In this document: in pieces, positions 1 through 64,000 of the stretch | Numbering within the stretch: position 1 is the stretch's first letter | Layout: the number at the start of each line of letters is the position of its first letter | Virus record (IMG/VR): IMGVR_UViG_3300048583_000100 | Location: 33,428-97,427 of that record | Source: a virus | DNA length: 64,000 bases | Reading direction: 5' to 3' (one strand) | Notes under the pieces: generated by a model | What the model was told of the DNA's origin: nothing | Databases searched by the model: none | Seen by the model: only the letters and a program-made list of their open reading frames with translations | Made by a program: the position numbers and the translations under genes

Positions 1-36
1 ATCAGTGACCTCGTACAGCGGCGGCTTAATTTTCAT
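1..36 (-). CDS. 5' end of a gene running off the window
   Basis: Only the first 12 codons (MKIKPPLYEVTD) are inside the window. The ATG at 36 is preceded by AAGGAC seven bases upstream, the same start context as other genes here, and lies 8 bp beyond the stop of thymidylate synthase, so it is probably the next gene of the same operon. The product cannot be identified. Confidence 0.6.
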   Translation of the reverse strand, partial: MKIKPPLYEVTD

Positions 37-44
37 GTTTGTCC

Positions 45-986
45 TTAGACTGCCATTGGGGCTTTGATTGCCGGGTGAGAGTGATAGCCGACGATCTCGA
101 TATCAGCCATCGTGAATGAATCAATGTTGGTGATATCGGGGTTTAGACGAATGTCTGGAAGCGGGAATGGTTCACGCGTCAATTGCTCATTCACCTGATC
201 GAAATGGTTCTTGTAGATGTGCGCATCACCAATCGTGATGATGAGCTCGCCTACTTCGTAGCCAGTTACCTGGGCTAGCATGTGAGTGAGAAGCGCGTAA
301 GACGCAATGTTAAACGGCAGACCGAGGAACAGATCGTTCGAGCGAATGTAGACTTGGCAGCTTAGTTCATTGTGCTTCTGGTTAACGAAGAACTGACAGA
401 ACATGTGGCATGGCGGCAACGCCATCTGATCAATTTCGCCGACGTTGTAAGCAGTCAACAGCATTCTGCGATCGGTGGGATTGGTCTTGAGCGACTTGAC
501 GATATTGGCAAGCTGGTCTGTCGTAGAGACACCAACCTTGGCATCGAAGAGCGTCATGCCCTGTCCTTCGCCATGACTGACCGCATCCTTCACGCTCTTG
601 ATGGTGTGCGTACGCCAGTGTCTCCACTGAACGCCGTAGACTCGTCCAAGATCGCCTTCGAATTTGGCCTTCGGCTTCCAGTACGGAGCCTCTGCGTTTG
701 CAGTCCAGATGGTGGTGCGAGAGGGGTCTCGAGTGCCGTACGTAATCTCGGCGAGACGACGTTCATCTCCACTACCTTCTACGAACCAGAGCAATTCGCC
801 AGCGATGGGCGTGAAGAACGTTTTCTTCGTAGTGAGAAGAGGAAACCCGTCCTTAAGATGATGGCGAAGCTGACGACCAAAGAGAGCTACCGTACCTACG
901 CCAGTGCGATCAACTCGTTCGTCGCCGTCGGTCATGACGTCTTTCATTAGCTCAAGATACTGTACGTCGATATTTCCTGCGTCCAT
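45..986 (-). CDS. thyA: Thymidylate synthase
   Basis: Makes dTMP from dUMP with methylene-tetrahydrofolate, feeding phage DNA synthesis. Visible are the substrate-contact start (YLELMKDV), the active-site LPPCHMFCQFF (Cys193 from this start), and RSNDLFLGLPFNIASY with the Asn (LPFN, about 226) typical of thymidylate synthase rather than dCMP hydroxymethylase. GDAHIYKNH is near the end. Length (313 aa) fits the family. I chose the ATG at 986 because GAAGAG lies just upstream and the homologous fold begins there; an ATG at 1019 would add 11 residues. A separate dCMP hydroxymethylase lies at 38900-39661 and the folate partner DHFR at 53227-53814. Confidence 0.95.
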   Translation of the reverse strand: MDAGNIDVQYLELMKDVMTDGDERVDRTGVGTVALFGRQLRHHLKDGFPLLTTKKTFFTPIAGELLWFVEGSGDERRLAEITYGTRDPSRTTIWTANAEAPYWKPKAKFEGDLGRVYGVQWRHWRTHTIKSVKDAVSHGEGQGMTLFDAKVGVSTTDQLANIVKSLKTNPTDRRMLLTAYNVGEIDQMALPPCHMFCQFFVNQKHNELSCQVYIRSNDLFLGLPFNIASYALLTHMLAQVTGYEVGELIITIGDAHIYKNHFDQVNEQLTREPFPLPDIRLNPDITNIDSFTMADIEIVGYHSHPAIKAPMAV

Positions 987-1039
987 GTTTGCTCTTCGTG
1001 ATGTGATGGGGAGATTCATGTGATGAATCTTACCGGTAT

Positions 1040-1591
1040 TTATTCGAGCTCGTTGTTCAGAAGTTTGGCACTTCGTAGCTCTTTCAGGATGGCCGTTACT
1101 GCTTCGACGGTTGACGTAAGATGAAAGTTGGGTTCATGACCTGATCCCGTATCACGATTTCCAGCAACGTTCAAGACCTCTACGCAGTTGTCTTTGATGA
1201 ATGCGACTGCAACTTCAACCTCTCGTTCGATGTCCTTAACAGGAAGACGAATGAGATGAACCGGCTTTGAGTGCTTTCTGCACAGCCGAATTGTCAGTGC
1301 AGTACCACCCGAGTTTGGGTTCGATGCTAGCACGAGCGTAGCATCCGAATCGCAGATGTTCTTCTCAGTGCGAGGTGGATACATCGGGCTGAAATGTTCT
1401 ACCAATCCGAATGTCGCGAGTTCTGGCGCTGGACCATACCAAGTCCTCCATCCCTTAGGAGCAGTTCCGCCGGTGGGGATGCCGCACGCTTTTGCTGCTT
1501 CCAGACCACCTCGATCAACGCCGCACTGACCACCGCTTATTACCTTGCGAAGGCCTGGGTAATCCATGATGAGGAAGTTAGGTGGCGTCAT
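1040..1591 (-). CDS. SLOG / YpsA-like putative molybdenum-carrier-family protein
   Basis: The N-terminus VISGGQCGVDRGGLEAAKA, GIPTGGTAPKGWRT and the later SDATLV block match the circularly permuted YpsA SLOG family, often annotated 'putative molybdenum carrier'. SLOG proteins are Rossmann-like folds that bind nucleotides or nucleotide-derived ligands; the substrate of this branch is not established. The ATG at 1591 overlaps the end of the DnaJ-like gene by 14 bp; a TTG further upstream (1624) is less likely. It is followed by thymidylate synthase after 53 bp. A role in sensing or destroying nucleotide signals is inference. Confidence 0.75.
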   Translation of the reverse strand: MTPPNFLIMDYPGLRKVISGGQCGVDRGGLEAAKACGIPTGGTAPKGWRTWYGPAPELATFGLVEHFSPMYPPRTEKNICDSDATLVLASNPNSGGTALTIRLCRKHSKPVHLIRLPVKDIEREVEVAVAFIKDNCVEVLNVAGNRDTGSGHEPNFHLTSTVEAVTAILKELRSAKLLNNELE

Positions 1592-2579
1592 TCTCGGGTT
1601 CTGCTTCTGAGTCGGGCTTTGCAAAGTCTTCGGGTTTCAGAGTGATGCCAAATGCGGCAGTTAGCTCCTTAATCAGAACAGTCAGCAGCATCTGTGCATC
1701 TTTGGCTGGCAGGTGCTCTGCCCAGTTTTTGTGAACAGCTTCTTGGAAATCCAGGATGCTCTTGAGATCGTATTCGGCGATGCGCTTGATCTCGGGGATG
1801 ACCCGAAGCAAGCAGTGACCGCGCATAAAGCGCGTTGCATCTTTCCAGTATCCCTTATCCTTGACCTTGAGCAGCGTATTCGCTTTAGTGCCGGGCGGGA
1901 TGTAGACCTTGACAGTCGTTCCATCGACCATCTGCGCTTCGGCATACCCGCCGGTAATCAAAAGGAAAGGAGACACGTTAAACTGCATCGTAAGATTGCC
2001 GATGTCAGACGGAGTAGTCTTGCCCCAATCGACCACCATTCCCTCTGGCGCCACGATCCGAACGTGAATCATGTACGTGAAGCCGTTCTCTTTGATGATC
2101 TCAACGACTTGATTGTCGAGAGCCCCCGAAGGTACCTTTACATTGCGAACACCGAGCCCGTCAATGTTGATCTTCTTACGGATACCACCAAAGGCTTCGT
2201 CGATCGCACAGTTAAACTGGACGACTCGAGGCTGCGGAGTTTCGTAGGATTTGTAATACGCGTTCTCTTTGTCTTTCTTGGCCTTAGCTTCGGCTCGTGC
2301 CCAAGCATCGTCCCCATACCCGCTTTTGAAGGCGTTCTTAAAGACGTCATTGAACGCATCTTCAAAGCCACCGTAGCTGGAGCCGGTTCGGGCGTATGGA
2401 CTGACTTTCTCTGGCGACTGAAGAGTTTCATATGCTTCGCCGACTCGCTTGAAGTCTTCTTCCTTGCCGCCTCTGTCGGGGTGAGTCTGCATTGCCTTGC
2501 GACGATAAGCAGCCTTGATGGCGTCCTTATCTGCTCCGGCTTCGAGGCCTAGAATCCTACGTGCTTCAGCGTGATTCAT
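1578..2579 (-). CDS. DnaJ/CbpA-like co-chaperone
   Basis: Residues 1-60 form a J domain with the HPD tripeptide at 33-35 that stimulates Hsp70 ATPase. No Cys-rich zinc finger follows. After a low-complexity linker rich in Gly, Ala and Lys, the C-terminal part (about 115-270) resembles the beta-sandwich substrate-binding domain of CbpA/DnaJ. It would recruit host DnaK to phage substrates. It sits in a tight minus-strand operon with the unknown gene at 2581 (1 bp gap) and the SLOG gene (14 bp overlap). Confidence 0.85.
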   Translation of the reverse strand: MNHAEARRILGLEAGADKDAIKAAYRRKAMQTHPDRGGKEEDFKRVGEAYETLQSPEKVSPYARTGSSYGGFEDAFNDVFKNAFKSGYGDDAWARAEAKAKKDKENAYYKSYETPQPRVVQFNCAIDEAFGGIRKKINIDGLGVRNVKVPSGALDNQVVEIIKENGFTYMIHVRIVAPEGMVVDWGKTTPSDIGNLTMQFNVSPFLLITGGYAEAQMVDGTTVKVYIPPGTKANTLLKVKDKGYWKDATRFMRGHCLLRVIPEIKRIAEYDLKSILDFQEAVHKNWAEHLPAKDAQMLLTVLIKELTAAFGITLKPEDFAKPDSEAEPENDAT

Positions 2580-2580
2580 T

Positions 2581-3081
2581 TCAGTTGATCAGTGAGTAGG
2601 TGTTTAGGAAGAGAGCACGACGGACAATCCACTGGTCGCTGTGATCGTCGATCTGGCGGCAGATGTAGTCGCCGAGGTCGCCATGTTGTATGCACTTGCC
2701 GAGACCAACGTCTTCGCCCCAACGAGCATAGATGGCAATGGAGTCACCGAATGGAACGCTGAAGAGCTCAGACGAAATCTCAAGGCTCTCAACAGAATTC
2801 TCCTGCTTCGGGAAGCAGATCATCCAGCCATCCGGATCAAAGCCAATCACGTCGTACTTATTCAGTAGACGTGCTGGCGTCTGTGGCCACACGTCGTCAG
2901 CTTCACCAATGCAGAACATCATGTCAGGAGACACGGCTTCTCGAGCCTCGAGAGTATCAAGCAGGAACTTGTGCATGACGGTCTGATCTGCGAAAATGCT
3001 GCTCATTGGCTTGGCGCGAATAGGCTTGATCTTCTTGGCAAGCTTCCACGGGCCAAGCGTTTCGGTGTTGACCATGATCAT
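2581..3081 (-). CDS. Uncharacterised protein with a GDLGDY motif
   Basis: A 166-aa soluble protein. A GDLGDYICRQ stretch near residue 135 recalls the small PGDYG family seen in phages, but the match is short and I would not assign a function. The start overlaps the membrane-protein gene upstream by ATGA, and it is one base from the DnaJ-like gene, so it is translated as part of that operon. Confidence 0.75.
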   Translation of the reverse strand: MIMVNTETLGPWKLAKKIKPIRAKPMSSIFADQTVMHKFLLDTLEAREAVSPDMMFCIGEADDVWPQTPARLLNKYDVIGFDPDGWMICFPKQENSVESLEISSELFSVPFGDSIAIYARWGEDVGLGKCIQHGDLGDYICRQIDDHSDQWIVRRALFLNTYSLIN

Positions 3082-3617
3082 CGCGACTTCTCCCGGAGGC
3101 GTTCGATCTGAAGATCACGTAGCAGCTTCTGCGCATCTGTCATGCCAGCAGTTTCGAGCTTTTCCTGCTTGAGCTTGTCGATCAGTTCCCTAACAGTCAT
3201 GTTCTCTTCGAGCGCGAACTTCTCGATCTGCTTAGCGATAGACTCCAGGAACGACGCGATGACGAGTGTCACAACGATCTGCACGAGATAAAGTGCGAGC
3301 GTTACGAATGCTCCCCAGTAGGCGAGCGCACTGATAATGCCGAGCCATGTGGTATAGATGAAGGCCTTTCTCCAGAACGGCTGCGTCTTGTAGCGATAGA
3401 TTGCTTCAATTATCCCGATGTCTGATGTCAGATCACCGCTGCCCTTCTTTGCAATCACCAAGGCAACCACAACCATGGCGAGACCTACGACAACGGTAAT
3501 GAAGACGCTGAGCGCACCGATGAAGAACAGAAAAGCTGTGTGCTGCGTCAGATAGTAGCCGAGAGTCAGCCCAGGAAACAGAACATAGCCGAGTACATTT
3601 TGCCAAAGCTTGCTCAT
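3078..3617 (-). CDS. Membrane protein with C-terminal coiled segment
   Basis: Three to four hydrophobic segments are visible at about residues 8-50 and 85-125, ending in a charged helical tail (about 130-179) rich in Glu, Lys and Arg. It probably sits in the inner membrane with the tail in the cytoplasm. Both ends overlap neighbours by 4 bp (ATGA). No family recognised; an envelope or superinfection-exclusion role is possible but unsupported. Confidence 0.75.
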   Translation of the reverse strand: MSKLWQNVLGYVLFPGLTLGYYLTQHTAFLFFIGALSVFITVVVGLAMVVVALVIAKKGSGDLTSDIGIIEAIYRYKTQPFWRKAFIYTTWLGIISALAYWGAFVTLALYLVQIVVTLVIASFLESIAKQIEKFALEENMTVRELIDKLKQEKLETAGMTDAQKLLRDLQIERLREKSR

Positions 3618-3913
3618 CGCTCGTCATCCTTTAGAGAAGTTGCCATCCAAGAGAATCCATGGCCGAACGTAAGGCCAAAGATAGTTACCGAGCTTACCGT
3701 ATGCCAGTCATACTCGGTGCAGCAGTAATCGAAAAGCTTTTTCGTGCGGCCAACCGCAATGAACGCGAACCATTCATCAACGGATTCCCATGGGGCATTG
3801 TCGAAATGCTCATTCTCGTATGCGCAGTACTTGGTCTTATAGGTGAAGTACACCCCACGATTGTACGTGTAGAGCCGCTTAGGCCTGTCGAGTTTTACGG
3901 GGGTGAAATTCAT
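3614..3913 (-). CDS. Small unknown protein, Tyr/Phe-rich
   Basis: A 99-aa protein rich in aromatic residues (YTYNRGVYFTYKTKY near the start). No signal peptide and no convincing membrane helix apart from a weakly hydrophobic stretch near residues 75-88. Its stop overlaps the start of the membrane protein by 4 bp, so the two are translationally coupled. Function not recognised. Confidence 0.65.
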   Translation of the reverse strand: MNFTPVKLDRPKRLYTYNRGVYFTYKTKYCAYENEHFDNAPWESVDEWFAFIAVGRTKKLFDYCCTEYDWHTVSSVTIFGLTFGHGFSWMATSLKDDER

Positions 3914-3914
3914 G

Positions 3915-4100
3915 TTAGTCCTGGTAGAGCTTCAGTGCTGAGAAGGTGCCGAATGGTGGCTTGAATTTGTAAAGCTTATCGAATGCGACATCTGCATGAG
4001 CTCGCGTTTTAAACTCCAGGGTCTTCATTGTCGCCGCCCGGCCACCACCATCTTCATTGGCGTAGCCACCAAAGGTAAGCACTATCAGAATCTGGTACAT
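3915..4100 (-). CDS. Small unknown protein
   Basis: A 61-aa product with GGAGAA about 10 bases before its ATG. It starts with a beta-strand-like hydrophobic run, then a Gly-rich loop (EDGGGRAA) and an alpha-beta tail, which resembles very small ferredoxin-fold phage proteins. It ends 1 bp before the next gene and lies just downstream of topoisomerase. Function not recognised. Confidence 0.6.
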   Translation of the reverse strand: MYQILIVLTFGGYANEDGGGRAATMKTLEFKTRAHADVAFDKLYKFKPPFGTFSALKLYQD

Positions 4101-4120
4101 GCGTGTTCTCCGAACTTGGG

Positions 4121-5515
4121 TTAGGCGGTGAAGGTGAAGGCCTTCAGCTCACGGCGGTACATCTCATTCGCAGTGTCAGCCTTGAGGACAGCAAGCGCCT
4201 TCTTGTCCTCGGCGATCTCGGCCTTGAGCTCTTCGATCTTGTCCTTGGTCAGATTCCAAATCGGCATCTGCAGCAGGCGGTCGTAGTCGACGAAGTCGTT
4301 CTTGAGAAGCAGAGTGACGAGGTCGTCCTTCTTCTTGTTCTTGAACGCATCGACATTGGCCAGATAGAACAGGATGAAGCGAAGCTTCTCACTCAGCCAG
4401 CGGATGCGTTCACTGACATCTGCGATCATCTTCTGACGGCGATCTTCGTAGCGAGCCAGACGCCAGGCGGTGAATCGTTCGATGACAGCTTCGGCCGACG
4501 TAAAGCGCTTGATGATGCCGTCGGTATCCCAGAGCGTGAAGTTCTCGGTATCGCGCGAGATGAGCTTAAACTTCTTGTAGAGCTCGTCAGTGTCAAGAGC
4601 CGAAGTCGAGCGAGGCACCTTGACGATGAACTCAAAGCTGTGCTCCGTCGGGTTGCCTTCGTAATCGGAGATGACGCCGGCGTCCTCGAGCTTATTGAGC
4701 GTCTTCTTGTAGTCGTCGAGATACGTACCGATAGGGAACTCGGTGATCTTGATGGTGGTCGAGTTAACAACCTCGAGCTTGCCAGTGATGACAACCTGTC
4801 CAGTCTCAGCATTGCGCTCAATGGTACCGGCGAAGTTGTTGTACCAGGGAATCAGCGCGCCTTCCTTGAGCTTCTTGCCATCGAGGACCTTGATGATCGT
4901 GTCGCGAATCTGAGTAGGATGATAGGCCATGATGTTGCAAGCGTGGCCCGTACCGGTACCCTGAGCGCCATTGATGAGCATCAGCGGGAGGATCGGCATG
5001 TAGGTGCGAGGCTCGATCTTGTCGCCATCGTTTTCCAGATGATCGAGGATGTCGTCATCAGCCTTCGGGAAGAGGGCTCGGAAATACGGAGAGAGCTTCG
5101 TCTCGATGTATCGAGCAGCAGCGGGGTCGGCCGACAGACGAGAACCGAACTGACCTTCCGGCAGGAAGACGTTCATGTTGTTGGAGCCTGCGTAGTTGTT
5201 CGCAAGACCAACAATGGTCGACTGCATGGAGCCGATACCGTGGTGGTAGTCGGTCTCAGATGCGACGAAAGCTGCGAGACGTTCGACAGAGAGAAGGCCA
5301 CCATTTTCACCGCGACGAAGCGTGCCACAGATTGCCTTACGCTGTGAAGGCTTGAGGCCGTCAGTCAGCAGAGGAATCGAGCGGACGTTGTCGTAAAGGG
5401 AGAATTCCTTGAACGCCGAGCCGATGAAATGGCGGGTTCGAATGACACGAATGGATTTGGAAGCCGTCTTCGTAGGAGTCATCTTGGGTTCTGCTTTCTT
5501 GATAATGCGAGACAT
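4121..5515 (-). CDS. 52: Type II DNA topoisomerase medium (GyrA/ParC-like, T4 gp52-like) subunit
   Basis: The breakage-reunion subunit. SIPLLTDGLKPSQRKAI (about 46-62) and the catalytic tyrosine in AAARYIETKL (Tyr136) are present, with the long C-terminal coiled-coil gate from about 370. Its 464 aa match T4 gp52 (about 440) and lack the GyrA C-terminal beta-pinwheel, as in T4. It acts with the large subunit at 5758-7743 to remove supercoils during replication. A TTTACG/TACAAT promoter sits so close that its -10 box ends 5 bases before this ATG. The mRNA may be leaderless, or translation may begin at Met12 (5482). Confidence 0.92.
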   Translation of the reverse strand: MSRIIKKAEPKMTPTKTASKSIRVIRTRHFIGSAFKEFSLYDNVRSIPLLTDGLKPSQRKAICGTLRRGENGGLLSVERLAAFVASETDYHHGIGSMQSTIVGLANNYAGSNNMNVFLPEGQFGSRLSADPAAARYIETKLSPYFRALFPKADDDILDHLENDGDKIEPRTYMPILPLMLINGAQGTGTGHACNIMAYHPTQIRDTIIKVLDGKKLKEGALIPWYNNFAGTIERNAETGQVVITGKLEVVNSTTIKITEFPIGTYLDDYKKTLNKLEDAGVISDYEGNPTEHSFEFIVKVPRSTSALDTDELYKKFKLISRDTENFTLWDTDGIIKRFTSAEAVIERFTAWRLARYEDRRQKMIADVSERIRWLSEKLRFILFYLANVDAFKNKKKDDLVTLLLKNDFVDYDRLLQMPIWNLTKDKIEELKAEIAEDKKALAVLKADTANEMYRRELKAFTFTA

Positions 5516-5520
5516 GTAGT

Positions 5521-5549
5521 ATTGTATCCTGTTTTTGATTGGACGTAAA
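5521..5549 (-). promoter_or_regulatory. Early-type promoter for topoisomerase medium subunit
   Basis: On the minus strand: TTTACG (-35), 17 bp, TACAAT (-10). The predicted start of transcription (about 5514-5515) coincides with the annotated ATG. Confidence 0.7.
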
Positions 5550-5554
5550 CTGAA

Positions 5555-5758
5555 TCAGATTTTGATCAGGTTACTCTGCCTGACGGCGTAAGTTTTGTTC
5601 TCGTCAGAGCACAGCATGACGAGAATCTTACCGCCTCTGGTCCTCTTGATTATCTGGCACTCCGCGCCGATGAATGGACGAGAGTCGGCGTCAAAGTACA
5701 AATCGCCGCGGCTGTCGACAGTCACCCGGTCACCGGGCTCGAACTCTCCCGTCCTCAT
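5555..5758 (-). CDS. Small KOW/SH3-like protein
   Basis: A 67-aa product beginning at the ATG that forms TGATG with the stop of the topoisomerase large subunit. GEFEPGDRVTVDSRGDLYF and GAECQIIKRTRGGKILVML look like a short SH3/KOW beta-barrel as found in ribosome- or RNA-polymerase-associated proteins. The position between the two topoisomerase subunits suggests co-expression only; the role is unknown. Confidence 0.65.
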   Translation of the reverse strand: MRTGEFEPGDRVTVDSRGDLYFDADSRPFIGAECQIIKRTRGGKILVMLCSDENKTYAVRQSNLIKI

Positions 5759-7743
5759 CAAGCGGCCTCAACGATGAAGTCTTCGAAGTTATCTGCCGGA
5801 GTTTCCAACCAGACCTTACGGTCATCGGCACGTTCGCCATTGAATGCGAGGTCGAGGGCATTCTTGTCATCGCCATCTTCCATCGATACATTGAACAGGT
5901 AAGTGTCGAGGTTCTGCAGGTACGGCTTGAAGTCAGGAGTCTTGGTCGTGCCGAGACCCTTGAAGTAGCGGTGATTCCAACCACGCAGCTTCTTACCGTC
6001 GCTGTTAGCCCACAGCTTGAACTCGCGCTCAGTAAAGAACTCGTGAACGATCTTGTCCTTCACAAACACCTTGACGACCGGAGTGCGGAGGATATGGATG
6101 AAGCCAAGCTGGAACAGCTCAGGCCAGAAGTGGTCGAAGAGGTTCATGAGCAGGCCGGCAATGTGTGCGCCGTCAACGTCAGCGTCAGTTGCGAAAGCAA
6201 CCTTGCCGAAACGCAGCTCCTTGAGCGACTTAACAGGCACACCAATCTGCAGGCCGATGATCGTCAGAATCTTCTGGATTTCGTTCGGCTCAGTTTTCTT
6301 GCCGTCCTTCTCGCGATCCTTCTTCTTATCGAGGCCGAGAACTCGTGCGATTTCCTTCTCGCGGACATTTAGCGGCTTGCCCTTCAGAGGGAAGGTGCCG
6401 ATAAACTGGCGATCAGTCGCAGCTGCGAAGAGACTCTTGGAAGCGGAGTCACCCTCAGCCAGGAAGAGAACGCACTTGTGGCGATCGACCTTCTCAGTTG
6501 CGTCGTTGAACTTCTCAACACGCTTCGGGTTCGCCTTGTCAACGTCCTTGTTGAGCTTACGAACATCCTTCATCTGCTCCTGGAGAGCCTTGGCTTCCGC
6601 CCAGTCCAGAATCGACTGGATGATAGACGACTTGATGATCTTGTTGATCATCTTGTCAGGCACGGCCCACGAAGTCTTGTAGTCCTTGACTTCAGTGATG
6701 AGGTCTTCCTTGGTCTGCGAGGAGTAGCGAGGGTTGACGATCTGTGCGTCAATGAAGAGCGTCATGTGCTGACGCAGCTCCGACGGCTTGATCTCGACCT
6801 TGTGCTTCTTCTTGATGTGGGCGCGAACAGCTTCCCAAATCTGCATGCCTGCATAGAGGATATGCGTGCCACCGGTCTTCGTGTGGGTACCGTTGACGAA
6901 GGAGATGTGCTGGAAGCCGTCTTCGCTGTGAGCGATACCGACCTTCCAGTGTTCCGTCTCGTCATAGGCGTAGTCACCTTCACCAACGAACATCTCGATG
7001 TAGTCCTTGAACGAACGCGTCATCACGCGAACTCCGTTGAAGTAGACCTTGAGGTGCGTGTTGACGGCAGCTACCTGATAGACACGCGCGAGCAGCATCG
7101 CCATGTTGTCATCGTCGATGCCCTTCAGGCCAAGCTTCTCGAAGTCTGGGTAGTACGTGATTCGAGTGTAGCCCTTCGCGCCTTCTGCCGGAGTAACCTT
7201 GGCAGGCTTGCGGTCTTGCGAATGATCTTCGAAGACCATCTTGAACTTGTTCTTCGTGTCGCACGTCTCGATGACGAACTTGTGCGAGAAGATGTTGGTC
7301 AGAGCTGCACCTTCACCGTTCTGGCCAGTGAGCATTGCCTGATCATCGTCGTCGAAGTTTGAGCCAGCGCGGAGCTCGAAGATCATCTCCGGAATCCACT
7401 GATTGTATTCCTTGTGCTTGATGACCGGAATACCGCCGTTGTCGAAGACGCTGATTTCACCCTTCGCCTGGTCGATCTCAACACGAATGGTATCGAGGCC
7501 CTTACCTTCAGGACGCTTCGAATGGTCAGACGAGTTGGAGATGACTTCGTCGAACAGCTTGAGGAAGCCGGGGTTGTACGTAATTGGACGGCGGACCATC
7601 TTGACGTCAGTCGCAGACTTCACGTCAGGGATAAACTCGTCAGAGGTGTGAGGAGTAATGGAGCCAATGTATCGGCCTGGACGAAGGAGGACGTGCTCGA
7701 CCTCGTTAAGCTTCTTGTATTTCTGTTCGATCGACTTTGACAT
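5758..7743 (-). CDS. 39: Type II DNA topoisomerase large (GyrB/ParE-like, T4 gp39/60-like) subunit
   Basis: The ATPase and TOPRIM subunit. The GHKL ATPase domain is visible from the N-terminus (RPGRYIGS, Bergerat Asn in EVISNSSDH at about 70, VFDNGGIP about 99-106, GQNGEGAALTN). The transducer follows, then the TOPRIM motifs LAEGDSASKSL (about 429-438) and ATDADVDGAHI (about 520). T4 splits this protein into gp39 and gp60; here it is one 661-aa chain, close to their sum. It pairs with 4121-5515. Transcribed from the promoter at 7783-7811. Confidence 0.93.
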   Translation of the reverse strand: MSKSIEQKYKKLNEVEHVLLRPGRYIGSITPHTSDEFIPDVKSATDVKMVRRPITYNPGFLKLFDEVISNSSDHSKRPEGKGLDTIRVEIDQAKGEISVFDNGGIPVIKHKEYNQWIPEMIFELRAGSNFDDDDQAMLTGQNGEGAALTNIFSHKFVIETCDTKNKFKMVFEDHSQDRKPAKVTPAEGAKGYTRITYYPDFEKLGLKGIDDDNMAMLLARVYQVAAVNTHLKVYFNGVRVMTRSFKDYIEMFVGEGDYAYDETEHWKVGIAHSEDGFQHISFVNGTHTKTGGTHILYAGMQIWEAVRAHIKKKHKVEIKPSELRQHMTLFIDAQIVNPRYSSQTKEDLITEVKDYKTSWAVPDKMINKIIKSSIIQSILDWAEAKALQEQMKDVRKLNKDVDKANPKRVEKFNDATEKVDRHKCVLFLAEGDSASKSLFAAATDRQFIGTFPLKGKPLNVREKEIARVLGLDKKKDREKDGKKTEPNEIQKILTIIGLQIGVPVKSLKELRFGKVAFATDADVDGAHIAGLLMNLFDHFWPELFQLGFIHILRTPVVKVFVKDKIVHEFFTEREFKLWANSDGKKLRGWNHRYFKGLGTTKTPDFKPYLQNLDTYLFNVSMEDGDDKNALDLAFNGERADDRKVWLETPADNFEDFIVEAA

Positions 7744-7782
7744 GAATGGGTTCCGATAGGAGTTGTGCTGCGTAGTGAGTCT

Positions 7783-7811
7783 ATTGTATCATGCCGTGAA
7801 CCTGGCGTAAA
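7783..7811 (-). promoter_or_regulatory. Early-type promoter for topoisomerase large subunit
   Basis: Minus strand TTTACG, 17 bp spacer, TACAAT. It leaves a leader of about 33 nt before the ATG at 7743. Confidence 0.75.
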
Positions 7812-7814
7812 CTG

Positions 7815-8288
7815 TCAGAACGCCAGGACACCGCTCTGCTCGTCCTTTAGCTGCTTTCGCAGTTTCATCAGACGGCTGCAGAATTCTGTTTTGGTGAGAA
7901 CGGTCTCTGATTGCTTCGAGCGGCCAATCGAATGCTGAAGAACCGCATCGCCAGTGGCTAGCAACGCTTTCCTGAAGCCCTCGTTCCCGTCGCACATTGC
8001 CTTGTAAGCCCGATCAAGAAGTTCCTGATAGGCTTCAGACTTGCGTGGGTACTCGACACCGTTCCAGTGAAGGACCTGTCGCTCCTGCCAGTTCTTCATC
8101 TTGCCACGCTTCTTGGCATTGAAGCCGACGAGCTTGCATACTTCGACTTGGATGTGTACCTTTTCGAACTTGAAAGATTGTAGAAGGCCCTCAAAACTGG
8201 CACACTGCACCCCATCGAAAATAAATGGGTGCGGTGCGAAATTCGAGAGAGCTGCTGCGGGGTAACCACAGCCAGATTTGATGTCCAT
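7815..8288 (-). CDS. NADAR (YbiA/DUF1768-like) family protein
   Basis: SGCGYPAAALSNFAPHPF and DGVQCASFEGLLQSFKF match the NADAR family start (xYP..LSNF...F.fdGv.c.S.EgflQs.Kf); the motif near residue 85 (YPRKSEAYQELLDRAY) also fits. NADAR enzymes cleave N-glycosidic bonds in riboflavin intermediates, and related members reverse guanine ADP-ribosylation of DNA made by DarT-type toxins. A phage copy could protect DNA from such a defence; that is inference. The ATG follows AAAGGACTGAAC. Confidence 0.8.
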   Translation of the reverse strand: MDIKSGCGYPAAALSNFAPHPFIFDGVQCASFEGLLQSFKFEKVHIQVEVCKLVGFNAKKRGKMKNWQERQVLHWNGVEYPRKSEAYQELLDRAYKAMCDGNEGFRKALLATGDAVLQHSIGRSKQSETVLTKTEFCSRLMKLRKQLKDEQSGVLAF

Positions 8289-8290
8289 GT

Positions 8291-8464
8291 TCAGTCCTTT
8301 AGCATCAAGAATTGATCAGGCATGTTCCAAGAAACCGGCCAATCGTCACCATCTTCAAGAGAGACGCCCGTAGGGTCTCGCCCGGTTTCTGGCATTTGGA
8401 TTTCCATGTCGCCATAATTCTCTTTAGCGGATTCCAGCATCGCAATCAGTAGGGAGATTTTCAC
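8291..8464 (-). CDS. Small acidic unknown protein (GTG start)
   Basis: A 57-aa protein. The GTG start overlaps the stop of the gene at 8461-8640 (GTGA). The product begins VKISLLIAMLESAKENYGD and has an acidic C-terminal half with two Trp. The start resembles short phage proteins of unknown role. The 4-bp overlap upstream and a 2-bp gap to the NADAR gene make it part of this operon. Confidence 0.65.
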   Translation of the reverse strand: MKISLLIAMLESAKENYGDMEIQMPETGRDPTGVSLEDGDDWPVSWNMPDQFLMLKD

Positions 8465-8640
8465 GTCGGGTCCTTCGCGTTTCGGTATTCGATCATCTGC
8501 TCTTCAGTAAAGAGCGGTTGGATTTCAGCTGCGTTGTAACCCTTCTCCCACGACAACTCTTGTAGATAGCTGTCTCCGCGTCGACCTAGATCAGCGACGT
8601 AGACGTTGATGAACGCTCTTGGCTTAGGAAGGTCGCTCAT
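8461..8640 (-). CDS. Small unknown protein
   Basis: A 59-aa protein starting at the ATG that overlaps the upstream stop by one base (TGATG). Sequence MSDLPKPRAFINVYVADLG, followed by a helical, Glu-rich half. The overlaps on both sides and continued codon phase support it as a real gene although it is short. No family recognised. Confidence 0.65.
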   Translation of the reverse strand: MSDLPKPRAFINVYVADLGRRGDSYLQELSWEKGYNAAEIQPLFTEEQMIEYRNAKDPT

Positions 8641-9146
8641 CAGATGCTACTCACAAGTTTAAGCGGCTCAACACTGAATTCCGTATCCGAGCTGTAACCA
8701 TACCCGAAGGTGTTTGGGTTTTCGCTGAAACCGAGAAGCTCTAGCTCTTCTTCAGTGGCGCCAGCAGCAATAGCATTTTGACGAGCATGCGCCACCGCCG
8801 CGTACAACATAGCAGTCTGTCGAGTGCGGTTGCGCTCGCTAATCGGCACCATCTTCTTTCGCCATTCTTCCATGCGTCGCTGATAGTCAGCGTTGAGTTC
8901 CTTAGTTGGCTTGGCTGGACCTTTTGGAGCTGGCTCCACTTGCTCCAAGCCAGATACTTCGGTACGAAGGAATGCCCAGCGAGCCTCACTTGCCTGCTTG
9001 TCCAGTTCAGAGAGACGGACATGCATCTCGCTTCGACGGATGACTTCGAGGTCAGCTTCTTCCCGAGTAGCGAATGCACAAACGTTGCTGCGCCACGCAT
9101 CATCGTACGAGCCACCACTTGCTACAACGATAAAGATGTCAGACAC
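8640..9146 (-). CDS. Uncharacterised protein with central helical region (GTG start)
   Basis: About 168 aa. I place the start at GTG 9146, which overlaps the upstream gene by 8 bp, because VSDIFIVVASGGSYDD starts a clear beta-strand-led domain, while the codons further upstream are Arg/Ser-rich and overlap the other gene in a different frame. Residues 40-120 are charged and helical (EEADLEVIRRSE, RRMEEWRKKM). Function not recognised. Confidence 0.65.
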   Translation of the reverse strand: MSDIFIVVASGGSYDDAWRSNVCAFATREEADLEVIRRSEMHVRLSELDKQASEARWAFLRTEVSGLEQVEPAPKGPAKPTKELNADYQRRMEEWRKKMVPISERNRTRQTAMLYAAVAHARQNAIAAGATEEELELLGFSENPNTFGYGYSSDTEFSVEPLKLVSSI

Positions 9147-9387
9147 GCGCCTTCTCCGGAATGATCTTCTCGTACACGTGAACCGTGCTGGAGACGTTGA
9201 TCTTGTTTGAGTCTTCGCCATGACGACCCTGTTCCCAGTTGGCAGTTACCTGATCTCTCCAGGTATGACGATAGCCAGGCCGGATGCTGATGGCGATGCT
9301 GTTGAATTCATACTTTTTAGCCAGCTCTGCACACTCTCGAGCATAGGCAATGAAGTCTTCTGGGATGTTGTGCTTGATGTCGCTCAC
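9139..9387 (-). CDS. Small unknown protein
   Basis: An 82-aa soluble protein with an amphipathic helix (DFIAYARECAELAKKY) followed by beta-rich sequence (NSIAISIRPGYRHTW). Overlaps its upstream neighbour by 4 bp (ATGA). No family recognised; the layout resembles small phage-encoded regulators or inhibitors of host proteins, without direct support. Confidence 0.65.
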   Translation of the reverse strand: MSDIKHNIPEDFIAYARECAELAKKYEFNSIAISIRPGYRHTWRDQVTANWEQGRHGEDSNKINVSSTVHVYEKIIPEKARV

Positions 9388-9932
9388 GAAATCTCTCCTC
9401 GAGTTCCGTTGATCACGGCGTCGACCATGATGTCAGCTTCGTCACCGATGAGAGTGCGGTTACCGACATACTTGCCGCCTTCGTACAGGGTAATGCTTAC
9501 GGCGGGCCGACCATCGCTCATGAGACCGCCAGTGCGAACGCAATTCCAGCGACGCTGATCCTTAAGCAGTGCGGGAATTTGACCAGCAAGAATCTCCGCG
9601 TTGGTGGAAAGCTTATTGGCCGTCTCAATAAGCAGAGCGCAACTGGCAGATGCAGCTTCCAGTTCTGCTTTGAGTCGGGTAATCTCGTGGTTAAGCGTCG
9701 TCGCTGCATTGTTCCAGTGCGCGTTGACATCTCGCGCCATCTTGGTCAGCTCTTCATGGAGATACGGGCTGTCGGGAATAGCAAGACGATCGCCAGTCGG
9801 ATCGCAGATTCGGAAGGTGCTTCCACCGCCCTTAGTCTGTACTTCCCAACCGCCGGGTAGCGGAATGTATTCGCGAAGCATGTGCTTGTCCACGTCGATC
9901 GGTTCTACCTTGAGAGCCTTATCCAGTTCCAT
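9384..9932 (-). CDS. Coiled-coil unknown protein
   Basis: 182 aa: an N-terminal beta-rich part (GGWEVQTKGGGSTF, about 28-41), a predicted coiled coil at about 70-120 (TLNHEITRLKAELEAA) and a C-terminal domain with YEGGKYVGNRTL. The ATG overlaps the stop of nothing upstream but sits 2 bp from the gene at 9935. Function not recognised. Confidence 0.65.
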   Translation of the reverse strand: MELDKALKVEPIDVDKHMLREYIPLPGGWEVQTKGGGSTFRICDPTGDRLAIPDSPYLHEELTKMARDVNAHWNNAATTLNHEITRLKAELEAASASCALLIETANKLSTNAEILAGQIPALLKDQRRWNCVRTGGLMSDGRPAVSITLYEGGKYVGNRTLIGDEADIMVDAVINGTRGEIS

Positions 9933-9934
9933 GT

Positions 9935-10312
9935 TTAGAGTTCCTCATCTGATGCGTATTTGGTAACTTCTGCTGCCATCCTTTTGACATATCCGTTCGC
10001 GCGGACCACTCTTTCCTCAGCATACTCATAAGCCTTTAGCACTACTTTGGCCGGAGGAGTCACACCACGGTGAATGGTAAGGTTTGCGGATTCAGCGAAC
10101 TGCATCCACGACTCGAAGCGATCGACGATCCAATCGCGAAGCTCTTCCTGATTGGTCATGTCAGGAGCAAAGTGATAGTGCGGAGTGTACATGCCACCGC
10201 CACCCCTGCCCCAGGAATAGTACGCGATCCATCCGGTTGCATTGGTTTCTTCGTCCGCAGTAGGACGTTTGGCGTCGTCGTAATCGACACCTTCTCGTTC
10301 AGACCAGCCCAT
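9935..10312 (-). CDS. Unknown protein with His/Tyr-rich loop
   Basis: 125 aa. A Gly-rich, aromatic loop (YYSWGRGGGGMYTPHYHF) precedes a helical C-terminal half. The clustered His and Tyr could bind a metal or ligand, but there is no recognised motif. It is in the same run as the exonuclease gene 3 bp upstream. Confidence 0.65.
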   Translation of the reverse strand: MGWSEREGVDYDDAKRPTADEETNATGWIAYYSWGRGGGGMYTPHYHFAPDMTNQEELRDWIVDRFESWMQFAESANLTIHRGVTPPAKVVLKAYEYAEERVVRANGYVKRMAAEVTKYASDEEL

Positions 10313-10315
10313 AAA

Positions 10316-10771
10316 TCACCTGCTATACGGAGAGTTATCGTCCAGCATATCCTGCTGGCGCTTGTTCATGAGGAACTTACGGATGCCGTGAGCATCAGCA
10401 AGTGCATTGTGCGGCTGTTCAGAAGGAGCATCGTCACGCACGATTTCGAAAGTGATCGGCGGCGTATCGATGCGCGCACCTGGACCGATGATTAGCGACT
10501 GGCAGAAGTACGCAACATCATCCGGCCAATCAGCGATGATGTGAACACTGTTGAACTGCGCGAGATACATTTGCAGCTTGGAGCAAAACGCATTGCGACC
10601 GATCGGGCTCTTACCCAGAATAGGAAGAACGTTGTCAGCGACCCAAGGGTCAATTGCCATGTGGCTGAACGGAAGGACTTCGTAGAATTCCTTGCCGTCT
10701 TCGGACACGCACGCAAGAGAGATGAGCTCGCCCTGATAGCTGTTGAATTCACAGTCGAGGTAAATGTTCAT
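10316..10771 (-). CDS. 3'-5' exonuclease, DEDDh (RNase H-like) family
   Basis: A 151-aa protein with MNIYLDCEFNSYQGELISLACV (exo I with Asp6 and Glu8), an internal conserved Asp region (ADWPDDVAYF, about 90-99) and the exo III motif HNALADAHGIRKFL (about 120-133). These fit the small Rv2179c/DnaQ-like 3'-5' exoribonuclease group; the substrate could be RNA or DNA. A related but diverged exonuclease is at 52656-53234. Its start overlaps the gene upstream by ATGA. Confidence 0.8.
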   Translation of the reverse strand: MNIYLDCEFNSYQGELISLACVSEDGKEFYEVLPFSHMAIDPWVADNVLPILGKSPIGRNAFCSKLQMYLAQFNSVHIIADWPDDVAYFCQSLIIGPGARIDTPPITFEIVRDDAPSEQPHNALADAHGIRKFLMNKRQQDMLDDNSPYSR

Positions 10772-10941
10772 TCTACGATCTCCCAGAAATGCAGCTCACC
10801 AAAGAACAGCATTGCACTACCATGATCTGCCGAATAAATCCAGCCGTTTCGATCCTGCTTGAGGGTGAATGTTCCCCAATCGGGGTTGTTCCGATTCCTG
10901 ATCTTCAGCCCGACCTTGGCATTGTCCTTAGACAGAATCAT
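10768..10941 (-). CDS. Small unknown protein
   Basis: 57 aa, bounded by ATGA overlaps on both sides (10768-10771 and 10938-10941), which is good evidence for translation. Beta-rich sequence (NRNNPDWGTFTLKQDRNGW) ending in LHFWEIVE. No family recognised. Confidence 0.7.
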   Translation of the reverse strand: MILSKDNAKVGLKIRNRNNPDWGTFTLKQDRNGWIYSADHGSAMLFFGELHFWEIVE

Positions 10942-11411
10942 GTCGTTTCCTTCGGAGTAATGAGAGCGGTCAGCTCCATGTAGAACTGGAAGTAACGCTG
11001 CATTCGGATGTTGTCTTTGTCGGACAAACCCTTGAGGCGGCGGATGTCCGTGTTGTGGCGAAGGTCAGCGATCTTGACGCGGATGGAATCGCGGTTCGAC
11101 TTGACTCGGTCCTTGTACTCTTCGTACGTCTCACCAGGTACCTTCGTCATGCAGCGGATGCCTTCGATGATTCGCTCGGTGAAGCCCGCCTCGCGGAGCT
11201 CCTTGTACGTGACGTTGCAGTCCTCGATGATGTCATGGCCGAGAGCGATACAGCGGAGCTCTTCATCGGCATTCTCGAGGAGGTACATCACTGCGATCGG
11301 ATGCAGAATGTACGGGCTGCCACCCTTGTCGAACTGGTGGGCGTGCTTGTTCGTGGCAAGCAGCAGCATCTTGTTGAGCAGCTCGCCTTTCTTGAAAGTC
11401 TGGGTAGTCAT
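10938..11411 (-). CDS. HD-domain (p)ppGpp hydrolase-like protein (SpoT/MESH1 type)
   Basis: 157 aa, the size of a stand-alone small alarmone hydrolase. Motifs of the RelA/SpoT hydrolase domain are visible: HAHQFDKGGSPYILHPIAV (about 23-41), the HD pair in ALGHDIIEDC (about 56-65) and KIADLRHN (about 113-120). No synthetase domain. In bacteria such enzymes degrade (p)ppGpp or related alarmones; a phage copy could blunt the stringent response or alarmone-based abortive infection (inference). First gene downstream of the promoter at 11435-11463. Confidence 0.85.
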   Translation of the reverse strand: MTTQTFKKGELLNKMLLLATNKHAHQFDKGGSPYILHPIAVMYLLENADEELRCIALGHDIIEDCNVTYKELREAGFTERIIEGIRCMTKVPGETYEEYKDRVKSNRDSIRVKIADLRHNTDIRRLKGLSDKDNIRMQRYFQFYMELTALITPKETT

Positions 11412-11434
11412 ATCGGTTCTCCGAAAGTCAATTT

Positions 11435-11463
11435 ATTGTATCACAGGGCAGGTCTTCCGTAAA
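11435..11463 (-). promoter_or_regulatory. Early-type promoter for the HD hydrolase operon
   Basis: Minus strand TTTACG, 17 bp, TACAAT; about 17 nt of leader before the ATG at 11411. It is back to back with the late promoter at 11471-11478 on the plus strand. Confidence 0.75.
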
Positions 11464-11470
11464 CTGAAGC

Positions 11471-11478
11471 CATAAATA
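11471..11478 (+). promoter_or_regulatory. T4-type late promoter (CATAAATA)
   Basis: An 8-base late -10 box about 23 bp upstream of the plus-strand ATG at 11501, with no -35 box, as expected for gp55-type late transcription. AGGAGG follows it. Confidence 0.6.
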
Positions 11479-11500
11479 TCGTAGACCCAGGAGGAACACC

Positions 11501-11899
11501 ATGACCATTCTTCAAGATTTGCTGACTCTTCGCGAAGCAGAAGACCTCAACCCAGACGTGCCAAAGGCAGTTAACGCTATCAAGCGCAAACTGAAGGAAC
11601 CGTTCGGTAGAGAGCAGGTTAAGATTACGCTGACTCCGTCAGGTAACAAGATTGTCATCCTCCTCGAATTCAACCGCACGCTGACTGAAAAGGAATTCGA
11701 CTACGCTGTCGATGACCTCAAGGACGCAATCGAAAAGGCCGACGAGTCTGGTCGATGGGAATTCAAGGACACTGGATCGTACTTCGCTGATCCAGCTGCT
11801 CTCATGCCCAAGCGTGGCGTGATGATGGATCAAGGTGCGTTGCTTTGCGATATCGAATACACCGTTACCGTCCCAAATACGATTCGCAAGAAGCGCTAA
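11501..11899 (+). CDS. Late protein with possible capsid-targeting N-terminus
   Basis: 132 aa preceded by a strong AGGAGG. The N-terminus MTILQDLLTLRE is amphipathic and ends in L-R-E, like a T4 head-protein targeting peptide cut by gp21. The rest is alpha/beta with no recognised fold. It is one of only two plus-strand genes in the left 42 kb, and is paired with the HAD gene downstream (36 bp gap). Packaging in the head is inference from the N-terminus and promoter. Confidence 0.7.
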   Translation: MTILQDLLTLREAEDLNPDVPKAVNAIKRKLKEPFGREQVKITLTPSGNKIVILLEFNRTLTEKEFDYAVDDLKDAIEKADESGRWEFKDTGSYFADPAALMPKRGVMMDQGALLCDIEYTVTVPNTIRKKR

Positions 11900-11935
11900 C
11901 GCGCAGCTATAGTCCTTCAAACTTCGGCGCCCAAA

Positions 11936-12949
11936 ATGTTTACCTTCAAACAGTTCATCAGCGAGTCTACACTCCACGTGTTTGACATCGACGACACCCT
12001 ATTCAAGACGTCTGCTAAGGTAGTCGTTAAGAAGGGCGGCAAAATCGTTCGCTCGCTGTCTTCGTCTGAATACAACAAGGACAAGCTGAAGGACGGAGAA
12101 GTCTACGACTTCGATGAGTTCCGTTCTGCTAGGAAGTTCAAGGACGAGTCAGAGCCAATGCAGGACATGCTCGATACCGTCAATCGTATCCACAACAAGA
12201 TCAAGATGAACCTTACTCCTGGTTCCAAGATCATCATGAACACCGCTCGTAGCGATTTCGATGAGCGTGATACGTTCCTTGGTAAGTTCAGAGATCACAA
12301 AGTGGACATCGACGATATCCACGTTCATCGTGCTGGCAATGTCAAGGGCGATCAACCTACTGCAGCCAAGAAGCTCGTATTCATCCGTGGCTACTTGAAG
12401 TCTGGCAAGTACAGCAACGTCATGATGTACGATGACAGCGAAAAGAATCTAGACCATTTCCTCGGTCTTCGCGAAGAGTTCCCAGACGTAAAATTCCACG
12501 CCTACCTTGTCAAGCACACCGGTAAGCTAGTGCAGTACAACTCAGCTGAGAAGGTTACCGAGGATGATGCCGAGCTGAAAGAAAAGTATCAGCGTTGGAA
12601 GAAGCTCGTCAACATGCCATCGCCTACACTCCAGAAGTTCATTGACTCGGACACTGGCAAAGATGCCGGCCTGTCTAGACAGGAAGCTTCGTCTTTGGGG
12701 ATTAAGAGTGGGCGCGATTCAGCCCGTGCTATCCTAAGAATGCGCGCAAAGCCATTCTCCGAGTGGACAGCAGATGACATCAAGTGGATGAATCGCCAAA
12801 TCTCATTCGTAAGTCGAATGACTGGCAACCAAGGCCCGATGTTCCAGATGAAAGATGGAAAGAAGGTTCCTACTCGTAAGCTTACGAGTCTCTGGATTTG
12901 GGGTAACGTGCCAGCGGGTCATTCACCTGGCACGTACCGCATCTTTTAA
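11936..12949 (+). CDS. HAD-superfamily phosphatase-like protein, candidate packaged protein
   Basis: 337 aa. MFTFKQFISES is a capsid-targeting-like peptide (cleavage after I-S-E). A HAD domain follows: motif I DIDDTLF (about 17-23), motif II around MNTARSDF (about 100) and motif IV MYDDSEKNL (about 163-171), as in small nucleotide or 5'-end phosphatases. The C-terminal third (from about 222, SPTLQKFIDSDTGKDAGLSR) is a separate domain I have seen only as an unknown phage/mobile-element module. It converges with the minus-strand phosphoesterase, overlapping by 4 bp. Confidence 0.8.
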   Translation: MFTFKQFISESTLHVFDIDDTLFKTSAKVVVKKGGKIVRSLSSSEYNKDKLKDGEVYDFDEFRSARKFKDESEPMQDMLDTVNRIHNKIKMNLTPGSKIIMNTARSDFDERDTFLGKFRDHKVDIDDIHVHRAGNVKGDQPTAAKKLVFIRGYLKSGKYSNVMMYDDSEKNLDHFLGLREEFPDVKFHAYLVKHTGKLVQYNSAEKVTEDDAELKEKYQRWKKLVNMPSPTLQKFIDSDTGKDAGLSRQEASSLGIKSGRDSARAILRMRAKPFSEWTADDIKWMNRQISFVSRMTGNQGPMFQMKDGKKVPTRKLTSLWIWGNVPAGHSPGTYRIF

Positions 12950-13494
12950 CGCTCTCGATCCCGCGCGTCATACGGCGGGACTGCGTTCAACTTCGACTTG
13001 ATACTTTCCCAGCTGACTGGGGTGTATCCATGTGCGTCGACACCAACGTCATATCGACGATTGGTACCGTCATTGGCGATCTTCCCGTGAACATGGCCGT
13101 GAAGCATCATCGAACCGTGAAAGGCCTTCTCCCAGCTCAGCAGCGGGTAGTGGCACATGTTGACCAGATGCCCATCAAAGGTTTCGCGATGAAGGTCTGG
13201 CACCAAGCGATGGAACTTCCGCTGCATGGCTTCCGAGTATCGAATGCGCTTGTCATGGTTGCCGAGAAGCAGAATGATCTTGCCCTGAAGTCGGCGCAGA
13301 ATCTGAATTGCTCGCTGCTCGGGGCAGAAGAAGATGTCGCCAAGCACCCACACTTCGTCTCCGTCTTGAACGACAGAATTCCAGTTGGCGATCAGCGTCT
13401 CATCCATCTCTTCGGCATTTGCGAAGGGACGAGAGCAGTACTTGATGATGTTTTCGTGCCCGAAATGCGGGTCACTTGTAAAGAACCTGTTCAT
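12946..13494 (-). CDS. Metallophosphoesterase
   Basis: 182 aa with the full calcineurin-like set: TSDPHFGH (7-14), VLGDIFF (about 50), LLGNHDKR (about 76-83), a conserved His around NMCHYPL (about 113) and LHGHVHGK (about 132-139). These bind two metals and cleave phosphodiesters or monoesters. The small size and HGHVHG ending fit the YfcE/phage phosphoesterase group; cyclic dinucleotide or nucleotide substrates are possible but not shown. Start overlaps the small membrane gene by one base (TGATG). Confidence 0.85.
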   Translation of the reverse strand: MNRFFTSDPHFGHENIIKYCSRPFANAEEMDETLIANWNSVVQDGDEVWVLGDIFFCPEQRAIQILRRLQGKIILLLGNHDKRIRYSEAMQRKFHRLVPDLHRETFDGHLVNMCHYPLLSWEKAFHGSMMLHGHVHGKIANDGTNRRYDVGVDAHGYTPVSWESIKSKLNAVPPYDARDRER

Positions 13495-13637
13495 CAGCTA
13501 TTCCTGAACCACGCTCGGACGTTGCTGAACAGATTGTACTTGACGATGTCGTGCCAGGCAACTACGCCAATGCAAACGACGATCGAGAACAGCCCATACC
13601 CAACGATGGCGTACATTGCAGCTTCTTCATTACTCAT
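13494..13637 (-). CDS. Small single-pass membrane protein
   Basis: 47 aa with one hydrophobic helix (YAIVGYGLFSIVVCIGVVAW, residues 9-28) and a basic C-terminus, so probably N-out/C-in or the reverse in the inner membrane. ATG preceded by TAGGAGAA. First gene after the promoter at 13663-13691. No family recognised. Confidence 0.7.
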   Translation of the reverse strand: MSNEEAAMYAIVGYGLFSIVVCIGVVAWHDIVKYNLFSNVRAWFRNS

Positions 13638-13662
13638 CTGATTTCTCCTAATCACTTAGGTC

Positions 13663-13691
13663 ATTATACACCACGGTGAATCAGACGTACA
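13663..13691 (-). promoter_or_regulatory. Early-type promoter
   Basis: Minus strand TGTACG, 17 bp, TATAAT, reading into the membrane protein and phosphoesterase. Its downstream flank carries a palindromic CCTAA-TCAC-TTAGG (13648-13660) that resembles the end of the iterons at 17.8, 21.3 and 24.2 kb. Confidence 0.7.
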
Positions 13692-13694
13692 CTG

Positions 13695-14189
13695 TCAACC
13701 TGCGAGTCGCTCCATGTCTCCGAGTTCAAGAAGCTGCTTGATGTAGAGACAGGCGTCCATCACTGCGCCCTCACCACCCTTGTTAGGTGTCACGAAATTT
13801 GCAGCCTTGATAGCTTCAATTCGCGCATTCGCGGGTGCGATACCAATTGCGCAAGTCTTGATGCATGGCGCATCGTAGTAGCCGTCGCCCATGAAAATGG
13901 TTTCGCGTGGATTCATCTGATGAATGAATTCAAGTCTGTCTTCTTCGGGTATAAACGTCAGCTCATATCCCATGTCTGCACAAATTCTGCGATGTGTAAT
14001 CTCGTAGCCTCTCTTATCGGCAGAGATAAACTGAATTCGAAGACGATTGCGAAGCATCTTCAATCCATCTGCATCATGCGGGCCAAACACCTTCGCTAGC
14101 TTGCCAGCAGCAGTGTAAATGAACTGCCCGTTAGTCATGACACCATCGACATCAAGGATGAAGTTTTTCAGATCTGCGGTTCTAAACAT
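13695..14189 (-). CDS. KdsC-like HAD phosphatase
   Basis: About 164 aa from the ATG at 14189, which overlaps the upstream gene by 8 bp. FILDVDGVMTNGQF (HAD motif I), SADKRGYEI (motif II/III region) and MGDGYYDAPCIKTCAIGIAPANA (motif IV) match KdsC, which removes phosphate from Kdo-8-phosphate or similar sugar acids (for example in NeuA fusions). With the coupled nucleotidyltransferase/kinase it implies a phosphosugar pathway for either host-surface or DNA sugar modification. Confidence 0.85.
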   Translation of the reverse strand: MFRTADLKNFILDVDGVMTNGQFIYTAAGKLAKVFGPHDADGLKMLRNRLRIQFISADKRGYEITHRRICADMGYELTFIPEEDRLEFIHQMNPRETIFMGDGYYDAPCIKTCAIGIAPANARIEAIKAANFVTPNKGGEGAVMDACLYIKQLLELGDMERLAG

Positions 14190-15699
14190 TGGTGTTGACC
14201 TTGTGGTTGAGTCGTTCGAGAGCCAGACAGAATAGTAGCTTATCGAGTGGAGCATTGTGGAGAGGAGCCATGTTCAGGAAAATCAGCGTGACCATATCGT
14301 CAATGATCGGGCTTGGGAGCATGTGCTTGAATTTTTCGCGGAAGGCAATGAACTCTGGACGGCTTTCGAATCCAAACGAGCACGAGTCTCCGTCTTCAGA
14401 CACCCAGAATTTGTGTTCGCGAATGTAATCGTAGTTGACTATCATGCCACCTACCAGCTTCGCAGCATCATAATAGAGATCGCCGACTTTGATCTGCCCA
14501 CCGAAATCCTGTCTCCAGTCGATGAGCGTAAACTTCTCACCATCGTAGATGACGTTGTCGAACTGAAGATCACCATGGAAGAACACCGAACGAGTCTTCA
14601 GATCGGTGTTGAGCATTGCATTCCAATCGATGTGATGCTGAATGCCATTGTCGATGTCGACTTTTAGCACTCGCCCGTTGATGATCTTTGGATTGAATGT
14701 CGGGTACTTGTCTCGGAAAACCTGTAGACGACGCATCGTCTTGTCGTAGTAGAATTTGCGGCACAGCTCAGGAGTAAGCGTCTTGCTCTCATCCATCTGC
14801 CATACTTCGAATGCCATCCACTCCAAGAATTTCGTAAAGGTTTCGGCAGTTAGCGACTTGTAGAGCACATCACCTGGCACAAAGTGATACGAGTACCATG
14901 GCCCACGGTGTTCAATGATCTTTGGAAAGAGATGCTCTCTGCCTTCGATTCGAGCAAGACGATTCATCGTGTTAGCTGGATTGCGGAACCACTTGATGAC
15001 TCGATTGTTGACGATGTAGAGGAACTCGTCTGACTTGCTGTTGTCAAATGGTGAAGTCTCCTTAGAAAACTTCTCATAGCGCTCGTAGGTGCCAAGATCA
15101 ACCCAAGGAAGCTCGATTGAATGTACCTCATTAGCAGTCCAACCGCTGGCGAGCTCGATACCGTTCAGACCGTTCCAAAAATGCTTTGTGTCCTTGATGT
15201 AGAAAACACCAGAGACAGCAATTCCAGAATCGAAATGCTGCTTGTCAACCACCGTGTCGATGCGCGTACCGTCTAGAGCTACGTTGCAGTACGCAGGAGA
15301 ATCCATTGGATCAATGCGAGCAGTCGCTACATAGTTCTTATCTTCGGGAATGTCATTGAGCCCCTCGTAGTATCCATCACAAGCGATCAGATAGAAGGGC
15401 CCGTCGATATGCGCACCTGCGGCGAGCAATGATTGGGCTGGACCAGCACCCGGCCCATCAAAGTTTTCGACGTACGAGTAAAGGAAATTCCGTTCTGGGT
15501 GGGCGAGCGATAGATAGTCGCGAACTTGGTCGTGCTTGTACCCCACAGCAACCACGAACTTCGTGTCTTGGGGAAATTGCTCGATGATGTGCGAAATGAT
15601 TGCCTTGCCTCGAATGGGAAGCAGCGTCTTGTTGATGACGGTACTGTACTTTCCCATTCGCGATCCCGTTCCTGCTGTGAGGAGGACCACTGTTTTCAT
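14182..15699 (-). CDS. Fused sugar nucleotidyltransferase (LicC/GlmU-like) and choline/aminoglycoside-kinase-like protein
   Basis: About 505 aa. Residues 1-230 form a nucleotidyltransferase: LLTAGTGSRMGKYS (pyrophosphorylase loop), IACDGYY and VDLGTYERY. Residues from about 240 form a protein-kinase-like phosphotransferase with FHGDLQFDNV (Brenner motif) and FTLIDWR, as in choline kinase/LicA. In bacterial lic loci these activities decorate surface sugars with phosphocholine. Start chosen at ATG 15699 (MKTVVLLTAG) rather than 15732. A weak GTAAATA late-like box lies at 15734-15740. Overlaps the KdsC-like gene by 8 bp. Confidence 0.85.
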   Translation of the reverse strand: MKTVVLLTAGTGSRMGKYSTVINKTLLPIRGKAIISHIIEQFPQDTKFVVAVGYKHDQVRDYLSLAHPERNFLYSYVENFDGPGAGPAQSLLAAGAHIDGPFYLIACDGYYEGLNDIPEDKNYVATARIDPMDSPAYCNVALDGTRIDTVVDKQHFDSGIAVSGVFYIKDTKHFWNGLNGIELASGWTANEVHSIELPWVDLGTYERYEKFSKETSPFDNSKSDEFLYIVNNRVIKWFRNPANTMNRLARIEGREHLFPKIIEHRGPWYSYHFVPGDVLYKSLTAETFTKFLEWMAFEVWQMDESKTLTPELCRKFYYDKTMRRLQVFRDKYPTFNPKIINGRVLKVDIDNGIQHHIDWNAMLNTDLKTRSVFFHGDLQFDNVIYDGEKFTLIDWRQDFGGQIKVGDLYYDAAKLVGGMIVNYDYIREHKFWVSEDGDSCSFGFESRPEFIAFREKFKHMLPSPIIDDMVTLIFLNMAPLHNAPLDKLLFCLALERLNHKVNTNV

Positions 15700-15766
15700 T
15701 TGATGACCTGATAAGATGCCCATGGTATGCAAGTATTTACCTCAAGCTCTACCAGACCCCGCGCAC

Positions 15767-15795
15767 AAAAAAGCCTGAGCTTCGGACTCAGGCTT
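15767..15795 (-). terminator. Intrinsic terminator
   Basis: A perfect 9-bp stem (AAGCCTGAG/CTCAGGCTT, 7-nt loop) followed on the minus strand by six T. It ends the transcript of 15832-17641. Confidence 0.85.
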
Positions 15796-15831
15796 CCTCG
15801 TGATGGTGCCTACTCCATCTAGCGCAGAGGG

Positions 15832-16212
15832 TTACAGGGCTTCAGCGATCTTGGCAGCCAGCTTGGCCTGGTCCTTGAAGTTGGAAGCACCCGGGATGCC
15901 GTAGGCTTCGCCAGTCAGCACCAGCTTCGGCAGGTTGCGCGGGGACAGGGCGGGACCGTTGCCGGCCTTCACGCTCGCCAGCCAGACCGGACCGAACTTG
16001 AAGCCACGGGGACCAGCAGTGCGGACGGCGCCAGCCTTGCGGACGCGGAGAGCGGCAGCCGACTTCGGCTTGGACTTCGCCTTGGTGCCGAGATCGGCAG
16101 CCTTGATCGCAGCTTCCGCTTTGGCCTTGTTGTCGAAGCCCTTGCGGAGCGGCAGACCAGCCAGCTTGGCGAGGACGTTGTAACGGGTGACCAGATCATT
16201 CATCGTGCTCAT
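15832..16212 (-). CDS. Basic Ala/Lys-rich protein, paralogue of 17171-17641
   Basis: About 126 aa from the ATG at 16212, which has AAGGAG upstream. The middle is highly basic and Ala-rich (KAKSKPKSAAALRVRKAG). The C-terminal block GFKFGPVWLASVKAGNG...LAAKIAEAL aligns with SFGPIWNASVTKGKG...LCSKIAATF in the protein at 17171-17641. A basic linker plus small domain could bind nucleic acid, as in histone-like phage proteins; that is inference. Last gene before the terminator. Confidence 0.7.
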   Translation of the reverse strand: MSTMNDLVTRYNVLAKLAGLPLRKGFDNKAKAEAAIKAADLGTKAKSKPKSAAALRVRKAGAVRTAGPRGFKFGPVWLASVKAGNGPALSPRNLPKLVLTGEAYGIPGASNFKDQAKLAAKIAEAL

Positions 16213-16240
16213 TTGAAACTCCTTCATCAGTGGGATTGGT

Positions 16241-16492
16241 TTATGAGAGAACAGTACCGCAACATCTGCAGACACGTGGAGCGGGTATTACGACGGGACG
16301 GACAGCATGATTGAGGCTGGTGATTCGGAACCAGCGGGTTCCAAGATGTTTCTGGCGCTTTTTGACTTCCACCATCGCCACGGCCTTGAGGTTGTCAACC
16401 ATGACGACTTCGCCGGTGTGACCCATCAGACCTTCACCTTGGCTGACAATCTGGACGAAGTCACCGATTCGAATGGGCTCTTGTGCGTTCAT
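16241..16492 (-). CDS. Small KOW/SH3-like protein with C-terminal Cys cluster
   Basis: 83 aa. IGDFVQIVSQGEGLMGHTGEVV looks like a KOW/SH3 barrel start, and the C-terminus ends CRCCG, which may bind metal. Such folds occur in NusG/L24-like RNA- or polymerase-binding proteins; the function here is unknown. Overlaps upstream gene by 4 bp. Confidence 0.65.
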   Translation of the reverse strand: MNAQEPIRIGDFVQIVSQGEGLMGHTGEVVMVDNLKAVAMVEVKKRQKHLGTRWFRITSLNHAVRPVVIPAPRVCRCCGTVLS

Positions 16493-16800
16493 TCCAGCCC
16501 CAGCAACTTCCGATCTTCAGCAGTCAGCTTGGCAAGGGCAGCTCGACGGGCTTGACTCTCTATGCCATTCCAGAACTGCTCCGCGGTCTGGTAGATGTGG
16601 AGGTTGATCTCTGCGACGGCGCTGTGCTCGCTGCCGGGGCGGTGGATACCTTGGACGCAGTAGCGTGCGAATCGCGGATCATCAACGACCTTGAGCGCCT
16701 CTTCCTTGGAGTTCATGTATGCCATGGTCACCATCGGCCCACGACCTTCATTGGTGTCAGCGTTGCGATTGATGGAGAACACTTTGATCGGATTGGTCAT
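16489..16800 (-). CDS. Small unknown protein
   Basis: About 103 aa. I prefer the ATG at 16800 because GAGG lies 9 bases upstream; the ATG at 16818, overlapping the upstream stop as ATGA, is an alternative. MTNPIKVFSINRNADTNEG starts a beta-rich half followed by helices ending in KLTAEDRKLLGLE. No family recognised. Confidence 0.6.
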   Translation of the reverse strand: MTNPIKVFSINRNADTNEGRGPMVTMAYMNSKEEALKVVDDPRFARYCVQGIHRPGSEHSAVAEINLHIYQTAEQFWNGIESQARRAALAKLTAEDRKLLGLE

Positions 16801-16814
16801 GTCAGTAGCCTCGT

Positions 16815-17105
16815 TCATGCGTAGAGCCAGCCATCTTTCTGTGCACCTTCGATGGCGTCCTTGATGTTCTTGCCGTAGCTCGACCAGAAACCGAGACCGT
16901 TGGCATACCAAACCACGATCTGGTTGGGAGCTTGTCGGTGGCCCTTGCCGAGATACATGAACGTCTTGCCTTCTTCGCCGAAGTTCTTGACCACGTAGAA
17001 CGTTTCGAAGTCAGCCACGTGGTCCATTCCCTTGGGAAGGTCCGACTTGTAGATGCTTCGTACGAAGAGGGTGTGGCCCGAAGCTACGCTGATGGTCTTT
17101 TTCAC
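16815..17105 (-). CDS. Small unknown protein (GTG start)
   Basis: About 96 aa starting at GTG 17105, with AAGGAG seven bases upstream; a TTG at 17153 has no such site. Beta-rich, with VVKNFGEEGKTFMYLGKGH and VVWYANGLGFWSSYGK. It overlaps its downstream neighbour only if the longer start of that gene is used. No family recognised. Confidence 0.65.
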   Translation of the reverse strand: MKKTISVASGHTLFVRSIYKSDLPKGMDHVADFETFYVVKNFGEEGKTFMYLGKGHRQAPNQIVVWYANGLGFWSSYGKNIKDAIEGAQKDGWLYA

Positions 17106-17170
17106 GAGAGGCTCCTTAAAGATGTCCAGGCCGGTCTTTCGACCTGGACACAATCGCTGCGGGGAGAAGA

Positions 17171-17641
17171 TCAGAAGGTGGCAGCGATCTTGCTGCAGAG
17201 GTCCTTGATGTCCAGCTTCTCAGGAGCCTTGATGCCGGCCAGGAGGGCCTGGTGGTTGAGCTTCTCGCGGTTGGCTTCGGCGGTAGCGATGCCCTTACCC
17301 TTGGTCACCGAGGCGTTCCAGATGGGACCGAAGGAGAAGCGGACGCCGTTGGCGGCAGCAACCTTGATGCGGACACCCTTGGGGCTGGACTTGATCTTGA
17401 GCTTCTTCTCGGCGGCAGGAGCGGCCATGTCGGCGACCAGCGCGGTGAGGGGAGCATCACCTTCAGCTTCGACCATCGCAGCAGCTTCCTTGACCATGCG
17501 GACGAACTGCATGTTGTCCAGGGAGACCACGAAGTTGTTCACGAGCGGGAACTTCTGGGCAATCCGACGGAGCTTGTCCATCGCGATCGGATTGGATTCG
17601 TCCAGGGCAAGACCGGTGATTTTCGAGATTTCCTTGATCAT
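17171..17641 (-). CDS. Basic protein, paralogue of 15832-16212
   Basis: 156 aa with GAAGGAAA upstream. A helical N-terminal half (about 1-75) is followed by a Lys-rich linker (EKKLKIKSSPKGVRIK) and the block FSFGPIWNASVTKGKG shared with 15832-16212. First gene after the promoter at 17704-17731 and the first iteron cluster, so its operon is likely to be controlled through those repeats. Role unknown. Confidence 0.75.
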   Translation of the reverse strand: MIKEISKITGLALDESNPIAMDKLRRIAQKFPLVNNFVVSLDNMQFVRMVKEAAAMVEAEGDAPLTALVADMAAPAAEKKLKIKSSPKGVRIKVAAANGVRFSFGPIWNASVTKGKGIATAEANREKLNHQALLAGIKAPEKLDIKDLCSKIAATF

Positions 17642-17703
17642 CTGAGTATTTCCTTCGTCAGTAGTAGGGTTGATCAGATTTCGTTTCGTCCGATCATGTA
17701 GCT

Positions 17704-17731
17704 ATTATACACTAACCTGCGGAGATGTACA
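17704..17731 (-). promoter_or_regulatory. Early-type promoter for 17641-15832 operon
   Basis: Minus strand TGTACA, 16 bp, TATAAT (a consensus -10). Iterons lie 26 bp upstream of its -35 box. Confidence 0.8.
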
Positions 17732-17756
17732 CAGTTTTGTTCGGTTATTTTCACTT

Positions 17757-17902
17757 CTAAGTGATTGATCCGTATAGGCTTTCTGGAGCGTATCCCTAAG
17801 TGATTGATCCGTAAAGGAAACTATTTTCAGTTAGTTTCACTCCCTAAGTGATTGATCCGTATAGGCTTTCTGGAGTGCTTCCCTAAGTGATTGATCCGTA
17901 TA
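17757..17902 (-). repeat. Iteron cluster 1 (four copies)
   Basis: Four copies of an 18-bp core that reads TACGGATCAATCACTTAG on the minus strand, at 17757-17774, 17796-17813, 17844-17861 and 17883-17900, with flanks CTATA and GG partly conserved. Spacing is 39, 48 and 39 bp. The surrounding 17642-17983 stretch holds no gene: only the promoter, these repeats and a CTGGGTGCACCCAG palindrome near 17947-17962. Orientation is opposite to clusters 2 and 3. Confidence 0.9.
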
Positions 17903-17983
17903 GGCTTTCTGTAGGCTAGAAACCGTGACCCCAGAGGTCCCCTGGGTCTGGGTGCACCCAGAGAACCTATGTGATAGTCTATC

Positions 17984-18358
17984 TTAGGGTTCTACAACCG
18001 TGCACCCAGAGGGGAGTCCGAGACCGAAGCTGTCAGGTCCTAGGATTTCGTATCCGCGGACAGGAGCCGCAGCGGTCCTGAGCAGCTGGTATCCAAGGAT
18101 GAGCTCGGCGTCTAGAAGACCCTGCCCAATCTGCTCGAGGTATTTCTGGTTGCCCTCGCGAGCAACGATGATCTTGTTGCTGTGAGCATGGTCGCTCTTG
18201 GCAATCTGGATGTCGCCACCTTGGTGCTCGATCATCAGAATGTAGAGCTCTTCAACGTGTACGGTCATGTCGGGTCCTTTCATCATTGCGCCACAGTTAG
18301 CACAGGGGCCGCGGTGACGGATTATGTTTCCACAGCCAGGGCATCCAGGCTCGCTCAT
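17984..18358 (-). CDS. Zinc-ribbon protein
   Basis: About 124 aa starting at the ATG that overlaps the upstream stop by ATGA. Four cysteines near the N-terminus (CPGCG at 6-10 and CANCG at 20-24) form a zinc-ribbon pattern; the rest is an alpha/beta domain without clear homology. Could bind nucleic acid or RNA polymerase; not shown. Last gene before iteron cluster 1. Confidence 0.7.
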   Translation of the reverse strand: MSEPGCPGCGNIIRHRGPCANCGAMMKGPDMTVHVEELYILMIEHQGGDIQIAKSDHAHSNKIIVAREGNQKYLEQIGQGLLDAELILGYQLLRTAAAPVRGYEILGPDSFGLGLPSGCTVVEP

Positions 18359-18702
18359 ATAGATAGCTCGTAGTTGGGGTTGCCGAGGTTTTCCAGAGCA
18401 GCCTTCCGTTCCTTCTTGGTCCACCTTCTGCCCCAGGCATTCCAGTACGTGCCGAAATGCGGGTTGTACTTTGCAGCCCACCGCTTAAGGACGCGTAGGG
18501 AGTCCATTCGAACGTATCGACCCTTTCGAATGGTGCCCTTGTAGTCAGAGAGCACGAGCTCATCCGGCTGGTAGACACTCACGTGAGAGCCGCCACAGAC
18601 AACAACGAGGCGACCATCAGGAAGGATGCGCCAGATTCGGCCGTAAAGAATCCAGCCGTCAGCTTGCTCCTTCTTGGAGAAGACGATGTCGTTACGCTTC
18701 AT
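18355..18702 (-). CDS. Small basic unknown protein
   Basis: 115 aa, beta-rich N-terminal half (WILYGRIWRILPDGRLVVVC) and a basic C-terminal tail (WGRRWTKKERKAALENLGN) resembling a nucleic-acid-binding helix. ATGA overlap with the zinc-ribbon gene. No family recognised. Confidence 0.65.
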   Translation of the reverse strand: MKRNDIVFSKKEQADGWILYGRIWRILPDGRLVVVCGGSHVSVYQPDELVLSDYKGTIRKGRYVRMDSLRVLKRWAAKYNPHFGTYWNAWGRRWTKKERKAALENLGNPNYELSI

Positions 18703-18817
18703 CTTGCTCCTCCATGATGCGTTCGATGTCGAGCTTGAGAATCACGAACTCGCCACCCAGAATGGGGTCTGGAACCAGCTTGACTGGGATGCCGTTGACT
18801 GTCTCAAACTGCTTCAT
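18692..18817 (-). CDS. Very small unknown protein
   Basis: 41 aa starting MKQFETVNGIPVKLVPDP at ATG 18817. It overlaps the upstream gene by 14 bp and the downstream one by 11 bp. The compact, non-repetitive composition and position in an unbroken operon make it likely real. Function unknown. Confidence 0.5.
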   Translation of the reverse strand: MKQFETVNGIPVKLVPDPILGGEFVILKLDIERIMEEQDEA

Positions 18818-19064
18818 CGGCCCGCTCGCCCTTGACATGCCATGAGATATAGAAGCGATCCAGTTGATAGCTGCCCGGCTTCTTTCTGAATTTGAAATTG
18901 CCCTTGACGAGGACTTGCTCGATGGCATCGGCGAAATACTTCTCAACGTCGAATACCAGGCTGAGCTTGCCGTCCTCTGCTAGCCTCTTGATAGCCTTTA
19001 CCAGACTATTCGTCTTCGCCTGTACGGCTATTGCATGTGCGGTTGCGGAGTCGATGGTGCCCAT
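18804..19064 (-). CDS. Small unknown protein, paralogue of 19067-19324
   Basis: 86 aa. The layout is two amphipathic helices (SLVKAIKRLAEDGKLSLVFDV, shortened) followed by a beta-hairpin ending YQLDRFYISWHVKG. The neighbour at 19067 has the same arrangement (LKTAIDES..GF..AVF..., then G.KY..., then beta strand), so the two look like a tandem duplication. Function unknown. Confidence 0.65.
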   Translation of the reverse strand: MGTIDSATAHAIAVQAKTNSLVKAIKRLAEDGKLSLVFDVEKYFADAIEQVLVKGNFKFRKKPGSYQLDRFYISWHVKGERADEAV

Positions 19065-19066
19065 GT

Positions 19067-19324
19067 TTATTCCTTTTCACTGAAGGAGAAGTCGATGGTA
19101 TATTCCACGACCCTTGGAGCCTTTTCTGCTACCGTGTACTTGTAGCCGTTTTGACTTAAAGTTTGCGAGATGATTTCCCGGAATGCTTCGGTTGTTTCAA
19201 ACACTGCATAGAGGAAACCTTTCTGCGCACTTTCGTCAATTGCCGTCTTTAATCGTTCGATGTGTGACCACTGGGCCATAGCGTATGCATCTCTTGCCTG
19301 GCGAAATGCTTGGTTCATGTTCAT
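19067..19324 (-). CDS. Small unknown protein, paralogue of 18804-19064
   Basis: 85 aa; same helix-helix-beta plan as the next gene (see there), with a C-terminal strand VEYTIDFSFSEKE. Separated from it by 2 bp. Function unknown. Confidence 0.65.
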   Translation of the reverse strand: MNMNQAFRQARDAYAMAQWSHIERLKTAIDESAQKGFLYAVFETTEAFREIISQTLSQNGYKYTVAEKAPRVVEYTIDFSFSEKE

Positions 19325-19327
19325 TCC

Positions 19328-19747
19328 TTATGGCGCGAGGTTGTCGTTCCTGAAGCGGGCCTTCTCGACGAACTCGGACGGTACTTCGAGGACCGCATTT
19401 TCGTACTTGTAGACCCGCAGATGTTCCGGCGGTCCGCCAAAGCCCCAGCCCATGTCGTCATCGGAGCTCTGGATGGTGTCGTACTGATTCGTGCGACGCT
19501 TGAGCGTCACGTTCAGCACCCAGACTTCACTGTCGCCAGTGCTGCGAATCGGGGTAACCTTCTCGAGCTCCCAGCCGTCCTTGCGAAGGTACTTGCCAGT
19601 CAGCTCTTGCGTCTGGCTCCACCACGCGGTGCCGAGAACGTAGACTTGTGAGCCGAAGCGCAGCTTGAGCTCTTCGATCAGCATCTGGTAGCTTCCCCAG
19701 TTGGTGCTGAGAGCGCATGCGTACATCTTACCACGCGACATATTCAT
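19328..19747 (-). CDS. Uncharacterised protein
   Basis: 139 aa, start overlaps the upstream stop by ATGA. Contains a Trp-rich stretch (GTAWWSQTQELTGKYLRKDGW) and an acidic Gly-rich loop (SSDDDMGWGFGGPP). Soluble, no signal peptide. No family recognised. Confidence 0.65.
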   Translation of the reverse strand: MNMSRGKMYACALSTNWGSYQMLIEELKLRFGSQVYVLGTAWWSQTQELTGKYLRKDGWELEKVTPIRSTGDSEVWVLNVTLKRRTNQYDTIQSSDDDMGWGFGGPPEHLRVYKYENAVLEVPSEFVEKARFRNDNLAP

Positions 19748-19908
19748 GACTGCGACTCCTGCTCCAGTTCGCGCTGGTGAATCATGGCGGCCATCTTGAG
19801 GACGGTCTGCTCAGTGATGTAGAGCTCCTTGCCATTGGGAGCCTTGAGAAGGAAAGCGCCGCCGATGTCAGTGATCTTCAGCTGGTCGGGAACTCGTTCA
19901 GTGTTCAT
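19744..19908 (-). CDS. Small unknown protein
   Basis: 54 aa with ATGA overlaps at both ends (19744-19747 and 19905-19908). Beta-hairpin-like centre (DIGGAFLLKAPNGKELYI) and a helical C-terminus. No family recognised. Confidence 0.7.
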   Translation of the reverse strand: MNTERVPDQLKITDIGGAFLLKAPNGKELYITEQTVLKMAAMIHQRELEQESQS

Positions 19909-20159
19909 GCGACCTCCAACTTCAGGGGCGGCATCGCTGCAGCCTGGACATTCAGTGCGTGAGCGAGAGCATTGGCCCGCTCACGCTGCTTGTCTTGCGA
20001 GTACAGACCCACCGGGAATGCGGCGACCATGCGATCCTTCGGAACGGTGTCGCCGTCATGGTCACATCGACGAGCAACGGAGAACTCGACGGGTGCTCTG
20101 GCACTGCTCCAACCGGTGTAGCCAGTGCGAGTATACACGATGTACTCTTCCATGTTCAT
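19905..20159 (-). CDS. Small unknown protein
   Basis: 84 aa directly downstream of the AAA+ ATPase gene (23 bp gap). Sequence YIVYTRTGYTGWSSARAPVEF, then a helical, Ala-rich C-terminus. No family recognised. Confidence 0.65.
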   Translation of the reverse strand: MNMEEYIVYTRTGYTGWSSARAPVEFSVARRCDHDGDTVPKDRMVAAFPVGLYSQDKQRERANALAHALNVQAAAMPPLKLEVA

Positions 20160-20182
20160 TGTCCGAACTCCTTGAGGTTGGG

Positions 20183-21157
20183 TCAGATGGCCGTCAGCAG
20201 GTATTCGGCTCGGCGCTTCCAGTCACCGCCTCGGGCAGAGACCTTGGTGACCGCGATGAGGGTGCGGAGGCTGAGCTCCTTGGCCTGGTCCTTGAGCTCC
20301 TCGAGGAAGGTCAGAGCTTCACGCTTCACCTTCGGCTCGTACTCGGGCAGGAAGTCGTCCTGCAGGATGATCGCTTCCATGCGCTCGATCTTCTGAGCAG
20401 TGTTCATGGAGAGGTCGACGCAGATGGCGCGGGACCGGACGGCCTGGTCGATCTTGAAGATGGGGAGGTTCGAGATGAAGATCACGCCGCCTTCGAACTG
20501 GAAGGAGCGGGGCAGATCGTCGTCACCGAAACCTTCGGCGTTCCAGGAGATGATGCGCTTGTCGTAGGAATCGAGGGCGCCCTTGAGAAGGTTCAGAGCA
20601 ACCGGATCGCGGAGGATCGAGTCACAGTCGTCGAAGACGATCGTGCGGTAGCGATTCTCGAAGAGGGTGCGGTAGAGACCCTTGGCCGTCGAGTAGCCCT
20701 TGACGACGCTGTAGAGATTGCGCTGCTTCGAGCGGGGCAGTTCCTCGCCGATGCCGGCGGATTCCATGAACTCCGACATGTCCTTCATGCCTGCGCTGCG
20801 GAGCGCCTTGTTCACGGTGTGGGTCTTGCCGAGGCCGCCTTCACCAGTCACGAGGAGGGAAGCACTCGTGCGATCAGCGACCATGTTCACGAAGTCGGTC
20901 AGGAAGTCGAAGCGTTCGTTGATGCCGAAGCGTTCGACCTTTTCGAGCTTTCCGGTGGAGACGTCGAGCTGAGTCTCGCCGACTTCCTTCACCTTGGTAA
21001 CGCCAGCATCTGCAGCTTTGCGGCACCGGCCGCTCGTGATCATGTTGATCACGTAGTCTTTGTTCGGAGAAGCTGCGAGGACCTTGCCTGCGTACATGGC
21101 GGTCCACTTGTTCGACCGCGTGTCCAGGGAGAGGAGGGCAACATTCGACATATTCAT
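20183..21157 (-). CDS. AAA+ ATPase, paralogue of 26209-27696
   Basis: 324 aa. Walker A LLVTGEGGLGKTHTV (about 102-116), Walker B RTIVFDDCDSIL (about 171-182), an Asn/Arg region (VIFISNLPIFKIDQAVRSRA, sensor 1 and arginine finger, about 225-245) and a C-terminal lid. The same order and spacing occur in the larger protein at 26209-27696, which adds an N-terminal domain and a targeting peptide. Probably remodels a protein or DNA substrate; target unknown. Driven by the promoter at 21198-21226 behind iteron cluster 2. Confidence 0.85.
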   Translation of the reverse strand: MNMSNVALLSLDTRSNKWTAMYAGKVLAASPNKDYVINMITSGRCRKAADAGVTKVKEVGETQLDVSTGKLEKVERFGINERFDFLTDFVNMVADRTSASLLVTGEGGLGKTHTVNKALRSAGMKDMSEFMESAGIGEELPRSKQRNLYSVVKGYSTAKGLYRTLFENRYRTIVFDDCDSILRDPVALNLLKGALDSYDKRIISWNAEGFGDDDLPRSFQFEGGVIFISNLPIFKIDQAVRSRAICVDLSMNTAQKIERMEAIILQDDFLPEYEPKVKREALTFLEELKDQAKELSLRTLIAVTKVSARGGDWKRRAEYLLTAI

Positions 21158-21197
21158 CGTGCTCCAGAAAGGAATTCGTTATTCAATCTACTGGACT

Positions 21198-21226
21198 ATT
21201 CTATCAAGTCCTGAGGAGAATGTACA
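21198..21226 (-). promoter_or_regulatory. Early-type promoter for the AAA+ operon
   Basis: Minus strand TGTACA, 17 bp, TAGAAT; iterons begin 26 bp upstream of the -35 box, the same distance as in cluster 1. Confidence 0.75.
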
Positions 21227-21251
21227 CAGTTCCGGAGATTTATTTAACCTA

Positions 21252-21386
21252 TACGGATCAATCACTTAGGGACTGTCTCCGGAGATACCTATACGGATCA
21301 ATCACTTAGAGCCTGAAATCTTATTCCTTTACGGATCAATCACTTAGGGACTGTCTCCAGAAAAGGTAACGGAATCAATCACTTAG
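21252..21386 (+). repeat. Iteron cluster 2 (four copies)
   Basis: TACGGATCAATCACTTAG reads on the plus strand at 21252-21269, 21292-21309 and 21330-21347, and a diverged copy (AACGGAATCAATCACTTAG) at 21368-21386. Starts are 38-40 bp apart. The last copy is half of a perfect 13-bp inverted repeat, ACGGAATCAATCA at 21370-21382 and its complement at 21391-21403. Confidence 0.9.
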
Positions 21387-21424
21387 GGCATGATTGATTC
21401 CGTCTATTCCTTATCTATAGGGGC

Positions 21425-21751
21425 TTACGGACTGACGGGTTTCGATTCCTCGAAATCGCGAACCACGGACTTGGCATCGAACTCAATGCTCTCAACCCGG
21501 ATCGTTCCCTCTTTAGCATAGCGAACCATTTTTCCGCTCTTGTCCCAGACGACCGTAAAGCGTGGGTCATTGTCAGTAGCGAACCAGCATCCCGTCTCCA
21601 CGGTCTTTGCGTCAGCAACCAAATCAGGAACATCTACGACCAGCTCGGCGTAGTATCCCTCTTGGCATTCGCCAACGGTGTCGTGAAGCCGAACTTCACC
21701 ACCCTGGGCTGCCTTTGACATAATTACTGCAGCGAGCATCAGGCTCAACAT
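21425..21751 (-). CDS. Secreted or periplasmic small protein
   Basis: About 108 aa starting at ATG 21751 with AGGAG upstream. The first 16 residues (MLSLMLAAVIMSKAAQG) look like a signal peptide with cleavage around Ala-Gln. The mature part has two Cys (GECQEGYY and ETGCWF) that could form a disulfide. A phage protein exported to the periplasm; function unknown. Confidence 0.65.
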   Translation of the reverse strand: MLSLMLAAVIMSKAAQGGEVRLHDTVGECQEGYYAELVVDVPDLVADAKTVETGCWFATDNDPRFTVVWDKSGKMVRYAKEGTIRVESIEFDAKSVVRDFEESKPVSP

Positions 21752-21764
21752 TTTGAATCTCCTC

Positions 21765-22202
21765 TTATTTTTGGGGCGGTATGTATGCCAGTGGTTTGTC
21801 GTCGTACTCATCTCCGAGAGACGCATTTTCCCAGTGCACGCAGATTAGACCCTGTCGTTCAAGTGAAGCGGTCGCGACGAGCGACATGAATTTTGAAAGG
21901 TACCGATTCAGCTCCTCATGACTCGAGCAGACGCAGCCTTCGGCTCGCGTAAGCATCTCAGTCAGCAGGACCATCTGATAGGCAGCTTTATGCTTGTCCT
22001 CACTGCCTACATTGACAGTATTTACATAATCGCAGAGCTGGGCTAGATCAGCGTTTGACAGCATCTCGAAGAAGCCCTTCATCGTGATGTACTGCTGGTC
22101 CTTCAGCTTCAGAGCCAAAATGCGAGTCAGTGGCAGCAGGTCCTTGTTGGCAGCGATCTTGTCGTACTGTATGACGAGCCCTTTCGGGTAAACACGATCC
22201 AT
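21765..22202 (-). CDS. Helical unknown protein
   Basis: 145 aa, mostly alpha-helical by composition, with a repeated Leu pattern (LLPLTRILALKLKDQQYITM). C-terminal part is acidic with a DEYDDKP stretch. It lies 13 bp from the secreted protein. No family recognised. Confidence 0.65.
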   Translation of the reverse strand: MDRVYPKGLVIQYDKIAANKDLLPLTRILALKLKDQQYITMKGFFEMLSNADLAQLCDYVNTVNVGSEDKHKAAYQMVLLTEMLTRAEGCVCSSHEELNRYLSKFMSLVATASLERQGLICVHWENASLGDEYDDKPLAYIPPQK

Positions 22203-22212
22203 GAAAGCTCCT

Positions 22213-22521
22213 TTAGTTGTCGATTTCGAGGAACTGCTCCGCAGCTTCGAAAGTAAAGTGGCGCACGCGTCGTTCAGTCACCCTTTCATTTCCACCATTG
22301 AAGAACACGGTGCGTCGAACGGTACCACGAATCTTGCGGGCGGACCAGTCGACGCAAATCTTTTCCAGGGGACCAGCATGGTACATGATGCCGAAGCCTG
22401 TGGTGGCAGCAAGGTCTTCCTTCGTAGGATTGAAGATGTAACGTCGCTCTCCACCATCCAAGCAAAGCTCCAGATGCTGAACGACGGTGAATCGCGGACA
22501 AAGCGGCTCTTGGAACTTCAT
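22213..22521 (-). CDS. Small unknown protein
   Basis: 102 aa, beta-rich, with two basic segments (SARKIRGTVRRTVF and NERVTERRVRHF). Ten bases from its downstream neighbour. No family recognised. Confidence 0.65.
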   Translation of the reverse strand: MKFQEPLCPRFTVVQHLELCLDGGERRYIFNPTKEDLAATTGFGIMYHAGPLEKICVDWSARKIRGTVRRTVFFNGGNERVTERRVRHFTFEAAEQFLEIDN

Positions 22522-22522
22522 C

Positions 22523-22747
22523 TTACACCTCGTACTCGCGGAACTTCATCCACCAGAACTTGTTGGTGTTGAAGAAGTCGATGGCTTCATGGTGCTGATT
22601 CTTGATCTTGATCAGCATCGTGCCCTTCGTCAGGGAGAATCGACGAGCATTGGACGCATGTATCGCTGCGGACTGCAGCGCCTCGTCTAGCGACTGAAGA
22701 CGCTGAATAAATTTGGTCGAAGAGAGCCAGCGCTGAAAAATGTTCAT
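22523..22747 (-). CDS. Small unknown protein
   Basis: 74 aa, helical N-terminus and a C-terminal aromatic patch (NTNKFWWMKFREYEV). Overlaps the membrane protein gene upstream by ATGA. No family recognised. Confidence 0.65.
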   Translation of the reverse strand: MNIFQRWLSSTKFIQRLQSLDEALQSAAIHASNARRFSLTKGTMLIKIKNQHHEAIDFFNTNKFWWMKFREYEV

Positions 22748-22959
22748 GCTTTATCTCCGCGTACCCACTTCAGCATCTTGCTGCTGTACGGCTTGATGGC
22801 TCGCTCGGCCCATTCATCGCCCAGCAGAATGATCTCAGCGAAATTCTTGAGCAACCACAGAATGCCCGCAAAGATCAACATGAGTAGTGCGACGGGCAGC
22901 AAAACCCACCAACGCCAGTTAAGGATGGTAAGCTGAAGAATGGATTTTTGGGTGCTCAT
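22744..22959 (-). CDS. Single-pass membrane protein
   Basis: 71 aa from the ATG overlapping the upstream stop. A long hydrophobic helix (LLPVALLMLIFAGILWLLKNF, 20-40; slightly shortened quotation) with a basic C-terminal tail, consistent with an inner-membrane anchor. An upstream extension of this frame is not credible. No family recognised. Confidence 0.7.
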   Translation of the reverse strand: MSTQKSILQLTILNWRWWVLLPVALLMLIFAGILWLLKNFAEIILLGDEWAERAIKPYSSKMLKWVRGDKA

Positions 22960-23198
22960 GCGAAGATTTCCTCTTGGGCCAGTACACATTGACCGCACTC
23001 GACGATCGAGTCGTCTTCCTCGAAAGTAAAGGCGAGGTGACCGGGCAGATGCGGATGACCGACGATGCTGTACGTGGTGTTGATTCGAAGACCAGACTTG
23101 AACGGCTTCGGAGCCTTGCCACCAGTGCGACGCTTGACCACTCGCTTTCCGAGCATGTCGATGAGGGTGTCTACGTCGTACTGTTGAAGAGTGTCCAT
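22956..23198 (-). CDS. Small unknown protein
   Basis: 80 aa. Helical start (YDVDTLIDMLGKRVVKRRTGG), then a beta-rich part with a CGQC motif near residue 69, which could be a redox or metal site. ATGA overlap downstream. No family recognised. Confidence 0.65.
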   Translation of the reverse strand: MDTLQQYDVDTLIDMLGKRVVKRRTGGKAPKPFKSGLRINTTYSIVGHPHLPGHLAFTFEEDDSIVECGQCVLAQEEIFA

Positions 23199-23206
23199 GT
23201 CCTGCC

Positions 23207-23380
23207 TCAGTCGTCGTTATCGTTGGACCAGCGAGACGGCTTCTGACGCTTGCGGTCAGTCTCTTCAACGGGTGGCGCGTGCTTTTCGCGGCGCTTGTCT
23301 CGCAGCTCTTTGTCTTTCGACTTCTTGCTGCGGAACTCGTTGTAGTCTTCGTCATCGAAATCGCGGAAGCGGGTGCCCAT
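23207..23380 (-). CDS. Small highly charged protein
   Basis: 57 aa starting at ATG 23380 with AAGGACAAG upstream. Almost entirely Asp, Glu, Lys, Arg and Ser (DFDDEDYNEFRSKKSKDKEL), so probably disordered. Such small charged phage proteins often bind host enzymes; no target is indicated. Confidence 0.6.
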   Translation of the reverse strand: MGTRFRDFDDEDYNEFRSKKSKDKELRDKRREKHAPPVEETDRKRQKPSRWSNDNDD

Positions 23381-23406
23381 TTTCTTGTCCTTGGTGCGGG
23401 TTGGTG

Positions 23407-23568
23407 TTACTCGGAAATTTGAATCCAGCCCCACTCAGTTGCTTTGGGGTCTGGGTTGCAGTTGAAGTCCTTGAACATCTTACGGGCCGTAGCTCGGTCC
23501 AATCCTTGGACTTCACGCCGAGGTTCACTTTCGAACTCAACGTAGAACGTATACTTGGCGGTGTGCAT
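23407..23568 (-). CDS. Small unknown protein
   Basis: 53 aa starting MHTAKYTFYVEFESEPRR; beta-alpha-beta-like composition with a Trp-rich end (EWGWIQISE). Overlaps the gene upstream by 32 bp. No family recognised. Confidence 0.6.
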   Translation of the reverse strand: MHTAKYTFYVEFESEPRREVQGLDRATARKMFKDFNCNPDPKATEWGWIQISE

Positions 23569-23776
23569 AGGTGGTGATCGCCATCTGCTTGTTGTGGGCA
23601 CGAGCGTAGCCAGGCATTGCCTTCTCGACCTTCTTGAAGTACTTGCGGTCGAAAACGTAACGCTGACCGTGGAAGGTATTGAACACGAACTCAGCGATGA
23701 AGGGAACGCCGAGTTCCTTCAGAACGGCCGGGACGTCGTAGCGCTTGGGAAGAGAGAAGCCGAATTCGTTCATCAT
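23537..23776 (-). CDS. Small basic unknown protein
   Basis: 79 aa, MMNEFGFSLPKRYDVPAVLK onward, basic and aromatic. The longer open frame upstream overlaps the GIY-YIG-like gene in another frame and is not credible. No family recognised. Confidence 0.6.
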   Translation of the reverse strand: MMNEFGFSLPKRYDVPAVLKELGVPFIAEFVFNTFHGQRYVFDRKYFKKVEKAMPGYARAHNKQMAITTYAHRQVYVLR

Positions 23777-23783
23777 GAGATAT

Positions 23784-24116
23784 TTACACCGAGTTGAGGG
23801 TGAACTGACCAGACTTGCGGAGAGCCGTTTCGGCGGCGTGGGCATCAGCCTTACCACGAACGAACTGCAGAATTTCTGGAACGAAGGCATCGGGACCGTG
23901 CTTGCGAATGGACTTGCAGAGGTTCCACTGCTTACCCTGGTTCTTGGCTCGACCGACGTGGCGGCTGAAGCGAGCTGCGAGGGTTTCCTTTCCGCTGCGA
24001 TCCACACAGACCGCGATGCCGACATACTGCTCGTCGGTCTTGATGTTCGTGATCACGTACACGATGTGCTTGCGGTCTGAACGACGCTTGCGCTTGGTAA
24101 GTTTGTTCTTGATCAT
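23784..24116 (-). CDS. GIY-YIG-like nuclease domain protein
   Basis: 110 aa. HIVYVITNIKTDEQYVGIAV fits the GIY-YIG core (here VYV...YVG), followed by ARFSRHVGRA with the conserved Arg/His region, a helix and the Glu in HAAETAL that would bind metal. Short, single-domain, without a DNA-binding extension, as in some free-standing phage nucleases. Whether active is uncertain because the GIY triad is altered. First gene after the promoter at 24123-24150 and iteron cluster 3. Confidence 0.65.
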   Translation of the reverse strand: MIKNKLTKRKRRSDRKHIVYVITNIKTDEQYVGIAVCVDRSGKETLAARFSRHVGRAKNQGKQWNLCKSIRKHGPDAFVPEILQFVRGKADAHAAETALRKSGQFTLNSV

Positions 24117-24122
24117 GTGACT

Positions 24123-24150
24123 ATTCTATCACAACCTGAGCAAATGTACA
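24123..24150 (-). promoter_or_regulatory. Early-type promoter for 24116-21425 operon
   Basis: Minus strand TGTACA, 16 bp, TAGAAT; iteron cluster 3 begins 26 bp upstream of its -35 box. Confidence 0.75.
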
Positions 24151-24175
24151 CAGTCCCGTGAAAATAGTTTTGCTA

Positions 24176-24301
24176 TACGGATCAATCACTTAGGGATCAT
24201 CAAACCGAAAGCCTTTAGAAATCAATCACTTAGATAGCGAAAATAGTTTTCGTATACGGATCAATCACTTAGGGACTTATCTATACGGATCAATCACTTA
24301 G
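24176..24301 (+). repeat. Iteron cluster 3 (four copies)
   Basis: TACGGATCAATCACTTAG at 24176-24193, 24255-24272 and 24284-24301, plus a partial copy ATCAATCACTTAG at 24221-24233. Starts are about 40, 39 and 29 bp apart. A flanking AAAATAGTTTT recurs before two copies and, in reverse, in cluster 1. Confidence 0.9.
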
Positions 24302-24318
24302 GGCAGTGCTATTCCTTA

Positions 24319-25341
24319 TTATAGCAGCTTGGCGATCTCGGCTGACTTAGCTCGTAGCATGTCCTGGGTCTCGGCTGCTTTCTGCTTGGCTCGGTCGGTC
24401 TGGGCCTTGTCAAATTTGCTGCTCTTGGCCAAGTCCTCATTCTTCTTGATGTACGTTTCGCGGACCTTGGAAAGGAAATCCTCTTGCGAAGAGATGTGCT
24501 TGAGCAGTCCCTTACTGTACATGTCGTTGAGTGCGAAGGATTCTCCAAGACCCTTGATTGCTGATGCGAGATCGGCAATCTTGATTTCGGATTTCGTAAT
24601 ACCCGGGTGCGCTGCTAGACCCTTGCTGATCTTGACCTTACCTTCTCCATCTCTTTCGTGGAAAGCTTTCAGGATATCAGTTGCGAAGGTGTCGATGCTT
24701 GTAGACAGGGTGCGAAGTTTGTCGGCCTTTAAGGTGCGGAAGCTCACCACTTCACCGCCCTTCTCTTTCATCTGTACACCCGAGTCGCCAATGCTGAGAT
24801 TGAGAACTTCTGCGAGTGATGAGTAAAGGAAGCCGATGAGTGCACCCTTGACACCGTGTTCAGGAGTCATGCGATGCGAAGTCCAATCTTCGAGGTCAGT
24901 GAATGACTTGACGAGATCGATCTGAACAGCCTGATCACCGACCTGGAATACAAGAGCCGCACCCTTGAAGGATGTGCCAGCAGCCAGATATGAAAGATCG
25001 TTGTCGTCTATGTACTCGTCAAGCTCTTCACGATAGAGACGCCAGTTGTCTGAGCCTTTCATTCCCTCAATACGAGGAACGATGAACATCACATCGATGT
25101 CACCGTACTCTTTGTCTGGGTTAGACTTGAGATCGCGTTCGATGTATGCAGAGGAACCGACTGGCTTACCAAATGCGACAGGCGCAAGGTTCTTCTTTGC
25201 AAGATGAGCATTGAAGTCCTTCTCGAATCTAGGAAGCAGTGCGAGTGCCTTCTTAGCAAGAGCCGGAGTCAGAATAACGTCTTGCGTAAGGGTGCTAGAC
25301 CAGCCACCCTCAGCTAGGAACTCTTTGAATGATCGCTTCAC
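24319..25341 (-). CDS. Nucleotidyltransferase-like protein with capsid-targeting N-terminus
   Basis: 340 aa. MKRSFKEFLAEGG resembles T4 internal-protein targeting peptides (cut after L-A-E). A Pol-beta-type nucleotidyltransferase core follows: GSSAYIERDL near 68, then YGDIDVMFIV near 87 with the paired Asp. A second carboxylate may be QIDLVKSF (near 150). Helical C-terminus. It shares this plan with 41127-42008, though sequences differ. Likely made late (promoter 26183-26190, upstream gene overlaps by 4 bp), packaged and injected; both are inference. Substrate unknown. Confidence 0.75.
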   Translation of the reverse strand: MKRSFKEFLAEGGWSSTLTQDVILTPALAKKALALLPRFEKDFNAHLAKKNLAPVAFGKPVGSSAYIERDLKSNPDKEYGDIDVMFIVPRIEGMKGSDNWRLYREELDEYIDDNDLSYLAAGTSFKGAALVFQVGDQAVQIDLVKSFTDLEDWTSHRMTPEHGVKGALIGFLYSSLAEVLNLSIGDSGVQMKEKGGEVVSFRTLKADKLRTLSTSIDTFATDILKAFHERDGEGKVKISKGLAAHPGITKSEIKIADLASAIKGLGESFALNDMYSKGLLKHISSQEDFLSKVRETYIKKNEDLAKSSKFDKAQTDRAKQKAAETQDMLRAKSAEIAKLL

Positions 25342-26156
25342 GTTACATACCTAAAATTCGGAGAGCGAGAACCATTCCTGCCCGTACCTAAACTATTTAC
25401 GAGGTGCTTTACCGATTCGAAGATAGTGACACCGTCTACAGTGCAAGCCCTTTTGTTCTTTGACATATCCTTTGACTTGCGCATGTTCTGCTTTGCTTCT
25501 TCAGAATGCTTCTTACCAAGTCGGACCTGTCGAATTGATTCTTTGTGAGCCGTAGAAAATGTCGGTAAGACTTTCGACTTTCCTTTTGTGGCTTTTGAAA
25601 TATTGTGACGTGTTTCGGGAGTTCTGGTTTGTCCAGTGCCACCCTCAGAAATCTTCTTCTTGTGTTCTTCAGTTAGCACTTTACCCGTCAGCGCATTTCG
25701 AATTTTTTCACGAGCTTCAGGGGTATGCGTAGTCCAGGTTTTTGCTCTAGAAGCGGCTATCTTGTCGTACCACTCTTTTGTGCGAACATATTTCTTGGAC
25801 GCTGCTGAAAGCTTTGCACTTGTTTCTGCTTTTGTCGGTGGGCGATCATAGTAGCCTTCTCCACCGGGCCCACAATTCATGCAAGCGGGATCTTTTCTAA
25901 GCTCAACAGTAATGAGCTCTTTTTCTTTATCTGATGCTTCTTGTCGAGAAGAAAATTCGAATAGCACCTGAGATACATGCCTGTCTTTACCGTATTTTCT
26001 GATGGACTTTCTCAGTCGCATACCGCTGCCCAAATAACCATCATTCAAGTTATCAGTGCTGTGCATCCCGATATAAAAGGCACCTGTTTCAATGCAAACT
26101 GTCTTATAGACAATATGGTGCTTTCTATTTGACGCTCTAACGTACTTCTTTTCCAT
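25338..26156 (-). CDS. SegA-like GIY-YIG homing endonuclease
   Basis: 272 aa. HIVYKTVCIETGAFYIGMHS (GIY-YIG core), then the conserved Arg (GSGMRLRKSIRKYG) and Glu (ASDKEKELI). From about 110 there are NUMOD3-like helices (HTPEAREKIRNALTGK, TEEHKKKISEG, HSEEAKQNMRKS) and a C-terminal NUMOD1-like DNA-binding motif. AT-richer than its neighbours, as usual for such elements. It lies between two cargo genes and behind a TATAAATA late promoter, so it probably inserted into that operon. Confidence 0.9.
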   Translation of the reverse strand: MEKKYVRASNRKHHIVYKTVCIETGAFYIGMHSTDNLNDGYLGSGMRLRKSIRKYGKDRHVSQVLFEFSSRQEASDKEKELITVELRKDPACMNCGPGGEGYYDRPPTKAETSAKLSAASKKYVRTKEWYDKIAASRAKTWTTHTPEAREKIRNALTGKVLTEEHKKKISEGGTGQTRTPETRHNISKATKGKSKVLPTFSTAHKESIRQVRLGKKHSEEAKQNMRKSKDMSKNKRACTVDGVTIFESVKHLVNSLGTGRNGSRSPNFRYVT

Positions 26157-26182
26157 TTGATACTCTCAAGGCTAGCTGAGAA

Positions 26183-26190
26183 TATTTATA
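26183..26190 (-). promoter_or_regulatory. T4-type late promoter (TATAAATA)
   Basis: A perfect T4 late box 27 bp upstream of the GIY-YIG gene start; it would also express the nucleotidyltransferase-like gene downstream. Confidence 0.75.
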
Positions 26191-26208
26191 GAAATCGGCA
26201 AAATCAGG

Positions 26209-27696
26209 TCATGCATACAACTCCACGAGTTTTTCCCAATTTGGAGCTCCTGATGCAGCAAGGTTAAGAGCACGTACGAGCTTACGAAGGGATACGTCAC
26301 CCTTACGCTTAGAGGTCTTGACGACCTTCAGAACATTCTCACGCTCATCCTTCGAAAGGGTCATGTCGCCTTCGAGACGGATGTCATGCAGGATTCTTTC
26401 CATGTGCTCGAACATTTCGTCGTCGGTTGGATCGACGTTGATGACGAATGCACGGGTACGAAGAGCTCCGTCTGGGTCAAGCTTCGAAAGCGGAAGGTTC
26501 GAGATGAAGATGATGCGACCCTTAAAGTCGAAGTACTTAGGAGCCATGGTGGCATCGTCTTCGTACTGCTCTGGGTCTTCACTCTCTGGGTCGAAGATGA
26601 ACGAGGAGCGCTTGTTCCAAACCATTTTACGGCTCTTCTTAGTGTCGGTGGCAGCCTTGATGAGGTTGCGAGCGTCGACGTCAGCAAGAGCTCCGTCCGA
26701 GTCATCGAACAGAATGATGTCGTTGCGGTGGTGATAGAGCAGCGTGTAGACACCTGCAGCAGAAGCCGAACCGGTGTTCTTGAAGTAGCCATCGCCGTCA
26801 GTAAGACCATTAGCCTCGAGCACACGCTCAACAGTCTGAGTCTTACCAGTACCACCCTTACCAGCTACGAAGAGAGCGTTAAACGATCCCTTGATGACAG
26901 CTTGGACAAGACCCGCAAGGTGATCTAGGGTCTCGAGATATGGAGTGCGCTCGGCACCAGCCTTATCCTTACCTTCGATCTCCTCTTCCTGAGAAGACTT
27001 GAAGTAGGTTTCCTTTGTGCCACCAGCAGTCACCTCGACAACGCCAGCCTTAGAAAGGATAGAGTCCTTGAGTGACTCGATCTTTGCATCAGGGTCCAGC
27101 GTGACTCGCTTACCGTTGATGCCGAACTGTTCCTTGAACTTGTCGTAGATGGTATCGAAGACACCGGCATGGACGATGTGGTAACGACCGATGAAGTCAG
27201 AACGAGTCATCGACTTGCCGCTCTTCAGCTGGCCGAGGAAGTCAACGAGTGCAGTTTCAGCTGTAAAGTCGTCGCGCTTTGCTTCAGTGACGATCGACTC
27301 ATTCATGGCCTCTGTAGCAGAGACTGGGAATGCGAACTCCTTACCAACAGATGGGTTCTCAAGCTTCGAAACTACGAGTGGTAGAATCTGTACGAGGGAG
27401 ACGCCCTTAGAACGAATGGAGTAGTTTGGATCGTGCGACTTACCGGTGAAAATGTCGATCGATGCAAGCGAACCTGGTTTTCCGACTGCACCTTCGCTCG
27501 CCCAATTGAATCGAACGCAGCGAGTTGAACCCGACTGAACGTAGCGAACACCGTAGCCGCTACCTTCAGAGTTCTTGAAGTGTTCGATGCCTGGGATTCG
27601 GATGAACTTGACACCCAACTTCTTCTCAATGTACGAGATCATGGTTGGAAGAGCTAGACCGGTGGCCTTAGCTTCGTGCAGCTGACTTAGTTTCAT
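26209..27696 (-). CDS. AAA+ ATPase with capsid-targeting N-terminus
   Basis: 495 aa. MKLSQLHEAKA fits a head-targeting peptide (cut after L-H-E). About 130 residues of unknown domain follow, then a AAA+ module: Walker A FVAGKGGTGKTQTV (about 280), Walker B DIILFDDSDGAL, sensor 1 IIFISNLPLSKLDP and an arginine-finger region (ALRTRAF). It is an enlarged paralogue of 20183-21157. A late box (GATAAATA) lies at 27732-27739. A packaged ATPase could act on host DNA or proteins right after injection; inference. Confidence 0.8.
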   Translation of the reverse strand: MKLSQLHEAKATGLALPTMISYIEKKLGVKFIRIPGIEHFKNSEGSGYGVRYVQSGSTRCVRFNWASEGAVGKPGSLASIDIFTGKSHDPNYSIRSKGVSLVQILPLVVSKLENPSVGKEFAFPVSATEAMNESIVTEAKRDDFTAETALVDFLGQLKSGKSMTRSDFIGRYHIVHAGVFDTIYDKFKEQFGINGKRVTLDPDAKIESLKDSILSKAGVVEVTAGGTKETYFKSSQEEEIEGKDKAGAERTPYLETLDHLAGLVQAVIKGSFNALFVAGKGGTGKTQTVERVLEANGLTDGDGYFKNTGSASAAGVYTLLYHHRNDIILFDDSDGALADVDARNLIKAATDTKKSRKMVWNKRSSFIFDPESEDPEQYEDDATMAPKYFDFKGRIIFISNLPLSKLDPDGALRTRAFVINVDPTDDEMFEHMERILHDIRLEGDMTLSKDERENVLKVVKTSKRKGDVSLRKLVRALNLAASGAPNWEKLVELYA

Positions 27697-27731
27697 TTGG
27701 GAGCCTAGTTAAAGTGGTGAATACTCGAGTC

Positions 27732-27739
27732 TATTTATC
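27732..27739 (-). promoter_or_regulatory. T4-type late promoter (GATAAATA)
   Basis: Late box 36 bp upstream of the AAA+ ATPase start at 27696, just after the terminator of the preceding transcript. Confidence 0.7.
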
Positions 27740-27752
27740 GTTCCACCAACAG

Positions 27753-27776
27753 AAAAGGGAGCCGAAGCTCCCTTTT
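27753..27776 (-). terminator. Intrinsic terminator
   Basis: Perfect 10-bp stem AAAAGGGAGC/GCTCCCTTTT with a TTCG loop on the minus strand, ending in T-rich sequence. Ends the 28096-27797 transcript. Confidence 0.85.
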
Positions 27777-27796
27777 CTTTCTTGCTGCTTCCTGGC

Positions 27797-28096
27797 TTAA
27801 GCAGCGCGACGCTTCTCAAAGAGCTCTGCGACGGCGTTCAGGCCTTCACGGTACGTCTGGTTAGGGGTTTCACCCTCAACGCGACGAGCAACGAATTCGT
27901 TGCTGAGCACTGCACCCGTAGCAGTCACTGCGTAGGTAGGAGTGATGGTCTTGCGACCTGCGCGAATCTTGCCTGCGAAGGCGAGGGTGCCGTTCGAAAG
28001 CTGACGATCAGTCGAAACCATCTTGAGGCCCGAGTTGATGAGGTTCTGGAACTGCTTGCTGCGCTGAACTGCTGCGAGGGTCTTGGCGATTGACAT
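27797..28096 (-). CDS. Small basic unknown protein
   Basis: About 99 aa from ATG 28096 with GGAGAA upstream. Sequence MSIAKTLAAVQRSKQFQNLI, then GKIRAGRKTITPTYAVTATG. Basic, no membrane segment. Monocistronic or last in its unit, followed by a strong terminator. No family recognised. Confidence 0.7.
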   Translation of the reverse strand: MSIAKTLAAVQRSKQFQNLINSGLKMVSTDRQLSNGTLAFAGKIRAGRKTITPTYAVTATGAVLSNEFVARRVEGETPNQTYREGLNAVAELFEKRRAA

Positions 28097-28172
28097 TGGT
28101 GATTCTCCTATGGTCTTATACATCAAAATTCAGGAAGACGGTGCTTCCCGTCTGAGACATCGTTGCCTCAAA

Positions 28173-28673
28173 TTAGTTTTCGCTTTCCTTGAAGGTCAGC
28201 TGTGGACAAATCTTTTCATGCTTGGCCTTGAACCATTCTGTGATGATGTTCGGTTCTTTCTTTGGCTTCTCGCCGTACCGATACATGTCCCATGCTTCTA
28301 TGCCATGTTCGGCAATGTACTTGTCCCTGAATCGCTGCTGTAGCTTTTCTTTAGCGGCAAAGTAACCCGCGCACACAGCAAGGATAGCCACCGCTGCGGT
28401 AACACTAGTTGGGATGATGACCCAAAGAGCAAGACCAGGCATACCCGCTTGTCCAATATGGAACATCGCATCAAACCCAAGTGTCCACCAAATCGCAGCG
28501 GCCAAGATAAGACCTGTGGTGTAAAAGGCTAGTGCCATAAACAGCGCTACAAATTTGAATAGTCCCCAGATAATCTGGCGAACGTAGGGGCAGAGATTCG
28601 TGCTGACATCATGTCGGTTAATGCCGAATTTAGCAAATCGATAGTGCCACGACTTGGTCGATAGCGTAATCAT
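28173..28673 (-). CDS. Membrane protein
   Basis: 166 aa with two or three transmembrane helices at about 38-65 (FALFMALAFYTTGLILAAA type) and 82-104 (VIIPTSVTAAVAILAVCAG), then a basic and acidic cytoplasmic tail. Start overlaps the MazG-like gene stop by one base. A small inverted repeat AGACGG/CCGTCT (28136-28153) downstream may terminate it. No family recognised. Confidence 0.7.
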   Translation of the reverse strand: MITLSTKSWHYRFAKFGINRHDVSTNLCPYVRQIIWGLFKFVALFMALAFYTTGLILAAAIWWTLGFDAMFHIGQAGMPGLALWVIIPTSVTAAVAILAVCAGYFAAKEKLQQRFRDKYIAEHGIEAWDMYRYGEKPKKEPNIITEWFKAKHEKICPQLTFKESEN

Positions 28674-29134
28674 CAGAGCTTCCTAAGTAGCCCAATGTTG
28701 TCAAGGTGAGATGGTGCTGTCCAGCCTTCCGGCTTGATGAGGTCTGGGAGACCGAGTGGGTTAGGACGCGAAGCCTTGATACCCGGTTCCTTCTGCATGT
28801 TGGCATCCAGTACGCGAGTCCAAGCCTTGTGGGCGTCTACCTTGAATGCATCGAGAGTACCGATGGCAACAACACAGAGGTCAATCATTGCATCGACGAT
28901 TTCGTCTGCGTATTCGATCTTGGCATTTTCCTGGAGAGCACCTTCATCAGCCTCGAGCGCTTCGAAAGCAGAGCGAGCTTCGTTCAGTTCTTCCTGAAGG
29001 AAGTCGAGACGGAATTTTAGGAAGGTGAGCAACTTGTCGCGCGGTAGGGTTTCGATTACTTCGCGCACCTTGAACTTGGTGTGCATGGTGTGGATGTCGT
29101 TGTCCCAATGGGACTTGTTCACTTCAAGATTCAT
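28673..29134 (-). CDS. MazG-like all-alpha nucleotide pyrophosphohydrolase
   Basis: 153 aa. LDFLQEELNEARSAFE (about 48-63) and YADEIVDAMIDLCVVAIGTLDAF, quoted in part, supply the E-x-x-E and E-x-x-D metal-binding pairs of the MazG/dUTPase superfamily. Such enzymes hydrolyse NTPs or dNTPs. In a phage that uses hydroxymethyl-dCMP it could act as the dCTPase (the role of T4 gp56), or on alarmones; sequence alone does not decide. A weak GTAAATA box is at 29169-29175. Confidence 0.75.
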   Translation of the reverse strand: MNLEVNKSHWDNDIHTMHTKFKVREVIETLPRDKLLTFLKFRLDFLQEELNEARSAFEALEADEGALQENAKIEYADEIVDAMIDLCVVAIGTLDAFKVDAHKAWTRVLDANMQKEPGIKASRPNPLGLPDLIKPEGWTAPSHLDNIGLLRKL

Positions 29135-29186
29135 TATGGTCTCTGATTGGTTGATGTTGCTACGGTAGTATTTACGCTTGGAAGAA

Positions 29187-29840
29187 TCACGAATGGTTCA
29201 GTTGTGAATCACGGGCTAGCTTGCCAACTGCTTCCATGATCAGGAAGACGTTGCGTTCGGGATGATCAGTACCGTCGAGCACCAGGTTCCAATTGTGAAG
29301 AGTCTTCCAATCGCGTTCGGTGGTCAGCATTGTGATCAGGCGTGTCACGTGGGTGTTCATGGCCTTGAGCAAGTCTTCTTCATTCAGAGGCCCAACTCGG
29401 TCGCAAATAACCATGACATCGTCCGTCAGCCTCTTACGCATCCTCTGAATGCGAAGCTCTTCAGGCGCATCGACGTAACAGTTCAGATGCAGCGCACCAA
29501 CTTCAAGAGCAGGTGCTACGTAGTGATTGATGCCGCTTGGTTCGACGATCAAGAATGCAACGCCTTTTGCGAGCTTACCATGGAACTCTTCTTTGGAAAC
29601 GCCGTAGCGATAACCATTGTAGGTCATGAGCTCAGCGAATCCATCGCGAGCTTCGATTGCGCGAGACTCTTCTTCTGTGATGAAGAAGTAATCGACACCT
29701 TCTACTTCGCCTTTACGGGCTGGGCGAGTCGTAGTTGAGATGAGGCAAGGTAGACGCTCAATATCTCTGATGTGGTTCAGTAGATAGCTCTTTCCCGAAT
29801 TGGACGGAGCTGTAAGTGTTACGAGGATTGGCTTAGCCAT
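29187..29840 (-). CDS. Guanylate-kinase-like protein
   Basis: 217 aa. P-loop APSNSGKSYLL (11-21), then the GMP-binding region STTTRPARKGEVEGVDYFF (about 34-52) and YNGYRYGVSKEEF, in the order found in guanylate kinases. Would convert (d)GMP to (d)GDP. In a phage with modified bases it may accept other deoxynucleotide monophosphates. The start overlaps the nucleotidyltransferase gene by 22 bp. Confidence 0.85.
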   Translation of the reverse strand: MAKPILVTLTAPSNSGKSYLLNHIRDIERLPCLISTTTRPARKGEVEGVDYFFITEEESRAIEARDGFAELMTYNGYRYGVSKEEFHGKLAKGVAFLIVEPSGINHYVAPALEVGALHLNCYVDAPEELRIQRMRKRLTDDVMVICDRVGPLNEEDLLKAMNTHVTRLITMLTTERDWKTLHNWNLVLDGTDHPERNVFLIMEAVGKLARDSQLNHS

Positions 29841-30610
29841 TTCTGCTTTAGCTCCATTTGAATGTGAGCAACTTCCTCGGGAGTGTTGAAGGAGAGAGTT
29901 GGGTAATCGGTCTGATACACCGTCACAGGCTGATCAGTGTTGTAGAGATGATGGAACACGTAGAGCATTGAGAGCTCTCCGCCTTGCGTGATGTAGCGAC
30001 CATTCTTCCAGAACGCATTGTGAAGATCATAAAGAGCTTCATGCAGTATGGACTTCTTGAATCGGAATACTGACTGATCATGCAGGCCGCTAGAATGATT
30101 CTCACCATACTTTGAAAAATCGGCAGACATACATTCCATATCTTCGTCAACCAAAAGAGTCACATACGGGTTCGGTTTAAGAACTGCCGGCACTACACCC
30201 GAATGCCAATACATGGGATGCGACAGCAGTTCATCGATGATTTCGGGATTAGAGAAGAACACATCACCCCAAGCAATCACGATGTCATCGCTGACTTCGA
30301 TTTTCTGAGCGTGGGCATCAACAAGTCCCCAAAGAACCGCATGACCATCGCCGAGCCCAGAAGAGATTGGCACGTTATGAACGTTGTTCAGAAGCTCTGG
30401 ATACTTCGCCTTGGTCTCTGCGAAGTATGCTGACCACTGGTCCTGAATGTCTTTGTTAGTGACGATGACAACCTTGTCGAATTTGGAACCAAGCTGTTGA
30501 AGAGTCGTAGTAAGGCAGGGCTCGTCCGTGATTGGTACGAGCGCCTTAGGAACGTTGACCTTCATTCGCGACCCTTTACCAGCCGCGATGATGAAGAGAT
30601 CACTTGCCAT
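29819..30610 (-). CDS. Sugar-phosphate nucleotidyltransferase-like protein
   Basis: 263 aa. FIIAAGKGSRMKVNVPKAL is the pyrophosphorylase loop with the catalytic Lys, and the AWGDVFF near 110 gives the metal-binding Asp. The LPS/DNA-linked fate of the product is unknown. It is embedded between a CofD-HAD fusion and guanylate kinase with overlaps on both sides, so these three act in one translation unit, perhaps making an activated sugar or nucleotide donor. Confidence 0.8.
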   Translation of the reverse strand: MASDLFIIAAGKGSRMKVNVPKALVPITDEPCLTTTLQQLGSKFDKVVIVTNKDIQDQWSAYFAETKAKYPELLNNVHNVPISSGLGDGHAVLWGLVDAHAQKIEVSDDIVIAWGDVFFSNPEIIDELLSHPMYWHSGVVPAVLKPNPYVTLLVDEDMECMSADFSKYGENHSSGLHDQSVFRFKKSILHEALYDLHNAFWKNGRYITQGGELSMLYVFHHLYNTDQPVTVYQTDYPTLSFNTPEEVAHIQMELKQKWLSQSS

Positions 30611-32519
30611 TGTTGGATGCCTTATGACGTACTGCTACTTGAGTGAAGAATGCCGTGTGGGCTGGGTTCTTTACGTGCAGACACTTGACACCTGGGAGAC
30701 CGCGAACGACGGCATCGTTGCCGACATCGAGCTCATCGCCGACATACGTGATGTTAGCTGGATTCAGGCTCTTCTTGATGTCCACGATAGCGTCTACCTT
30801 CGAAAGATTATGTCGCGCAATCTCGATAGTGGTTCGGCCAGAAGCACGAACAACAATCTCCGGGTCCTTGATGATCGTCTTGACAAGCTCCAATACAATT
30901 CCGCGATACTCCTGATCGATAGGTTTGATCGTGATCATTGCATTACCACGATTCTCAATCTTCGACAGCGGGATGTGGTGCTTACGAAGTGTTTCGATGA
31001 TGCGCTCTGCCTGAGTAGCATCGAAGATGGCAGAAGTGTTTACGCACTCGATGAACTCCTGCTTCTTGTCGTCATCGCTGTTGTGGTCGCGCTCGGTCAT
31101 TGAGGTGTAGCGGTACTTGTTGACACCGCCATCCGCGTAAATCGTGACATAGGCCGGGAGTTCCGCGAAAGTGCTTTCGTCTGTATCGACGAAATTCTTC
31201 AGATTGATGGCCTTGATAGAATTGCCAGTGCAGATTGCGACCTTCGAAACTCGATTCAGCGCGGCAAGGTTTGCCGTGTTGATTGAGGATGCCTTCGGGA
31301 AGATGTTACCGCGGCCAACGAGAGTGTCATCGTAATCGAAGACGAAGCAATCGCTCTCAATGAACTCCCTGAAATACGACTGACCAACGGCAAGCGCGAG
31401 CTTGTACGGGTCATGCGTCTTGGCTACATGGTCGGTTGGAACCGGACCAGACATATCGTAGTAGTCGAACGAGAGTACACGACTATGCGCGTCATCATCG
31501 AGTACCTTCATGATGCCTTCAGCAGCGCTATCAAGCACAAGGCGAATACGATCCTTCGGGAAGTAACGATCAGTCAGAATACGGATGATGTCGGATGCGC
31601 CCTGGCCCGGAGAGTCTTTGTCTGGCTGACGATTCATGACCATGACAATCTGAGCTTGCGAGCTGTCAATTGCTTCCTTGAAGCCACGGGATTCGTAAGT
31701 AGGAATCAACGAGGACCACTGTGTACCGCTAGAAAGAATGATGAGGTCAGCTTCCTTGATGGCAGTGAAAGCTTCACTACAGAGATAAGGATACGCGTCG
31801 TTGCCTTCTGCATCCGTGAAGAAGACATCTACGAATGGGTCAGTCATGCTGCCCCAAGATACGATGTCACCTTCATCTGTGATGCGCTTGCCGCTCTGAG
31901 TAATTGCACCGAGGAAGAGCGAGGTGTCATCGTTCAGAAGAACGTTGTCCTTGATTCCCATGAGCGATGCCATAATCTTTGCGGATGCACGAAGAGAGTT
32001 GCCGTTCGCTGATGCGAAACCGGCATACACAATGTTGGCAATCGAGAAGTCGTTGTAGTCGATCTTCGAAGCGATTGGAGAACGGAAGTATGCGTCGATT
32101 GCTTCACGAACGAACTGAGTAGCAGAGATGCGCTCCAGTGGTTCAGTGCCAAAATGCGGAACACCCTTGAACTGCTGCACCAACTCAGACTCGAGCTTAG
32201 CTACTTCAGCGTAGCAGAAGGCCTTGACAGAATCTGAGGGCTGCGTGAAGCGGACGTTCAGGAATTTCAGCCATGGCGACTTCGGATTCTCAAGCTCAAG
32301 ACGAGTAGTCTGATTCTTGCGAACATCTGAAGGACCGAGAATCTTGCCGTTCATTACCTGTCGGACTGCACCCGTGGACAGTCCATTATCGTACGCATTG
32401 ACGATAACTTTCGTATCGATACCGTCAATCTGCTTGTCTAGCAGATCGTAAAGACCCCGCTGAAGTGCGATCGAACCAGTACCACCAGCCAAAATTACGA
32501 TTTTCATGTAGTTCTCCAT
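30600..32519 (-). CDS. CofD/YvcK-like transferase fused to a HAD phosphatase
   Basis: 639 aa. Residues 1-380: KIVILAGGTGSIALQRGL, YDNGLSTGAVR, GPSDVRKN and NDDTSLF-type blocks of the 2-phospho-lactate transferase (CofD)/YvcK family. From about 390: a HAD domain, CFVFDYDDTLV (motif I), AICTGNS (II), and ITYVGDELDVGND (IV), like Cof-type sugar phosphatases. CofD joins a phosphosugar-like moiety to a nucleotide. The fusion with a HAD enzyme is unusual. Start could be ATG 32519 or 32507, each with a GGAG. Confidence 0.8.
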   Translation of the reverse strand: MENYMKIVILAGGTGSIALQRGLYDLLDKQIDGIDTKVIVNAYDNGLSTGAVRQVMNGKILGPSDVRKNQTTRLELENPKSPWLKFLNVRFTQPSDSVKAFCYAEVAKLESELVQQFKGVPHFGTEPLERISATQFVREAIDAYFRSPIASKIDYNDFSIANIVYAGFASANGNSLRASAKIMASLMGIKDNVLLNDDTSLFLGAITQSGKRITDEGDIVSWGSMTDPFVDVFFTDAEGNDAYPYLCSEAFTAIKEADLIILSSGTQWSSLIPTYESRGFKEAIDSSQAQIVMVMNRQPDKDSPGQGASDIIRILTDRYFPKDRIRLVLDSAAEGIMKVLDDDAHSRVLSFDYYDMSGPVPTDHVAKTHDPYKLALAVGQSYFREFIESDCFVFDYDDTLVGRGNIFPKASSINTANLAALNRVSKVAICTGNSIKAINLKNFVDTDESTFAELPAYVTIYADGGVNKYRYTSMTERDHNSDDDKKQEFIECVNTSAIFDATQAERIIETLRKHHIPLSKIENRGNAMITIKPIDQEYRGIVLELVKTIIKDPEIVVRASGRTTIEIARHNLSKVDAIVDIKKSLNPANITYVGDELDVGNDAVVRGLPGVKCLHVKNPAHTAFFTQVAVRHKASNNGK

Positions 32520-32568
32520 TCACTCCCGTATTCCGGGCACGCATTATTTACGGGAAAGTCAATCTGAA

Positions 32569-33186
32569 TTAGTTCGAATACGAAATCTCGGCGTGAGAAT
32601 AACTGAAGTTGACCTTGAACTGGCTGGCACCGTTTGGAGCAGCGAAAGCTTCAGGACTGTGAACATCAACAGTGGTACTGTTTACGAGCTCGTAGACCGA
32701 ATAAAGCAGAGGATTGGTTTCCTTCAAATCCTCCAGGTCGCCGCGATTAAGCTTAGGAGTTTTCAGACGAATTCTGATGTCTGGCCCAAAGCCAGCATTG
32801 TACTGCAGCTTTGGAAAATCGATGGATTGCACTTGCGCAGAAATATAGCTTATGCTGCGGAGAACGCCATTGTCACCATCCAGCTGTTCGACGACAATGT
32901 CAAACTTCTGTTCGCCTGGTCGCTGCATAAGGTTCTGCAGAGATTTGCATGCTACATTCGTAACATCATCTTCGAAAATTGCACTTACGTTAAGTACCTG
33001 GCCGAGGTTTCTACGGTAAGTAGTGGTGCTGTCGAAGCTTACAAGCTGTACGCTTAGCCCCTGGCTTTCCGGTACTTCAAGCTTGATGTCTGAATCCACA
33101 AAACGTACGCGAAAACGATTGATGAGATTCGGCATCTTGATACCAGCGCCAATTGCGATGTCTGATGTTGGTGAGAGTGTGGCCAT
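32569..33186 (-). CDS. Possible tail-tube-like structural protein
   Basis: 205 aa, beta-rich. MPNLINRFRVRFVD...AIFEDDVTNVACKSLQNLMQ...QKFDIVVEQLDGDNG has the order and spacing of phage tube proteins such as T4 gp19 (membrane-free beta-barrel with conserved F-x-DDV). The similarity is by eye only. It lies directly downstream of the glucosyltransferase with a 2-bp gap, an odd place for a tail gene. Confidence 0.45.
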   Translation of the reverse strand: MATLSPTSDIAIGAGIKMPNLINRFRVRFVDSDIKLEVPESQGLSVQLVSFDSTTTYRRNLGQVLNVSAIFEDDVTNVACKSLQNLMQRPGEQKFDIVVEQLDGDNGVLRSISYISAQVQSIDFPKLQYNAGFGPDIRIRLKTPKLNRGDLEDLKETNPLLYSVYELVNSTTVDVHSPEAFAAPNGASQFKVNFSYSHAEISYSN

Positions 33187-33188
33187 GA

Positions 33189-34388
33189 TTATCCTTTTAG
33201 GAGATTGACGAAGCTAGTGCAGTAAAGCTTGGCGTCAAAGTTGATTGCTGCTAGCTGCGCTTCGACGATATGCCTGCGCAGTTCGATGTCAGTCTTGAGC
33301 AGCTGAATCTTTTCAGACAGCTCTTGGCGAGTGGAGACGTACAGGAAATCTGCGAGCTGTGGGTCAGCTCCGTATACACGACGAAGCTGATCGAGGTCGA
33401 TGTCGATGAAGGTAACGACGTTAGACCAGATAGACTCGTACGCGCGCTGTGCCATGTCATTGATGTCTTCGTACCACGGGTCACCGATGACACAGTGAGC
33501 CATAGCTTCGTTCATCTTAGGCAGCATCTCGTCGTAACGAACTGCGCCAGTGAAAGTCGGCTCGCGAGTACCAGGCGGAAGACCTGGAGTGCCCTTGAGC
33601 TTGTCGAAGTCTTCGCTGTCGATTTTACCGAACATCTCAACGGAGATATCCGAAGGATGACCGAAGTAGAACTTCACCATCTTTTTGATGCGCTTACCAC
33701 CTCGCATCGTGCCACCATACGAAAGGTCGACCTTAGGAGTCGGGTTGAATGGAAGCTGTTCGTTGAGGCAGGGGAACTTCTCGAATGGGAAGTGGATGAT
33801 GTTCTTCGGCCCGACTTCATTCTTACCGAAGTCAGCAAGCACCTTCTCAACATCATGGGGCTGACTGAGGTACGTGATGTCGGTACGCGTGATGTTGAGC
33901 TGCTTCTCAGTCCACTTGCTGCCCCATTCTTTCTTCTTGACAGAAGGCCACACCTGTTTGAGGGTGAGTTCAGGATCGCAGAAGATGTAGTAAACAGGAC
34001 CATCGAATGCATTGATGATCTGGTAGTTGAGCAATTGTTCAGGGTCTTCGGCACCACCAAAGAAGTTGACATTGCCGTTTAGAACGACGAGAGCATCGTA
34101 CGGGAAGATGGTAGGACCATCAGTCTGAAGCGGCAGATGCGTACCCGGCAGACCACTAAAAGTTGGCCCATGCCAACTCGTGTATCCCTTCTCAAGGATG
34201 TCTGTAAGATTGTGCCACTTGTAATCCTCGACAAGGTTGTCCTTTTTGAGAATCTTCGTGTAGATGTGAACGTCAGCTCCGCCTTCCTTGAGCATCTTGA
34301 TGATCGACCGCGCCTCACCATTACCACCCGACGTATCGTTGGCATTGAAGGAGATGCGGGAGCCTAGCTTGATGACGGCTACTTTCAT
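33189..34388 (-). CDS. bgt: DNA beta-glucosyltransferase (T4 BGT homologue)
   Basis: 399 aa against 351 in T4. Matching blocks: KVAVIKLGSRISF at the start, VVLNGNVNFFGGAEDPEQLL (about 98-117), YYIFCDPELTLKQVWPSVK (about 132-150), LSYGGTMRGGKRIKKMVKF (UDP-glucose site) and VIGDPWYED...ESIWSNVVTFID. Transfers glucose from UDP-glucose to 5-hydroxymethylcytosine in DNA, protecting it from restriction. Its substrate is supplied by dCMP hydroxymethylase at 38900-39661. About 45 residues of insertions relative to T4. Confidence 0.88.
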   Translation of the reverse strand: MKVAVIKLGSRISFNANDTSGGNGEARSIIKMLKEGGADVHIYTKILKKDNLVEDYKWHNLTDILEKGYTSWHGPTFSGLPGTHLPLQTDGPTIFPYDALVVLNGNVNFFGGAEDPEQLLNYQIINAFDGPVYYIFCDPELTLKQVWPSVKKKEWGSKWTEKQLNITRTDITYLSQPHDVEKVLADFGKNEVGPKNIIHFPFEKFPCLNEQLPFNPTPKVDLSYGGTMRGGKRIKKMVKFYFGHPSDISVEMFGKIDSEDFDKLKGTPGLPPGTREPTFTGAVRYDEMLPKMNEAMAHCVIGDPWYEDINDMAQRAYESIWSNVVTFIDIDLDQLRRVYGADPQLADFLYVSTRQELSEKIQLLKTDIELRRHIVEAQLAAINFDAKLYCTSFVNLLKG

Positions 34389-34567
34389 GGTGTGATGTCG
34401 TCCTGCTCTTTTGTCTTGATGTGGTTGTCAGAAGCGAATTCGCGGATGTCTGAATAGTGGTCCATCGAAACACCGAGCTTCGACAGAGCATCCTTGAACG
34501 TGTAAGACGATTGTATCACACGTCGAATCAGTTCGTCATCTTTGATGATGCGCTGAAGGTCATTCAT
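34385..34567 (-). CDS. Small helical unknown protein
   Basis: 60 aa, start and stop overlap neighbours by 4 bp. MNDLQRIIKDDELIRRVIQ and TFKDALSKLGVSMDHYSDI look like a helix-turn-helix, as in small phage DNA-binding or regulatory proteins. Placed just upstream of bgt. Function unknown. Confidence 0.65.
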   Translation of the reverse strand: MNDLQRIIKDDELIRRVIQSSYTFKDALSKLGVSMDHYSDIREFASDNHIKTKEQDDITP

Positions 34568-35067
34568 GGGTTGAACAACAGATTGATTGCGTGCATCGCT
34601 TCATCGACAGTCGTGAAGCGGTACCAGATAGCTTCATTCAGCATCGAGTGCTCGTGAATGTTGCCGCCTTCTGATACATCGAAACCCGTCTTCTGATCGA
34701 AGGAGCCTTCCATGATCGCGATGACTGGGATTTTGTGGGTGTAGGCCCAAGCAACTTCCATAACCGTTCCGATACTTACTCGCTTTGCGCCAGTGAGGTT
34801 GACGAGAACGGCATCAGAGGTCATGACGTCGTGGTGATCACGAAGCATGATTGCCTTTGAGGTGGAGAACTGCAGTGTCGGGTAGGAGTCCTTGATCTCA
34901 GGATGGTCCTTGAGATATTCCTTGCCGCGAAGTGGGCTGAAGAACTCGATGTTGCCGAATCGTTCGGGATCGCGAGAGGCATCAAGCTTGACTTGATCGC
35001 GCCAATCTTCACTCTCGTTCCAGCTTGCGCCAGTGATTGGACCAGCCAGATAAACTTTCTTAGTCAT
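34564..35067 (-). CDS. Nucleoside 2-deoxyribosyltransferase-like protein
   Basis: About 167 aa from ATG 35067. KKVYLAGPITGASWNESEDWR (start of the fold), ELH-less middle, RDHHDVMTSDAVLVNLTG (about 80-97) and GTVMEVAWAYTHKIPVIAI with the catalytic Glu are typical. These enzymes exchange or hydrolyse the base of deoxynucleosides (or of modified deoxynucleotides, as in DUF4406-like phage enzymes). Could recycle host or modified nucleotides, or degrade a signal. Overlaps neighbours by 4-8 bp. Confidence 0.8.
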   Translation of the reverse strand: MTKKVYLAGPITGASWNESEDWRDQVKLDASRDPERFGNIEFFSPLRGKEYLKDHPEIKDSYPTLQFSTSKAIMLRDHHDVMTSDAVLVNLTGAKRVSIGTVMEVAWAYTHKIPVIAIMEGSFDQKTGFDVSEGGNIHEHSMLNEAIWYRFTTVDEAMHAINLLFNP

Positions 35068-35344
35068 GAGCTTGTTCCTCGTCTTCGTCAACGATTTTGG
35101 GGTTTTCCAGAATCACAAATCGTGCAGCCTTAGGCTCCACATTCTTCATGAACACGCGATCGAACCAGCGCGAGAACGTTCCCGGTACGGCAAGCACAAT
35201 GCTATACCGCTTACTGAATTCTTCTGGGTCAGAGATGATTCCATCCTCATAGGCCTTATGCTGGATAAGCTCCATGATCTGATTTGCCTGCTTCATCATG
35301 CCATCGGCATCGAGCGAGTAATAGTTGTAGCTGACTCCGGACAT
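35060..35344 (-). CDS. Small unknown protein
   Basis: 94 aa, overlaps its neighbours at both ends by 1-8 bp. Mixed alpha/beta with an acidic tail (NPKIVDEDEEQAHD). No family recognised. Confidence 0.65.
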   Translation of the reverse strand: MSGVSYNYYSLDADGMMKQANQIMELIQHKAYEDGIISDPEEFSKRYSIVLAVPGTFSRWFDRVFMKNVEPKAARFVILENPKIVDEDEEQAHD

Positions 35345-35922
35345 TAGTAGATCGCCTCTTTCAGAATGTCGTCTCTGTGGCGGAAGCCACCAGTCGCTCT
35401 GTCGGTAACGCAGATGATTCGCTTGTCTTTGATGTTGGAGCGAGTAAATGCTTCGATGAAGCGAGCCTGTTCTTCTGCGCGCTTGCTAGCTGGACCGAGG
35501 GATTCACCATCATCAACGAAGTGGCTAGCCGCTTCGAAGTCTTCAGTCAGAAGAATCAGACGGAGATTGCAGTTACGATGAAGGCCTGCAGCAATTTCCT
35601 GCTCATAGACGTAGTCGCCGCTATAGTCACGGTACATTGGCGAATAGACAACCTCGCCAAGATGCCAACGATCGAAGATCACTCGAGCTCCAGAGTTGGC
35701 GAGCAACATCGAGTTGCGAAAGCCCTCTGACTGATAGTGATATGCAGATTGTCTACCATCGGGCACGCCATGAACTGGAGCGGACTTTTCGTAGATGTTC
35801 AGCTTCTGGGGCTTACTGAAGTGAATCACTTCGAAGTAGCCGAGCTGATTCCTGATGCCTTCGATCAGGGTAGACTTGCCGAGTCGATCGAGACCTTCGA
35901 TCGCGAAAACGTTGGGTGTCAT
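35344..35922 (-). CDS. Thymidylate-kinase-like deoxynucleotide kinase
   Basis: About 192 aa from ATG 35922 with AGAAGG upstream. FAIEGLDRLGKSTLIEGI is the P-loop of dTMP kinases; VIFDRWHLGEVVYSPMY (about 80-97) holds the DRW/H nucleoside-contact motif; a lid with Arg (SKRAEEQARFIEAF) follows. Likely phosphorylates dTMP and perhaps hydroxymethyl-dCMP, the job of T4 gp1. Driven by the promoter at 35944-35972. Confidence 0.85.
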   Translation of the reverse strand: MTPNVFAIEGLDRLGKSTLIEGIRNQLGYFEVIHFSKPQKLNIYEKSAPVHGVPDGRQSAYHYQSEGFRNSMLLANSGARVIFDRWHLGEVVYSPMYRDYSGDYVYEQEIAAGLHRNCNLRLILLTEDFEAASHFVDDGESLGPASKRAEEQARFIEAFTRSNIKDKRIICVTDRATGGFRHRDDILKEAIY

Positions 35923-35943
35923 GGTGTGCCTTCTGTTTCTTTC

Positions 35944-35972
35944 ATTGTAAACTGGTTGCGCTATCATGTAAA
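35944..35972 (-). promoter_or_regulatory. Early-type promoter for the kinase-to-bgt operon
   Basis: Minus strand TTTACA, 17 bp, TACAAT. It lies in the short gap after the helicase gene, with a leader of about 15 nt before ATG 35922. Confidence 0.8.
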
Positions 35973-35978
35973 GCCCAA

Positions 35979-37718
35979 TCAGAGGAATTTGGTGAAGCGG
36001 GTATTGAATTCATTTTTCCACACGTTGAGCGGGCTGCTCCAAAGCCTTGCTAGATTCTGATCAAGACAGTATGTGACAGCATGATCCGAAGAAGATCTAA
36101 CCGATCTACCTGCGCCTTGCACGGCCTTCATGATAGTGATCGTGTTGTACAGATCAGGATGGTGATCGAGGATGAACTTGATTCGCTTGTCTCCGAGAGA
36201 TGGGAAGGGAGCCTTCACCATAACCTGGAACCGCGACATGTCACCCGGCAAGTCAACACCTTCGAAGATAGATGGTGAGATGAGCAGAGCTGGTCCACCC
36301 TTGTAAGCCTTGAACGCAGTCAAAGTATGCTCAAGCTTCTCGCCTTGGCGTTGTTCGAACAGCTTGTAGCTCTTAGCCCATGATGCCGAAGTAAGCTCAG
36401 CAACGATCTCGTTCTGTAGCTTGAACGACGGCGTGAGCACGATACCGCGTTCACCCTGATCGATGTGGTGTTTGACGATCTTGGCGACGTTCTTACGAAG
36501 CTGCTTGACAACTTCGGGCTGTTGCAATGACTGATAGCCAAGCGACATCGTATCGAAGAATACGATCTCTTTGTTCTCTTTAGGGAACGTTGGATCGAGC
36601 TTGATGAACTTCGTCTTCTCTTTATCGAGTGTCATCGTCTTGGTGATGAACGCTTCCGAGACAGTAGCCGACATGAAGAGGTTGTGCGATGCGGCCTGCA
36701 GAGCTTCGATCATCGTGCCTACGAATACTGGCTTGACGCTGACAGCCTGCTCTTCTTCCTTGTACTCGAACACGTGGGGATAGTCGTACTTGTAGAGGTC
36801 GTCAATCTTGCAGAGCAGCCCTTCGAATTTCTTCGTGAAGCGGGAAAGCTTCGAGTACTGACTCATGTGACCCGAGCGTAGAGCACGGTCAGAAAGAATG
36901 GTACCCTGCTCTTTGGCATACGAGTAGACCGCAACCAGAGCATTGAGGTACGTCTTGTAGTTCTTCTCGTTGATCTTACCGACCTTCGCGCAGTCAGCTG
37001 CAATCGCGCTGATGGTCTTTGCGACTTCAACGTCTGTAAGATGAACGGTTTCTGCGATCTCTTTCTGAATTGCGAGCATGCGCTTCTGTGAGAAGAAGAT
37101 TGCATTGTGCTCGGAGAAAAGATCGTTGATGAGATGGGCTTCGTCCCAGATCAGAAGGTCACGATCTTCGAATTTGCCGGTGTACATGCGATCAATGAAG
37201 AAGTACGAATAGTTTGTCGTGAGATGACGAGTCAGATTCTTCTTGCGCTTTATGTCCAGGAACTCGCACTTGTTGCAGTGCTTAGCCATGATGTCTTCGA
37301 ACTCAGAGCCCGACTGAACCATCGTCCACCAGGCGCACGCATCTGCAGCAACCTCTTCAGATGGAGTTGAGAGAGCAGAACAGCCGTAGTTGCCCGCACC
37401 CTTCAGCATGATGTACTTACCACGGTCACCGAGACCATGGAAGGTGGTGTCGTATTGCTTGGCGAGTACGTTGGTTGCCGTCAGCGAGATGCTGGACTTG
37501 ATAGCTCCATCATGACCGCCTCTAAGAGCAGTCAGCGCTTCTGCTGTGGCAGCTCCGATAATCGACTTACCGGTACCAGTCGAAGCGTTGAGGATGACGT
37601 TGACCATCTTCTCATCAACGAAAGCCAGAAGGATTTGGTTGACCGCATCCATTTGACCTTCACGAGGCTTAAACCCGAGGCGCTTAAAGGCGTCGGCAAT
37701 TTGCTGTTCATACTTCAT
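35979..37718 (-). CDS. XPD/DinG-type superfamily 2 helicase with Fe-S cluster
   Basis: 579 aa. Walker A NASTGTGKS (44-52), four cysteines placed like the XPD iron-sulfur site (113, 128, 148, 151), LLIWDEAHLIND (DEAH, about 190), LFMSATVSE (motif III, about 355), GVDLPGDMSRF and QGAGRSVRS (motif VI, about 540). A 5'-3' DNA helicase; in phage it may act in recombination or repair. The gap to the kinase downstream is 56 bp and contains that gene's promoter. Confidence 0.9.
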   Translation of the reverse strand: MKYEQQIADAFKRLGFKPREGQMDAVNQILLAFVDEKMVNVILNASTGTGKSIIGAATAEALTALRGGHDGAIKSSISLTATNVLAKQYDTTFHGLGDRGKYIMLKGAGNYGCSALSTPSEEVAADACAWWTMVQSGSEFEDIMAKHCNKCEFLDIKRKKNLTRHLTTNYSYFFIDRMYTGKFEDRDLLIWDEAHLINDLFSEHNAIFFSQKRMLAIQKEIAETVHLTDVEVAKTISAIAADCAKVGKINEKNYKTYLNALVAVYSYAKEQGTILSDRALRSGHMSQYSKLSRFTKKFEGLLCKIDDLYKYDYPHVFEYKEEEQAVSVKPVFVGTMIEALQAASHNLFMSATVSEAFITKTMTLDKEKTKFIKLDPTFPKENKEIVFFDTMSLGYQSLQQPEVVKQLRKNVAKIVKHHIDQGERGIVLTPSFKLQNEIVAELTSASWAKSYKLFEQRQGEKLEHTLTAFKAYKGGPALLISPSIFEGVDLPGDMSRFQVMVKAPFPSLGDKRIKFILDHHPDLYNTITIMKAVQGAGRSVRSSSDHAVTYCLDQNLARLWSSPLNVWKNEFNTRFTKFL

Positions 37719-37958
37719 TTACTTCTCTTCTTCGAATTTCGTCAGAACGTAAATGTCATACGTGTCTGATTTGGGCGAGCTAGAAACTTCTTTGTCGCGG
37801 GGTGCCTCAGCTGCGCGAACACGATCTCGCAGAACAATCGCTTGCTCCTTGGAGCCGGTGTGCACCTCACTGCCCCATGAATAAACACAGAGCGAATCTG
37901 GGCTAAGAGGCCAAGGTGCGGCGATAACGAAGCTGAAAGTCTTGATGACCCTTTTCAT
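37719..37958 (-). CDS. Small unknown protein
   Basis: 79 aa. Weakly hydrophobic N-terminus (IKTFSFVIAAPWPL), then a charged, Ser-rich C-terminal half. It abuts the helicase gene exactly and overlaps the next gene upstream by TAATG. No family recognised. Confidence 0.6.
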   Translation of the reverse strand: MKRVIKTFSFVIAAPWPLSPDSLCVYSWGSEVHTGSKEQAIVLRDRVRAAEAPRDKEVSSSPKSDTYDIYVLTKFEEEK

Positions 37959-38335
37959 TAGAGGTTTACCTCATCAACAGGAACCATTGGCCCTGGCTCT
38001 CGATCGGCATAGTACTCGAGGTCGTTGACGGCGAATACTTCGGTCGTGTAAGCGGCATCCAGATCACGCGTTTCAACTGCCGTGATAGACGTGGCCATGC
38101 TGCAAGGGAAGCGCTTGTGGCTCGTATCCTGCTTGACGATCGTGCAGTAGGTTGCTTCACCATTTGCCGCACGATCGAGCTTGGAAAGCAAGGCCTTCAC
38201 GTTTCGCTCAGACAGATAAACGATCTGCGCCCGACCTGCGGTCTTACCAGCCATCAGGATAGGAGAGATGATGTTGGTTGGAATCTTTTCCAGGAGCTGA
38301 TTGAGTTCTGCTCGGGTTACGTAGACGTTGTTCAC
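37958..38335 (-). CDS. Unknown alpha/beta protein
   Basis: 125 aa; MNNVYVTRAELNQLLEKI starts a helix, then beta-rich sequence (GRAQIVYLSERNVKALLSKL) and an acidic end. First gene after the promoter at 38364-38392, so it begins the helicase operon. No family recognised. Confidence 0.65.
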   Translation of the reverse strand: MNNVYVTRAELNQLLEKIPTNIISPILMAGKTAGRAQIVYLSERNVKALLSKLDRAANGEATYCTIVKQDTSHKRFPCSMATSITAVETRDLDAAYTTEVFAVNDLEYYADREPGPMVPVDEVNL

Positions 38336-38363
38336 GACAATTACTCTCCATATGTAGATGCTA

Positions 38364-38392
38364 TCTTATCACGTAACTGAACAGATTGTAAC
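38364..38392 (-). promoter_or_regulatory. Early-type promoter for the helicase operon
   Basis: Minus strand TTACAA, 17 bp, TAAGAT; leader of about 22 nt. Confidence 0.6.
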
Positions 38393-38393
38393 T

Positions 38394-38903
38394 TCAATCA
38401 GGCGCGCAGTGACAAGCGCCACAGGTTTCGTAGCTGGGGGTGCAGCCGTAGAAATCCAGACCTTCGACCAACTTTGTATCACCACAGACCCTGCATTCGC
38501 TGATCTGCTTTTTTCTGAAGCGAGGCATGCTCATATGCCGATCACCATCTCCACCTCGCAGATATTCTAACTGCTCAAGCTCGGCCAGTTCAGATTCCCA
38601 TATGACTCTGACTTCCAAGTCGACATTGTGGGCACCTGGTAGATCGGGATTAGTGCCAGGCTTCACCGTCTCCAGCATATAGTACAGCTGGTATTCACCC
38701 GCGTGTTCCTTGCGCTCTTGAATTTTGTCGGTGATCATCTTCTGCGCCTGGGCTTCAGTCAAAGAAGCTCCCGGCACGTGCGTTGGATATGCCGTCATCA
38801 GCTCGATCACTGCACGATCGAAGGTTCTATCCCCAAGAAAGTTACCATCGTTGGGTACACCATTTGCCAATTGGTACGAGAAGTACTTCTTCATGTCTGT
38901 CAC
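38394..38903 (-). CDS. Protein with C-terminal zinc-binding domain
   Basis: 169 aa. The C-terminal 35 residues carry CRVCG, GCT, and CGACHC, six Cys/His that can bind one or two zinc ions. The N-terminal part is alpha/beta and unknown. ATGA overlap with dCMP hydroxymethylase upstream, so co-expressed with it. Confidence 0.65.
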   Translation of the reverse strand: MTDMKKYFSYQLANGVPNDGNFLGDRTFDRAVIELMTAYPTHVPGASLTEAQAQKMITDKIQERKEHAGEYQLYYMLETVKPGTNPDLPGAHNVDLEVRVIWESELAELEQLEYLRGGDGDRHMSMPRFRKKQISECRVCGDTKLVEGLDFYGCTPSYETCGACHCAPD

Positions 38904-39661
38904 GACGTTGCCTTCTTACCGTAGGTAGTTGGATCGACGAGGTTGTAATGGCGCTCGTACACATGGAGTGAGCCAACGTTCCAGTAGAGGTTGCCTGTTG
39001 GCACATTTAGCTCGATTGCAAGCTTGTCAAGTACGTGCTTCTGCCATGCGCGATCGTTCTTGTAGCCGAAGACTGCGTCGTTAGAGCGCATCTGAACCAC
39101 TGCGTGGAGGGCGCCATCACGAATGAGATACTGGACCGCGTTGGTGCACATGAAGTCAGAACGACCATCTACATTGTACTCCATCCACATTGAAGGGCGA
39201 GTGTAGATCATTATTGCTCGACGAGACTCTGGGTTTTTCTTGAGCTCGTTAAGGGTGCGCTCGTATTGACAATCGGTCGGTGAGTAGGGCTGATGATCAG
39301 AAAGGCCTAGATTAGAAAGGCCATTCTCGAAGGAGTAGATGCACCAACCGTAATTCGAGTTGATGAAGCCTTTCGAATCGGCTACGGCCGACCAAATCGC
39401 CGGTGGACCGCCTGGGATGTCGTTGACGTTGCGCGACATCGAGTTGTACCATTCTTCTTCGCGATGAACGTAATCCCAGTTCACCTTACCGAAGATTGAT
39501 TCTTCGTCTGCGATGAAGGACGCACCAATCAGTTCGATGGTGGTGTTGCCAGTGAGAGCAGTCATTGACGCTTCACGGTTGATCGACGTGAACTTCTTGT
39601 TGGCTAGAAGAACTTTGAAGGCTTCACGGATGTCTTTGGTTCTTAGAGGTACTGGGAGCAC
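38900..39661 (-). CDS. 42: dCMP hydroxymethylase (T4 gp42 homologue)
   Basis: 253 aa against 246 in T4. Blocks identical or nearly so: TTIELIGASFIADEESIFG, VNDIPGGPPAIW, INSNYGWCIYS, ESRRAIMIYTRPSMWMEYN, the active-site SDFMCTNAVQYLIRD (Cys172), MRSNDAVFGYKNDRAWQKH and NVGSLHVYERH. Converts dCMP to 5-hydroxymethyl-dCMP for incorporation into DNA; with BGT at 33189-34388 it gives glucosylated DNA. Upstream lie a weak GGTAAATA late box (39692-39699), a hairpin and an early promoter. Confidence 0.95.
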   Translation of the reverse strand: MLPVPLRTKDIREAFKVLLANKKFTSINREASMTALTGNTTIELIGASFIADEESIFGKVNWDYVHREEEWYNSMSRNVNDIPGGPPAIWSAVADSKGFINSNYGWCIYSFENGLSNLGLSDHQPYSPTDCQYERTLNELKKNPESRRAIMIYTRPSMWMEYNVDGRSDFMCTNAVQYLIRDGALHAVVQMRSNDAVFGYKNDRAWQKHVLDKLAIELNVPTGNLYWNVGSLHVYERHYNLVDPTTYGKKATS

Positions 39662-39728
39662 TGGTATTCCTTATGCGATTGGCTGTCATCATATTTACCG
39701 CTCGGTCAACCTAGTTGGGATCAAAAGA

Positions 39729-39752
39729 AAAGGGACCTGATCAGGTCCCTTT
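39729..39752 (-). terminator. Intrinsic terminator, possibly an attenuator
   Basis: A 12-bp perfect stem (AAAGGGACCTGA and its complement) followed by TTTTCTTTT on the minus strand. It ends the cargo-gene transcript from 42008, but also lies downstream of the promoter at 39788-39816 and upstream of dCMP hydroxymethylase. Confidence 0.85.
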
Positions 39753-39787
39753 GGAAAGCTTGGCGTGGGATCATCACCGTATAGATG

Positions 39788-39816
39788 ATTGTACTTCATC
39801 GCTCTTAAATTGTAAA
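39788..39816 (-). promoter_or_regulatory. Early-type promoter for dCMP hydroxymethylase
   Basis: Minus strand TTTACA, 17 bp, TACAAT. Transcription would start near 39781 and meet the strong hairpin at 39729-39752 before the gene. Confidence 0.75.
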
Positions 39817-39822
39817 CTACGA

Positions 39823-40932
39823 TCAGACGTGTAGCATCTCTTTTGCAGTGTTGATCAGCATCTTAGGATCGCTTGAGCCCATGAGCATCAGGTAAGGACC
39901 TTCGAACCATATTTCAGCATTTTCGAATCCTGAGTCTGATTTGGAGGGAACGTTCTTCGCGACATCTGCATAAGAGCCAATCTGGATTCCCATATTCTTT
40001 GGGTCGAGCATGTCATGAAGAGCATCTGATAGCTTAGGATGCTTGCGAACGATCTGATCCATACGGATGATCAGCGTTTTCAGATAGACGTGACTACCCA
40101 TTTCAATAACGCGCTTAAACAATGCTGCGTGTTTCCCGCCCAGAGATTCTTTGAATGCGGCATAAAGCGTGTCAACATTCCGTAGAGATTCAGCATCCCA
40201 CGTAAGATCTGTTTTCTGTCTATCGTAATCTGCTGAAAAGATGTCTGGGGAAATGTCCAAAGCTTTAACGAAGTCATCTTTCTTGGTCAGCTTCATGAAA
40301 GGAATATCGTAGATGTCGCTGACGATCTGCGATTTAGAAGGCTTTTTGGCGCTGTCATCTTGCATCAACAACTCATCGGTAAACGTTCCGTCATGCGAGA
40401 AGTGGCGAGCATGTTTGCTGAGCTTTTTGAGTAGCAAGATGAGGTCTTTCACAGCACCGCCAGCGTCGTAATACGACATCTTGGTATCCGGCACGTGCAG
40501 ATAGTTGAAGTCTTTTGTCGTCCACGCAAAGCGCTTAACCGAATTCAAAGGTAGAACCATACCCAGCGTACCAAATTCCTTGGCACCACCTGCACTCAAG
40601 GATGTAAAGGTCGACATGGAACGATCTGGAATACCTTCTTTCTTCCAACGAGGATCGGTCTTCGACATGCGAAGCAACATCGAGTTGCCAGTTAGAGACT
40701 TGCGCTCTGTAGTTCTGCCGCCGAAATACAGCAACTTGAAACCATCGCCAAGGCGGTAAACCGCAGTCGCGTGGTTCTCAGCGCTATTGACACCACGCCA
40801 TAGAACACCAGGGTTCTTGATGGCTTCGCTAGTAGCGGCTATGACACGCTTGGCCTCAGACAAATCTTGACTTTCATCGCCATCATCCGCGTAACCGTCG
40901 TCGTAAGATTCAAATAGTTCGCGAAGTTTCAT
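39823..40932 (-). CDS. Possible ADP-ribosyltransferase with capsid-targeting N-terminus
   Basis: 369 aa. MKLRELFES matches the targeting peptide of T4 Alt (MELITELFDE) with cutting after L-F-E. GVLWRGVNSAENHATAV (near 43) could supply the NAD-binding Arg (R-G), and DRSMSTFTSLSAGGAKEFG (near 101) the S-T-S block with its following helix, as in R-S-E ADP-ribosyltransferases. I do not see a clear E-x-E. Alternative: an unrelated packaged enzyme. Its late run starts at 42008 (promoter 42038-42045). Confidence 0.55.
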   Translation of the reverse strand: MKLRELFESYDDGYADDGDESQDLSEAKRVIAATSEAIKNPGVLWRGVNSAENHATAVYRLGDGFKLLYFGGRTTERKSLTGNSMLLRMSKTDPRWKKEGIPDRSMSTFTSLSAGGAKEFGTLGMVLPLNSVKRFAWTTKDFNYLHVPDTKMSYYDAGGAVKDLILLLKKLSKHARHFSHDGTFTDELLMQDDSAKKPSKSQIVSDIYDIPFMKLTKKDDFVKALDISPDIFSADYDRQKTDLTWDAESLRNVDTLYAAFKESLGGKHAALFKRVIEMGSHVYLKTLIIRMDQIVRKHPKLSDALHDMLDPKNMGIQIGSYADVAKNVPSKSDSGFENAEIWFEGPYLMLMGSSDPKMLINTAKEMLHV

Positions 40933-41126
40933 TTGGCGTACTCATTCTTGTGGTAGTCGAATTCACGATTAGCGGTGTCGTAGAGACGAAGGTCTACGTA
41001 ATCGTCAGACGCTTTGTCAAATCCGCCTATGAAGCGAATGCATTCGTCCTTGCTACCGTGGAACACTTTTTTCTTGTTCTTCTGAGTGGCGACATACCAA
41101 CGGCCGCTGACTTCTGACAGCTTCAT
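40929..41126 (-). CDS. Small late protein, MKLSE start
   Basis: 65 aa between two cargo genes with 4-bp and 0-bp junctions. MKLSEVSGRWYVATQ has the same MKL start as the cargo proteins with L-S-E at 3-5, but the peptide is much shorter, so packaging is less likely. A basic middle (KNKKKVFHGSKDE) suggests nucleic-acid contact. Function unknown. Confidence 0.65.
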   Translation of the reverse strand: MKLSEVSGRWYVATQKNKKKVFHGSKDECIRFIGGFDKASDDYVDLRLYDTANREFDYHKNEYAK

Positions 41127-42008
41127 TTAGAGCTCCTCAGGAACCGGAAGCTTGAGTCGTTCAAGCTCAGACTTGCTAGCCTTGATGACTTCGGCTGCAT
41201 TGGGAAGCTTCTTAACAAGAGCAATGACACCTTCAGCAGTCATGACGTCTGCGGGCTTAGCACCCTTACCGAAGATGTACTTGACGATCTCATTTGGATC
41301 ATTCGTAGCTTCAAGCTCCTTCGAGAACTTGATTGACTTGCCCATCTTCTTGAGGATGGCTTCGAGCTCTTCAGGAGTTACGGTGTCTACAGACTTGTTG
41401 AGCTTGCCAGTCTTCTCATTGAATTTGGCAGCCTTGAAGAGACGCTTCATGCCAGAATCCATGGTGATGGATTTGGAAGCACGAGCATAAGGCTTTCCAT
41501 TCTCATCACGGAGAACGAAGTCCTTGTCCTTCTCTTGCTTGTGAGCCAGTGCCGTGAACATAATGATGTTGCGAACTGCACCGGGATACTTGGAGCCAGC
41601 TCCCTGAGCAGAGTGGTACATAAAGCGAGCCCAGTCCTTGTCGTTGACGAACATCAGGTCGACTTGAACCTTCTTGCCGTTTACTGGGACTGCGTAAGAG
41701 CCAACCTTGGTACCTGCGTTGTAGCCACCCTCACCATTGGTTGCCTTCAGCATCTTGGCGTCGATGTCTTTGACATCAGAATCTTCCAAGGAGAATGCAA
41801 TATCGATGTCACCGCTGTCCTTCTTCTTTCCAAGAAGAGTAAGAGCCGTAGAGCCGAGGAGGTCCGCTTTCAGAGTTTCTACTGAGACACCAGTAGCCTT
41901 TGACACGAATTCGAGCGCAGCCTTGACATCTGCTGTGGTCGCGCGATCTGTTCCGTACTTAGAAGTAGCTCCGCCACCTTCAGCGAGGAACTGTTTGAAC
42001 GTAATCAT
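41127..42008 (-). CDS. Nucleotidyltransferase-like protein with capsid-targeting N-terminus
   Basis: 293 aa. MITFKQFLAEGG is nearly the same peptide as in 11936 (MFTFKQFISES) and 24319 (SFKEFLAEGG), with cutting after L-A-E. LLGSTALTLLGKKKDSGDIDIAF (quoted in two parts: GSTALTLLG, then SGDIDIAF) is a Pol-beta-type nucleotidyltransferase signature, and KKVQVDLMFV gives the third carboxylate. Lys-rich helical C-terminus. Promoter: GATAAATA at 42038-42045. Substrate unknown (protein AMPylation or RNA ends are possible). Confidence 0.78.
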   Translation of the reverse strand: MITFKQFLAEGGGATSKYGTDRATTADVKAALEFVSKATGVSVETLKADLLGSTALTLLGKKKDSGDIDIAFSLEDSDVKDIDAKMLKATNGEGGYNAGTKVGSYAVPVNGKKVQVDLMFVNDKDWARFMYHSAQGAGSKYPGAVRNIIMFTALAHKQEKDKDFVLRDENGKPYARASKSITMDSGMKRLFKAAKFNEKTGKLNKSVDTVTPEELEAILKKMGKSIKFSKELEATNDPNEIVKYIFGKGAKPADVMTAEGVIALVKKLPNAAEVIKASKSELERLKLPVPEEL

Positions 42009-42037
42009 TGCTGTGCCTTAAGGGTTGCTTGACTTTC

Positions 42038-42045
42038 TATTTATC
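42038..42045 (-). promoter_or_regulatory. T4-type late promoter (GATAAATA), minus strand
   Basis: Late box 30 bp upstream of the nucleotidyltransferase-like gene at 42008; it forms a divergent pair with 42064-42071. Confidence 0.75.
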
Positions 42046-42063
42046 CCCCAATGACCATTAGGC

Positions 42064-42071
42064 GATAAATA
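42064..42071 (+). promoter_or_regulatory. T4-type late promoter (GATAAATA), plus strand
   Basis: Late box for the tail-fibre module, 57 bp before ATG 42128. Confidence 0.75.
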
Positions 42072-42127
42072 GCTTCAGAATTGTTCGGTCCTAGATTTGG
42101 GTCCGGCCGCTTAGGAGATTTTCTGAA

Positions 42128-44677
42128 ATGCGTATTGACGGCGTTACCCTCGTACAAGGTTCTGATGCAGAGAACCTGGTAGTTGCGCAGGGTGCAGCGT
42201 TCCCAGCTTCACCTGACCCAGGCGAACTGTTCTACCGTAACGACGGTGGTAACGTAGGACTGTACTTCTATGATGCGGGTTCTTGGAAGAGAATTATCTC
42301 CGCAGCCGAATCCATTTCGACACTTCTACCTGACATCATCACCCCTGGCACCTACAAGTCCCTAACGATCAATGCGAAGGGACTAGCAACTGATGGCACC
42401 AATCCGACGACTCTTGCTGGTTACGGCATCACCGATGCGCAGCCAATTGATGGTGACCTAACAGCAATTGCTGCTTTGGTGGGTACATCGGGATTGCTTC
42501 GCAAGACAGCTGTGAACACCTGGTCGCTCGACACTGCTGCGTATTTGACCGCGAACCAATCAATCACTCTGTCGGGTGATGTCACTGGTACGGGTACGAC
42601 TGCAATTACGACCACACTTGCGAATACTGCTGTGACGCTAGGTTCGTACGGCTCTGCAACACAGGTTGGAACATTCACAGTCGACTCAAAGGGCAGACTG
42701 ACAGCCGCAGCAAACGTTGCGATTGCGATTGCGACTTCCGCTGTCACGTCGGGCACATTCATCGATGCGCGTATCGCACAGTCGAACGTAACACAACACC
42801 AAGCAGCTCTATCACTTACGCTCAGCCAGCTCAGCAACGCAACGACAGTCGGCAGAAACTTTGCTTCGCTTGTCAACCCTTCTGCAATTACGTTCCCTCG
42901 AATCAACGCGGACAACACTGTCACTGCGCTAGATGCAGCAGCGTTTAGAACCGCAATTGGTGCCGCAACTGGAACAGTAACTTCGGTATCTGCTGGCAAT
43001 GGAATGACCTTCACCACGATCACCACTACCGGTGCCGTGACAATGGGTACTCCATCAAGCATCACTCTTGTTTCTACCAACAGCGTAGCAGCAGGAACGC
43101 ACTCGCATGCCTTTGAACCCGGTGGAACTACAGCCCAGTATCTTCGTGGTGATGGTTCGCTTGCTACGTTCCCAACGGTACCAACAAATCTAGATTCTCT
43201 CACTGACGTTACGATCACAGCTAACTCCGCTGGAGAGATTCTAAAGTGGGATGGCGCAGCATGGGTAAACAACACGCTAGCTGAGGCTGGAATCGCTGCT
43301 GCGGGCCACGTGCATTCTGCTGCTGACATCACGTCTGGCACGTTTGCGAACGCACGCATTGCGCAGTCGAACGTAACACAGCACCAGGCTTCTCTGTCTA
43401 TCGATTGGTCACAGCTCACAGGTACTCAGCCGCCGCTGGTTCTAACAGATGTCTTCACCGTAGCATCTCAAGTTGCCCAGCTAGCCCTTACTGCACAAGA
43501 AGGCGATATTGCTATTCGTACAGACGAAAGCAAAACCTACGTGCACAATGGTGGTGTTGCTGGCACCATGGCAGATTGGTCTGAGCTTATTTCTCCGACT
43601 GACGGCGTCATCACATTCAACACTCGTACGGGTGCAGTCACGCTAACATCGCTCGACGTTACTACTGCTCTTGGATATACTCCTTGGCATGTAGGAAATG
43701 ACGGAGCTACGTCTGGTCTAGATGCCGATCTCTTGGATGGTCAGCATGGTGCATTCTATCAGGATGCTGGTAACCTAAATGCTGGCACACTCGCTAACGC
43801 CAGAGTATCGGCGTCAAACGTAACGCAGCACCAAGCATCCCTGTCGCTGACGTTGAGCCAAATAAGCAACGCGACTACTGTTGGACGTAACATTGCCGGA
43901 CTAACGAACCCGTCTGCCATCACGTTCCTTCGAATGAATGCAGACAACACGGTCACTGCATTGGACGCAGCGGCATTTAGAACGGCAATTGGCGCTGGGT
44001 CGGGAGCAGGTACCGTAACGTCTGTAGATTTGGTCAGCACGACTGGCCTAACTGCATCTGGTGGTCCAGTAACTGGAAGCGGATCGCTGACGTATACGCT
44101 AAGCGCAAATCTCCAGAGCTGGTCAGCCATTGCACCAGCAACAAAGTTGGATGCTAGCGCATACACCGCCGCAGATGTTCTTGCTAAGCTGCTAACTGTT
44201 GACGGCGCTTCGTCGGGGCTAGATGCTGATCTGTTGGATGGTCAGAGTGGCGCGTACTATCTAAGCTTGACCAACGCCACGGGTGTTCTGTCAGAAACCA
44301 ATGGTGGTACCGGATTGTCGAGCGTTGCCGACGGTAACTATGTCCGTGGTACTGCTGGCACAGCAATGGAAGAACGCACGCCTACGCAGGTTCGCGGTGA
44401 CATCAATGCTAAGACTTTCACGATGTCTCCAACACCGCCTGGGTCTCCTAACGAGGGCGATGAATGGCTAGACACTATTACCACCATCAAGTACAAGTGG
44501 ATCGTTGGCACGACTTCTAGCACATGGGTCGAGCTAGAGCAGACGAAAGTATCGGGGCCAGCAGTCCAGACGTACATCCAGAACACGCAGCCAGCAGAAG
44601 ATATTCCGTACATCTGGTACCAGACGGGACTAGGTGACACTGGAGAAGACATCTCCGTATGGCTGAACGTAGTATAA
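42128..44677 (+). CDS. Tail fibre / phage tail-repeat protein
   Basis: 849 aa, low complexity and rich in Thr, Ala, Ser and Gly. Short repeats recur: ARIAQSNVTQHQA / ARVSASNVTQHQA, NATTVGRN, NADNTVTALDAAAFRTAIGA, SGLDADLLDGQ. These are standard in trimeric tail-fibre shafts. The start MRIDGVTLVQGSDAENLV would attach to the baseplate or a preceding fibre part. No S74 chaperone at the end. AGGAG ten bases before the ATG. First gene of the late plus-strand module. Confidence 0.88.
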   Translation: MRIDGVTLVQGSDAENLVVAQGAAFPASPDPGELFYRNDGGNVGLYFYDAGSWKRIISAAESISTLLPDIITPGTYKSLTINAKGLATDGTNPTTLAGYGITDAQPIDGDLTAIAALVGTSGLLRKTAVNTWSLDTAAYLTANQSITLSGDVTGTGTTAITTTLANTAVTLGSYGSATQVGTFTVDSKGRLTAAANVAIAIATSAVTSGTFIDARIAQSNVTQHQAALSLTLSQLSNATTVGRNFASLVNPSAITFPRINADNTVTALDAAAFRTAIGAATGTVTSVSAGNGMTFTTITTTGAVTMGTPSSITLVSTNSVAAGTHSHAFEPGGTTAQYLRGDGSLATFPTVPTNLDSLTDVTITANSAGEILKWDGAAWVNNTLAEAGIAAAGHVHSAADITSGTFANARIAQSNVTQHQASLSIDWSQLTGTQPPLVLTDVFTVASQVAQLALTAQEGDIAIRTDESKTYVHNGGVAGTMADWSELISPTDGVITFNTRTGAVTLTSLDVTTALGYTPWHVGNDGATSGLDADLLDGQHGAFYQDAGNLNAGTLANARVSASNVTQHQASLSLTLSQISNATTVGRNIAGLTNPSAITFLRMNADNTVTALDAAAFRTAIGAGSGAGTVTSVDLVSTTGLTASGGPVTGSGSLTYTLSANLQSWSAIAPATKLDASAYTAADVLAKLLTVDGASSGLDADLLDGQSGAYYLSLTNATGVLSETNGGTGLSSVADGNYVRGTAGTAMEERTPTQVRGDINAKTFTMSPTPPGSPNEGDEWLDTITTIKYKWIVGTTSSTWVELEQTKVSGPAVQTYIQNTQPAEDIPYIWYQTGLGDTGEDISVWLNVV

Positions 44678-44680
44678 ATA
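44673..44680 (+). promoter_or_regulatory. T4-type late promoter (TATAAATA)
   Basis: Exact T4 late consensus followed by CT, overlapping the stop of the fibre gene and 24 bp before ATG 44705. Confidence 0.85.
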
Positions 44681-44704
44681 CTCCCTGAAGACGGAGAAAC
44701 ACTC

Positions 44705-44995
44705 ATGGCACTAGTAAACGTATTCGGCAAGCTTGGGCTTGACGGAACAATGCAGAAGATCGCTCAATACCTACAGCAGATTGCTGCCAACATTGGGCGT
44801 ATGTACCCCGATACGTCAGGTCGTATGAGAGTTAACGTCGAAGCCGGTACGATAAACACCGTGACTTCCGTAACCTCAATGACTACGCTGAATAACCAAC
44901 AGCAACAGAGCGGCTACTTCACTAACTACGACCAATACGCGCAGCTTCAAATGTGCGCAAATGGTATTCGTTCCCAAATTAAGGTAACTCCATGA
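44705..44995 (+). CDS. Small virion-associated protein
   Basis: 96 aa with GGAGAA upstream. N-terminal helix (TMQKIAQYLQQIAANIGRM), then a Thr/Val and Gln-rich part (NTVTSVTSMTTLNNQQQQ). Located within the fibre module and overlapping the next gene by 4 bp (ATGA), so likely a fibre connector or baseplate accessory. No family recognised. Confidence 0.7.
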   Translation: MALVNVFGKLGLDGTMQKIAQYLQQIAANIGRMYPDTSGRMRVNVEAGTINTVTSVTSMTTLNNQQQQSGYFTNYDQYAQLQMCANGIRSQIKVTP

Positions 44996-46395
44996 CTACT
45001 GAAGTCACCCTACGCCCTATTCTTGATCGCAAGCAATGGGAAATGTGCAACTATGCGCCGGTCCTTTCGGCGATTGGTTCATTTGTTGTGTCCAGCAACT
45101 TGCACGATCAGTATCAGTACTACATCACAGCAGCAACGGTCATGAACATCTACGACCCAAATGAGGATGCGTGGATGGCAGGTCCATCACCTGCTCTTGC
45201 CGGCACATTTGGTGCTGGTTCTTGCGGCGTTCGCCACCCACATGGGCCACGTGGTTTCCCGACTGCTGGCACTACAACCACCATCACGACAAACCTTAAC
45301 ATTCAGCGCAGTCTGAAAAACTACACCATCAGAATTATTGCTGGGCCAAACGCTGGTACTAACGCTGTCATTGCATCCAACACTGTTGGCGCTAACGCCG
45401 TAATTACGGTAGTAACTCCATTTGGAACTGCCATCACGACTGCATCGGAATTCATCATACTGTCGGGTCGTATGTGGGTCGTCAATGCTGGTACTCAGGC
45501 AGCTGGTTCATTCAAGTACTATGACAACGCCCTGAACGTCTGGACAAACGCCAACCAAGCTGGCTTGCCGGCCACTATTGGTACGGATGCTCGTCTTGTA
45601 AGTACGCCTGGATATTTGGCGGACTTTAGCACCGGTACGGCTACTGCTGGCGGCGCTTCAACGCTGACTAACTCCGCAAAGGCCTGGGGTACAAACACCT
45701 GGGCAAACTACCAGGTGAAGATCATTGCTGGTACTGGTGCTGGTCAGTGGAGAACTATCGCTTCTAACACCGCCACAGTCCTAACTACTTCTGCGGCTTG
45801 GACAATTCAGCCAGATGCTACGAGCCAGTATGTCATTGAAGGTAATGACGACTTCCTTTACTTCCTAGGTAATAACGCCGTCACAATGTATCGATACAGC
45901 ATCTCCGGCAACACATGGACTACTCTTGCTCCAGGTGTTGCCCGTGCTGGTGCACCGGTTGCTGGTATGAGTGCTGCTTGGATTCATCAGGTAGAAGATG
46001 CAACGTTCAATGATGAAAGCAACTACCTAAACGGTAAGTTCATTTATTCGTTCCGTGGCACTACTGCAATTTTGGATCGCTACAACATTTCGTCCAATGC
46101 ATGGGAAAACGACATCGCGTATACCCCTAAGGTCGATACATTCCCGACAGGTACGAGCTGGGCATATGGCGCCAACAACATCTATGCAATGCAGCCAACT
46201 ACTGGTCGCCTACTCAAATACAATATCGCGCAGAATCGACTAGAGCCGTGCTCTCAGCTTTGGTACACGCAGGGCACTGCACATATCGGGGATAGGATGT
46301 TTGACGTAGTCTACACAGATGGAGCTACTAAATTGCGCTGGCTCTATTACCTAACAAGCAACCAGAACACCCTGTTCCGCATGCTACTCTTCTAA
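44992..46395 (+). CDS. Kelch/beta-propeller-like virion protein
   Basis: 467 aa. Repeated units with Y-[DN]-x-x-x-[DN]-x-W, for example MNIYDPNEDAWMAG, YDNALNVWTN, YSISGNTWTTL and YNISSNAWEN, are typical of Kelch-like beta-propeller blades. Between them are Gly/Thr segments NYTIRIIAGPNAG and NYQVKIIAGTGAG. Probably a receptor-binding or decoration protein of the tail. Expressed from the late module. Confidence 0.75.
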   Translation: MTTEVTLRPILDRKQWEMCNYAPVLSAIGSFVVSSNLHDQYQYYITAATVMNIYDPNEDAWMAGPSPALAGTFGAGSCGVRHPHGPRGFPTAGTTTTITTNLNIQRSLKNYTIRIIAGPNAGTNAVIASNTVGANAVITVVTPFGTAITTASEFIILSGRMWVVNAGTQAAGSFKYYDNALNVWTNANQAGLPATIGTDARLVSTPGYLADFSTGTATAGGASTLTNSAKAWGTNTWANYQVKIIAGTGAGQWRTIASNTATVLTTSAAWTIQPDATSQYVIEGNDDFLYFLGNNAVTMYRYSISGNTWTTLAPGVARAGAPVAGMSAAWIHQVEDATFNDESNYLNGKFIYSFRGTTAILDRYNISSNAWENDIAYTPKVDTFPTGTSWAYGANNIYAMQPTTGRLLKYNIAQNRLEPCSQLWYTQGTAHIGDRMFDVVYTDGATKLRWLYYLTSNQNTLFRMLLF

Positions 46396-46413
46396 TCAAG
46401 GCTTGAACACAAA

Positions 46414-49400
46414 ATGGATTTTCCTGCCAGCCCGTCCATCAATGACCTACACACCATAAATGGTAAGACGTGGAAGTGGAACGGTGAGGGATGGGAATCA
46501 GTAGTAACCGACCCGCTATCCGGATATACAGCTGCCGATGTTCTTGCAAAGCTGTTGACTGTCGATGGATCGGGATCGGGTCTCGATGCTGATTTCCTTG
46601 ATGGCCAAAGTGGTGCGTACTATCTCGATCTAGCAAATGCTACTGGCACTGTCACAAGTGCCATGATGCCTGCTTACACGGGAGATGTCACGTCTTCTGC
46701 GGGTGCAACGGTAAATACGATCGCGGCAAACGCGGTAACCTTCGCAAAGTTCCAGCAGATTGCAACTGCATCTTTCATTGGTAGAGATACTGCGGGCACT
46801 GGAAATGCTGAAGTGCTTTCGGTTGCAGCAGCCAAGACGCTGCTGAATCTAACGGGTACCAATTCTGGTGATCAAACGATTACTCTGACAGGTAACGTGA
46901 CGGGCTCTGGTACGGGTTCATTTGCTACAACTATTGCTGCTGGCGCTGTAACGCTTGCCAACATGGCGAACGTTGCTACAGGTACGGTATTCTACCGCAA
47001 AACTGCGGCTTCTGGTGCACCTGAAGTTCAGACACTTGCCACTCTTAAAACCGATCTCGGTCTTACAGGTACCAATTCGGGCGATCAGACTATCACGCTC
47101 ACTGGGCACGTAACTGGTTCCGGTACCGGCTCATTCGCTACAACCATTGGTTCTGGCGTTATCACCAATGCGATGCAAGCCAACATGGCCGCTAATACTC
47201 TGAGCGGAAACAATACTGGCTCGGCGGCAGCTCCGGCAGATTTGACAGTCGCCCAGGTAAAGACGCTTCTAAACTACACCAAATCTGATGTTGGTCTAGC
47301 AAACGTTGAAAACACTGCTCTGTCTACTTGGGCGGGTAGCTCAAACATTACGACTGTTGGTACTGGCGTTATCACGCTTGCTAACATGGCCAACATCGCA
47401 ACGGCATCCTTCATTGGTAGAACGACAGCAGCGACTGGTGTTCCAGAAGCGCTGACCGTTACTCAGGCAACTGCGATGCTGAACGTCTTCACGTCAGCTC
47501 TCAAGGGATTGGCCCCTGCTTCTGGTGGCGGTACAACAAACTTCCTACGTGCTGATGGTACGTGGGCCGCTCCACCAGCGAGCGGCACCGTAACTTCTGT
47601 GTCCGTGACAACTGCTGCTGGCGTATCTGGTTCTGTTGCCACTGCGACAACTACACCCGCAATCACCATCACGCTGGGCGCGATTACGCCAACGTCTGTG
47701 GCTGCATCCGGTACGGTGACAGGATCAAACCTTAGTGGAACGCATACGGGCACGAGCTCCGGTACCAACACCGGCGACCAAACGATTACTCTAACGGGTG
47801 ATGTCACTGGCACTGGCACTGGGTCATTTGCTGCTACGATAGCTGCGGCATCCGTCACGCTTGCTAAGATGGCCAACATCGCAACAAACAGTTTGATCGG
47901 ACGATCAACTGCACTGTCCGGTGTTCCTGAAGTAATCACTGTTGGATCAGGACTAACTCTTTCTGCTGGCGTACTTTCGGCGAGCGGTGGAACTGGTACG
48001 GTCACCACAGTGTCTGTCACAACTGCTAACGGTGTATCCGGTTCAGTAGCTACAGCCACAACAACGCCAGCAATTACGATTACCCTTGGCGCGATTACGC
48101 CTACTTCTGTCGCTGCTTCGGGAACCGTAACTGGTTCAAACTTGAGCGGTACGAATACTGGCGATCAGACGACGATTACGGGTAATGCCGGATCCGCTAC
48201 TGTCCTACAGACAGGCAGAACGATCGCAATCTCTGGTGCAGTAACGGGTACAGCAACATCGTTCAATGGTTCCGCCAACATTACGATTCCTATTACGGCG
48301 CTGGACGTCGGCTCTGCTACTGCGGGTACACTTGCAGTTGCTCGTGGCGGTACCGGCATTGCATCGTATACCGTAGGCAACTACATCTATGCGTCGGGTA
48401 CAACCACACTAGCCCAGAGAACTCCAGCTCAGGTACGTTCAGACATCGGCGCAGGCACTGGCAACGGAACAGTTACGTCTGTCTCTGTCACCACCGCCAA
48501 TGGTGTATCTGGTTCAGTCGCCACGTCGACAACTACTCCCGCCATTACGATTACTCTAGGCGCAATTACACCTACTAGCATAGTTGCCTCGGGCGCTATA
48601 ACTGCTGGCGATGCAATTATGTCTAAGGGTAGCAATGCGGGTCTGTTCTTTGAAAATCGCGCAAACGCTACACAGACGGCCGGCTGGTACAGGAACGGCG
48701 CCGAAGTAATACTGAACTATTCAGCGATCGGCGATGTTGCAACAATTAGCTCTGCCGGCAATGCGGGCTTTAACGGAAGCATTATTGCTGGCGGCAGCAT
48801 TACATGTGCGTCGGGTAACATCACGACCCCACAGAACTTTATATCAAGCACGGCGAACATTGTATTGGCGACGACGGGTGCTGGCGGGGTTTATCTAAGA
48901 CCATCCGGTGCAGGATCTACTACTGGGCAGCTTGTTATCGGCTCTACGGGAGATGTAAGCATTTCAGGAGGCGTGACAGCTACAGGCTCATATTTTGCAT
49001 CTGCGGGTTCATTGGCTATTTTGGGAACTACTGGCGCCGGTACGGTATCCCTCCGTCCTCAGGGCGCCGGGTCAGCTACTAACGAAGTCAGCATTTCCTC
49101 GGCTGGCGCAATGACAGTTAATAACCAGCTTCGTGTGCAGGGAACAGTACGAGCACAATCAGAAACAACCTCTCTGTCTGGTGAAGGTATTGAGATGTAC
49201 TACTCGGCAAGCCGAGGGTATGTCATTGTATATGATAGAACTACCAATGGTTGGAAAACTCTTAGACACTACGGGCTTAACGTTGAAACGTATGCATCAA
49301 ATACGCTCATCATGGATACTACGACATCCGGCATTGCAGTTACTGGTGCAATTACAGCAACAGGTAACATCACGGCCTACTCTTCGGATAGCAGACTAAA

Positions 49401-49710
49401 GACGAACGTTCGAGACATCGCGAGCGCTACCAAGAAGTTGATGTCTATTGGTGGTTACGTGTTCGACTGGGATAAGGAAGCTTGCTTGATCGCGGGCTTC
49501 AAACCAGATCATGACACTGAACATGGTGTGCTTGCTCAGGAAATTGAACAGGTTATGCCCGATGCAACTGCTCCAGCACCATTCAACAATGATTACCTCA
49601 CCGTTAAATACGAGAGACTGACGGCACTTCTTATTGCGGGCTTCAAGGAGCAACAGAAGGTCATTGAAGATTTGAAGTGGGAAATTGAAAAGCTTAAGGG
49701 GAACTTCTAA
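46414..49710 (+). CDS. Long tail fibre with C-terminal S74 chaperone
   Basis: 1098 aa. A shaft of repeats (NTGDQTITLTGDVTGTGTGS type; VSGSVATATTTPAITITLGA three times) is followed by a beta-rich distal region and, from about 990, an intramolecular chaperone: SDSRLKTNVRDI (catalytic Ser and Lys), VLAQEIEQVMP and a C-terminal coiled coil. S74 domains assist trimer folding and then cut themselves off. Shares the segment ADVLAKLLTVDG...GLDADxLDGQSGAYYL with the fibre at 42128. Likely the main host-range determinant. Confidence 0.92.
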   Translation: MDFPASPSINDLHTINGKTWKWNGEGWESVVTDPLSGYTAADVLAKLLTVDGSGSGLDADFLDGQSGAYYLDLANATGTVTSAMMPAYTGDVTSSAGATVNTIAANAVTFAKFQQIATASFIGRDTAGTGNAEVLSVAAAKTLLNLTGTNSGDQTITLTGNVTGSGTGSFATTIAAGAVTLANMANVATGTVFYRKTAASGAPEVQTLATLKTDLGLTGTNSGDQTITLTGHVTGSGTGSFATTIGSGVITNAMQANMAANTLSGNNTGSAAAPADLTVAQVKTLLNYTKSDVGLANVENTALSTWAGSSNITTVGTGVITLANMANIATASFIGRTTAATGVPEALTVTQATAMLNVFTSALKGLAPASGGGTTNFLRADGTWAAPPASGTVTSVSVTTAAGVSGSVATATTTPAITITLGAITPTSVAASGTVTGSNLSGTHTGTSSGTNTGDQTITLTGDVTGTGTGSFAATIAAASVTLAKMANIATNSLIGRSTALSGVPEVITVGSGLTLSAGVLSASGGTGTVTTVSVTTANGVSGSVATATTTPAITITLGAITPTSVAASGTVTGSNLSGTNTGDQTTITGNAGSATVLQTGRTIAISGAVTGTATSFNGSANITIPITALDVGSATAGTLAVARGGTGIASYTVGNYIYASGTTTLAQRTPAQVRSDIGAGTGNGTVTSVSVTTANGVSGSVATSTTTPAITITLGAITPTSIVASGAITAGDAIMSKGSNAGLFFENRANATQTAGWYRNGAEVILNYSAIGDVATISSAGNAGFNGSIIAGGSITCASGNITTPQNFISSTANIVLATTGAGGVYLRPSGAGSTTGQLVIGSTGDVSISGGVTATGSYFASAGSLAILGTTGAGTVSLRPQGAGSATNEVSISSAGAMTVNNQLRVQGTVRAQSETTSLSGEGIEMYYSASRGYVIVYDRTTNGWKTLRHYGLNVETYASNTLIMDTTTSGIAVTGAITATGNITAYSSDSRLKTNVRDIASATKKLMSIGGYVFDWDKEACLIAGFKPDHDTEHGVLAQEIEQVMPDATAPAPFNNDYLTVKYERLTALLIAGFKEQQKVIEDLKWEIEKLKGNF
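47587..48600 (+). repeat. Threefold repeat cassette in tail fibre
   Basis: Three copies of a cassette of about 40 codons (VSGSVATATTTPAITITLGA and flanks) begin near 47587, 48000 and 48470. Protein copies are almost identical, while the DNA differs at many third positions, so they are old copies kept by selection and not recent duplications. Confidence 0.8.
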
Positions 49711-50354
49711 TGCCGCTGCCAGGGTCAGGAGCAATTTCGCTGGGTCAAATTCAGACTGAGTATGGCGGCGCTAATCCAATCTCAATATCAGAGTACTACA
49801 GAGGCGGTGGCCTTGTTCCCAACGCTGCGCCCAATCTAAGCGTGCCTACCTCTCCTGGCGCTATTAGTTTCTCAAATTTCTATGGGGGTGCGAGTGGCCC
49901 TTCTGTTAGTCTTGCTGGATTGGATTCAATGTTCTTTGGGGCATCGGCGGCTGACGTTTCTATTCCTTATCAAGCAGACGCAACTTCAGAAGTTGCGTTT
50001 ATGACAGATGGCAGGTTTGGTTCATATAGATACAATGTTCCCGGTTTTGGGTCGGGGACAACCTATTATCCAGCGACATGGTTAACGACAAGCGGACATC
50101 CAACCAGCGTGTCAGACGATTACGAGATCAGAGCAACATTGACATCTGGTAATACCCCCACTACTAATGCCGGATTGAACACATGGTTAAATCTTGGTAC
50201 CGAAAGAGTCTGGGGTAATAGCGCATTTAGAACAACTTTGGGCATCACAAACTACGGGTCTGCAATACTCTTCGAAATTAGACCTGCTGGTGGTGGAGCA
50301 GTATTGGCATCTGCCAATATGACGATAGCATGTAGCGCAGAATGTAGCATGTAA
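49710..50354 (+). CDS. Virion structural / adhesin-like protein
   Basis: 214 aa. Starts SGAISLGQIQTEYGGANPIS and SISEYYRGGG, followed by PGAISFSNFYGG, a pattern common at the N-terminus of short phage fibre or needle proteins that follow a large fibre gene. Gly/Ser/Thr-rich, beta. Its ATG overlaps the stop of the fibre by one base (TAATG). Confidence 0.75.
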   Translation: MPLPGSGAISLGQIQTEYGGANPISISEYYRGGGLVPNAAPNLSVPTSPGAISFSNFYGGASGPSVSLAGLDSMFFGASAADVSIPYQADATSEVAFMTDGRFGSYRYNVPGFGSGTTYYPATWLTTSGHPTSVSDDYEIRATLTSGNTPTTNAGLNTWLNLGTERVWGNSAFRTTLGITNYGSAILFEIRPAGGGAVLASANMTIACSAECSM

Positions 50355-50371
50355 CTAATAGGAGAACACAG

Positions 50372-50614
50372 ATGAAAATCGAGCGTAAGAGATGGATGGT
50401 GAGCTACAATGCTCGCAATAAGAAGTGGTACGCTCAGCTGAAAGGTGAAGCGAACATTGAGTACCCTACACAGGGTGCCGCAATCAAAGAGACAGTTGTA
50501 AAATGCCGCGATGGTTGGGCCAATGGTGTGCCGCATGAGCTGATCATAAAGGCTAAGAATGGAAAGATTCGAGATAATCGCACCTATGGAAATGATCCGC
50601 GGGGTGGCGGTTAA
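50372..50614 (+). CDS. DUF2188-like small protein
   Basis: 80 aa. WMVSYNARNKKWYAQLKGE, then helix AAIKETVVKCRDGWA and ELIIKAKNGKIRDNRTYGNDPR fit the DUF2188 fold (strand-strand-helix-strand ending G-I-x-x-x-x-T-Y-G-x-D-P). Role unknown; common in phages and plasmids. GGAG upstream. Confidence 0.75.
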   Translation: MKIERKRWMVSYNARNKKWYAQLKGEANIEYPTQGAAIKETVVKCRDGWANGVPHELIIKAKNGKIRDNRTYGNDPRGGG

Positions 50615-50670
50615 CTCGTTAGGGGATCGCAGTCGCGATCATGTTGTAAACTCTCAAAGGAGGAGTGTCG

Positions 50671-50901
50671 ATGTTTAAGGTAGAGTTCCAGGTGTCACCA
50701 ACTAAGTCGCATGACGTAAACACGGAAGAAGCATTTCCGATTTTCGTTGGTGGCTTCTTCAAGCAGCTAGACAAGCGCGGAGGTAAAGTTCTTTTCCACG
50801 TGCAAGTTACAGGCGAACCTACGGTTGAATTCGTTCAGCCAAAAGGAACTCCGGGGCAAGCAGTAATCGTCGTACCTAGCGTAGACGTAGTGGGCTCCTG
50901 A
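50671..50901 (+). CDS. Small unknown protein
   Basis: 76 aa from ATG 50671, with AGGAGG seven bases upstream; GTG 50665 is too close to that site. Beta-rich (FKVEFQVSPTK, KVLFHVQVTGEPTVEFV). The 56-bp gap before it contains a hairpin GATCGC-AGTC-GCGATC. Last gene of the plus-strand module. Confidence 0.65.
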   Translation: MFKVEFQVSPTKSHDVNTEEAFPIFVGGFFKQLDKRGGKVLFHVQVTGEPTVEFVQPKGTPGQAVIVVPSVDVVGS

Positions 50902-50923
50902 AGTAACTTCCAAATCTCAGCAG

Positions 50924-50953
50924 AAAGGGCAGCGTAAGCTGCCCTTTCTTTTA
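50924..50953 (+). terminator. Intrinsic terminator of the tail module
   Basis: 10-bp perfect stem AAAGGGCAGC/GCTGCCCTTT with GTAA loop, then CTTTTA. Ends the plus-strand late module before the convergent gene at 50985. Confidence 0.85.
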
Positions 50954-50984
50954 TCCGGATGCGAAGTTTGAAGGACTTAAGCTG

Positions 50985-51560
50985 TTAGTAACCCGAATAG
51001 TCTCTTACTTCCACTAGCATCGGTACTGACATACCGAGATATGGTCTACGATTCATTTGACCATGAGCTCTGATTCCGCGATATTCGGCGATGTAGTTGT
51101 ATCCTACGATGCGACGATCGTACTGCATTTCGCAGTCTCTACCGCGATGACGTCCGCGTGGCTCTTCGTATCTATCACGATTGCGACGATTCATGTCGTT
51201 GCCAACTGTCGCGCCGATAGCTCCACCAGCGATCATAGCAAGGTCTCTTCCAGAGCCATCGCCTACTTGGCTACCGACAGCACCACCAACGATTGCACCT
51301 AGAACGGTGCCACCATTTAGCGAGCTGTGGTTTCGACGCTGTTCGTAACCACCGTCATAGCGATCATACCGGTCATATCGACCACGGCAGTGTCGGCCAA
51401 TTGGCACGATGTCAATGATTGGACGTCCAATCGAGACTACGCGGCCAAAGACCTGCCGAGTGTTTGCATCTCTCTGGTACTGGTAGTCATAGCCCTGAGC
51501 GGATACGGAACCCGCGAACGCCATCAGACCAACAGCGATGAATGAAAGAATCTTGTTCAT
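50985..51560 (-). CDS. Glycine-zipper envelope protein (17-kDa-antigen-like)
   Basis: About 191 aa from ATG 51560. Signal peptide MNKILSFIAVGLMAFAGSVSAQ, quoted in short: KILSFIAVGLMAFAG then SVSAQ. A basic Tyr-Asp-Arg stretch follows, then the glycine-zipper GTVLGAIVGGAVGSQVG and MIAGGAIGATVGNDMN (about 95-130), as in the Rickettsia 17-kDa antigen and SlyB-type outer-membrane proteins. No lipobox Cys. Possibly acquired from a bacterium and acting in the envelope of the infected cell; inference. Confidence 0.8.
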   Translation of the reverse strand: MNKILSFIAVGLMAFAGSVSAQGYDYQYQRDANTRQVFGRVVSIGRPIIDIVPIGRHCRGRYDRYDRYDGGYEQRRNHSSLNGGTVLGAIVGGAVGSQVGDGSGRDLAMIAGGAIGATVGNDMNRRNRDRYEEPRGRHRGRDCEMQYDRRIVGYNYIAEYRGIRAHGQMNRRPYLGMSVPMLVEVRDYSGY

Positions 51561-51633
51561 GATAGAACCTCTTTGTGTGGGTGACTCAATACTATTTAAC
51601 ACTGTGTGGCTCGTGAAGTACACGGATAACACA

Positions 51634-51662
51634 AAACAGAGCGAAATACCCTCGCTCTGTTT
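51634..51662 (-). terminator. Intrinsic terminator
   Basis: 10-bp stem AAACAGAGCG/CGCTCTGTTT, 9-nt loop, T-run on the minus strand. Ends the transcript containing 51683-53814. Confidence 0.8.
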
Positions 51663-51682
51663 ACCGTGCATTTACTCTGGGA

Positions 51683-51859
51683 CTATCGATTCAGCTTTTC
51701 GGCTAGTTCGTCAGCGAAAGCAATTTTGTCGTCGCGGGTTGCGAAGTCGCCGCTTAGCACAAGAGCTGCATCATGGTCGAAATTGTTGCTCATGATGACG
51801 ATGCGCTCAACTGCTGCACCTTTAGCTGGCCAGATTTCTACGTACCATTCCTTGCTCAT
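51683..51859 (-). CDS. Small unknown protein
   Basis: 58 aa, start overlaps upstream stop by ATGA. MSKEWYVEIWPAKGAAVERI, then a helical C-terminus (DKIAFADELAEKLNR). Beta-hairpin plus helix. No family recognised. Confidence 0.65.
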   Translation of the reverse strand: MSKEWYVEIWPAKGAAVERIVIMSNNFDHDAALVLSGDFATRDDKIAFADELAEKLNR

Positions 51860-52002
51860 CGCTGTTCCTTGTACGAGGTCACTTGCTTGTAGATTCCGAA
51901 GATGATGCGGCGGTAAATTCCGAACTCGTCATCCATGCCGCTGAAGATGTCTCTGTTCCAGACGTACTTACGCCCAAGCAGCCGAACTGGCTCCCACTTC
52001 AT
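51856..52002 (-). CDS. Small basic unknown protein
   Basis: 48 aa: MKWEPVRLLGRKYVWNRDIF onward, basic and aromatic. ATGA overlap downstream and one base from the next gene upstream. No family recognised. Confidence 0.6.
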   Translation of the reverse strand: MKWEPVRLLGRKYVWNRDIFSGMDDEFGIYRRIIFGIYKQVTSYKEQR

Positions 52003-52003
52003 T

Positions 52004-52159
52004 TCACGCTTCGATTGACCCTTCACCTGAGATTTCCGATTTGATGTTCTCGAGAACTTCTGCTAGCTTCTCTGGTTCAAAATCGCCTACTTCTACGTAG
52101 AAGACTTTGCGATCACCCTTGAGGTCCATTCGTACTTCTTGTTCTGTTTTGCCCGTCAT
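52004..52159 (-). CDS. Small acidic unknown protein
   Basis: 51 aa: MTGKTEQEVRMDLKGDRKVF, then an acidic helix (PEKLAEVLENIKSEI). Sits between bactofilin and the basic 48-aa protein with 10-bp and 1-bp gaps. No family recognised. Confidence 0.6.
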   Translation of the reverse strand: MTGKTEQEVRMDLKGDRKVFYVEVGDFEPEKLAEVLENIKSEISGEGSIEA

Positions 52160-52169
52160 GTGGTTCTCC

Positions 52170-52643
52170 TTACGGCTTTAGTTCGATTCCATCTGCGCGG
52201 GCAGGGTAACCGGTCCACGGCTCCGGCAGAACTTCGACAGCTTCACCGTCAATGTTCTTGAGGATGCAGTCGTGGATGTTGGCGCCTGGTTCGATCTCGA
52301 GACGGCGATAGTACAGCGTGGCACCGAAGACTTTCGCAGTAGAGCTGATGCGCAGAGTATCTTCCGCCCAAATCTTCTTCGAAGTCACTTCGCCAGCGAT
52401 GACGATGCAGTTGGCGCTAAGTAGGGCCGAGCTGACATTTCCAGTCTTGGTGACGTGAATGACGTCACTGTTGTTCTTTGACTTTGCGCCTGGCTCTACC
52501 GCATTGCGAAGGATATCGCCCTTGACAGTACCTTCCACCTGGATAACACCGGTGAAGTTTACTGCTCCATTGATCTCAGTGCCAGCGGCAATAAGGTTGG
52601 TGAACGAATCAGTCGACAGCGTACGCTTGAAGAATTTCATCAT
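52170..52643 (-). CDS. Bactofilin-like protein
   Basis: 157 aa. TNLIAAGTEINGAVNFTGVIQVEG matches the start of bactofilin (I-x-x-G-T-x-I-x-G-x-I-x-F-x-G-x-L-x-V-x-G); repeats such as VIHVTKTGNV, ANCIVIAGEVTSKKI and DTLRISSTAKVFGATL continue the right-handed beta-helix. Bactofilins polymerise into cytoskeletal filaments that place cell-wall or polysaccharide enzymes. A phage copy is unusual; it could disturb or direct host envelope growth. A second Met (52640) could be the start. Confidence 0.8.
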   Translation of the reverse strand: MMKFFKRTLSTDSFTNLIAAGTEINGAVNFTGVIQVEGTVKGDILRNAVEPGAKSKNNSDVIHVTKTGNVSSALLSANCIVIAGEVTSKKIWAEDTLRISSTAKVFGATLYYRRLEIEPGANIHDCILKNIDGEAVEVLPEPWTGYPARADGIELKP

Positions 52644-52655
52644 GTGGCTCCTAGT

Positions 52656-53234
52656 TTAGTTGGGTATTGCAAAGTCTTGCTTCAAAGCATCCCAAGCTAC
52701 TCGATTAGATCGAGCGTCGGAAAGGGCGTGGTGCGGTATCTCTTTCGTCTTGAGGAAATAGTTCATGACGTGGTCTGAGAACTTCTGTCTGATGGTCGTG
52801 TGAATGACTCGGCACGCCTCATCTGGATTTGGATCGTTGAACGTAGTACCGTAAATCCACTTCGAAATCGTCAGCCACTGGTTCTCAATGACGAGCATCT
52901 TGGGATGCTTCTCACCAAGAAGATTGAGAAGTAGATCGAAGTCAGTCTGATAGTCCGCAGAGATGACAACGAATTCGAAAGGTAGCTCATCAAACCAAGT
53001 CCACAGCCGAGCAGACAGTTCCGTTTCCTTCATTCCAAACTGCTCGGGCTTAAGCAGAGGATAGACCACCTTCTGAACAAAGTCTGATGCGTTCTTCCGG
53101 TTGAAGCTGAGATTCTCTCCGTAGAATTCATGCGCGTCGTTAATCGACAGTCCAATAGAGATGAGCTCGGGGTGAACGAACTCCGTGAACTCGGTGTCGA
53201 TGTGAACTCGAGCTATTTTGCCGATGTCAATCAC
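52656..53234 (-). CDS. 3'-5' exonuclease, RNase H-like (GTG start)
   Basis: About 192 aa. ARVHIDTEFTEFVHPELISIG has the exo I Asp and Glu, VVISADYQTDFDLLLNL the exo II Asp and HHALSDARSNRVAWDAL the exo III His/Asp. Related in plan to 10316-10771. GTG 53234 overlaps DHFR by 8 bp; the longer reading upstream overlaps DHFR fully and is not credible. Probably trims RNA or DNA ends. Confidence 0.78.
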   Translation of the reverse strand: MIDIGKIARVHIDTEFTEFVHPELISIGLSINDAHEFYGENLSFNRKNASDFVQKVVYPLLKPEQFGMKETELSARLWTWFDELPFEFVVISADYQTDFDLLLNLLGEKHPKMLVIENQWLTISKWIYGTTFNDPNPDEACRVIHTTIRQKFSDHVMNYFLKTKEIPHHALSDARSNRVAWDALKQDFAIPN

Positions 53235-53814
53235 GGTCAAACCTCGTGAACTGGAACTGCACGTCATTGTGCTCATGCCATTCCGAACGATAGGCGCAGA
53301 CATAGCGGGTGCCGTTGGGAGCAATGACCACGTCATCGTGGAAATGATCGCCGCCGATGGGGAACTTAACGTCGCCCTCTACGTTGCGATTGACGATGGT
53401 GATGAAGAGCTTTGCTGGATTCAGATTGAGCGATGCTTCGTAGATCGCCTGACCGCCGATGACGAACGTGTTGGCGTCGTCTTCCTTGTCCAGCGCATTG
53501 ATGAAGCTGCCGTTGGTCTCGTCTACACCCTCGGCACAGTAGCGAATGGCCTTGATGATGTCGCGCGTGATGACAACATTGCGTCGCTTAGGTAGCGGCC
53601 TACCAATGGACTCGAAAGTGTGCGATCCCATGATCACTGTCTTGCCAGCAGTACACTCCTTGAACCACTTGAAGTCCTTCGGCAAATGCCAAGGAATGGT
53701 ATTCGAAGTGGAATCGCCGATGGTGCCATTGAGAGCAACTGCAGCAATGACACTGAATTGCCTCTGCTTACCAGAAGGCTTCTTTGGCGATGGAAGCTGT
53801 ACGACGTTTGACAT
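53227..53814 (-). CDS. folA: Dihydrofolate reductase
   Basis: 195 aa. FSVIAAVALNGTIGDSTSNTIPWHLPKDFKWFK (in pieces: IAAVALNGTIG, IPWHLPKD), VIMGSHTFESIGRPLPKRRN and TFVIGGQAIYEASL are the classical DHFR motifs, with the substrate-contact Asp in LPKD. Regenerates tetrahydrofolate used by thymidylate synthase and dCMP hydroxymethylase. The N-terminal 18 residues are an extra, Lys/Pro-rich tail. Driven by the promoter at 53852-53880. Confidence 0.93.
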   Translation of the reverse strand: MSNVVQLPSPKKPSGKQRQFSVIAAVALNGTIGDSTSNTIPWHLPKDFKWFKECTAGKTVIMGSHTFESIGRPLPKRRNVVITRDIIKAIRYCAEGVDETNGSFINALDKEDDANTFVIGGQAIYEASLNLNPAKLFITIVNRNVEGDVKFPIGGDHFHDDVVIAPNGTRYVCAYRSEWHEHNDVQFQFTRFDRD

Positions 53815-53836
53815 AGTCGAGGTCTCGAAAAAGAAA

Positions 53837-53871
53837 GAGGGCTACAAAGACATTATATCCTGGTAGCCCTC
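53837..53871 (-). terminator. Hairpin overlapping the DHFR promoter
   Basis: Perfect 9-bp inverted repeat GAGGGCTAC/GTAGCCCTC with TTTCTTTTT after it on the minus strand, typical of a terminator for the gene upstream. Its loop contains the TATAAT of the DHFR promoter, so the same DNA is a terminator, promoter and possibly operator. Confidence 0.6.
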
Positions 53872-53880
53872 AAAAGTAAA
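53852..53880 (-). promoter_or_regulatory. Early-type promoter for DHFR
   Basis: Minus strand TTTACT, 17 bp, TATAAT, inside the inverted repeat at 53837-53871. Confidence 0.8.
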
Positions 53881-53893
53881 CTTGACGCTTTTC

Positions 53894-54076
53894 TTATCGC
53901 TTAGGCTTCACAGCCTGATTGACGCATTCGCCAGCGTTCTTCAACAGCTTGGCTGTTCTATCGAACGGACCTCTGTTGACAGAGTCAGCAGATGCTGGAA
54001 GGGTGACGATGTCTGCTACCAAAGCAACAGGCGTGAGCGCTGCCGAAATGGTCGCCTTCAAAAGATTTGTGAACAC
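53894..54076 (-). CDS. Small protein with hydrophobic helix (GTG start)
   Basis: About 60 aa from GTG 54076, five bases after AGGAGG. Hydrophobic stretch ATISAALTPVALVADIVTLP (about 8-27), then a basic C-terminus (KLLKNAGECVNQAVKPKR). Similar small proteins are common in T4-like phages, without known role. Confidence 0.6.
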   Translation of the reverse strand: MFTNLLKATISAALTPVALVADIVTLPASADSVNRGPFDRTAKLLKNAGECVNQAVKPKR

Positions 54077-54085
54077 TTGCACCTC

Positions 54086-54232
54086 CTAGTCTTGACGTTT
54101 AAGATCAGCGATTACTTGGTCTATCTCGTAATCGCTGTACCCATCGACCCACATTGCGGATCGAATAGCAGCCTCTTCTTGTTCCTGGCTAGGTTTGAAC
54201 CACGCCAGGAACTTTAGAAAGAGCCGAGCCAT
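54086..54232 (-). CDS. Small unknown protein
   Basis: 48 aa; ATG overlaps the Ro60 stop by one base (TGATG), so it is translated from the same mRNA. MARLFLKFLAWFKPSQEQEE start, acidic end. May be an anti-Ro or membrane-associating peptide; no evidence for either. Confidence 0.6.
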   Translation of the reverse strand: MARLFLKFLAWFKPSQEQEEAAIRSAMWVDGYSDYEIDQVIADLKRQD

Positions 54233-55860
54233 CAGAACTGCTGAATCAGCTGAGGAGCTGCCGAGTCAAAGCCGACGATGTCGAGCATACCAGGGTCCTT
54301 CGGGTCGGCGATCGTGAAGCTAGTCGTCGAAGTACCGCAGACGATCAGCTTCGCATCGCGGTTGTACTGCTTGCGGTAGCGCGCGAGCGCTTCTACCGGC
54401 TGCATACGACCCGCGTAGGTCTCGTTGTCCGTGATGACGATGAACTTGTCAACAGCAGACATGTTCTTCTCGATGGCCGTGAGCATTGGCAGCGAGCAGT
54501 CAGTCGAGCCCCAGCTGAAGTTGCGAATCACGTTGAGCACGTTGTCGAGACGCATTGCTGGCGTGATCTTGAGCTCGCTCATCTTCGAGTTGAAACCACC
54601 AACCCAAGAGTTCGACTCACGCTTCACGACTGCCATTGCGAGAACACCGGCAACTTCTGCAGCGGTGAGGTTAGGAGCACCGATGGCGCGTGCACCGAAC
54701 ATCGAGCCCGAGCAGTCAACGCCGATGAAGTGGCCCTGACCAGTGCTTTCGATGTACTGGAACGAATCATAGAACGCATCGTTCAGCGCATCGAGGACCG
54801 CCTGTACAGGCTGCCAGGTGAGAGTACCGCGATCACCATGGCCCTGGCGGTACTGGTTGAAAGCGTTCAAGATGGTGATCGGGTGAACTCGACCGTTCTT
54901 GATTGCCTCTGCATCAGTCAGCTTGGCGATGACAGTCTTCAGATCGCTCGAGAGCGGCTTGATGACGCCAATGTTGGTGAGCTGACCCAGCTTACGGATC
55001 AGCGCAGTCATGCCCATGTTCTGGACCAGTGCGCCCATTACATCAGCGTCACGGTGCAGTTCAGTTGGCAGCATTTCCCAGCTGATATCGCGGTAGTCTG
55101 CGATCACGCGGAGAGCGTTCTTCTTGTTCTGTGGCTCACGCTTCAGCGACTCGACAGCCGTGTACAGGCCTGGCAGAGCAACATTGGCTTCAGTGAAGGT
55201 CTCCGCACCCTTGACGGTGTAGCGGAACATGTTCGACTGGACGTCAGACTTCGGCTTCACGTGTGCGAGGCGGAGGACGTCGCGGTGCGACCAACCATCA
55301 CGAGACTGGTACTTGAGCAGCTGGACGGCGAGCTTGTCTTCGCCACGCTTGGTGTACCATGCAGCAACACCGCGCTTCGCAGCAGCGTTCCACTTGCCAA
55401 GCTCGTCAAGTGCAGAGACGAACTGGAAGAGATGCGTACCGATACGAGCCACACGAGGCAGAGCCTCGTAAGCAGCAGCGACAGTTGCTTCGTTGCCATG
55501 GATGGCGCAAAGAGCCAGCGCGAACACAGCTGGGTCGTTCTTTGGCGCGCGACCTTCGGTTGAGAACTCGACGATGCGATTCACGACACGGATGCCGTCT
55601 TCGTGGATGCACTTGATGACGTTCTTACCGGCATCCTTCGTCAGCTTCTGGGCAGAAGCGTAGTACGACGGCTTGTCGGAACCGAGGATGAGGAAGCGGT
55701 CGAGGTAGCCCCAGTTGTCTAGGACGAACGTGAAACCACCGGCATAGTTCTTGGCCATTTCGGTCTCACGACCAGCAATTGGCGAAGTCTGGCGGGTCTG
55801 CGTGGTAGCAGGGTTCGTCGACAGCGTCGAGGCGTAGAAGTTCTTGAGGTTCTTTGACAT
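54232..55860 (-). CDS. rsr: Ro60/Rsr-like RNA-binding protein (TROVE + vWA)
   Basis: 542 aa. N-terminal HEAT-like TROVE ring (about 30-350) with helical repeats such as GIRVVNRIVEFSTEGRAPKND and DPAVFALALCAIHG. C-terminal von Willebrand A domain with a MIDAS: GVDCSGSMFG (about 370), the Thr in GSTDCSLP and ITDNETYAG. Bacterial Rsr binds Y RNA and misfolded RNA and works with exonucleases in RNA decay under stress. It is preceded by an unusual 500-nt structured leader (55861-56365) and followed by two small genes. Confidence 0.88.
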   Translation of the reverse strand: MSKNLKNFYASTLSTNPATTQTRQTSPIAGRETEMAKNYAGGFTFVLDNWGYLDRFLILGSDKPSYYASAQKLTKDAGKNVIKCIHEDGIRVVNRIVEFSTEGRAPKNDPAVFALALCAIHGNEATVAAAYEALPRVARIGTHLFQFVSALDELGKWNAAAKRGVAAWYTKRGEDKLAVQLLKYQSRDGWSHRDVLRLAHVKPKSDVQSNMFRYTVKGAETFTEANVALPGLYTAVESLKREPQNKKNALRVIADYRDISWEMLPTELHRDADVMGALVQNMGMTALIRKLGQLTNIGVIKPLSSDLKTVIAKLTDAEAIKNGRVHPITILNAFNQYRQGHGDRGTLTWQPVQAVLDALNDAFYDSFQYIESTGQGHFIGVDCSGSMFGARAIGAPNLTAAEVAGVLAMAVVKRESNSWVGGFNSKMSELKITPAMRLDNVLNVIRNFSWGSTDCSLPMLTAIEKNMSAVDKFIVITDNETYAGRMQPVEALARYRKQYNRDAKLIVCGTSTTSFTIADPKDPGMLDIVGFDSAAPQLIQQF

Positions 55861-56365
55861 TTTGATGCTCCTTGGATACGGCTGTTTGGCATAAACAGCA
55901 AATGTACATCACTCGATTCTGTTATCTCCTCCACAAAATTTGGAGTCGGAGACTTCAGTTGACGACCCGAAGGTATAGCCGAAGCTACTTGCCAACCTAG
56001 CCCATGATTTTCAGTCATGTGCGGCCAATCTGGTTATTTCTAACCAGCAACTCAGACACTTTCGAGTGTCAAAATATCGCCATTTCTACAGCGAGAATAG
56101 CTTCCTGTTTGGGGGTTAAATCAGGCCAGGAAACGGCCTACCTATTTTGCTTGACGCTCGGAATAGGCACCTAGTCCTTGCGGACGCCACCACTTCAGTA
56201 TAGGATAACCAACATCCGCCGGTGGAAGAGCTAACAGAATCGAGTGAGTGTTTGGGGAACGTTGAGGGTTCGAAAGAAGGAAACTAAGTAGTGACGATTG
56301 GAGGTGATCTGCAAGATAACCAATCGTCTCCGGTTTCATTCGAACCGTTATTCAGCATGTAGGTA
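55861..56365 (-). ncRNA. Structured leader or Y-RNA candidate upstream of rsr
   Basis: No credible gene between rsr and the promoter at 56366-56394. As minus-strand RNA the region folds into a chain of hairpins: AGGCC/GGCCT (56123-56139), GACACT/AGTGTC (56055-56070), CTGGTTA/TAACCAG (56030-56047), CATGA/TCATG (56003-56019), and two C(UUCG)G tetraloop hairpins (55965-55974 and 55976-55987). The two UUCG loops form only in minus-strand RNA. GGTTCGAATG near the 5' end resembles a T-loop, a feature of bacterial Y RNAs. Y RNA is established as the Ro60 partner; the assignment here is inference. A 65-codon open frame (56142-56339) has no ribosome site. Confidence 0.45.
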
Positions 56366-56394
56366 ATTATACACTCGATGAGACGGAATGTAAA
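56366..56394 (-). promoter_or_regulatory. Early-type promoter for the Y-RNA-like leader and rsr
   Basis: Minus strand TTTACA, 17 bp, TATAAT, the best match to consensus in the window. It leaves about 500 nt before the rsr ATG. Confidence 0.85.
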
Positions 56395-56414
56395 CTGTGC
56401 TGAAGGTATTTTAT

Positions 56415-56993
56415 TTATGAAGCGTCAACCTGACTTTCGTCAAGCTTGTAGATGATGCCAGGGCCAAGTACGAAACTGTTCTGCGGGAGAATCAGCTTCT
56501 TTGTCGGGTCACCATCGAGGTTTACGACACCATCGAAAACGAATTTGCGGATATTGCCGTCAATCCACTTGACCATAACCCAGTCGTAGATTGGGAAATC
56601 CTTGTACTTGGAATTGCTCTTCTCCGCCTTCTCTACAATGTCAATCGAGAATTCGCGAGTGCCTGCAATCTTGCCTGGCTTTCCAGGTAGATCGACATTG
56701 CCATTCTTGGAAGCTTCTTCCAGATCAACGGCGTGTTGAAGGTCTTTGACGTACTCGTCAATGTTGTTGCCGTAGATTTTGATTTGCTGGTACTGCGCGT
56801 AGATGAGCAGAATGATTCTGCCGCCAATGAATGAAGTGATGAAGCTCACACTCCCCGAAAGAAGTGTGAGCTCACCGAACCAAAACAGAACAAGCGGGAC
56901 GAAGATGATGTTAGCTATCCAGGGCATCTTCCTCGCCAACTTTCGCTGGCGAGTTAGAGCGAGGGTCATCTTTTCAGACAGACCCGCCGTCAC
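56415..56993 (-). CDS. Membrane protein (GTG start)
   Basis: 192 aa. GTG overlaps the HNH stop (GTGA). Two hydrophobic helices (about 25-45 and 50-75), then a long soluble region with beta strands (YDWVMVKWIDGNIRKFVF). Probably inner membrane with a cytoplasmic domain. Co-transcribed with the HNH gene. No family recognised. Confidence 0.7.
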   Translation of the reverse strand: MTAGLSEKMTLALTRQRKLARKMPWIANIIFVPLVLFWFGELTLLSGSVSFITSFIGGRIILLIYAQYQQIKIYGNNIDEYVKDLQHAVDLEEASKNGNVDLPGKPGKIAGTREFSIDIVEKAEKSNSKYKDFPIYDWVMVKWIDGNIRKFVFDGVVNLDGDPTKKLILPQNSFVLGPGIIYKLDESQVDAS

Positions 56994-57568
56994 GCAGCTA
57001 CTGCCTGAAGGTCTTCACGGACGCGAGACTTCTCGTCAACGAAGGCCAGCAGGAATTCCATCTGATCAGCGAGGATGTTGCGGTTCTCGAGGATGAGATG
57101 CTCTGCACGGGTAGGAATGTAAGGCAGGTAATGCAGCTGCATGCCAGCTTCCTCAGGCGTACGTGCGTCCTTCTTCTGGTTGCACTTGGCGCAAGCCGTA
57201 ACAACGTTCATCCAGATGTCCTTACCACCACGCGAACGTGGGATAACGTGGTCGCGCGTCAGCTTCGAGTCGCCGTACGTGCTTACGCAGTAGGCGCACA
57301 GATGACGGTCACGACGGAACAGCTGACGGTTGCTGAGCGAAGGCGCGCGGAACTTACGCTTGCCTGCCTCGCCCTTGACTGCGATGATTGAAGAAGTGAT
57401 GATGCGGGAACGATCGCCTGTGAACCGATTGTCACCACCCAAAATCACGCGGTCAGTCTTGCCCACTTCCCAAGAGACAAGTCCCTTAGCGTGGTAGCAA
57501 GCAGCTTCCTGCCAAGTGATCCACTTGGAAGGCTGGCCCTGAGAGTCGAGTTGTAGGATGAGTGCCAT
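56990..57568 (-). CDS. HNH endonuclease
   Basis: 192 aa. The HNH site is CAYCVSTYGDSKLTRDHVIPRSRGGKDIWMNVVTACAKCNQKK, here cited as two zinc CxxC pairs (CAYC and CAKC) around DHVIP and NVV. It matches bacterial 5-methylcytosine-type or phage HNH nucleases acting alone. N-terminal 90 residues (LILQLDSQGQPSKWIT) are often found with this HNH type. Could be a homing nuclease or a host-DNA degrader. Confidence 0.88.
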   Translation of the reverse strand: MALILQLDSQGQPSKWITWQEAACYHAKGLVSWEVGKTDRVILGGDNRFTGDRSRIITSSIIAVKGEAGKRKFRAPSLSNRQLFRRDRHLCAYCVSTYGDSKLTRDHVIPRSRGGKDIWMNVVTACAKCNQKKDARTPEEAGMQLHYLPYIPTRAEHLILENRNILADQMEFLLAFVDEKSRVREDLQAVAA

Positions 57569-57609
57569 TGGTGTAGTCCTTGTTGTTTTGAAACGTTTGT
57601 GTTATGCCC

Positions 57610-57738
57610 TTATTTCCACTGTAGCATCATTCGAACGATCAGTAGATCGACGATGAGTGTGTTGTCCACGTCCTCATCAGCTTCGACGTATTCGAAGCCA
57701 ACAGAAACGCCCATGATGGTGTCAAAGATAATATCCAA
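57610..57738 (-). CDS. Small unknown protein (TTG start)
   Basis: 42 aa. TTG 57738 is five bases after GGAGG and is the best start in frame: (M)DIIFDTIMGVSVGFEYVEAD onward. A 7-bp hairpin (AACCAGA/TCTGGTT, 57749-57768) sits at the very 5' end of its mRNA, just upstream of the ribosome site. First gene after the promoter at 57769-57797. Confidence 0.6.
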   Translation of the reverse strand: MDIIFDTIMGVSVGFEYVEADEDVDNTLIVDLLIVRMMLQWK

Positions 57739-57768
57739 GAAGCCTCCAACCAGACTTCCATCTGGTTT

Positions 57769-57797
57769 ATTATATCAAAGGAACCTGCCAAAGTAAA
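57769..57797 (-). promoter_or_regulatory. Early-type promoter for the HNH operon
   Basis: Minus strand TTTACT, 17 bp, TATAAT. Confidence 0.8.
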
Positions 57798-57854
57798 CTG
57801 CAGGTGCAGATTTTCAGCTAATCAGAAGCTCTGATTTTGGTAATCATCTGCTCT

Positions 57855-57862
57855 TATTTATC
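57855..57862 (-). promoter_or_regulatory. T4-type late promoter (GATAAATA)
   Basis: Late box upstream of the early promoter of the HNH operon, so this operon may be read at both times. Confidence 0.5.
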
Positions 57863-57888
57863 TCCGCCAGCCGAGCTCGAGAAAAGAA

Positions 57889-57912
57889 AAAGGGACTCTT
57901 CGGAGTCCCTTT
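57889..57912 (-). terminator. Intrinsic terminator
   Basis: 10-bp perfect stem AAAGGGACTC/GAGTCCCTTT with CGAA loop, then TTCTTTTC on the minus strand. Ends the 58604-57937 transcript. Confidence 0.85.
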
Positions 57913-57936
57913 CTTTAGCATCCAATTTGAGAAGAT

Positions 57937-58071
57937 TTACTGCTGCGAACCATCTGCAGACTTATACTTTTCAATGAAGCTCTTTACTCGGGACCAAATT
58001 GCTTTTCCTAGTACCATCCAGAAGGGTGCAAAGGCGGCTCCGACTACAACACCGAGAATGAAGTCAATCAT
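57937..58071 (-). CDS. Small single-pass membrane protein
   Basis: 44 aa; ATG overlaps the upstream stop (TAATG). Hydrophobic helix FILGVVVGAAFAPFWMVLG (4-22), then a basic tail. Typical of tiny phage membrane proteins. Function unknown. Confidence 0.7.
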   Translation of the reverse strand: MIDFILGVVVGAAFAPFWMVLGKAIWSRVKSFIEKYKSADGSQQ

Positions 58072-58604
58072 TACACGGCTCTCGTGGACTTACTGCCCAT
58101 CTTAGCTTTTGCCTTGTCCCACTTCTTCAAAACTTCCTCTAGCGAGGTCGACCAAATTCCTACGAGTGAACCAACCGGATCACCGGCCTTCATGCGAGGC
58201 TTTGGTGAGTTGAGTCGTGTCTGTGCTTCTTGACCCCAGCCACCATTGGTTGAATAACGGATCTGACCATTTGCGAAAATCTTGTACTGCGCGTTGAACT
58301 TCTTGCCGCTTGGATACACGCGATTTGTTTCAAACGAGAGTGTGCCCTTCTTTTCAGAAGCCGGCAGCTCCACATACTTCATGCCATCAGCGCCAGTAGC
58401 CTTCTTGAAAATTGCCGTGTCCTTGAACTTCTTCAAAGCTTCAGCAATATCGTCCTTGGTAATGTCCATCGTATCAAGCCAATCGAGAACAGATCCAAGA
58501 AGCTGCTTCTTGTCATCGTCGTAGCGTGGCGAGTAGTAAGCGCCAGCGCTTAGGTTGCGCTTCGGCGAGCTCTGTACTGCTTCAAAGAGGTCAGATACTT
58601 TCAT
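58071..58604 (-). CDS. Candidate packaged protein
   Basis: 177 aa. MKVSDLFEA is a capsid-targeting-like peptide (cut after L-F-E), very close to MKLRELFES at 39823. The rest is alpha/beta and basic (KRNLSAGAYYSPRYDDDKKQ) with no recognised domain. Behind a GATAAATA late promoter at 58639-58646. Followed by a tiny membrane protein and a terminator. Packaging is inference. Confidence 0.7.
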   Translation of the reverse strand: MKVSDLFEAVQSSPKRNLSAGAYYSPRYDDDKKQLLGSVLDWLDTMDITKDDIAEALKKFKDTAIFKKATGADGMKYVELPASEKKGTLSFETNRVYPSGKKFNAQYKIFANGQIRYSTNGGWGQEAQTRLNSPKPRMKAGDPVGSLVGIWSTSLEEVLKKWDKAKAKMGSKSTRAV

Positions 58605-58638
58605 GATTGCATTTCCAGGAGGTGGTTGTTCATGCTCT

Positions 58639-58646
58639 TATTTATC
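58639..58646 (-). promoter_or_regulatory. T4-type late promoter (GATAAATA)
   Basis: Late box 35 bp upstream of the cargo gene at 58604, just after tRNA-Thr. Confidence 0.75.
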
Positions 58647-58677
58647 CAGATGTCACGATGGTGACACCGAAAGATGG

Positions 58678-58750
<73 letters not shown>

Positions 58751-58759
58751 ACATTGTGT

Positions 58760-59215
58760 TTATTTATCACCAGCAAGAAGCTTGGCAGCCTTCCTGACGA
58801 TTGAAGCCTGTGACTTTCTGCCCTGAGCAATGAACTGCTTCTCGGTTAGCCAGTGAGTCGACTTGGTTTCGTAGTGGGGTTTCTTGAAGTCGTCTTTGTC
58901 CTTGACCTCGCCCATGTAAATCGTCATCTTGTAAGACTCTTTCTTACCACGGACCTTGCTAGAGAAGACTACTTGAATGGTTTCCTTGATGAGATTGCCA
59001 CGCTTAAGACCGAGTTCCTCTCGACCTTCACGAAGCGCAGCTTCATATACGCCCTCACCAGTGTCAATTCCGCCCTTAGCTAGCTGGGGTTCTGCACCAC
59101 CATACTGCGCTTTAGAAGGCGTCATGAAGTAAAAGAGCGGCTCACCATTCTCATAGACATAGGGGATGAATCCGGCACGCTCTCTCACGTCAGGTAGAAT
59201 CTCGTCTAGCTTCAT
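58760..59215 (-). CDS. Nudix hydrolase, candidate packaged protein
   Basis: 151 aa. Complete Nudix box GGIDTGEGVYEAALREGREELGL (G48, E54, R62, E63, E66, E67, G69). MKLDEILPDV starts the protein; L-D-E at 3-5 or V-R-E at 10-12 could be cut by a head protease, but this is weaker than in the other cargo genes. Nudix enzymes hydrolyse nucleoside diphosphates linked to other groups (ADP-ribose, NADH, capped RNA). Shares an operon with 59221-59667 behind the late box at 59708-59715. Confidence 0.88.
   Translation of the reverse strand: MKLDEILPDVRERAGFIPYVYENGEPLFYFMTPSKAQYGGAEPQLAKGGIDTGEGVYEAALREGREELGLKRGNLIKETIQVVFSSKVRGKKESYKMTIYMGEVKDKDDFKKPHYETKSTHWLTEKQFIAQGRKSQASIVRKAAKLLAGDK
58761..58768 (-). 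promoter_or_regulatory. T4-type late promoter (GATAAATA) before tRNA-Thr
   Basis: Late box overlapping the end of the Nudix gene, 11 bp before the tRNA; it could drive the tRNA. Confidence 0.5.
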
Positions 59216-59220
59216 GAACC

Positions 59221-59667
59221 TTACTTTACAGCCTTAGGCTTCTTGATCTGTAGGTCCATGTTTACGAAGTTGTTACCCTGCATACCCTGCTCGGAGTAAC
59301 CGACGCTCTTCACGTACTGTGTGAGCTTCTTCTTGTCAAGGAGTTCCTTGAAGGACTTGAGGAAGTTCGAGTCAGTGTAGATGAGGTCATGCTTCGATGC
59401 CTTGTAGCCGTCAAGCACGATGTCGATGACGCCGTCAGCGGTCTTGCTACCATCATTTTCTTCGTCGAAGTAGTGAGGACGAATTGCCTTGATGACGAAG
59501 GTCATCTCTTCATCGTTCTTACCCCATAGACCACGGCTCTTCTTGCCATAGGCCTTGACCTTTGAGCCGACTAGAGCTGCGCTCATAGCCTTCAGAATTT
59601 CCTTGGTCGTTGTAGGAACTGGAGCAGCCTCGTTTACAACCTGCTTGATTAGTTCGAATGTCTTCAT
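59221..59667 (-). CDS. Candidate packaged protein
   Basis: 148 aa. MKTFELIKQVVNEAAP resembles the targeting peptide of T4 internal proteins (MKTYQEFIAEA), with cutting after V-N-E. The rest is Lys-rich and mixed alpha/beta (IKAIRPHYFDEENDG). No recognised domain. AATAAATA late box at 59708-59715. Five bases before the Nudix gene start. Confidence 0.7.
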   Translation of the reverse strand: MKTFELIKQVVNEAAPVPTTTKEILKAMSAALVGSKVKAYGKKSRGLWGKNDEEMTFVIKAIRPHYFDEENDGSKTADGVIDIVLDGYKASKHDLIYTDSNFLKSFKELLDKKKLTQYVKSVGYSEQGMQGNNFVNMDLQIKKPKAVK

Positions 59668-59707
59668 GTTGATTCCTTAGAATGGATGGAGCACTTGGTT
59701 CGCAGGG

Positions 59708-59715
59708 TATTTATT
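59708..59715 (-). promoter_or_regulatory. T4-type late promoter (AATAAATA)
   Basis: Late box 41 bp upstream of the cargo gene at 59667, just after the end of the release-factor-like gene. Confidence 0.7.
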
Positions 59716-59719
59716 GCTC

Positions 59720-60391
59720 TTACCACATTAGATCGAAGAACCCGCCGAGAACTTTGTCACACTTTACAGTGCAGCCGCTCGCATGATCCTTTACGACATT
59801 GTCTTGGAAGCGGTACGTTCTCATCTTGTCACCTCTCATACCTGAGCCGACCTGCTGCTTACGCGTAGAAGACAGCTCTGCTCCAGCGATCATAGACTGT
59901 CGACGGTTGACTCTTTCGAGGATTGCTGTCTTAGCTTCGTCAAGGGAATTCTCTCGACTACGACATGATGCTGTGGCTGTGGTTGAGGTCGGGATATGGA
60001 TGATGCGACAGGAGTTCTGGGTCTTGTTACGATGCTGCCCACCAGGTCCAGTTCCGGAGTACCACTCTATGCGGAAGTCGCGATCGTTAAATTCGATTCG
60101 CTTTACTTCCTTTGGGTCTATGATTGCGACAGTGACGGTAGACGAATGAACACGTCCACGTTTTTCATTCGGTGGGATTCGCTGAACGCGATGGCCACCG
60201 GACTCTTTCTGAAGCTCTGATAGATCGTCGCCCGTTACTTCAATTGAAAGTTCACCGGGCCTATCGTCTATCAGGCGGTGAGTTCAACCGAAGCGAACGA
60301 ACATTTTGGTGTAAGCCTTCGCCAGATCACGTGCGAACAGCTTAGCATCTTCTCCGCCTTCGGCGGCTCTTAGTTCGATAATGCGCTTCAT
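59720..60391 (-). CDS. Class I release-factor-like protein with an in-frame UGA
   Basis: 223 codons with AAGGAG before ATG 60391. Contains GTGPGGQHRNK (GGQ at 117-119), GGHRVQRIPPNEKRGRVHSS (codon-recognition loop; PPN at 73-75 where RF1 has PxT) and RGDKMRTYRFQDN near the end. The N-terminal domain of RF1 is missing. Codon 36 is TGA (60284-60286), in frame, at the place where relatives have Trp (RFG-W-x-x). The frame stays open and conserved after it. Readthrough, regulated suppression, nonsense mutation or sequencing error are possible; a +1 shift runs into a stop soon. Confidence 0.8.
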
Positions 60392-60402
60392 TGAATTACT
60401 CC

Positions 60403-60606
60403 TTAGATTGGATCACACTCTCCGCGTTCGATCATTATTGCTCGAACTGCGTCATTTACTTCTTGCTTCTCTTCTTCGCTAAGCTCCCACCAAAGGGTGT
60501 CTAGCTTATCTAGAATTTCATCTTCTACGCTATCGTCGGCATTGCCATCTCGCGCAGCCAGAAGATACCGAGTTTCTTCCATGTACTTTTCGACTTTCGT
60601 TGTCAT
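60403..60606 (-). CDS. Small acidic helical protein
   Basis: 67 aa, highly acidic (DDSVEDEILDKLDTLWWEL), predicted helical. ATGA overlap with peptide deformylase upstream and 11 bp before the release-factor-like gene. Unknown function. Confidence 0.7.
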   Translation of the reverse strand: MTTKVEKYMEETRYLLAARDGNADDSVEDEILDKLDTLWWELSEEEKQEVNDAVRAIMIERGECDPI

Positions 60607-61091
60607 GCTACATTCCTTTCTTCTGGGTCGGCATACTTATCGAAGGTGATGCCATTGAGATGGTCGAGTTCGTGCTGGAAGCAAATAGCGTCAATGCCAT
60701 CCAGATCAAGAGTGAACTCCTCAAAGTTCTCGTCGACGGCCTGGACTTGAATGCTGTTTGGACGAGCAACAGTCATTGCGACACCAGGAAAACTGAGACA
60801 CCCTTCCTTGAAGGGTTCGCGCTTTCGACTGACGGATAGAATTTCTGGATTGATGAACACTCTACGACCAACACTCTTGGGGTATCCAGTTTTGCTGGTG
60901 TCCATCACGAAGATGCGGGCGGCACAGTCCACCTGAATAGCAGCAAGCCCGATCGCCCCGTGATAGTACATGGTTTCAAACATGTCAGGTACGAAATGAT
61001 TTATCAGGAAGTTGCCAGCTTCGTCGTCGCGTACAGCAATGCTATGACAGTGAAGTCTCAGGTCTGGACTTTTGAGAAGCGGCAGAATCAT
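60603..61091 (-). CDS. def: Peptide deformylase
   Basis: 162 aa. All three motifs: GAIGLAAIQVD (46-55), EGCLSFPG with metal-ligand Cys98, and QHELDHLNG with His140, Glu141 and His144. Removes the formyl group from nascent proteins. Phage copies are known in several groups, shorter at the C-terminus than host enzymes, as here. Co-operonic with the release-factor-like gene, so a translation-related module. Confidence 0.95.
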   Translation of the reverse strand: MILPLLKSPDLRLHCHSIAVRDDEAGNFLINHFVPDMFETMYYHGAIGLAAIQVDCAARIFVMDTSKTGYPKSVGRRVFINPEILSVSRKREPFKEGCLSFPGVAMTVARPNSIQVQAVDENFEEFTLDLDGIDAICFQHELDHLNGITFDKYADPEERNVA

Positions 61092-61110
61092 GGGTACGCT
61101 CTAGAATTGG

Positions 61111-61180
61111 TCTCGCTGGTGGGATTCGAACCCTACAAACTCAACCTTCGGAGGGTCGAGACCGATCCATCGGCAGCGAG
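61111..61180 (-). tRNA. Unusual tRNA-Arg (CCG)
   Basis: 70 nt with 7-bp acceptor CTCGCTG/CAGCGAG, discriminator A and encoded CCA (61108-61110). Anticodon arm CGACC-CTCCGAA-GGTTG gives anticodon CCG. Odd: the D-arm is only CCGA-TGGA-TCGG, without the normal A14 and G18-G19 loop, and the T-stem has a bulged A (GT-A-GGG/CCCAC). May be degenerate or a specialised tRNA. Confidence 0.65.
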
Positions 61181-61217
61181 ATATTGGTGGGTCGCAATCT
61201 ATTTAAGCGACCGTATG

Positions 61218-61457
61218 TCAGTGGGTAATCAGCCCCAGCATCTCTGCTAGATGACTGAAACCTGGGACCTTAGTCCAGAGAAAATGTTCAAGCGGGAAGA
61301 GCAGAGTCTGCGCTGCCCAGAAGGACGGCATCTTCACGAAGCTCTTACAGTGGTGATAGCACTTGACTAGAAAACCCCGCTCGTCTGCATGAAAATGTGG
61401 AGGGCAGTTGTGGTGATCGTCAAGATTGATATGAGGGTGTTCGTGGTCATGCGCCAT
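61218..61457 (-). CDS. His-rich small protein
   Basis: About 79 aa from the internal ATG (MAHDHEHPHINLDDHHNCPP). Eleven His in the first 45 residues suggest metal binding. One hydrophobic segment (FWAAQTLLFPLEHFLW) later. A TTG further upstream would add 10 residues. No family recognised. Confidence 0.65.
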   Translation of the reverse strand: MAHDHEHPHINLDDHHNCPPHFHADERGFLVKCYHHCKSFVKMPSFWAAQTLLFPLEHFLWTKVPGFSHLAEMLGLITH

Positions 61458-61492
61458 GTTTTCATTCTCTAAAGTAGGGTGGAACAAACGGG

Positions 61493-61891
61493 TTACTTCT
61501 TTGCGTTTAGAATTTCCTCAATGGCGGATGCACTGCCACGAATGTAAATCTCAGCCTTAGGCTTTCTGTCTCTAAAGCTTGAGCTGACGGAAACTTCAAC
61601 TCCAGATGGGTGCTTGAATTTTGCACCGTAAGTATCGCTAGAGAAGTCTCCGCGAGACGAGCCACCATCGGCTCTCATGTCAGCCTTATCGAACCCCAAT
61701 GTTCTGAGGTATTCGTTAGCGCCATGATCTTTTGCGGTATGATTGAGATTAGAAGAATACGAAAGACTTGAGCCAGTGCTCGACGTGTTCTTTACAGTCG
61801 GCTTTGCGTAACCGCAATGCTTGGCTATTTCAGTAGCCAGCGTAAGTGCGGGGTCCTTGCTGACAGCTTCGAGCAGGTCATTGAGTTTCAT
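61493..61891 (-). CDS. Candidate packaged protein
   Basis: 132 aa. MKLNDLLEAVS is a capsid-targeting-like peptide (cut after L-L-E). Ser/Thr-rich middle (KNTSSTGSSLSYSSNLN) and a basic end (SSSFRDRKPKAEIYIRG). No domain recognised. Has its own late promoter at 61914-61921. Confidence 0.7.
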   Translation of the reverse strand: MKLNDLLEAVSKDPALTLATEIAKHCGYAKPTVKNTSSTGSSLSYSSNLNHTAKDHGANEYLRTLGFDKADMRADGGSSRGDFSSDTYGAKFKHPSGVEVSVSSSFRDRKPKAEIYIRGSASAIEEILNAKK

Positions 61892-61913
61892 TAGAGTCTT
61901 CCGTTGAAAATTC

Positions 61914-61921
61914 TATTTATG
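61914..61921 (-). promoter_or_regulatory. T4-type late promoter (CATAAATA)
   Basis: Late box 23 bp upstream of ATG 61891, seven bases after the tRNA-Arg(TCT) 3' end. Confidence 0.7.
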
Positions 61922-61927
61922 CAATGG

Positions 61928-62001
61928 TGCGCCCAGAGGGACTCGAACCCCCGGCCACAGACTTAGAAGGTCCGTGCTCTATCCAGCTGAGCTATGGGCG
62001 C
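61928..62001 (-). tRNA. tRNA-Arg (TCT)
   Basis: 74 nt: acceptor GCGCCCA/TGGGCGC, AGCTCAGCTGGATAGAGC D-arm, anticodon loop CTTCTAA (TCT, reads AGA/AGG), T-loop TTCGAGT, discriminator A and encoded CCA. Canonical. Confidence 0.95.
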
Positions 62002-62017
62002 AGAATTTAATCACGTG

Positions 62018-62100
62018 AGCTGGGTTCGAAACCAGCTGCTTCCTTGGTTGATAGCTATCGGGGCCAGATCGGCAGACCTCCCCGCTTCACTTCAACCCAG
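62018..62100 (-). ncRNA. Structured RNA candidate between tRNA-Arg and 62171
   Basis: Minus-strand RNA folds as GGTTGA/TCAACC outer stem (62046-62051 with 62092-62097), CGGGG/CCCCG (62059-62063 with 62080-62084) and AGGTC-TGCC-GATCT on top, followed by a separate hairpin AGCTGG/CCAGCT (62018-62037) with a T-loop-like centre. A G-U pair in the minus RNA is an A-C mismatch in the plus RNA, so minus is the likely strand. CTGGGTT (62094-62100) could pair instead with AACCCAG (62020-62026). Not a standard tRNA. Confidence 0.4.
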
Positions 62101-62170
62101 ATCCCACTCCGCCGATAACGGAAGCATAGGGGTTAATGCGTGTCCTTCCACGCCGTTACGCGATATCGAT

Positions 62171-62479
62171 TTAGTTCTGTAGCGCTTGCTTGTAAGACTT
62201 CATGTCGTAGTAGCGAGTACCGTTGACGTGCATTGAGGCGTAGGAATTGATCGTGTCAACTCCATTCTTCTCAACGTTCCATACAAAGGTTTCTGAATTG
62301 CCGCGATTGTCTTCCCACTTGGACGTAAACGTTGAGTGCTCGATAGAGCCGCTCTTGTTTCGGTATGGGCAGTAGTCGTGAGTTTCAATGCAGCGATAGT
62401 CATGCGCTTCGGTATAACGGGTGAGGATGTACCTCTTCAAGATTCCGTTTTCGTAGAAGTCTTCGCGTGTAGTGATCAT
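62171..62479 (-). CDS. Unknown protein
   Basis: 102 aa. Beta-rich, Tyr- and His-containing N-terminal half (RYILTRYTEAHDYRCIETHD). ATGA overlap with the gene upstream. No family recognised. Confidence 0.65.
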   Translation of the reverse strand: MITTREDFYENGILKRYILTRYTEAHDYRCIETHDYCPYRNKSGSIEHSTFTSKWEDNRGNSETFVWNVEKNGVDTINSYASMHVNGTRYYDMKSYKQALQN

Positions 62480-62691
62480 CGCATTGCCTCGTATCGAGCC
62501 ATCTCTAAATCGTAATGGCTGGGCAAACCAGCATCAATCAAATCGGCATCATCAATGATTGCCTCGATGAGACTGCATTCTTCTGCGGTGTGGAATTGAC
62601 AGTGAGACCGTCCCCAAAATGCTTTAGCGATTGCTTCATTCGAGGGAGGATTGTTGCGGAGCTTCGCTAGCGGATGCAGGTCCTCACTCAC
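62476..62691 (-). CDS. Small helical unknown protein (GTG start)
   Basis: About 71 aa from GTG 62691 with GAGG upstream; the longer frame to 62754 runs through tRNA-Val and is not credible. Acidic, helical C-terminus (LIEAIIDDADLIDAGLPSHY). No family recognised. Confidence 0.6.
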   Translation of the reverse strand: MSEDLHPLAKLRNNPPSNEAIAKAFWGRSHCQFHTAEECSLIEAIIDDADLIDAGLPSHYDLEMARYEAMR

Positions 62692-62712
62692 GGCATGTAC
62701 CTCAAAAATTGG

Positions 62713-62784
62713 TGCTTCCTGTCGGTTTCGAACCAACGACCTCTTCGATGTCAACGAAGCGCTCTACCACTGAGCTAAGGAAGC
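62713..62784 (-). tRNA. tRNA-Val (GAC)
   Basis: 72 nt: acceptor GCTTCCT/AGGAAGC, AGCTCAGTGGTAGAGC D-arm, anticodon loop TTGACAT (GAC), T-arm GTTGG-TTCGAAA-CCGAC, discriminator A, encoded CCA. Canonical. Confidence 0.95.
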
Positions 62785-62796
62785 ATTTGAATTTGG

Positions 62797-62867
62797 TGCT
62801 CCCACCTGGTAGTGACCCAGGGTTTCCGCTTTACCAAAGCGGTGTAATGCCTTTATACTATAGGAGC
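62797..62867 (-). tRNA. Second tRNA-Thr (GGT) with altered T-loop
   Basis: 71 nt: acceptor GCTCCTA/TGGGAGC, phage-type D-arm TAGTATAAAGGCATTACA, anticodon arm CCGCT-TTGGTAA-AGCGG, discriminator A, CCA encoded. The T-stem is intact (CCTGG/CCAGG) but the loop is GTCACTA where TTCRANY is expected, so positions 54 and 58 are G and C. Overlaps the homing nuclease gene by 10 bp. Confidence 0.75.
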
Positions 62868-63541
62868 GTCTTTATCTGTGACCATTCGAGCTGCTGTTCT
62901 CCAAGAACGATCACTCGAATTGCGTTGCGCTGTTGTGCTTGTGATATTTTGTTCGCATCTTTAGTCTGCAGATAGCTATTCTTTGGGTCGAGATAAACAT
63001 CAAAATCAGGTAGGTAAAAATCGGGGTAATATTTGTTTCCCAAATCAGTCCAAACAAATCCGATTTTTGGTCTTTGCCACTGTATACTATTCTCATCCAA
63101 AGATTCAGCCACCCGCACTTCCCATTTTGAATCGAACCATGTGTCGCGATACCATTGACCCCTGTTGGGATGCGGTCTGTAGCCGCCTAGGTTGCGAGCT
63201 TTGGCTGAGTCTGATAATTTTTTCCTACCAGCCTCAGTGTATTGCTTAACGACAATTTTATTGGCCTCGGCAACTGTTCTCGTTTTCATGAATGGCGTGA
63301 GAGCGCTTACCGCAACATTCATTTTCTTAGCCACGTCTCTAAGACTTAATCCTGAGTCATAGAGTTCCTGCGCTTTATATTTGTCAATTGCCGTCTTTGC
63401 GGGATCGCGTAATAGACCACGCTTTTTGAATCTAGAAATCTGACTCGCATGTAAATGATATTTCGTGCACACTGCCTTCCAGGTGCCTATCTTGTCGGCT
63501 TCAGATTGAAGCCAATCGAAATCATATTCGATTCTGCCCAT
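62858..63541 (-). CDS. EDxHD (Vsr-like) homing endonuclease
   Basis: 227 aa. The N-terminal half has helix-turn-helix-like segments (GLSLRDVAKKMNVAVSAL). The C-terminal half has DSKWEVRVAESLDENS (Glu), KYYPDFYLPDFDVYLDPKN (PDF, then D) and downstream His-lacking residues, matching the Vsr-like PD-(D/E)xK 'EDxHD' fold of phage homing nucleases. AT-rich relative to neighbours. TATAAATA late box at 63569-63576. Sits within the tRNA cluster, a frequent insertion site. Confidence 0.78.
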   Translation of the reverse strand: MGRIEYDFDWLQSEADKIGTWKAVCTKYHLHASQISRFKKRGLLRDPAKTAIDKYKAQELYDSGLSLRDVAKKMNVAVSALTPFMKTRTVAEANKIVVKQYTEAGRKKLSDSAKARNLGGYRPHPNRGQWYRDTWFDSKWEVRVAESLDENSIQWQRPKIGFVWTDLGNKYYPDFYLPDFDVYLDPKNSYLQTKDANKISQAQQRNAIRVIVLGEQQLEWSQIKTLL

Positions 63542-63568
63542 AGCATTTATCCTTGAAAAAGCTAAGAA

Positions 63569-63576
63569 TATTTATA
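63569..63576 (-). promoter_or_regulatory. T4-type late promoter (TATAAATA)
   Basis: Exact late box 28 bp before ATG 63541; the same flanks (GAATATTTATAG on plus) occur at the other homing endonuclease promoter (26183). Confidence 0.75.
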
Positions 63577-63613
63577 GGAAGGACGTGTGCCATCATTGTA
63601 CGTGAATATCTGG

Positions 63614-63687
63614 CGGGGCGGACGGGACTTGAACCCGCGACCTCCGGCGTGACAGGCCAGCATTCTAACCAGCTGAACTACCGCCCC
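63614..63687 (-). tRNA. tRNA-Asp (GTC)
   Basis: 74 nt: acceptor GGGGCGG/CCGCCCC, D-arm with AGTTCAGCTGGTTAGAAT, anticodon loop CTGTCAC (GTC), T-arm CGGG-TTCAAGT-CCCG, discriminator G, encoded CCA (63611-63613). Canonical. Confidence 0.95.
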
Positions 63688-63721
63688 TAAATTTGGCCCA
63701 CTGCCCAGTTTCCGAGACTGG

Positions 63722-63790
63722 TTTTCCTTAAGGGAATCGAACCCCTCACCAACCGCGCGCGTCGTTGGTCGCCAAAGTGCAGTGGATAAA
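63722..63790 (-). pseudogene. tRNA-like remnant
   Basis: Good 3' half: T-arm AGGGG-TTCGATT-CCCTT, then AAGGAAA, A and CCA (63719-63721). The 5' half (TTTATCCACTGCACTTTGGCG) pairs poorly, with a bulged A in the acceptor; the central arm CCAAC/GTTGG has a 10-nt loop without T33. Most likely a decayed tRNA of unknown identity. Confidence 0.5.
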
Positions 63791-63798
63791 TCATTTGG

Positions 63799-63869
63799 AG
63801 GCGTGGCCCAGAATCTAACTGGGGTACCAAGGGTTGCAGCCTCGTGCATAAACACTCTGCCACCACGCC
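63799..63869 (-). tRNA. tRNA-Cys (GCA) with U19 and A56
   Basis: 71 nt: acceptor GGCGTGG/CCACGCC, anticodon arm CGAGG-CTGCAAC-CCTTG (GCA), T-stem CCCAG/CTGGG, discriminator T (as in Cys tRNAs), CCA encoded (63796-63798). D-loop is AGTGTTTA where phage Cys tRNAs have AGTGGTTA, and T-loop is TTAGATT, not TTCGATT. Confidence 0.85.
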
Positions 63870-63877
63870 AAATTTTG

Positions 63878-64000
63878 TTACTCGATCTTTTTACCTGCGG
63901 TACCGAGGGCCATCTTCGTATGAAGCTCGCCGCCGATTTCACGCTGGTAGAAATACTTCTTGAGCTCTGGATGTAGCTTAAGCTCGTTGTCATTTTCTGG
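63878..64000 (-). CDS. 3' part of a gene entering from the right
   Basis: The last 40 codons of a minus-strand gene whose start is outside the window. Visible: PENDNELKLHPELKKYFYQR and LHTKMALGTAGKKIE. It ends nine bases before tRNA-Cys. Not identifiable. Confidence 0.6.
   Translation of the reverse strand, partial: PENDNELKLHPELKKYFYQREIGGELHTKMALGTAGKKIE

What the first reader, a model, noticed from the sequence alone, without database searches (positions are those of the whole stretch)
11501..61891. A set of candidate head-packaged (injected) proteins marked by a shared N-terminal peptide
About ten proteins start with an amphipathic 8-16-residue peptide ending in (L/I/V)-x-E: MFTFKQFISES (11936), MKRSFKEFLAEGG (24319), MKLSQLHEA (26209), MKLRELFES (39823), MITFKQFLAEGG (41127), MKVSDLFEA (58071), MKTFELIKQVVNEA (59221), MKLNDLLEA (61493), and weaker MTILQDLLTLRE (11501) and MKLDEIL (58760). 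Seen: the peptides have the same length and pattern while the downstream domains are unrelated (HAD, two nucleotidyltransferase-like, AAA+, ART-like, Nudix, unknown). Known: T4 internal proteins and Alt carry such targeting peptides, cut by gp21 after (L/I)-x-E. Inferred: these are cargo, injected with DNA to act before phage transcription. The collection of enzyme types appears undescribed.
Basis: partly seen in the sequence, partly recalled or inferred. Interest (0 to 1): 0.88.

Follow-up and report, generated by a model that had tools for sequence, protein, structure and literature searches.

The report
Head-packaging tags on jumbo-phage enzymes
A giant T4-related virus of bacteria puts the same kind of short 'pack me into the head' address label on at least nine otherwise unrelated proteins, so they are probably carried inside the virus and injected with its DNA; the label can be used to predict which proteins such viruses inject.

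Summary
The peptides are real and eight of the ten named proteins hold up. The window is part of a 97-kb fragment of a Rak2/XacN1-like jumbo myophage. Two tight N-terminal patterns, the T4 internal-protein type (M..F..F[LI]xE: 3 seen, 0.1 expected) and a short type (MK[LV]..LxE[AS]: 4 seen, 0.01 expected), far exceed chance; the loose (L/I/V)xE does not. One more tagged protein lies outside the window. A T4-type late-promoter motif (NATAAATA) precedes all 8 tagged operons but only 7 of 48 others (p=5e-6). In IMG/VR the long tag sits on 68 sequence clusters, against none for the reversed pattern. A gp21-type (S77) protease is in 10/10 tag-bearing contigs of 50 kb or more, but 2/14 random ones. 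Relatives place tagged ART arrays among head and tail genes. One tagged enzyme, the S-SM1 cytidyltransferase, was found in virions by others (PMC3037559). Best reading: capsid-targeting propeptides, cut by a gp21-type protease, loading enzymes into the head for injection. Not shown for this phage: the protease gene (no head genes in the fragment), cleavage, presence in the virion, injection. A known mechanism (T4 CTS) with a new, broad cargo set.

The parts
11936..12949 (+). HAD-family (PseT-phosphatase-like) protein; tag MFTFKQFISE|S at 11936-11965
   Evidence: IMG/VR homologue L070, 46% identical with tag MITFKEFLSE|S
11501..11899 (+). 132-aa protein heading the operon of 11936; weak tag MTILQDLLTLRE|A at 11501-11536
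   Evidence: weak on pattern, late-promoter motif 30 nt upstream
24319..25341 (-). Nucleotidyltransferase-like protein (GS..GDID..D motif, read from sequence); tag MKRSFKEFLAE|GG at 25309-25341 (GTG start)
   Evidence: orthologue L288 55% identical with tag MISFKEFITE
26209..27696 (-). New N-terminal domain plus NrdC.10-type AAA+ ATPase; tag MKLSQLHE|A at 27673-27696
   Evidence: phrog_1250 E=1.2e-32; orthologue with a different-length leader ending FVTE|A
20183..21157 (-). Untagged paralogue of the same AAA+ domain (NrdC.10 orthologue), for contrast
   Evidence: phrog_1250 E=3.5e-56; alignment A3
39823..40932 (-). ADP-ribosyltransferase-like protein; tag MKLRELFE|S at 40909-40932
   Evidence: aligns with the Atu_ph07 tagged ART array over the LWRG and RSxSxFT regions (weak, E=9e-4); phrog_12810
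41127..42008 (-). Pol-beta-type nucleotidyltransferase; tag MITFKQFLAE|GG at 41979-42008
   Evidence: alignment A1; AlphaFold2 model pLDDT 87, with 49 in the first ten residues; Foldseek hit to DNA pol lambda E=1.8e-4
58071..58604 (-). 177-aa protein of unknown function; tag MKVSDLFE|A at 58581-58604
58760..59215 (-). Nudix hydrolase, in the operon of 59221; tag doubtful (MKLDEILPDVRE)
   Evidence: PF00293 E=1.4e-9
59221..59667 (-). Protein with a phage domain ending near SEQGMQGNN; tag MKTFELIKQVVNE|A at 59629-59667
   Evidence: homologues in L012-L020 have no such leader; homologue in L011 has another leader
61493..61891 (-). 132-aa protein of unknown function; tag MKLNDLLE|A at 61868-61891
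11471..11478 (+). Late-promoter-like CATAAATA, 30 nt before 11501
26183..26190 (-). Late-promoter-like TATAAATA before the operon 25338-26156 / 24319-25341
   Evidence: an AATAAATA lies at the same place in relative L288
27732..27739 (-). Late-promoter-like GATAAATA, 43 nt before 26209-27696
   Evidence: a CATAAATA lies at the same place in relative L288
42038..42045 (-). Late-promoter-like GATAAATA, 37 nt before 41127-42008 (operon 41127/40929/39823)
   Evidence: a CATAAATA lies at the same place in relative L005
58639..58646 (-). Late-promoter-like GATAAATA, 42 nt before 58071-58604
59708..59715 (-). Late-promoter-like AATAAATA, 48 nt before 59221-59667
61914..61921 (-). Late-promoter-like CATAAATA, 30 nt before 61493-61891
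42064..42071 (+). Same motif before the tail-fibre operon 42128-49710 (internal positive control for late expression)

Best explanation
The peptides are capsid-targeting propeptides of the T4 kind. The tagged genes are transcribed late, from T4-type late promoters, together with virion genes. The N-terminal 8-13 residues dock each protein on the prohead core through hydrophobic/aromatic residues spaced as in the T4 internal-protein CTS (long class, M-x-x-F-x-x-F-[LI]-x-E) or as in T4 gp24/Alt propeptides (short class, MK-[LV]-x-x-L-x-E). During head maturation a gp21-type (S77) protease cuts after the glutamate. The freed enzymes (two nucleotidyltransferases, an ART or two, a HAD phosphatase, an AAA+ ATPase, possibly a Nudix, and small unknown proteins) stay in the head and enter the next host with the DNA, where they probably modify host molecules or blunt defences. 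Shown by sequence: tags, excess over chance, late promoters, protease and gene context in relatives, modularity. Inferred: targeting, cutting, injection and effector role in this phage.
For: Class A 3 seen vs 0.10 expected and class B 4 vs 0.01. T4's own gp21 substrates have the same two forms: ipII/ipIII MKTYQEFIAE, gp24 MAKINELLRE|S, Alt MELITELFDE. T4 mutagenesis puts targeting at residues 4 and 7 and processing at 8 and 10 (PMC9026906), which are the aromatic, leucine/isoleucine and Glu positions kept here. Orthologues of the 41127 protein at 28-70% identity keep M1, F4, K5, E10, G11, G12 although the tag length varies. Late motif NATAAATA at 8/8 tagged transcription units vs 7/48 others, p=4.5e-6, and 0 in the reverse-complement control; in XacN1 the motif precedes portal and scaffold. 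S77 in 10/10 tag-bearing contigs of 50 kb or more vs 2/14 random, p=3e-5. IMG/VR: at least 120 contigs with M[KNIMRS]TFK[EQ]F[LIMF]xE vs 0 for the reversed peptide; 7 in all held bacterial genomes, mostly unrelated singletons. 128 tagged proteins fall in 68 clusters. Tagged ARTs sit among terminase, sheath, portal, protease and MCP. Atu_ph07: 16 class-B proteins vs 0.13 expected, 12 of them inside the CDS 31-76 cluster, where 29 of 46 products are virion proteins by MS (PMC6102473). S-SM1 cytidyltransferase MKKFSAFLNE|A is in the purified virion (PMC3037559).
Against: No protease, MCP or scaffold in the 97-kb record, so the phage's own cleavage rule is unknown. In PA5oct, MS-detected proteins are not significantly richer in a loose tag pattern (10/90 vs 15/223, p=0.14). 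XacN1 virion enzymes named in its paper (chitinase ORF272, lipase ORF279) have no such tag, so a tag is not required for being in a virion. The Atu_ph07 and cyanophage MS data say 'in the virion', not 'in the head' or 'injected'. Which of the 46 Atu_ph07 products were found could not be read. The 416-kb contig of L011 has tag-like leaders but no S77 match.
Confidence: 0.87

Rival explanations
1. The peptides are packaging signals that are never cut: they dock the proteins on the scaffold or inner capsid and remain attached in the virion.
For: The fragment shows no protease. SPN3US-like giant phages package many ejection proteins without short CTS cleavage (PMC5694885).
Against: The Glu, usually with a small residue after it, is kept while tag length varies; this is the gp21 cut rule and is not needed for docking in T4, where residues 4 and 7 target. 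S77 proteases co-occur with tags.
Confidence: 0.07
2. The tagged proteins are late-made but not packaged: the amphipathic N-terminal helix sends them to another place, such as the membrane, the assembly site or the lysis machinery.
For: Late promoters alone do not prove packaging.
Against: Likeness of the tag to T4 CTSs shown to package foreign proteins. Tagged genes sit between portal and protease or directly after the MCP in relatives. Tagged GC190 is in S-SM1 virions.
Confidence: 0.05
3. The likeness is chance, or is inherited within protein families.
For: The loose motif alone is not enriched. NTase homologues share the N-terminal region by descent.
Against: Unrelated domains share the tag. 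Tag present on one paralogue and absent from another. Tagless homologues of the 59221 domain. Reversed-pattern control empty.
Confidence: 0.01

Closest known systems
T4 internal proteins IPI-IPIII and their capsid-targeting sequence (Mullaney and Black; reviewed in PMC9026906)
   Same: About 10-residue N-terminal peptide, aromatic residues at positions 4 and 7, I/L at 8, Glu at 10, then a small residue; T4-related lineage with a gp21-type protease in its complete relatives
   Different: Cargo here is enzymes of several folds, not small anti-restriction proteins; packaging and cutting not yet shown; a second, shorter tag class
T4 Alt (head-packaged ADP-ribosyltransferase) and gp24 propeptide
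   Same: Short MExxxELFDE / MAKINELLRE type propeptide; ART cargo
   Different: The ART here (39823) is shorter and only distantly related; in Atu_ph07 the family forms a tandem array of ten tagged copies
Polyvalent/MuF-fused and NAD-ADPr virion effectors (PMC5512222, PMC9503650)
   Same: ART, Nudix and other enzymes predicted to be packaged and injected by myoviruses
   Different: There packaging is inferred from fusion to head proteins or from gene context; here from a cleavable N-terminal tag on free-standing proteins
Giant-phage ejection proteins (phiKZ, SPN3US; PMC5694885)
   Same: Internal proteins with propeptides cut after Glu by a gp21-related protease
   Different: Their propeptides are mostly over 100 residues and cut at A/S-x-E; here 8-13 residues and L/I/V-x-E

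Membership tests
T4-type capsid-targeting sequence (gp21 substrate) | Short N-terminal peptide with spaced aromatic/hydrophobic residues ending hydrophobic-x-Glu | tested here: met
   Class A 3 and class B 4 proteins vs 0.10 and 0.01 expected
T4-type capsid-targeting sequence (gp21 substrate) | Modular: same peptide on unrelated domains, domain also found without it | tested here: met
   68 clusters share the tag; tagless paralogue and tagless homologues
T4-type capsid-targeting sequence (gp21 substrate) | gp21-type (S77) protease in the same phage | tested here: inconclusive
   Absent from the 97-kb fragment, which has no head genes; present in Atu_ph07 and annotated in XacN1; 10/10 tag-bearing contigs vs 2/14 controls
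T4-type capsid-targeting sequence (gp21 substrate) | Expressed with late/virion genes | tested here: met
   NATAAATA before 8/8 tagged units and before the tail-fibre operon; sequence evidence only, no transcript data
T4-type capsid-targeting sequence (gp21 substrate) | Protein present in the mature virion | not testable with these tools
   Uncultivated phage; published MS supports it for the tagged cytidyltransferase of cyanophage S-SM1 (PMC3037559)
T4-type capsid-targeting sequence (gp21 substrate) | Cut after the Glu and delivered to the host | not testable with these tools
   No proteomics of this phage
ART (R-S-E ADP-ribosyltransferase), gene 39823 | R, S and E motifs of the fold | tested here: inconclusive
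   LWRG and RSxSxFT align with the Atu_ph07 ART profile; Glu motif not located; single-sequence fold failed, pLDDT 34
Pol-beta-type nucleotidyltransferase, gene 41127 | GS...DxD...D catalytic motif and Pol-beta fold | tested here: met
   Invariant G52, D67, D69, D117; Foldseek hits to DNA pol lambda
Rak2/XacN1-like jumbo T4-related phages | Related T4-type DNA polymerase and topoisomerase | tested here: met
   DNA polymerase nearest to Stenotrophomonas CM1 and XacN1 (35-36% identity); T4-type topoisomerase II subunits

The most novel reading that the evidence does not exclude
The T4 capsid-targeting tag is a general export code of T4-related phages, from cyanophages to jumbo phages: dozens of unrelated enzymes, some in tandem arrays, are loaded into heads by gaining a short N-terminal peptide. 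The tag plus a late promoter therefore predicts each such phage's injected effector set directly from sequence.
Probability: 0.7. Interest if true: 0.85.

Novelty: new variant of a known kind. Interest (0 to 1): 0.74.

Why it matters
Which proteins a phage injects with its DNA is mostly unknown, because virion proteomics cannot tell head cargo from tail parts and most phages are uncultivated. A sequence-readable tag, checked by late promoters and by protease co-occurrence, turns that into a prediction over metagenomes. It nominates enzyme classes not usually listed as head cargo (Pol-beta nucleotidyltransferases, a HAD phosphatase, NrdC.10-type AAA+ ATPase; in relatives also zeta-toxin-like kinases, glucosaminidase, cytidyltransferases and acetyltransferases). 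It also gives many natural tag variants for protein-delivery heads of the T4 type in laboratory E. coli.

Tried and rejected
Loose (L/I/V)-x-E motif: no excess. S77 in the window's own record: none, uninformative because of the fragment. PA5oct, whose record flags MS-detected proteins: loose tag not significantly enriched, so I do not use it as support. XacN1: its paper's text names only three virion enzymes; two (ORF272, ORF279) have no tag. Atu_ph07 Table S5 and the figures could not be read, so only the cluster-level MS statement is used. T4-GC15, the other core protein named in the S-SM1 virion, is annotated as a tail protein and is irrelevant. Relatives of the genes at 39823, 58071 and the outside ART were sought in IMG/VR without success. 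AlphaFold2 of 39823 alone failed. hhalign of the outside ART with the Atu_ph07 profile found nothing; its ART label rests on YRG...SSWTT...EAEMIL read by eye. The Atu_ph07 homologue of 41127 has no clear tag. Searching papers for the literal peptides found none.
Full report
WHAT THE RECORD IS. The window is bases 33428-97427 of a linear 97,427-base IMG/VR virus record. I read the remaining 33 kb too and called 154 genes. The DNA polymerase (35-36% identical to Stenotrophomonas phage CM1 and Xanthomonas phage XacN1) and T4-type topoisomerase subunits place it with the T4-related Rak2/XacN1-like jumbo phages, whose genomes are 320-490 kb. I recognised no head gene in it, so it is a fragment.

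THE OBSERVATION. All ten N-termini are there. The bare '(L/I/V)-x-E' is not more common than chance (27 vs 25.7), and a stricter version only moderately so (13 vs 4.7). Two tight classes are far above chance: A, M..F..F[LI]xE (3 vs 0.10: genes 11936, 24319, 41127), and B, MK[LV]xxLxE[AS] (4 vs 0.01: genes 26209, 39823, 58071, 61493). The pattern definitions were informed by T4, by Atu_ph07 and by the finding itself, so the counts in this genome are not fully blind. 59221 is supported in other ways (below). 11501 and 58760 are weak. A further tagged gene lies outside the window (record 30303-31982, MQLIRLLQEAS).

THE T4 PRECEDENT. In T4 itself class A recovers ipII, ipIII and gp61.1. T4's gp21 substrates gp24 (MAKINELLRE|S) and Alt (MELITELFDE) look like class B. 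Review PMC9026906 reports that the first ten residues of IPIII suffice for incorporation into the head, that residues 4 and 7 carry targeting, and that 8 and 10 carry processing. Those are the F, F, L/I and E of class A here. In an alignment of the 41127 family at 28-70% identity, M1, F4, K5, E10, G11 and G12 are invariant although up to five residues are inserted between F7 and E10.

LATE PROMOTERS. NATAAATA, the T4 late -10 box with a free first base, lies 30-48 nt upstream of the head gene of all 8 transcription units that contain a core tagged gene, against 7 of 48 other units (hypergeometric p=4.5e-6). The same windows read in reverse complement give none. One of the seven other units is the tail-fibre operon. 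In XacN1 the motif precedes portal and scaffold genes and a tagged ORF314, MRFVQYLIEAS. It is also upstream of the orthologues of 41127 (L005), of 26209 and of the 25338/24319 operon (L288). The tagged genes thus look late, like virion genes, rather than early like ordinary host-takeover genes.

THE TAG IS MODULAR AND WIDESPREAD. A DNA scan of IMG/VR for M[KNIMRS]TFK[EQ]F[LIMF]xE hit its limit at 120 contigs; the same peptide in reverse order hit none. In 84,980 bacterial and archaeal genomes there were seven hits, mostly unrelated singletons. With the first 11 residues removed, 128 tagged proteins fall into 68 BLAST clusters. They include a HAD homologue of 11936 (L070, 46% identity), zeta-toxin/AAA_33 kinase, glucosaminidase, lytic-transglycosylase-like DPBB, GNAT, PLA2-like and ART-PolyVal proteins, several of these below Pfam's cut-off. 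The same domain also occurs without the tag. The AAA+ part of 26209 has an untagged paralogue in the same genome (20183) and an untagged T4 homologue, NrdC.10. The 59221 domain starts without such a leader in nine contigs and carries another leader, MNHLAIIQSEFVKEA, shared by four proteins, in a 416-kb phage. The orthologue of 26209 keeps only hydrophobic-x-E-A of its tag, in a leader of other length.

PROTEASE AND HEAD CONTEXT. Peptidase S77 (gp21 type) is in 10 of 10 tag-bearing contigs of at least 50 kb, against 2 of 14 contigs drawn with a neutral pattern (p=3e-5). In G007 an array of tagged ARTs, a GNAT and others lies among terminase, portal, protease and MCP; in G005 four tagged ORFs follow the MCP; in G015 and G017 a tagged ORF sits between portal and protease (head genes named by position and by eye). 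In Atu_ph07 ten ARTs of 18-39% identity to the first share only 14 invariant columns, among them M1, W3, L6 and E8 of the tag and the putative ART R, S and E. Twelve of its 16 class-B proteins lie in CDS 31-76, where 29 of 46 products were found in virions by MS (PMC6102473); I could not read which.

DIRECT VIRION EVIDENCE FROM OTHERS. The cytidyltransferase T4-GC190 was detected in purified cyanophage S-SM1 virions (PMC3037559). Its N-terminus is MKKFSAFLNE|AERSF, a class-A tag, and P-SSM7 has MKKFSAFLTEA. The PA5oct record, which also flags MS-detected proteins, gave no significant support with a loose pattern.

CARGO. 41127 is a Pol-beta-type nucleotidyltransferase: confident model, the tag its least confident block, hits to DNA polymerase lambda. 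24319 is a second nucleotidyltransferase-like protein by motif. 39823 is probably an ART. 11936 is HAD/PseT-phosphatase-like. 58760 is a Nudix enzyme with doubtful tag. 58071, 59221 and 61493 are unknown. What they do in the host is open; by analogy with T4 Alt, IPI-IPIII (PMC12373910) and the NAD-ADPr network (PMC9503650), modification of host machinery or counter-defence is likely but not shown.

VERDICT. A T4-type capsid-targeting system with a new, enzyme-rich cargo set. Packaging, cutting and injection in this phage remain inferences.

Noticed in passing
record bases 25414-25809 (-) and 26251-26679 (+), outside the window: Two more genes behind late-promoter motifs begin MKLNEIKNVKAGDYDLTEG and (second in its unit) MKLSQVKQLPILKEG: possible longer tags like T4 IPI.
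   Followed up: partly
T4 gene 61.1 (L162:18966-19130): T4 gp61.1, 54 aa, starts MKTFKEFIKE, a canonical class-A tag on a protein not listed among the T4 internal proteins in the papers read.
   Followed up: partly
record bases 32040-32414 (outside) and window 7815-8288: A Macro-domain protein just upstream of the outside tagged ART, and a gp30.3-family protein: possible parts of the NAD/ADP-ribose network of large phages.
   Followed up: no
window 26209-27696: The AAA+ protein has a second possible cut site (NESIVTEA, near residue 150) between its new N-terminal domain and the ATPase.
   Followed up: no
window 40929-41126; PA5oct 262106-262300: A 65-aa protein between two tagged genes resembles (by eye) a PA5oct protein that has an extra ILE|S leader (MKLSEICILESSELDE): the tag may come and go even on tiny proteins.
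   Followed up: no
window 25338-26156: GIY-YIG-like (by eye) reading frame directly upstream of the tagged NTase, in the same late unit; also present in relative L288.
   Followed up: no
window 58675-63869: Seven tRNA genes interleaved with the 58-62 kb tagged genes.
   Followed up: no
L011 (416-kb record): Four proteins share a 40-residue leader MxHxAxIQSEF[IV]KEA.KW...YL+RHPKSKR; no S77 match was found in this record.
   Followed up: partly
L003:22694-32717 (Atu_ph07 gp53-gp62): Tandem array of about ten diverged, tagged ART paralogues, an unusual expansion.
   Followed up: partly

What the first reader, a model, noticed from the sequence alone, without database searches (positions are those of the whole stretch)
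59720..60391. Release-factor-like gene with a conserved-position in-frame UGA
The gene has a good ribosome site and intact GGQ domain, but codon 36 is UGA in the same frame. In RF1/RF2 the equivalent place holds an aromatic residue after Gly (RxGW/F), so UGA most simply replaces UGG (Trp). Cellular prfB is controlled by an internal UGA and a +1 frameshift; here a +1 shift runs into another stop, so this would be a different mechanism (readthrough as Trp when UGA termination is weak). The RF loop reads PPN where RF1 has PxT, so its codon choice is also open.
Basis: partly seen in the sequence, partly recalled or inferred. Interest (0 to 1): 0.82.

Follow-up and report, generated by a model that had tools for sequence, protein, structure and literature searches.

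The report
Phage release factor with built-in stop
A large bacterial virus carries its own translation-termination factor whose gene is interrupted by an in-frame UGA stop kept in all of dozens of diverged relatives, so the protein can only be made when ribosomes fail to stop there: a self-sensing circuit that was predicted decades ago but never found in cellular release-factor genes.

Summary
The gene at 59720-60391 (-) encodes a release factor (RF1-like domains 2-4, no domain 1), and codon 36 (60286-60284) is an in-frame TGA where RF1 proteins have Trp. It is not an error: 91 of 91 distinct related phage genes carry TGA there, while all 189 other Trp codons in them, including two near-invariant ones, are TGG. 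These phages use TGA as an ordinary stop. Synonymous codon conservation peaks exactly at the TGA, and the base after it is never T (37% T at ordinary TGA stops). So this is programmed UGA readthrough, most likely as Trp. The wider family has a recoding stop in almost every member: a sister group has a prfB-like +1 frameshift (CTT TGA or CTT TAG) at the same spot, and another has one or two in-frame TGAs a few codons on. A major review states that same-frame UGA in RF2 genes was predicted but never found, and that the UAG counterpart in RF1 genes was unknown; mimivirus eRF1 is the only precedent it names. That the stop acts as feedback is inferred; which stops this factor reads is open. New variant of a known kind; high interest.

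The parts
59720..60391 (-). release-factor gene (RF1-like domains 2-4, no domain 1), 223 codons plus TAA, interrupted by TGA at codon 36
60284..60286 (-). in-frame TGA, codon 36, at the Trp position of RF1
60287..60391 (-). 35-codon leader: product if termination occurs at the TGA
60269..60289 (-). codons 35-41: nucleotide-level constraint around the TGA (gene-wide maximum of synonymous conservation in relatives)
60399..60404 (-). Shine-Dalgarno sequence AAGGAG
   Evidence: read from the sequence
60167..60175 (-). codon-recognition loop PPN (PPT in nearly all relatives, PxT in RF1)
60035..60043 (-). GGQ catalytic motif
60603..61091 (-). peptide deformylase gene just upstream (translation-related neighbour)
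   Evidence: PF01327, 5.1e-43

Best explanation
The gene encodes a phage release factor whose synthesis depends on programmed readthrough of an in-frame UGA at codon 36. Most ribosomes should stop there and release a 35-residue peptide. When termination at UGA is slow because host RF2, or total release-factor capacity, is limiting, tRNA-Trp wins the competition, inserts Trp at the position where RF1 has Trp, and the 223-residue factor is made. It then restores termination, closing a feedback loop like that of prfB but by readthrough instead of a +1 frameshift. Shown here by comparison: a real gene, a UGA conserved as UGA, one protein across it, a local nucleotide-level signal, standard genetic code, one RF gene per phage record. 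Inferred: Trp as the inserted residue, the regulatory response, and activity of the factor in termination.
For: TGA at codon 36 in 91 of 91 distinct genes versus 189 of 189 TGG at all other Trp codons; 39 of 39 among genes under 78% identical, with 81 TGG elsewhere. R-type (same-frame TGA) genes form one clade (100/98) within a family split from cellular RF1 and RF2 (100/99). Synonymous conservation peaks at codons 35-41: ratio 1.92 at codon 37 against a gene mean of 1.02, sd 0.18. +4 base A33 C4 G2 T0 in 39 diverged genes versus T in 130 of 349 ordinary TGA stops of related phages. TGA is an ordinary stop in this phage (47 of 104 ORFs), and RF is the only TGA in the record with homology running across it in many relatives (the other large hit is its antisense frame). 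Solved RF1s have Trp there (1rq0 KGWNLEV, 1zbt QGWKFEV). The AlphaFold2 model of the read-through product matches ribosome-bound RF1 (TM 0.81, E 1e-17). Sister genes use a prfB-like +1 site at the same spot, tying the position to RF recoding. 13 of 28 R-type phage records carry tRNA-Trp(CCA).
Against: No expression, peptide or reporter data exist. The determinants in relatives (HRxQR, PPT, HTS) are those of RF1, which does not read UGA, so feedback by the factor's own level is not guaranteed; the stop may sense host RF2 instead. No conserved RNA structure lies downstream. This 97-kb record shows no tRNA-Trp, so the host's would have to serve unless one lies outside the fragment.
Confidence: 0.75

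Rival explanations
1. The UGA sets a constant low dose: about the same small fraction of ribosomes reads through at all times, keeping the phage factor scarce (excess release factor being harmful) without sensing anything.
For: Overexpressed RF2 is toxic and prfB recoding is thought to prevent excess (PMC12421855; PMC3521657). An RF1-like factor would not feed back on a UGA.
Against: The family keeps a stop codon, not merely weak translation, and different branches use readthrough or +1 frameshift at the same place; the common element is a termination-dependent switch.
Confidence: 0.2
2. A phage-encoded opal-suppressor tRNA (UCA anticodon) reads the UGA, so the factor appears only once that tRNA is made, as a timing device.
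For: UCA-anticodon tRNAs of normal length in two R-type phages (L271; two beside a tmRNA in L262).
Against: Found in only 2 of 28 R-type records and not in this one. The L262 tRNAs have A73, not the G73 of tRNA-Trp, and none is especially close to tRNA-Trp.
Confidence: 0.07
3. TGA is reassigned to Trp in this phage or its host (code 4), so nothing special happens.
For: Phages with reassigned stops exist.
Against: TGA ends 47 of 104 ORFs in the record, including DNA gyrase B whose domains reach almost to the stop; other Trp codons in the gene family are always TGG.
Confidence: 0.02
4. Selenocysteine is inserted at the UGA.
For: UGA is the Sec codon; nucleotide-level constraint lies just downstream.
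Against: RNAalifold finds no conserved pair in 22 diverged sequences; homologues have Trp, Phe, Tyr or Leu there, not Cys.
Confidence: 0.01
5. Ribosomes hop from GGT before the TGA to GGT downstream, as in T4 gene 60.
For: The window has GGT TGA ... GGT with an inverted repeat between; this stretch folds better than shuffles, though into a different structure (z -3.8).
Against: A matching landing codon is missing in several relatives (e.g. L053); residues 37-46 are conserved as protein (R39 nearly invariant) and form a strand of the model.
Confidence: 0.01
6. Sequencing error, or a gene decayed by a nonsense mutation.
For: None found.
Against: 91 distinct genes from many assemblies share the TGA while the rest of the frame stays open and conserved.
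Confidence: 0.01

Closest known systems
Bacterial prfB (RF2) autoregulatory +1 frameshift
   Same: A release-factor gene interrupted early by UGA; slow termination is needed to make the full protein. Sister genes of this family have the same kind of site (SD-like GGAGG, CTT, stop).
   Different: Here the reading frame does not change and there is no SD-like or CTT element; the stop lies at codon 36 inside the PCRF domain of a protein without domain 1; the protein is RF1-like. In the frameshift sister genes the stop can be TAG, absent from 8,164 prfB sites (PMC12421855).
Mimivirus/Megavirus class-I release factor (R726), PMC3521657
   Same: A viral release-factor gene read through an internal stop (plus one frameshift), shown by experiment; feedback proposed.
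   Different: Eukaryotic/archaeal-type eRF1 in an amoeba virus, not homologous over its whole length to bacterial RF1/RF2; described in two viruses.
Bacterial RF1 (prfA)
   Same: Domains 2-4, GGQ, HRxQRxPxT...HTS region; Trp at the UGA position in some RF1s.
   Different: Domain 1 missing; own clade; far below the prfA equivalog cut-off; gene interrupted by UGA.
PrfH / RFH
   Same: A release-factor relative without the N-terminal domain.
   Different: Scores 43.8 against a cut-off of 166.65; no RtcB in this record and in only 3 of 12 records searched.
Q-beta A1 coat extension (UGA read as Trp by host tRNA-Trp); recalled from general knowledge, not tested
   Same: A phage protein made by leaky UGA decoded as Trp.
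   Different: A1 is a C-terminal extension of a structural protein; here the read-through protein is itself a termination factor.

Membership tests
Class-I bacterial release factor (RF1/RF2 superfamily) | PCRF and RF-1 domains with GGQ | tested here: met
RF1 (prfA equivalog) | score above the prfA cut-off | tested here: not met
   178 vs 400 and 170 vs 423 bits
RF1 (prfA equivalog) | PxT codon-recognition motif | tested here: inconclusive
   PPT in nearly all relatives, PPN in the window
RF1 (prfA equivalog) | N-terminal domain 1 | tested here: not met
   the protein begins at RF1 residue ~87-112; the upstream 67-aa ORF has no Pfam hit
RF2 (prfB) | score above cut-off and SPF motif | tested here: not met
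   95.6 vs 370 bits; PPN/PPT instead of SPF
prfB-type +1 frameshift cassette | SD-like sequence, CTT, stop, downstream frame +1 | tested here: not met
   frame unchanged, GGT before TGA, +1 frame closes after 4 codons; no match at the site. Met in sister genes
PrfH | score above the PrfH cut-off; linked RtcB | tested here: not met
Programmed stop-codon readthrough gene | conserved in-frame stop with protein-level conservation on both sides | tested here: met
Programmed stop-codon readthrough gene | measured read-through product | not testable with these tools
   needs reporter or peptide data
Selenoprotein gene | conserved stem-loop downstream of UGA; Cys in homologues | tested here: not met
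Code-4 (UGA=Trp) genome | TGA absent as stop, frequent as Trp | tested here: not met

The most novel reading that the evidence does not exclude
This family of domain-1-less release factors reads all three stop codons, and the stop inside its own gene works as a gauge of total termination capacity. That would explain why the interrupting stop changes between UGA and UAG among close relatives (22 TGA, 5 TAG among frameshift-type sites) while the PPT motif stays, and why each phage record examined carries exactly one such gene.
Probability: 0.3. Interest if true: 0.92.

Novelty: new variant of a known kind. Interest (0 to 1): 0.85.

Why it matters
The 2016 recoding review says that an in-frame UGA with the frame continuing was once expected for RF2 but seen in none, and that the UAG counterpart in RF1 genes was unknown (PMC5009743). 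This family supplies the first case as a whole clade, and sister genes supply a UAG frameshift counterpart. It suggests that release-factor genes of viruses and bacteria repeatedly turn their own substrate, a stop codon, into a sensor, and makes the readthrough-feedback idea directly testable. Annotation pipelines will tend to split or drop these genes, so phage translation-control genes are probably under-counted.

Tried and rejected
Code 4 in the window: TGA is an ordinary stop. Code 4 in the AT-rich huge phages with two in-frame TGAs: also an ordinary stop there, so those are probably programmed too. Downstream hairpin: visible in the window, not conserved. Selenocysteine and T4-gene-60-like bypass: rejected (see rivals). 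Opal-suppressor tRNA as general decoder: rare, and not in this record. The hairpin noted early as TCACCGCCT..AGGCCCGGTGA is not the predicted minimum-energy fold. The most similar INPHARED records (H1-H7) look like bacterial contigs labelled as phages; not used as phage evidence. PrfH/RtcB link: not supported. Literature searches found no description of recoding in phage release-factor genes; a huge-phage paper only notes that RF1/RF2 are encoded (PMC7162821). The library holds no preprints and few subscription papers, so prior description elsewhere cannot be excluded.

Full report
What is there. The window is bases 33428-97427 of a 97,427-base virus record. On its - strand, 60391-59720 is a 223-codon frame with a good ribosome site, interrupted only by TGA at codon 36 (60286-60284), ending in TAA. 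Read through, the protein hits PCRF and RF-1, scores best against RF1 models though far below the equivalog cut-off, and folds as RF1 domains 2-4: AlphaFold2 pLDDT 82, best match ribosome-bound Thermus RF1, TM 0.81. Domain 1 is absent. A peptide deformylase gene lies just upstream, after one small ORF. The 25 phage records searched each hold exactly one RF-1-domain gene.

Is the TGA real and special? Scans of IMG/VR gave loci L002-L143; of 133 that align across codon 36, 132 have TGA and the last, L134, is a +1-frameshift gene. After removing identical copies, 91 of 91 genes have TGA at codon 36, while every other Trp codon (189, including W110 in all 91 and W223 in 90) is TGG. Thinned to 39 genes under 78% identical, it is 39 TGA against 81 TGG elsewhere. 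A last scan used a DNA motif about 30 codons downstream, blind to codon 36: all 80 loci carry a recoding stop (75 by direct alignment plus L391 with same-frame TGA, three with a +1 site, L360 with same-frame TAG) and none is a plain open frame. The scans overlap in contigs, so these counts are not independent of each other.

Not a different code. TGA ends 47 of 104 large ORFs in this record and is similarly common in relatives. A search for any other TGA in the record with homology on both sides found only this gene at high frequency, besides its own antisense frame.

A local signal. Across related genes, codon identity given the same amino acid is near expectation along the gene but rises to 1.9 times expectation at codons 35-41, about five standard deviations above the mean of sliding windows; the nine highest windows all lie there. 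The consensus is GGC TGA ACT ACC CGC CTG ATA, or AAG CAC after the TGA. The +4 base is never T, though T follows 37% of ordinary TGA stops in the genomes sampled; P = 1e-8 for 39 genes if they were independent, which they are not fully. +4U lowers readthrough in bacteria (PMC5289835). No conserved RNA pairing was found, so the signal is probably the immediate context.

What decodes it. RF1 structures from Thermotoga and Streptococcus have Trp at this place, so Trp from tRNA-Trp is the simplest reading. tRNA-Trp(CCA) is encoded by 13 of 28 R-type (same-frame TGA) phage records, not by this fragment. Two records carry UCA-anticodon tRNAs, but these do not look specially Trp-like.

The wider family. 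The same release factor occurs in other huge phages and in bacterial genomes. In one group the gene changes frame at the same place, with a prfB-like site such as CGG AGG GGT CTT TGA: phages L145/L161, L166-L170 and L172, and many Myxococcota chromosomes or bins including Nannocystis and Minicystis; 22 loci have TGA and 5 TAG. In AT-rich phages, five records of which are about 595-735 kb, one or two in-frame TGAs lie at or within about 20 codons of the site; nine of nine genes examined have at least one, although the genomes sampled use TGA as a stop. One Myxococcales bin has copies without a stop (L284, L285, L287). A tree separates the family from cellular RF1 and RF2 (100/99), makes the same-frame codon-36 TGA genes one clade (100/98), and scatters TAG sites among TGA sites.

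Mechanism. The best-supported reading is programmed UGA readthrough making the factor when termination is slow. Conservation, code, context and protein continuity are shown; inserted residue, sensing and activity are inferred. Because the recognition region is RF1-like, whether the factor itself reads UGA is the key unknown. If it does, the loop is true autoregulation. If not, the UGA senses host RF2. The interchange of UGA and UAG in frameshift relatives hints at a factor, or a sensor, not tied to one stop.

Compared with what is known. prfB is the founding case of a release factor regulated by its own stop; 98.6% of 8,164 prfB sites use TGA, 1.4% TAA and none TAG (PMC12421855). The recoding review says the same-frame UGA version has not been seen in RF2 and the UAG counterpart in RF1 is unknown, naming only a giant amoeba virus as a readthrough case (PMC5009743; PMC3521657). 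A huge-phage survey notes release factors without comment on recoding (PMC7162821). The window gene is therefore a new variant of a known kind of control.

Noticed in passing
window 54232-55860 (-): Ro60-like protein (TROVE domain plus Ro60 vWA domain) encoded in the phage.
   Followed up: no
window 58675-63869 (-): Seven tRNA genes (Thr x2, Arg x2, Val, Asp, Cys) scattered around the release-factor and deformylase genes.
   Followed up: no
L262 1332-1408 and 1468-1544; L271 1468-1544: UCA-anticodon (opal-suppressor) tRNAs in phages using the standard code; in L262 two copies lie beside a tmRNA.
   Followed up: partly
L199 14391-14465, L256 2638-2712, L224 1480-1552, L322 412-488: CUA-anticodon tRNAs in three phages and a UUA-anticodon tRNA in one; purpose unclear as the standard code seems to be used.
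   Followed up: no
L148 (LR756511) upstream of 2501: This huge-phage release factor seems to need two successive +1 shifts: CTT TAA C, then CTT TGA C, before EIILEI (the first read by eye).
   Followed up: partly
L360: A family member with a same-frame TAG (AAT TAG CTG) roughly 14 codons after the usual site: possible UAG readthrough.
   Followed up: no
L146, L149, L162, L164, L171: Release-factor genes with two in-frame TGAs each although TGA is an ordinary stop in the sampled genomes; double readthrough would be very inefficient unless UGA decoding is high.
   Followed up: partly
L290, L304, L305 and other Myxococcota loci: A family member with a prfB-like frameshift site at the internal position in myxobacterial chromosomes (Nannocystis, Minicystis).
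   Followed up: partly
L280 (Jiella) near 4001-4690: Same-frame TGA version of the gene in what looks like a chromosomal setting, between an RNase H-like and a peroxiredoxin-like gene (neighbour names by eye).
   Followed up: no
window 60210-60287 (-): The stretch downstream of the TGA folds better than all 200 shuffles (z -3.8), but most relatives tested do not.
   Followed up: partly
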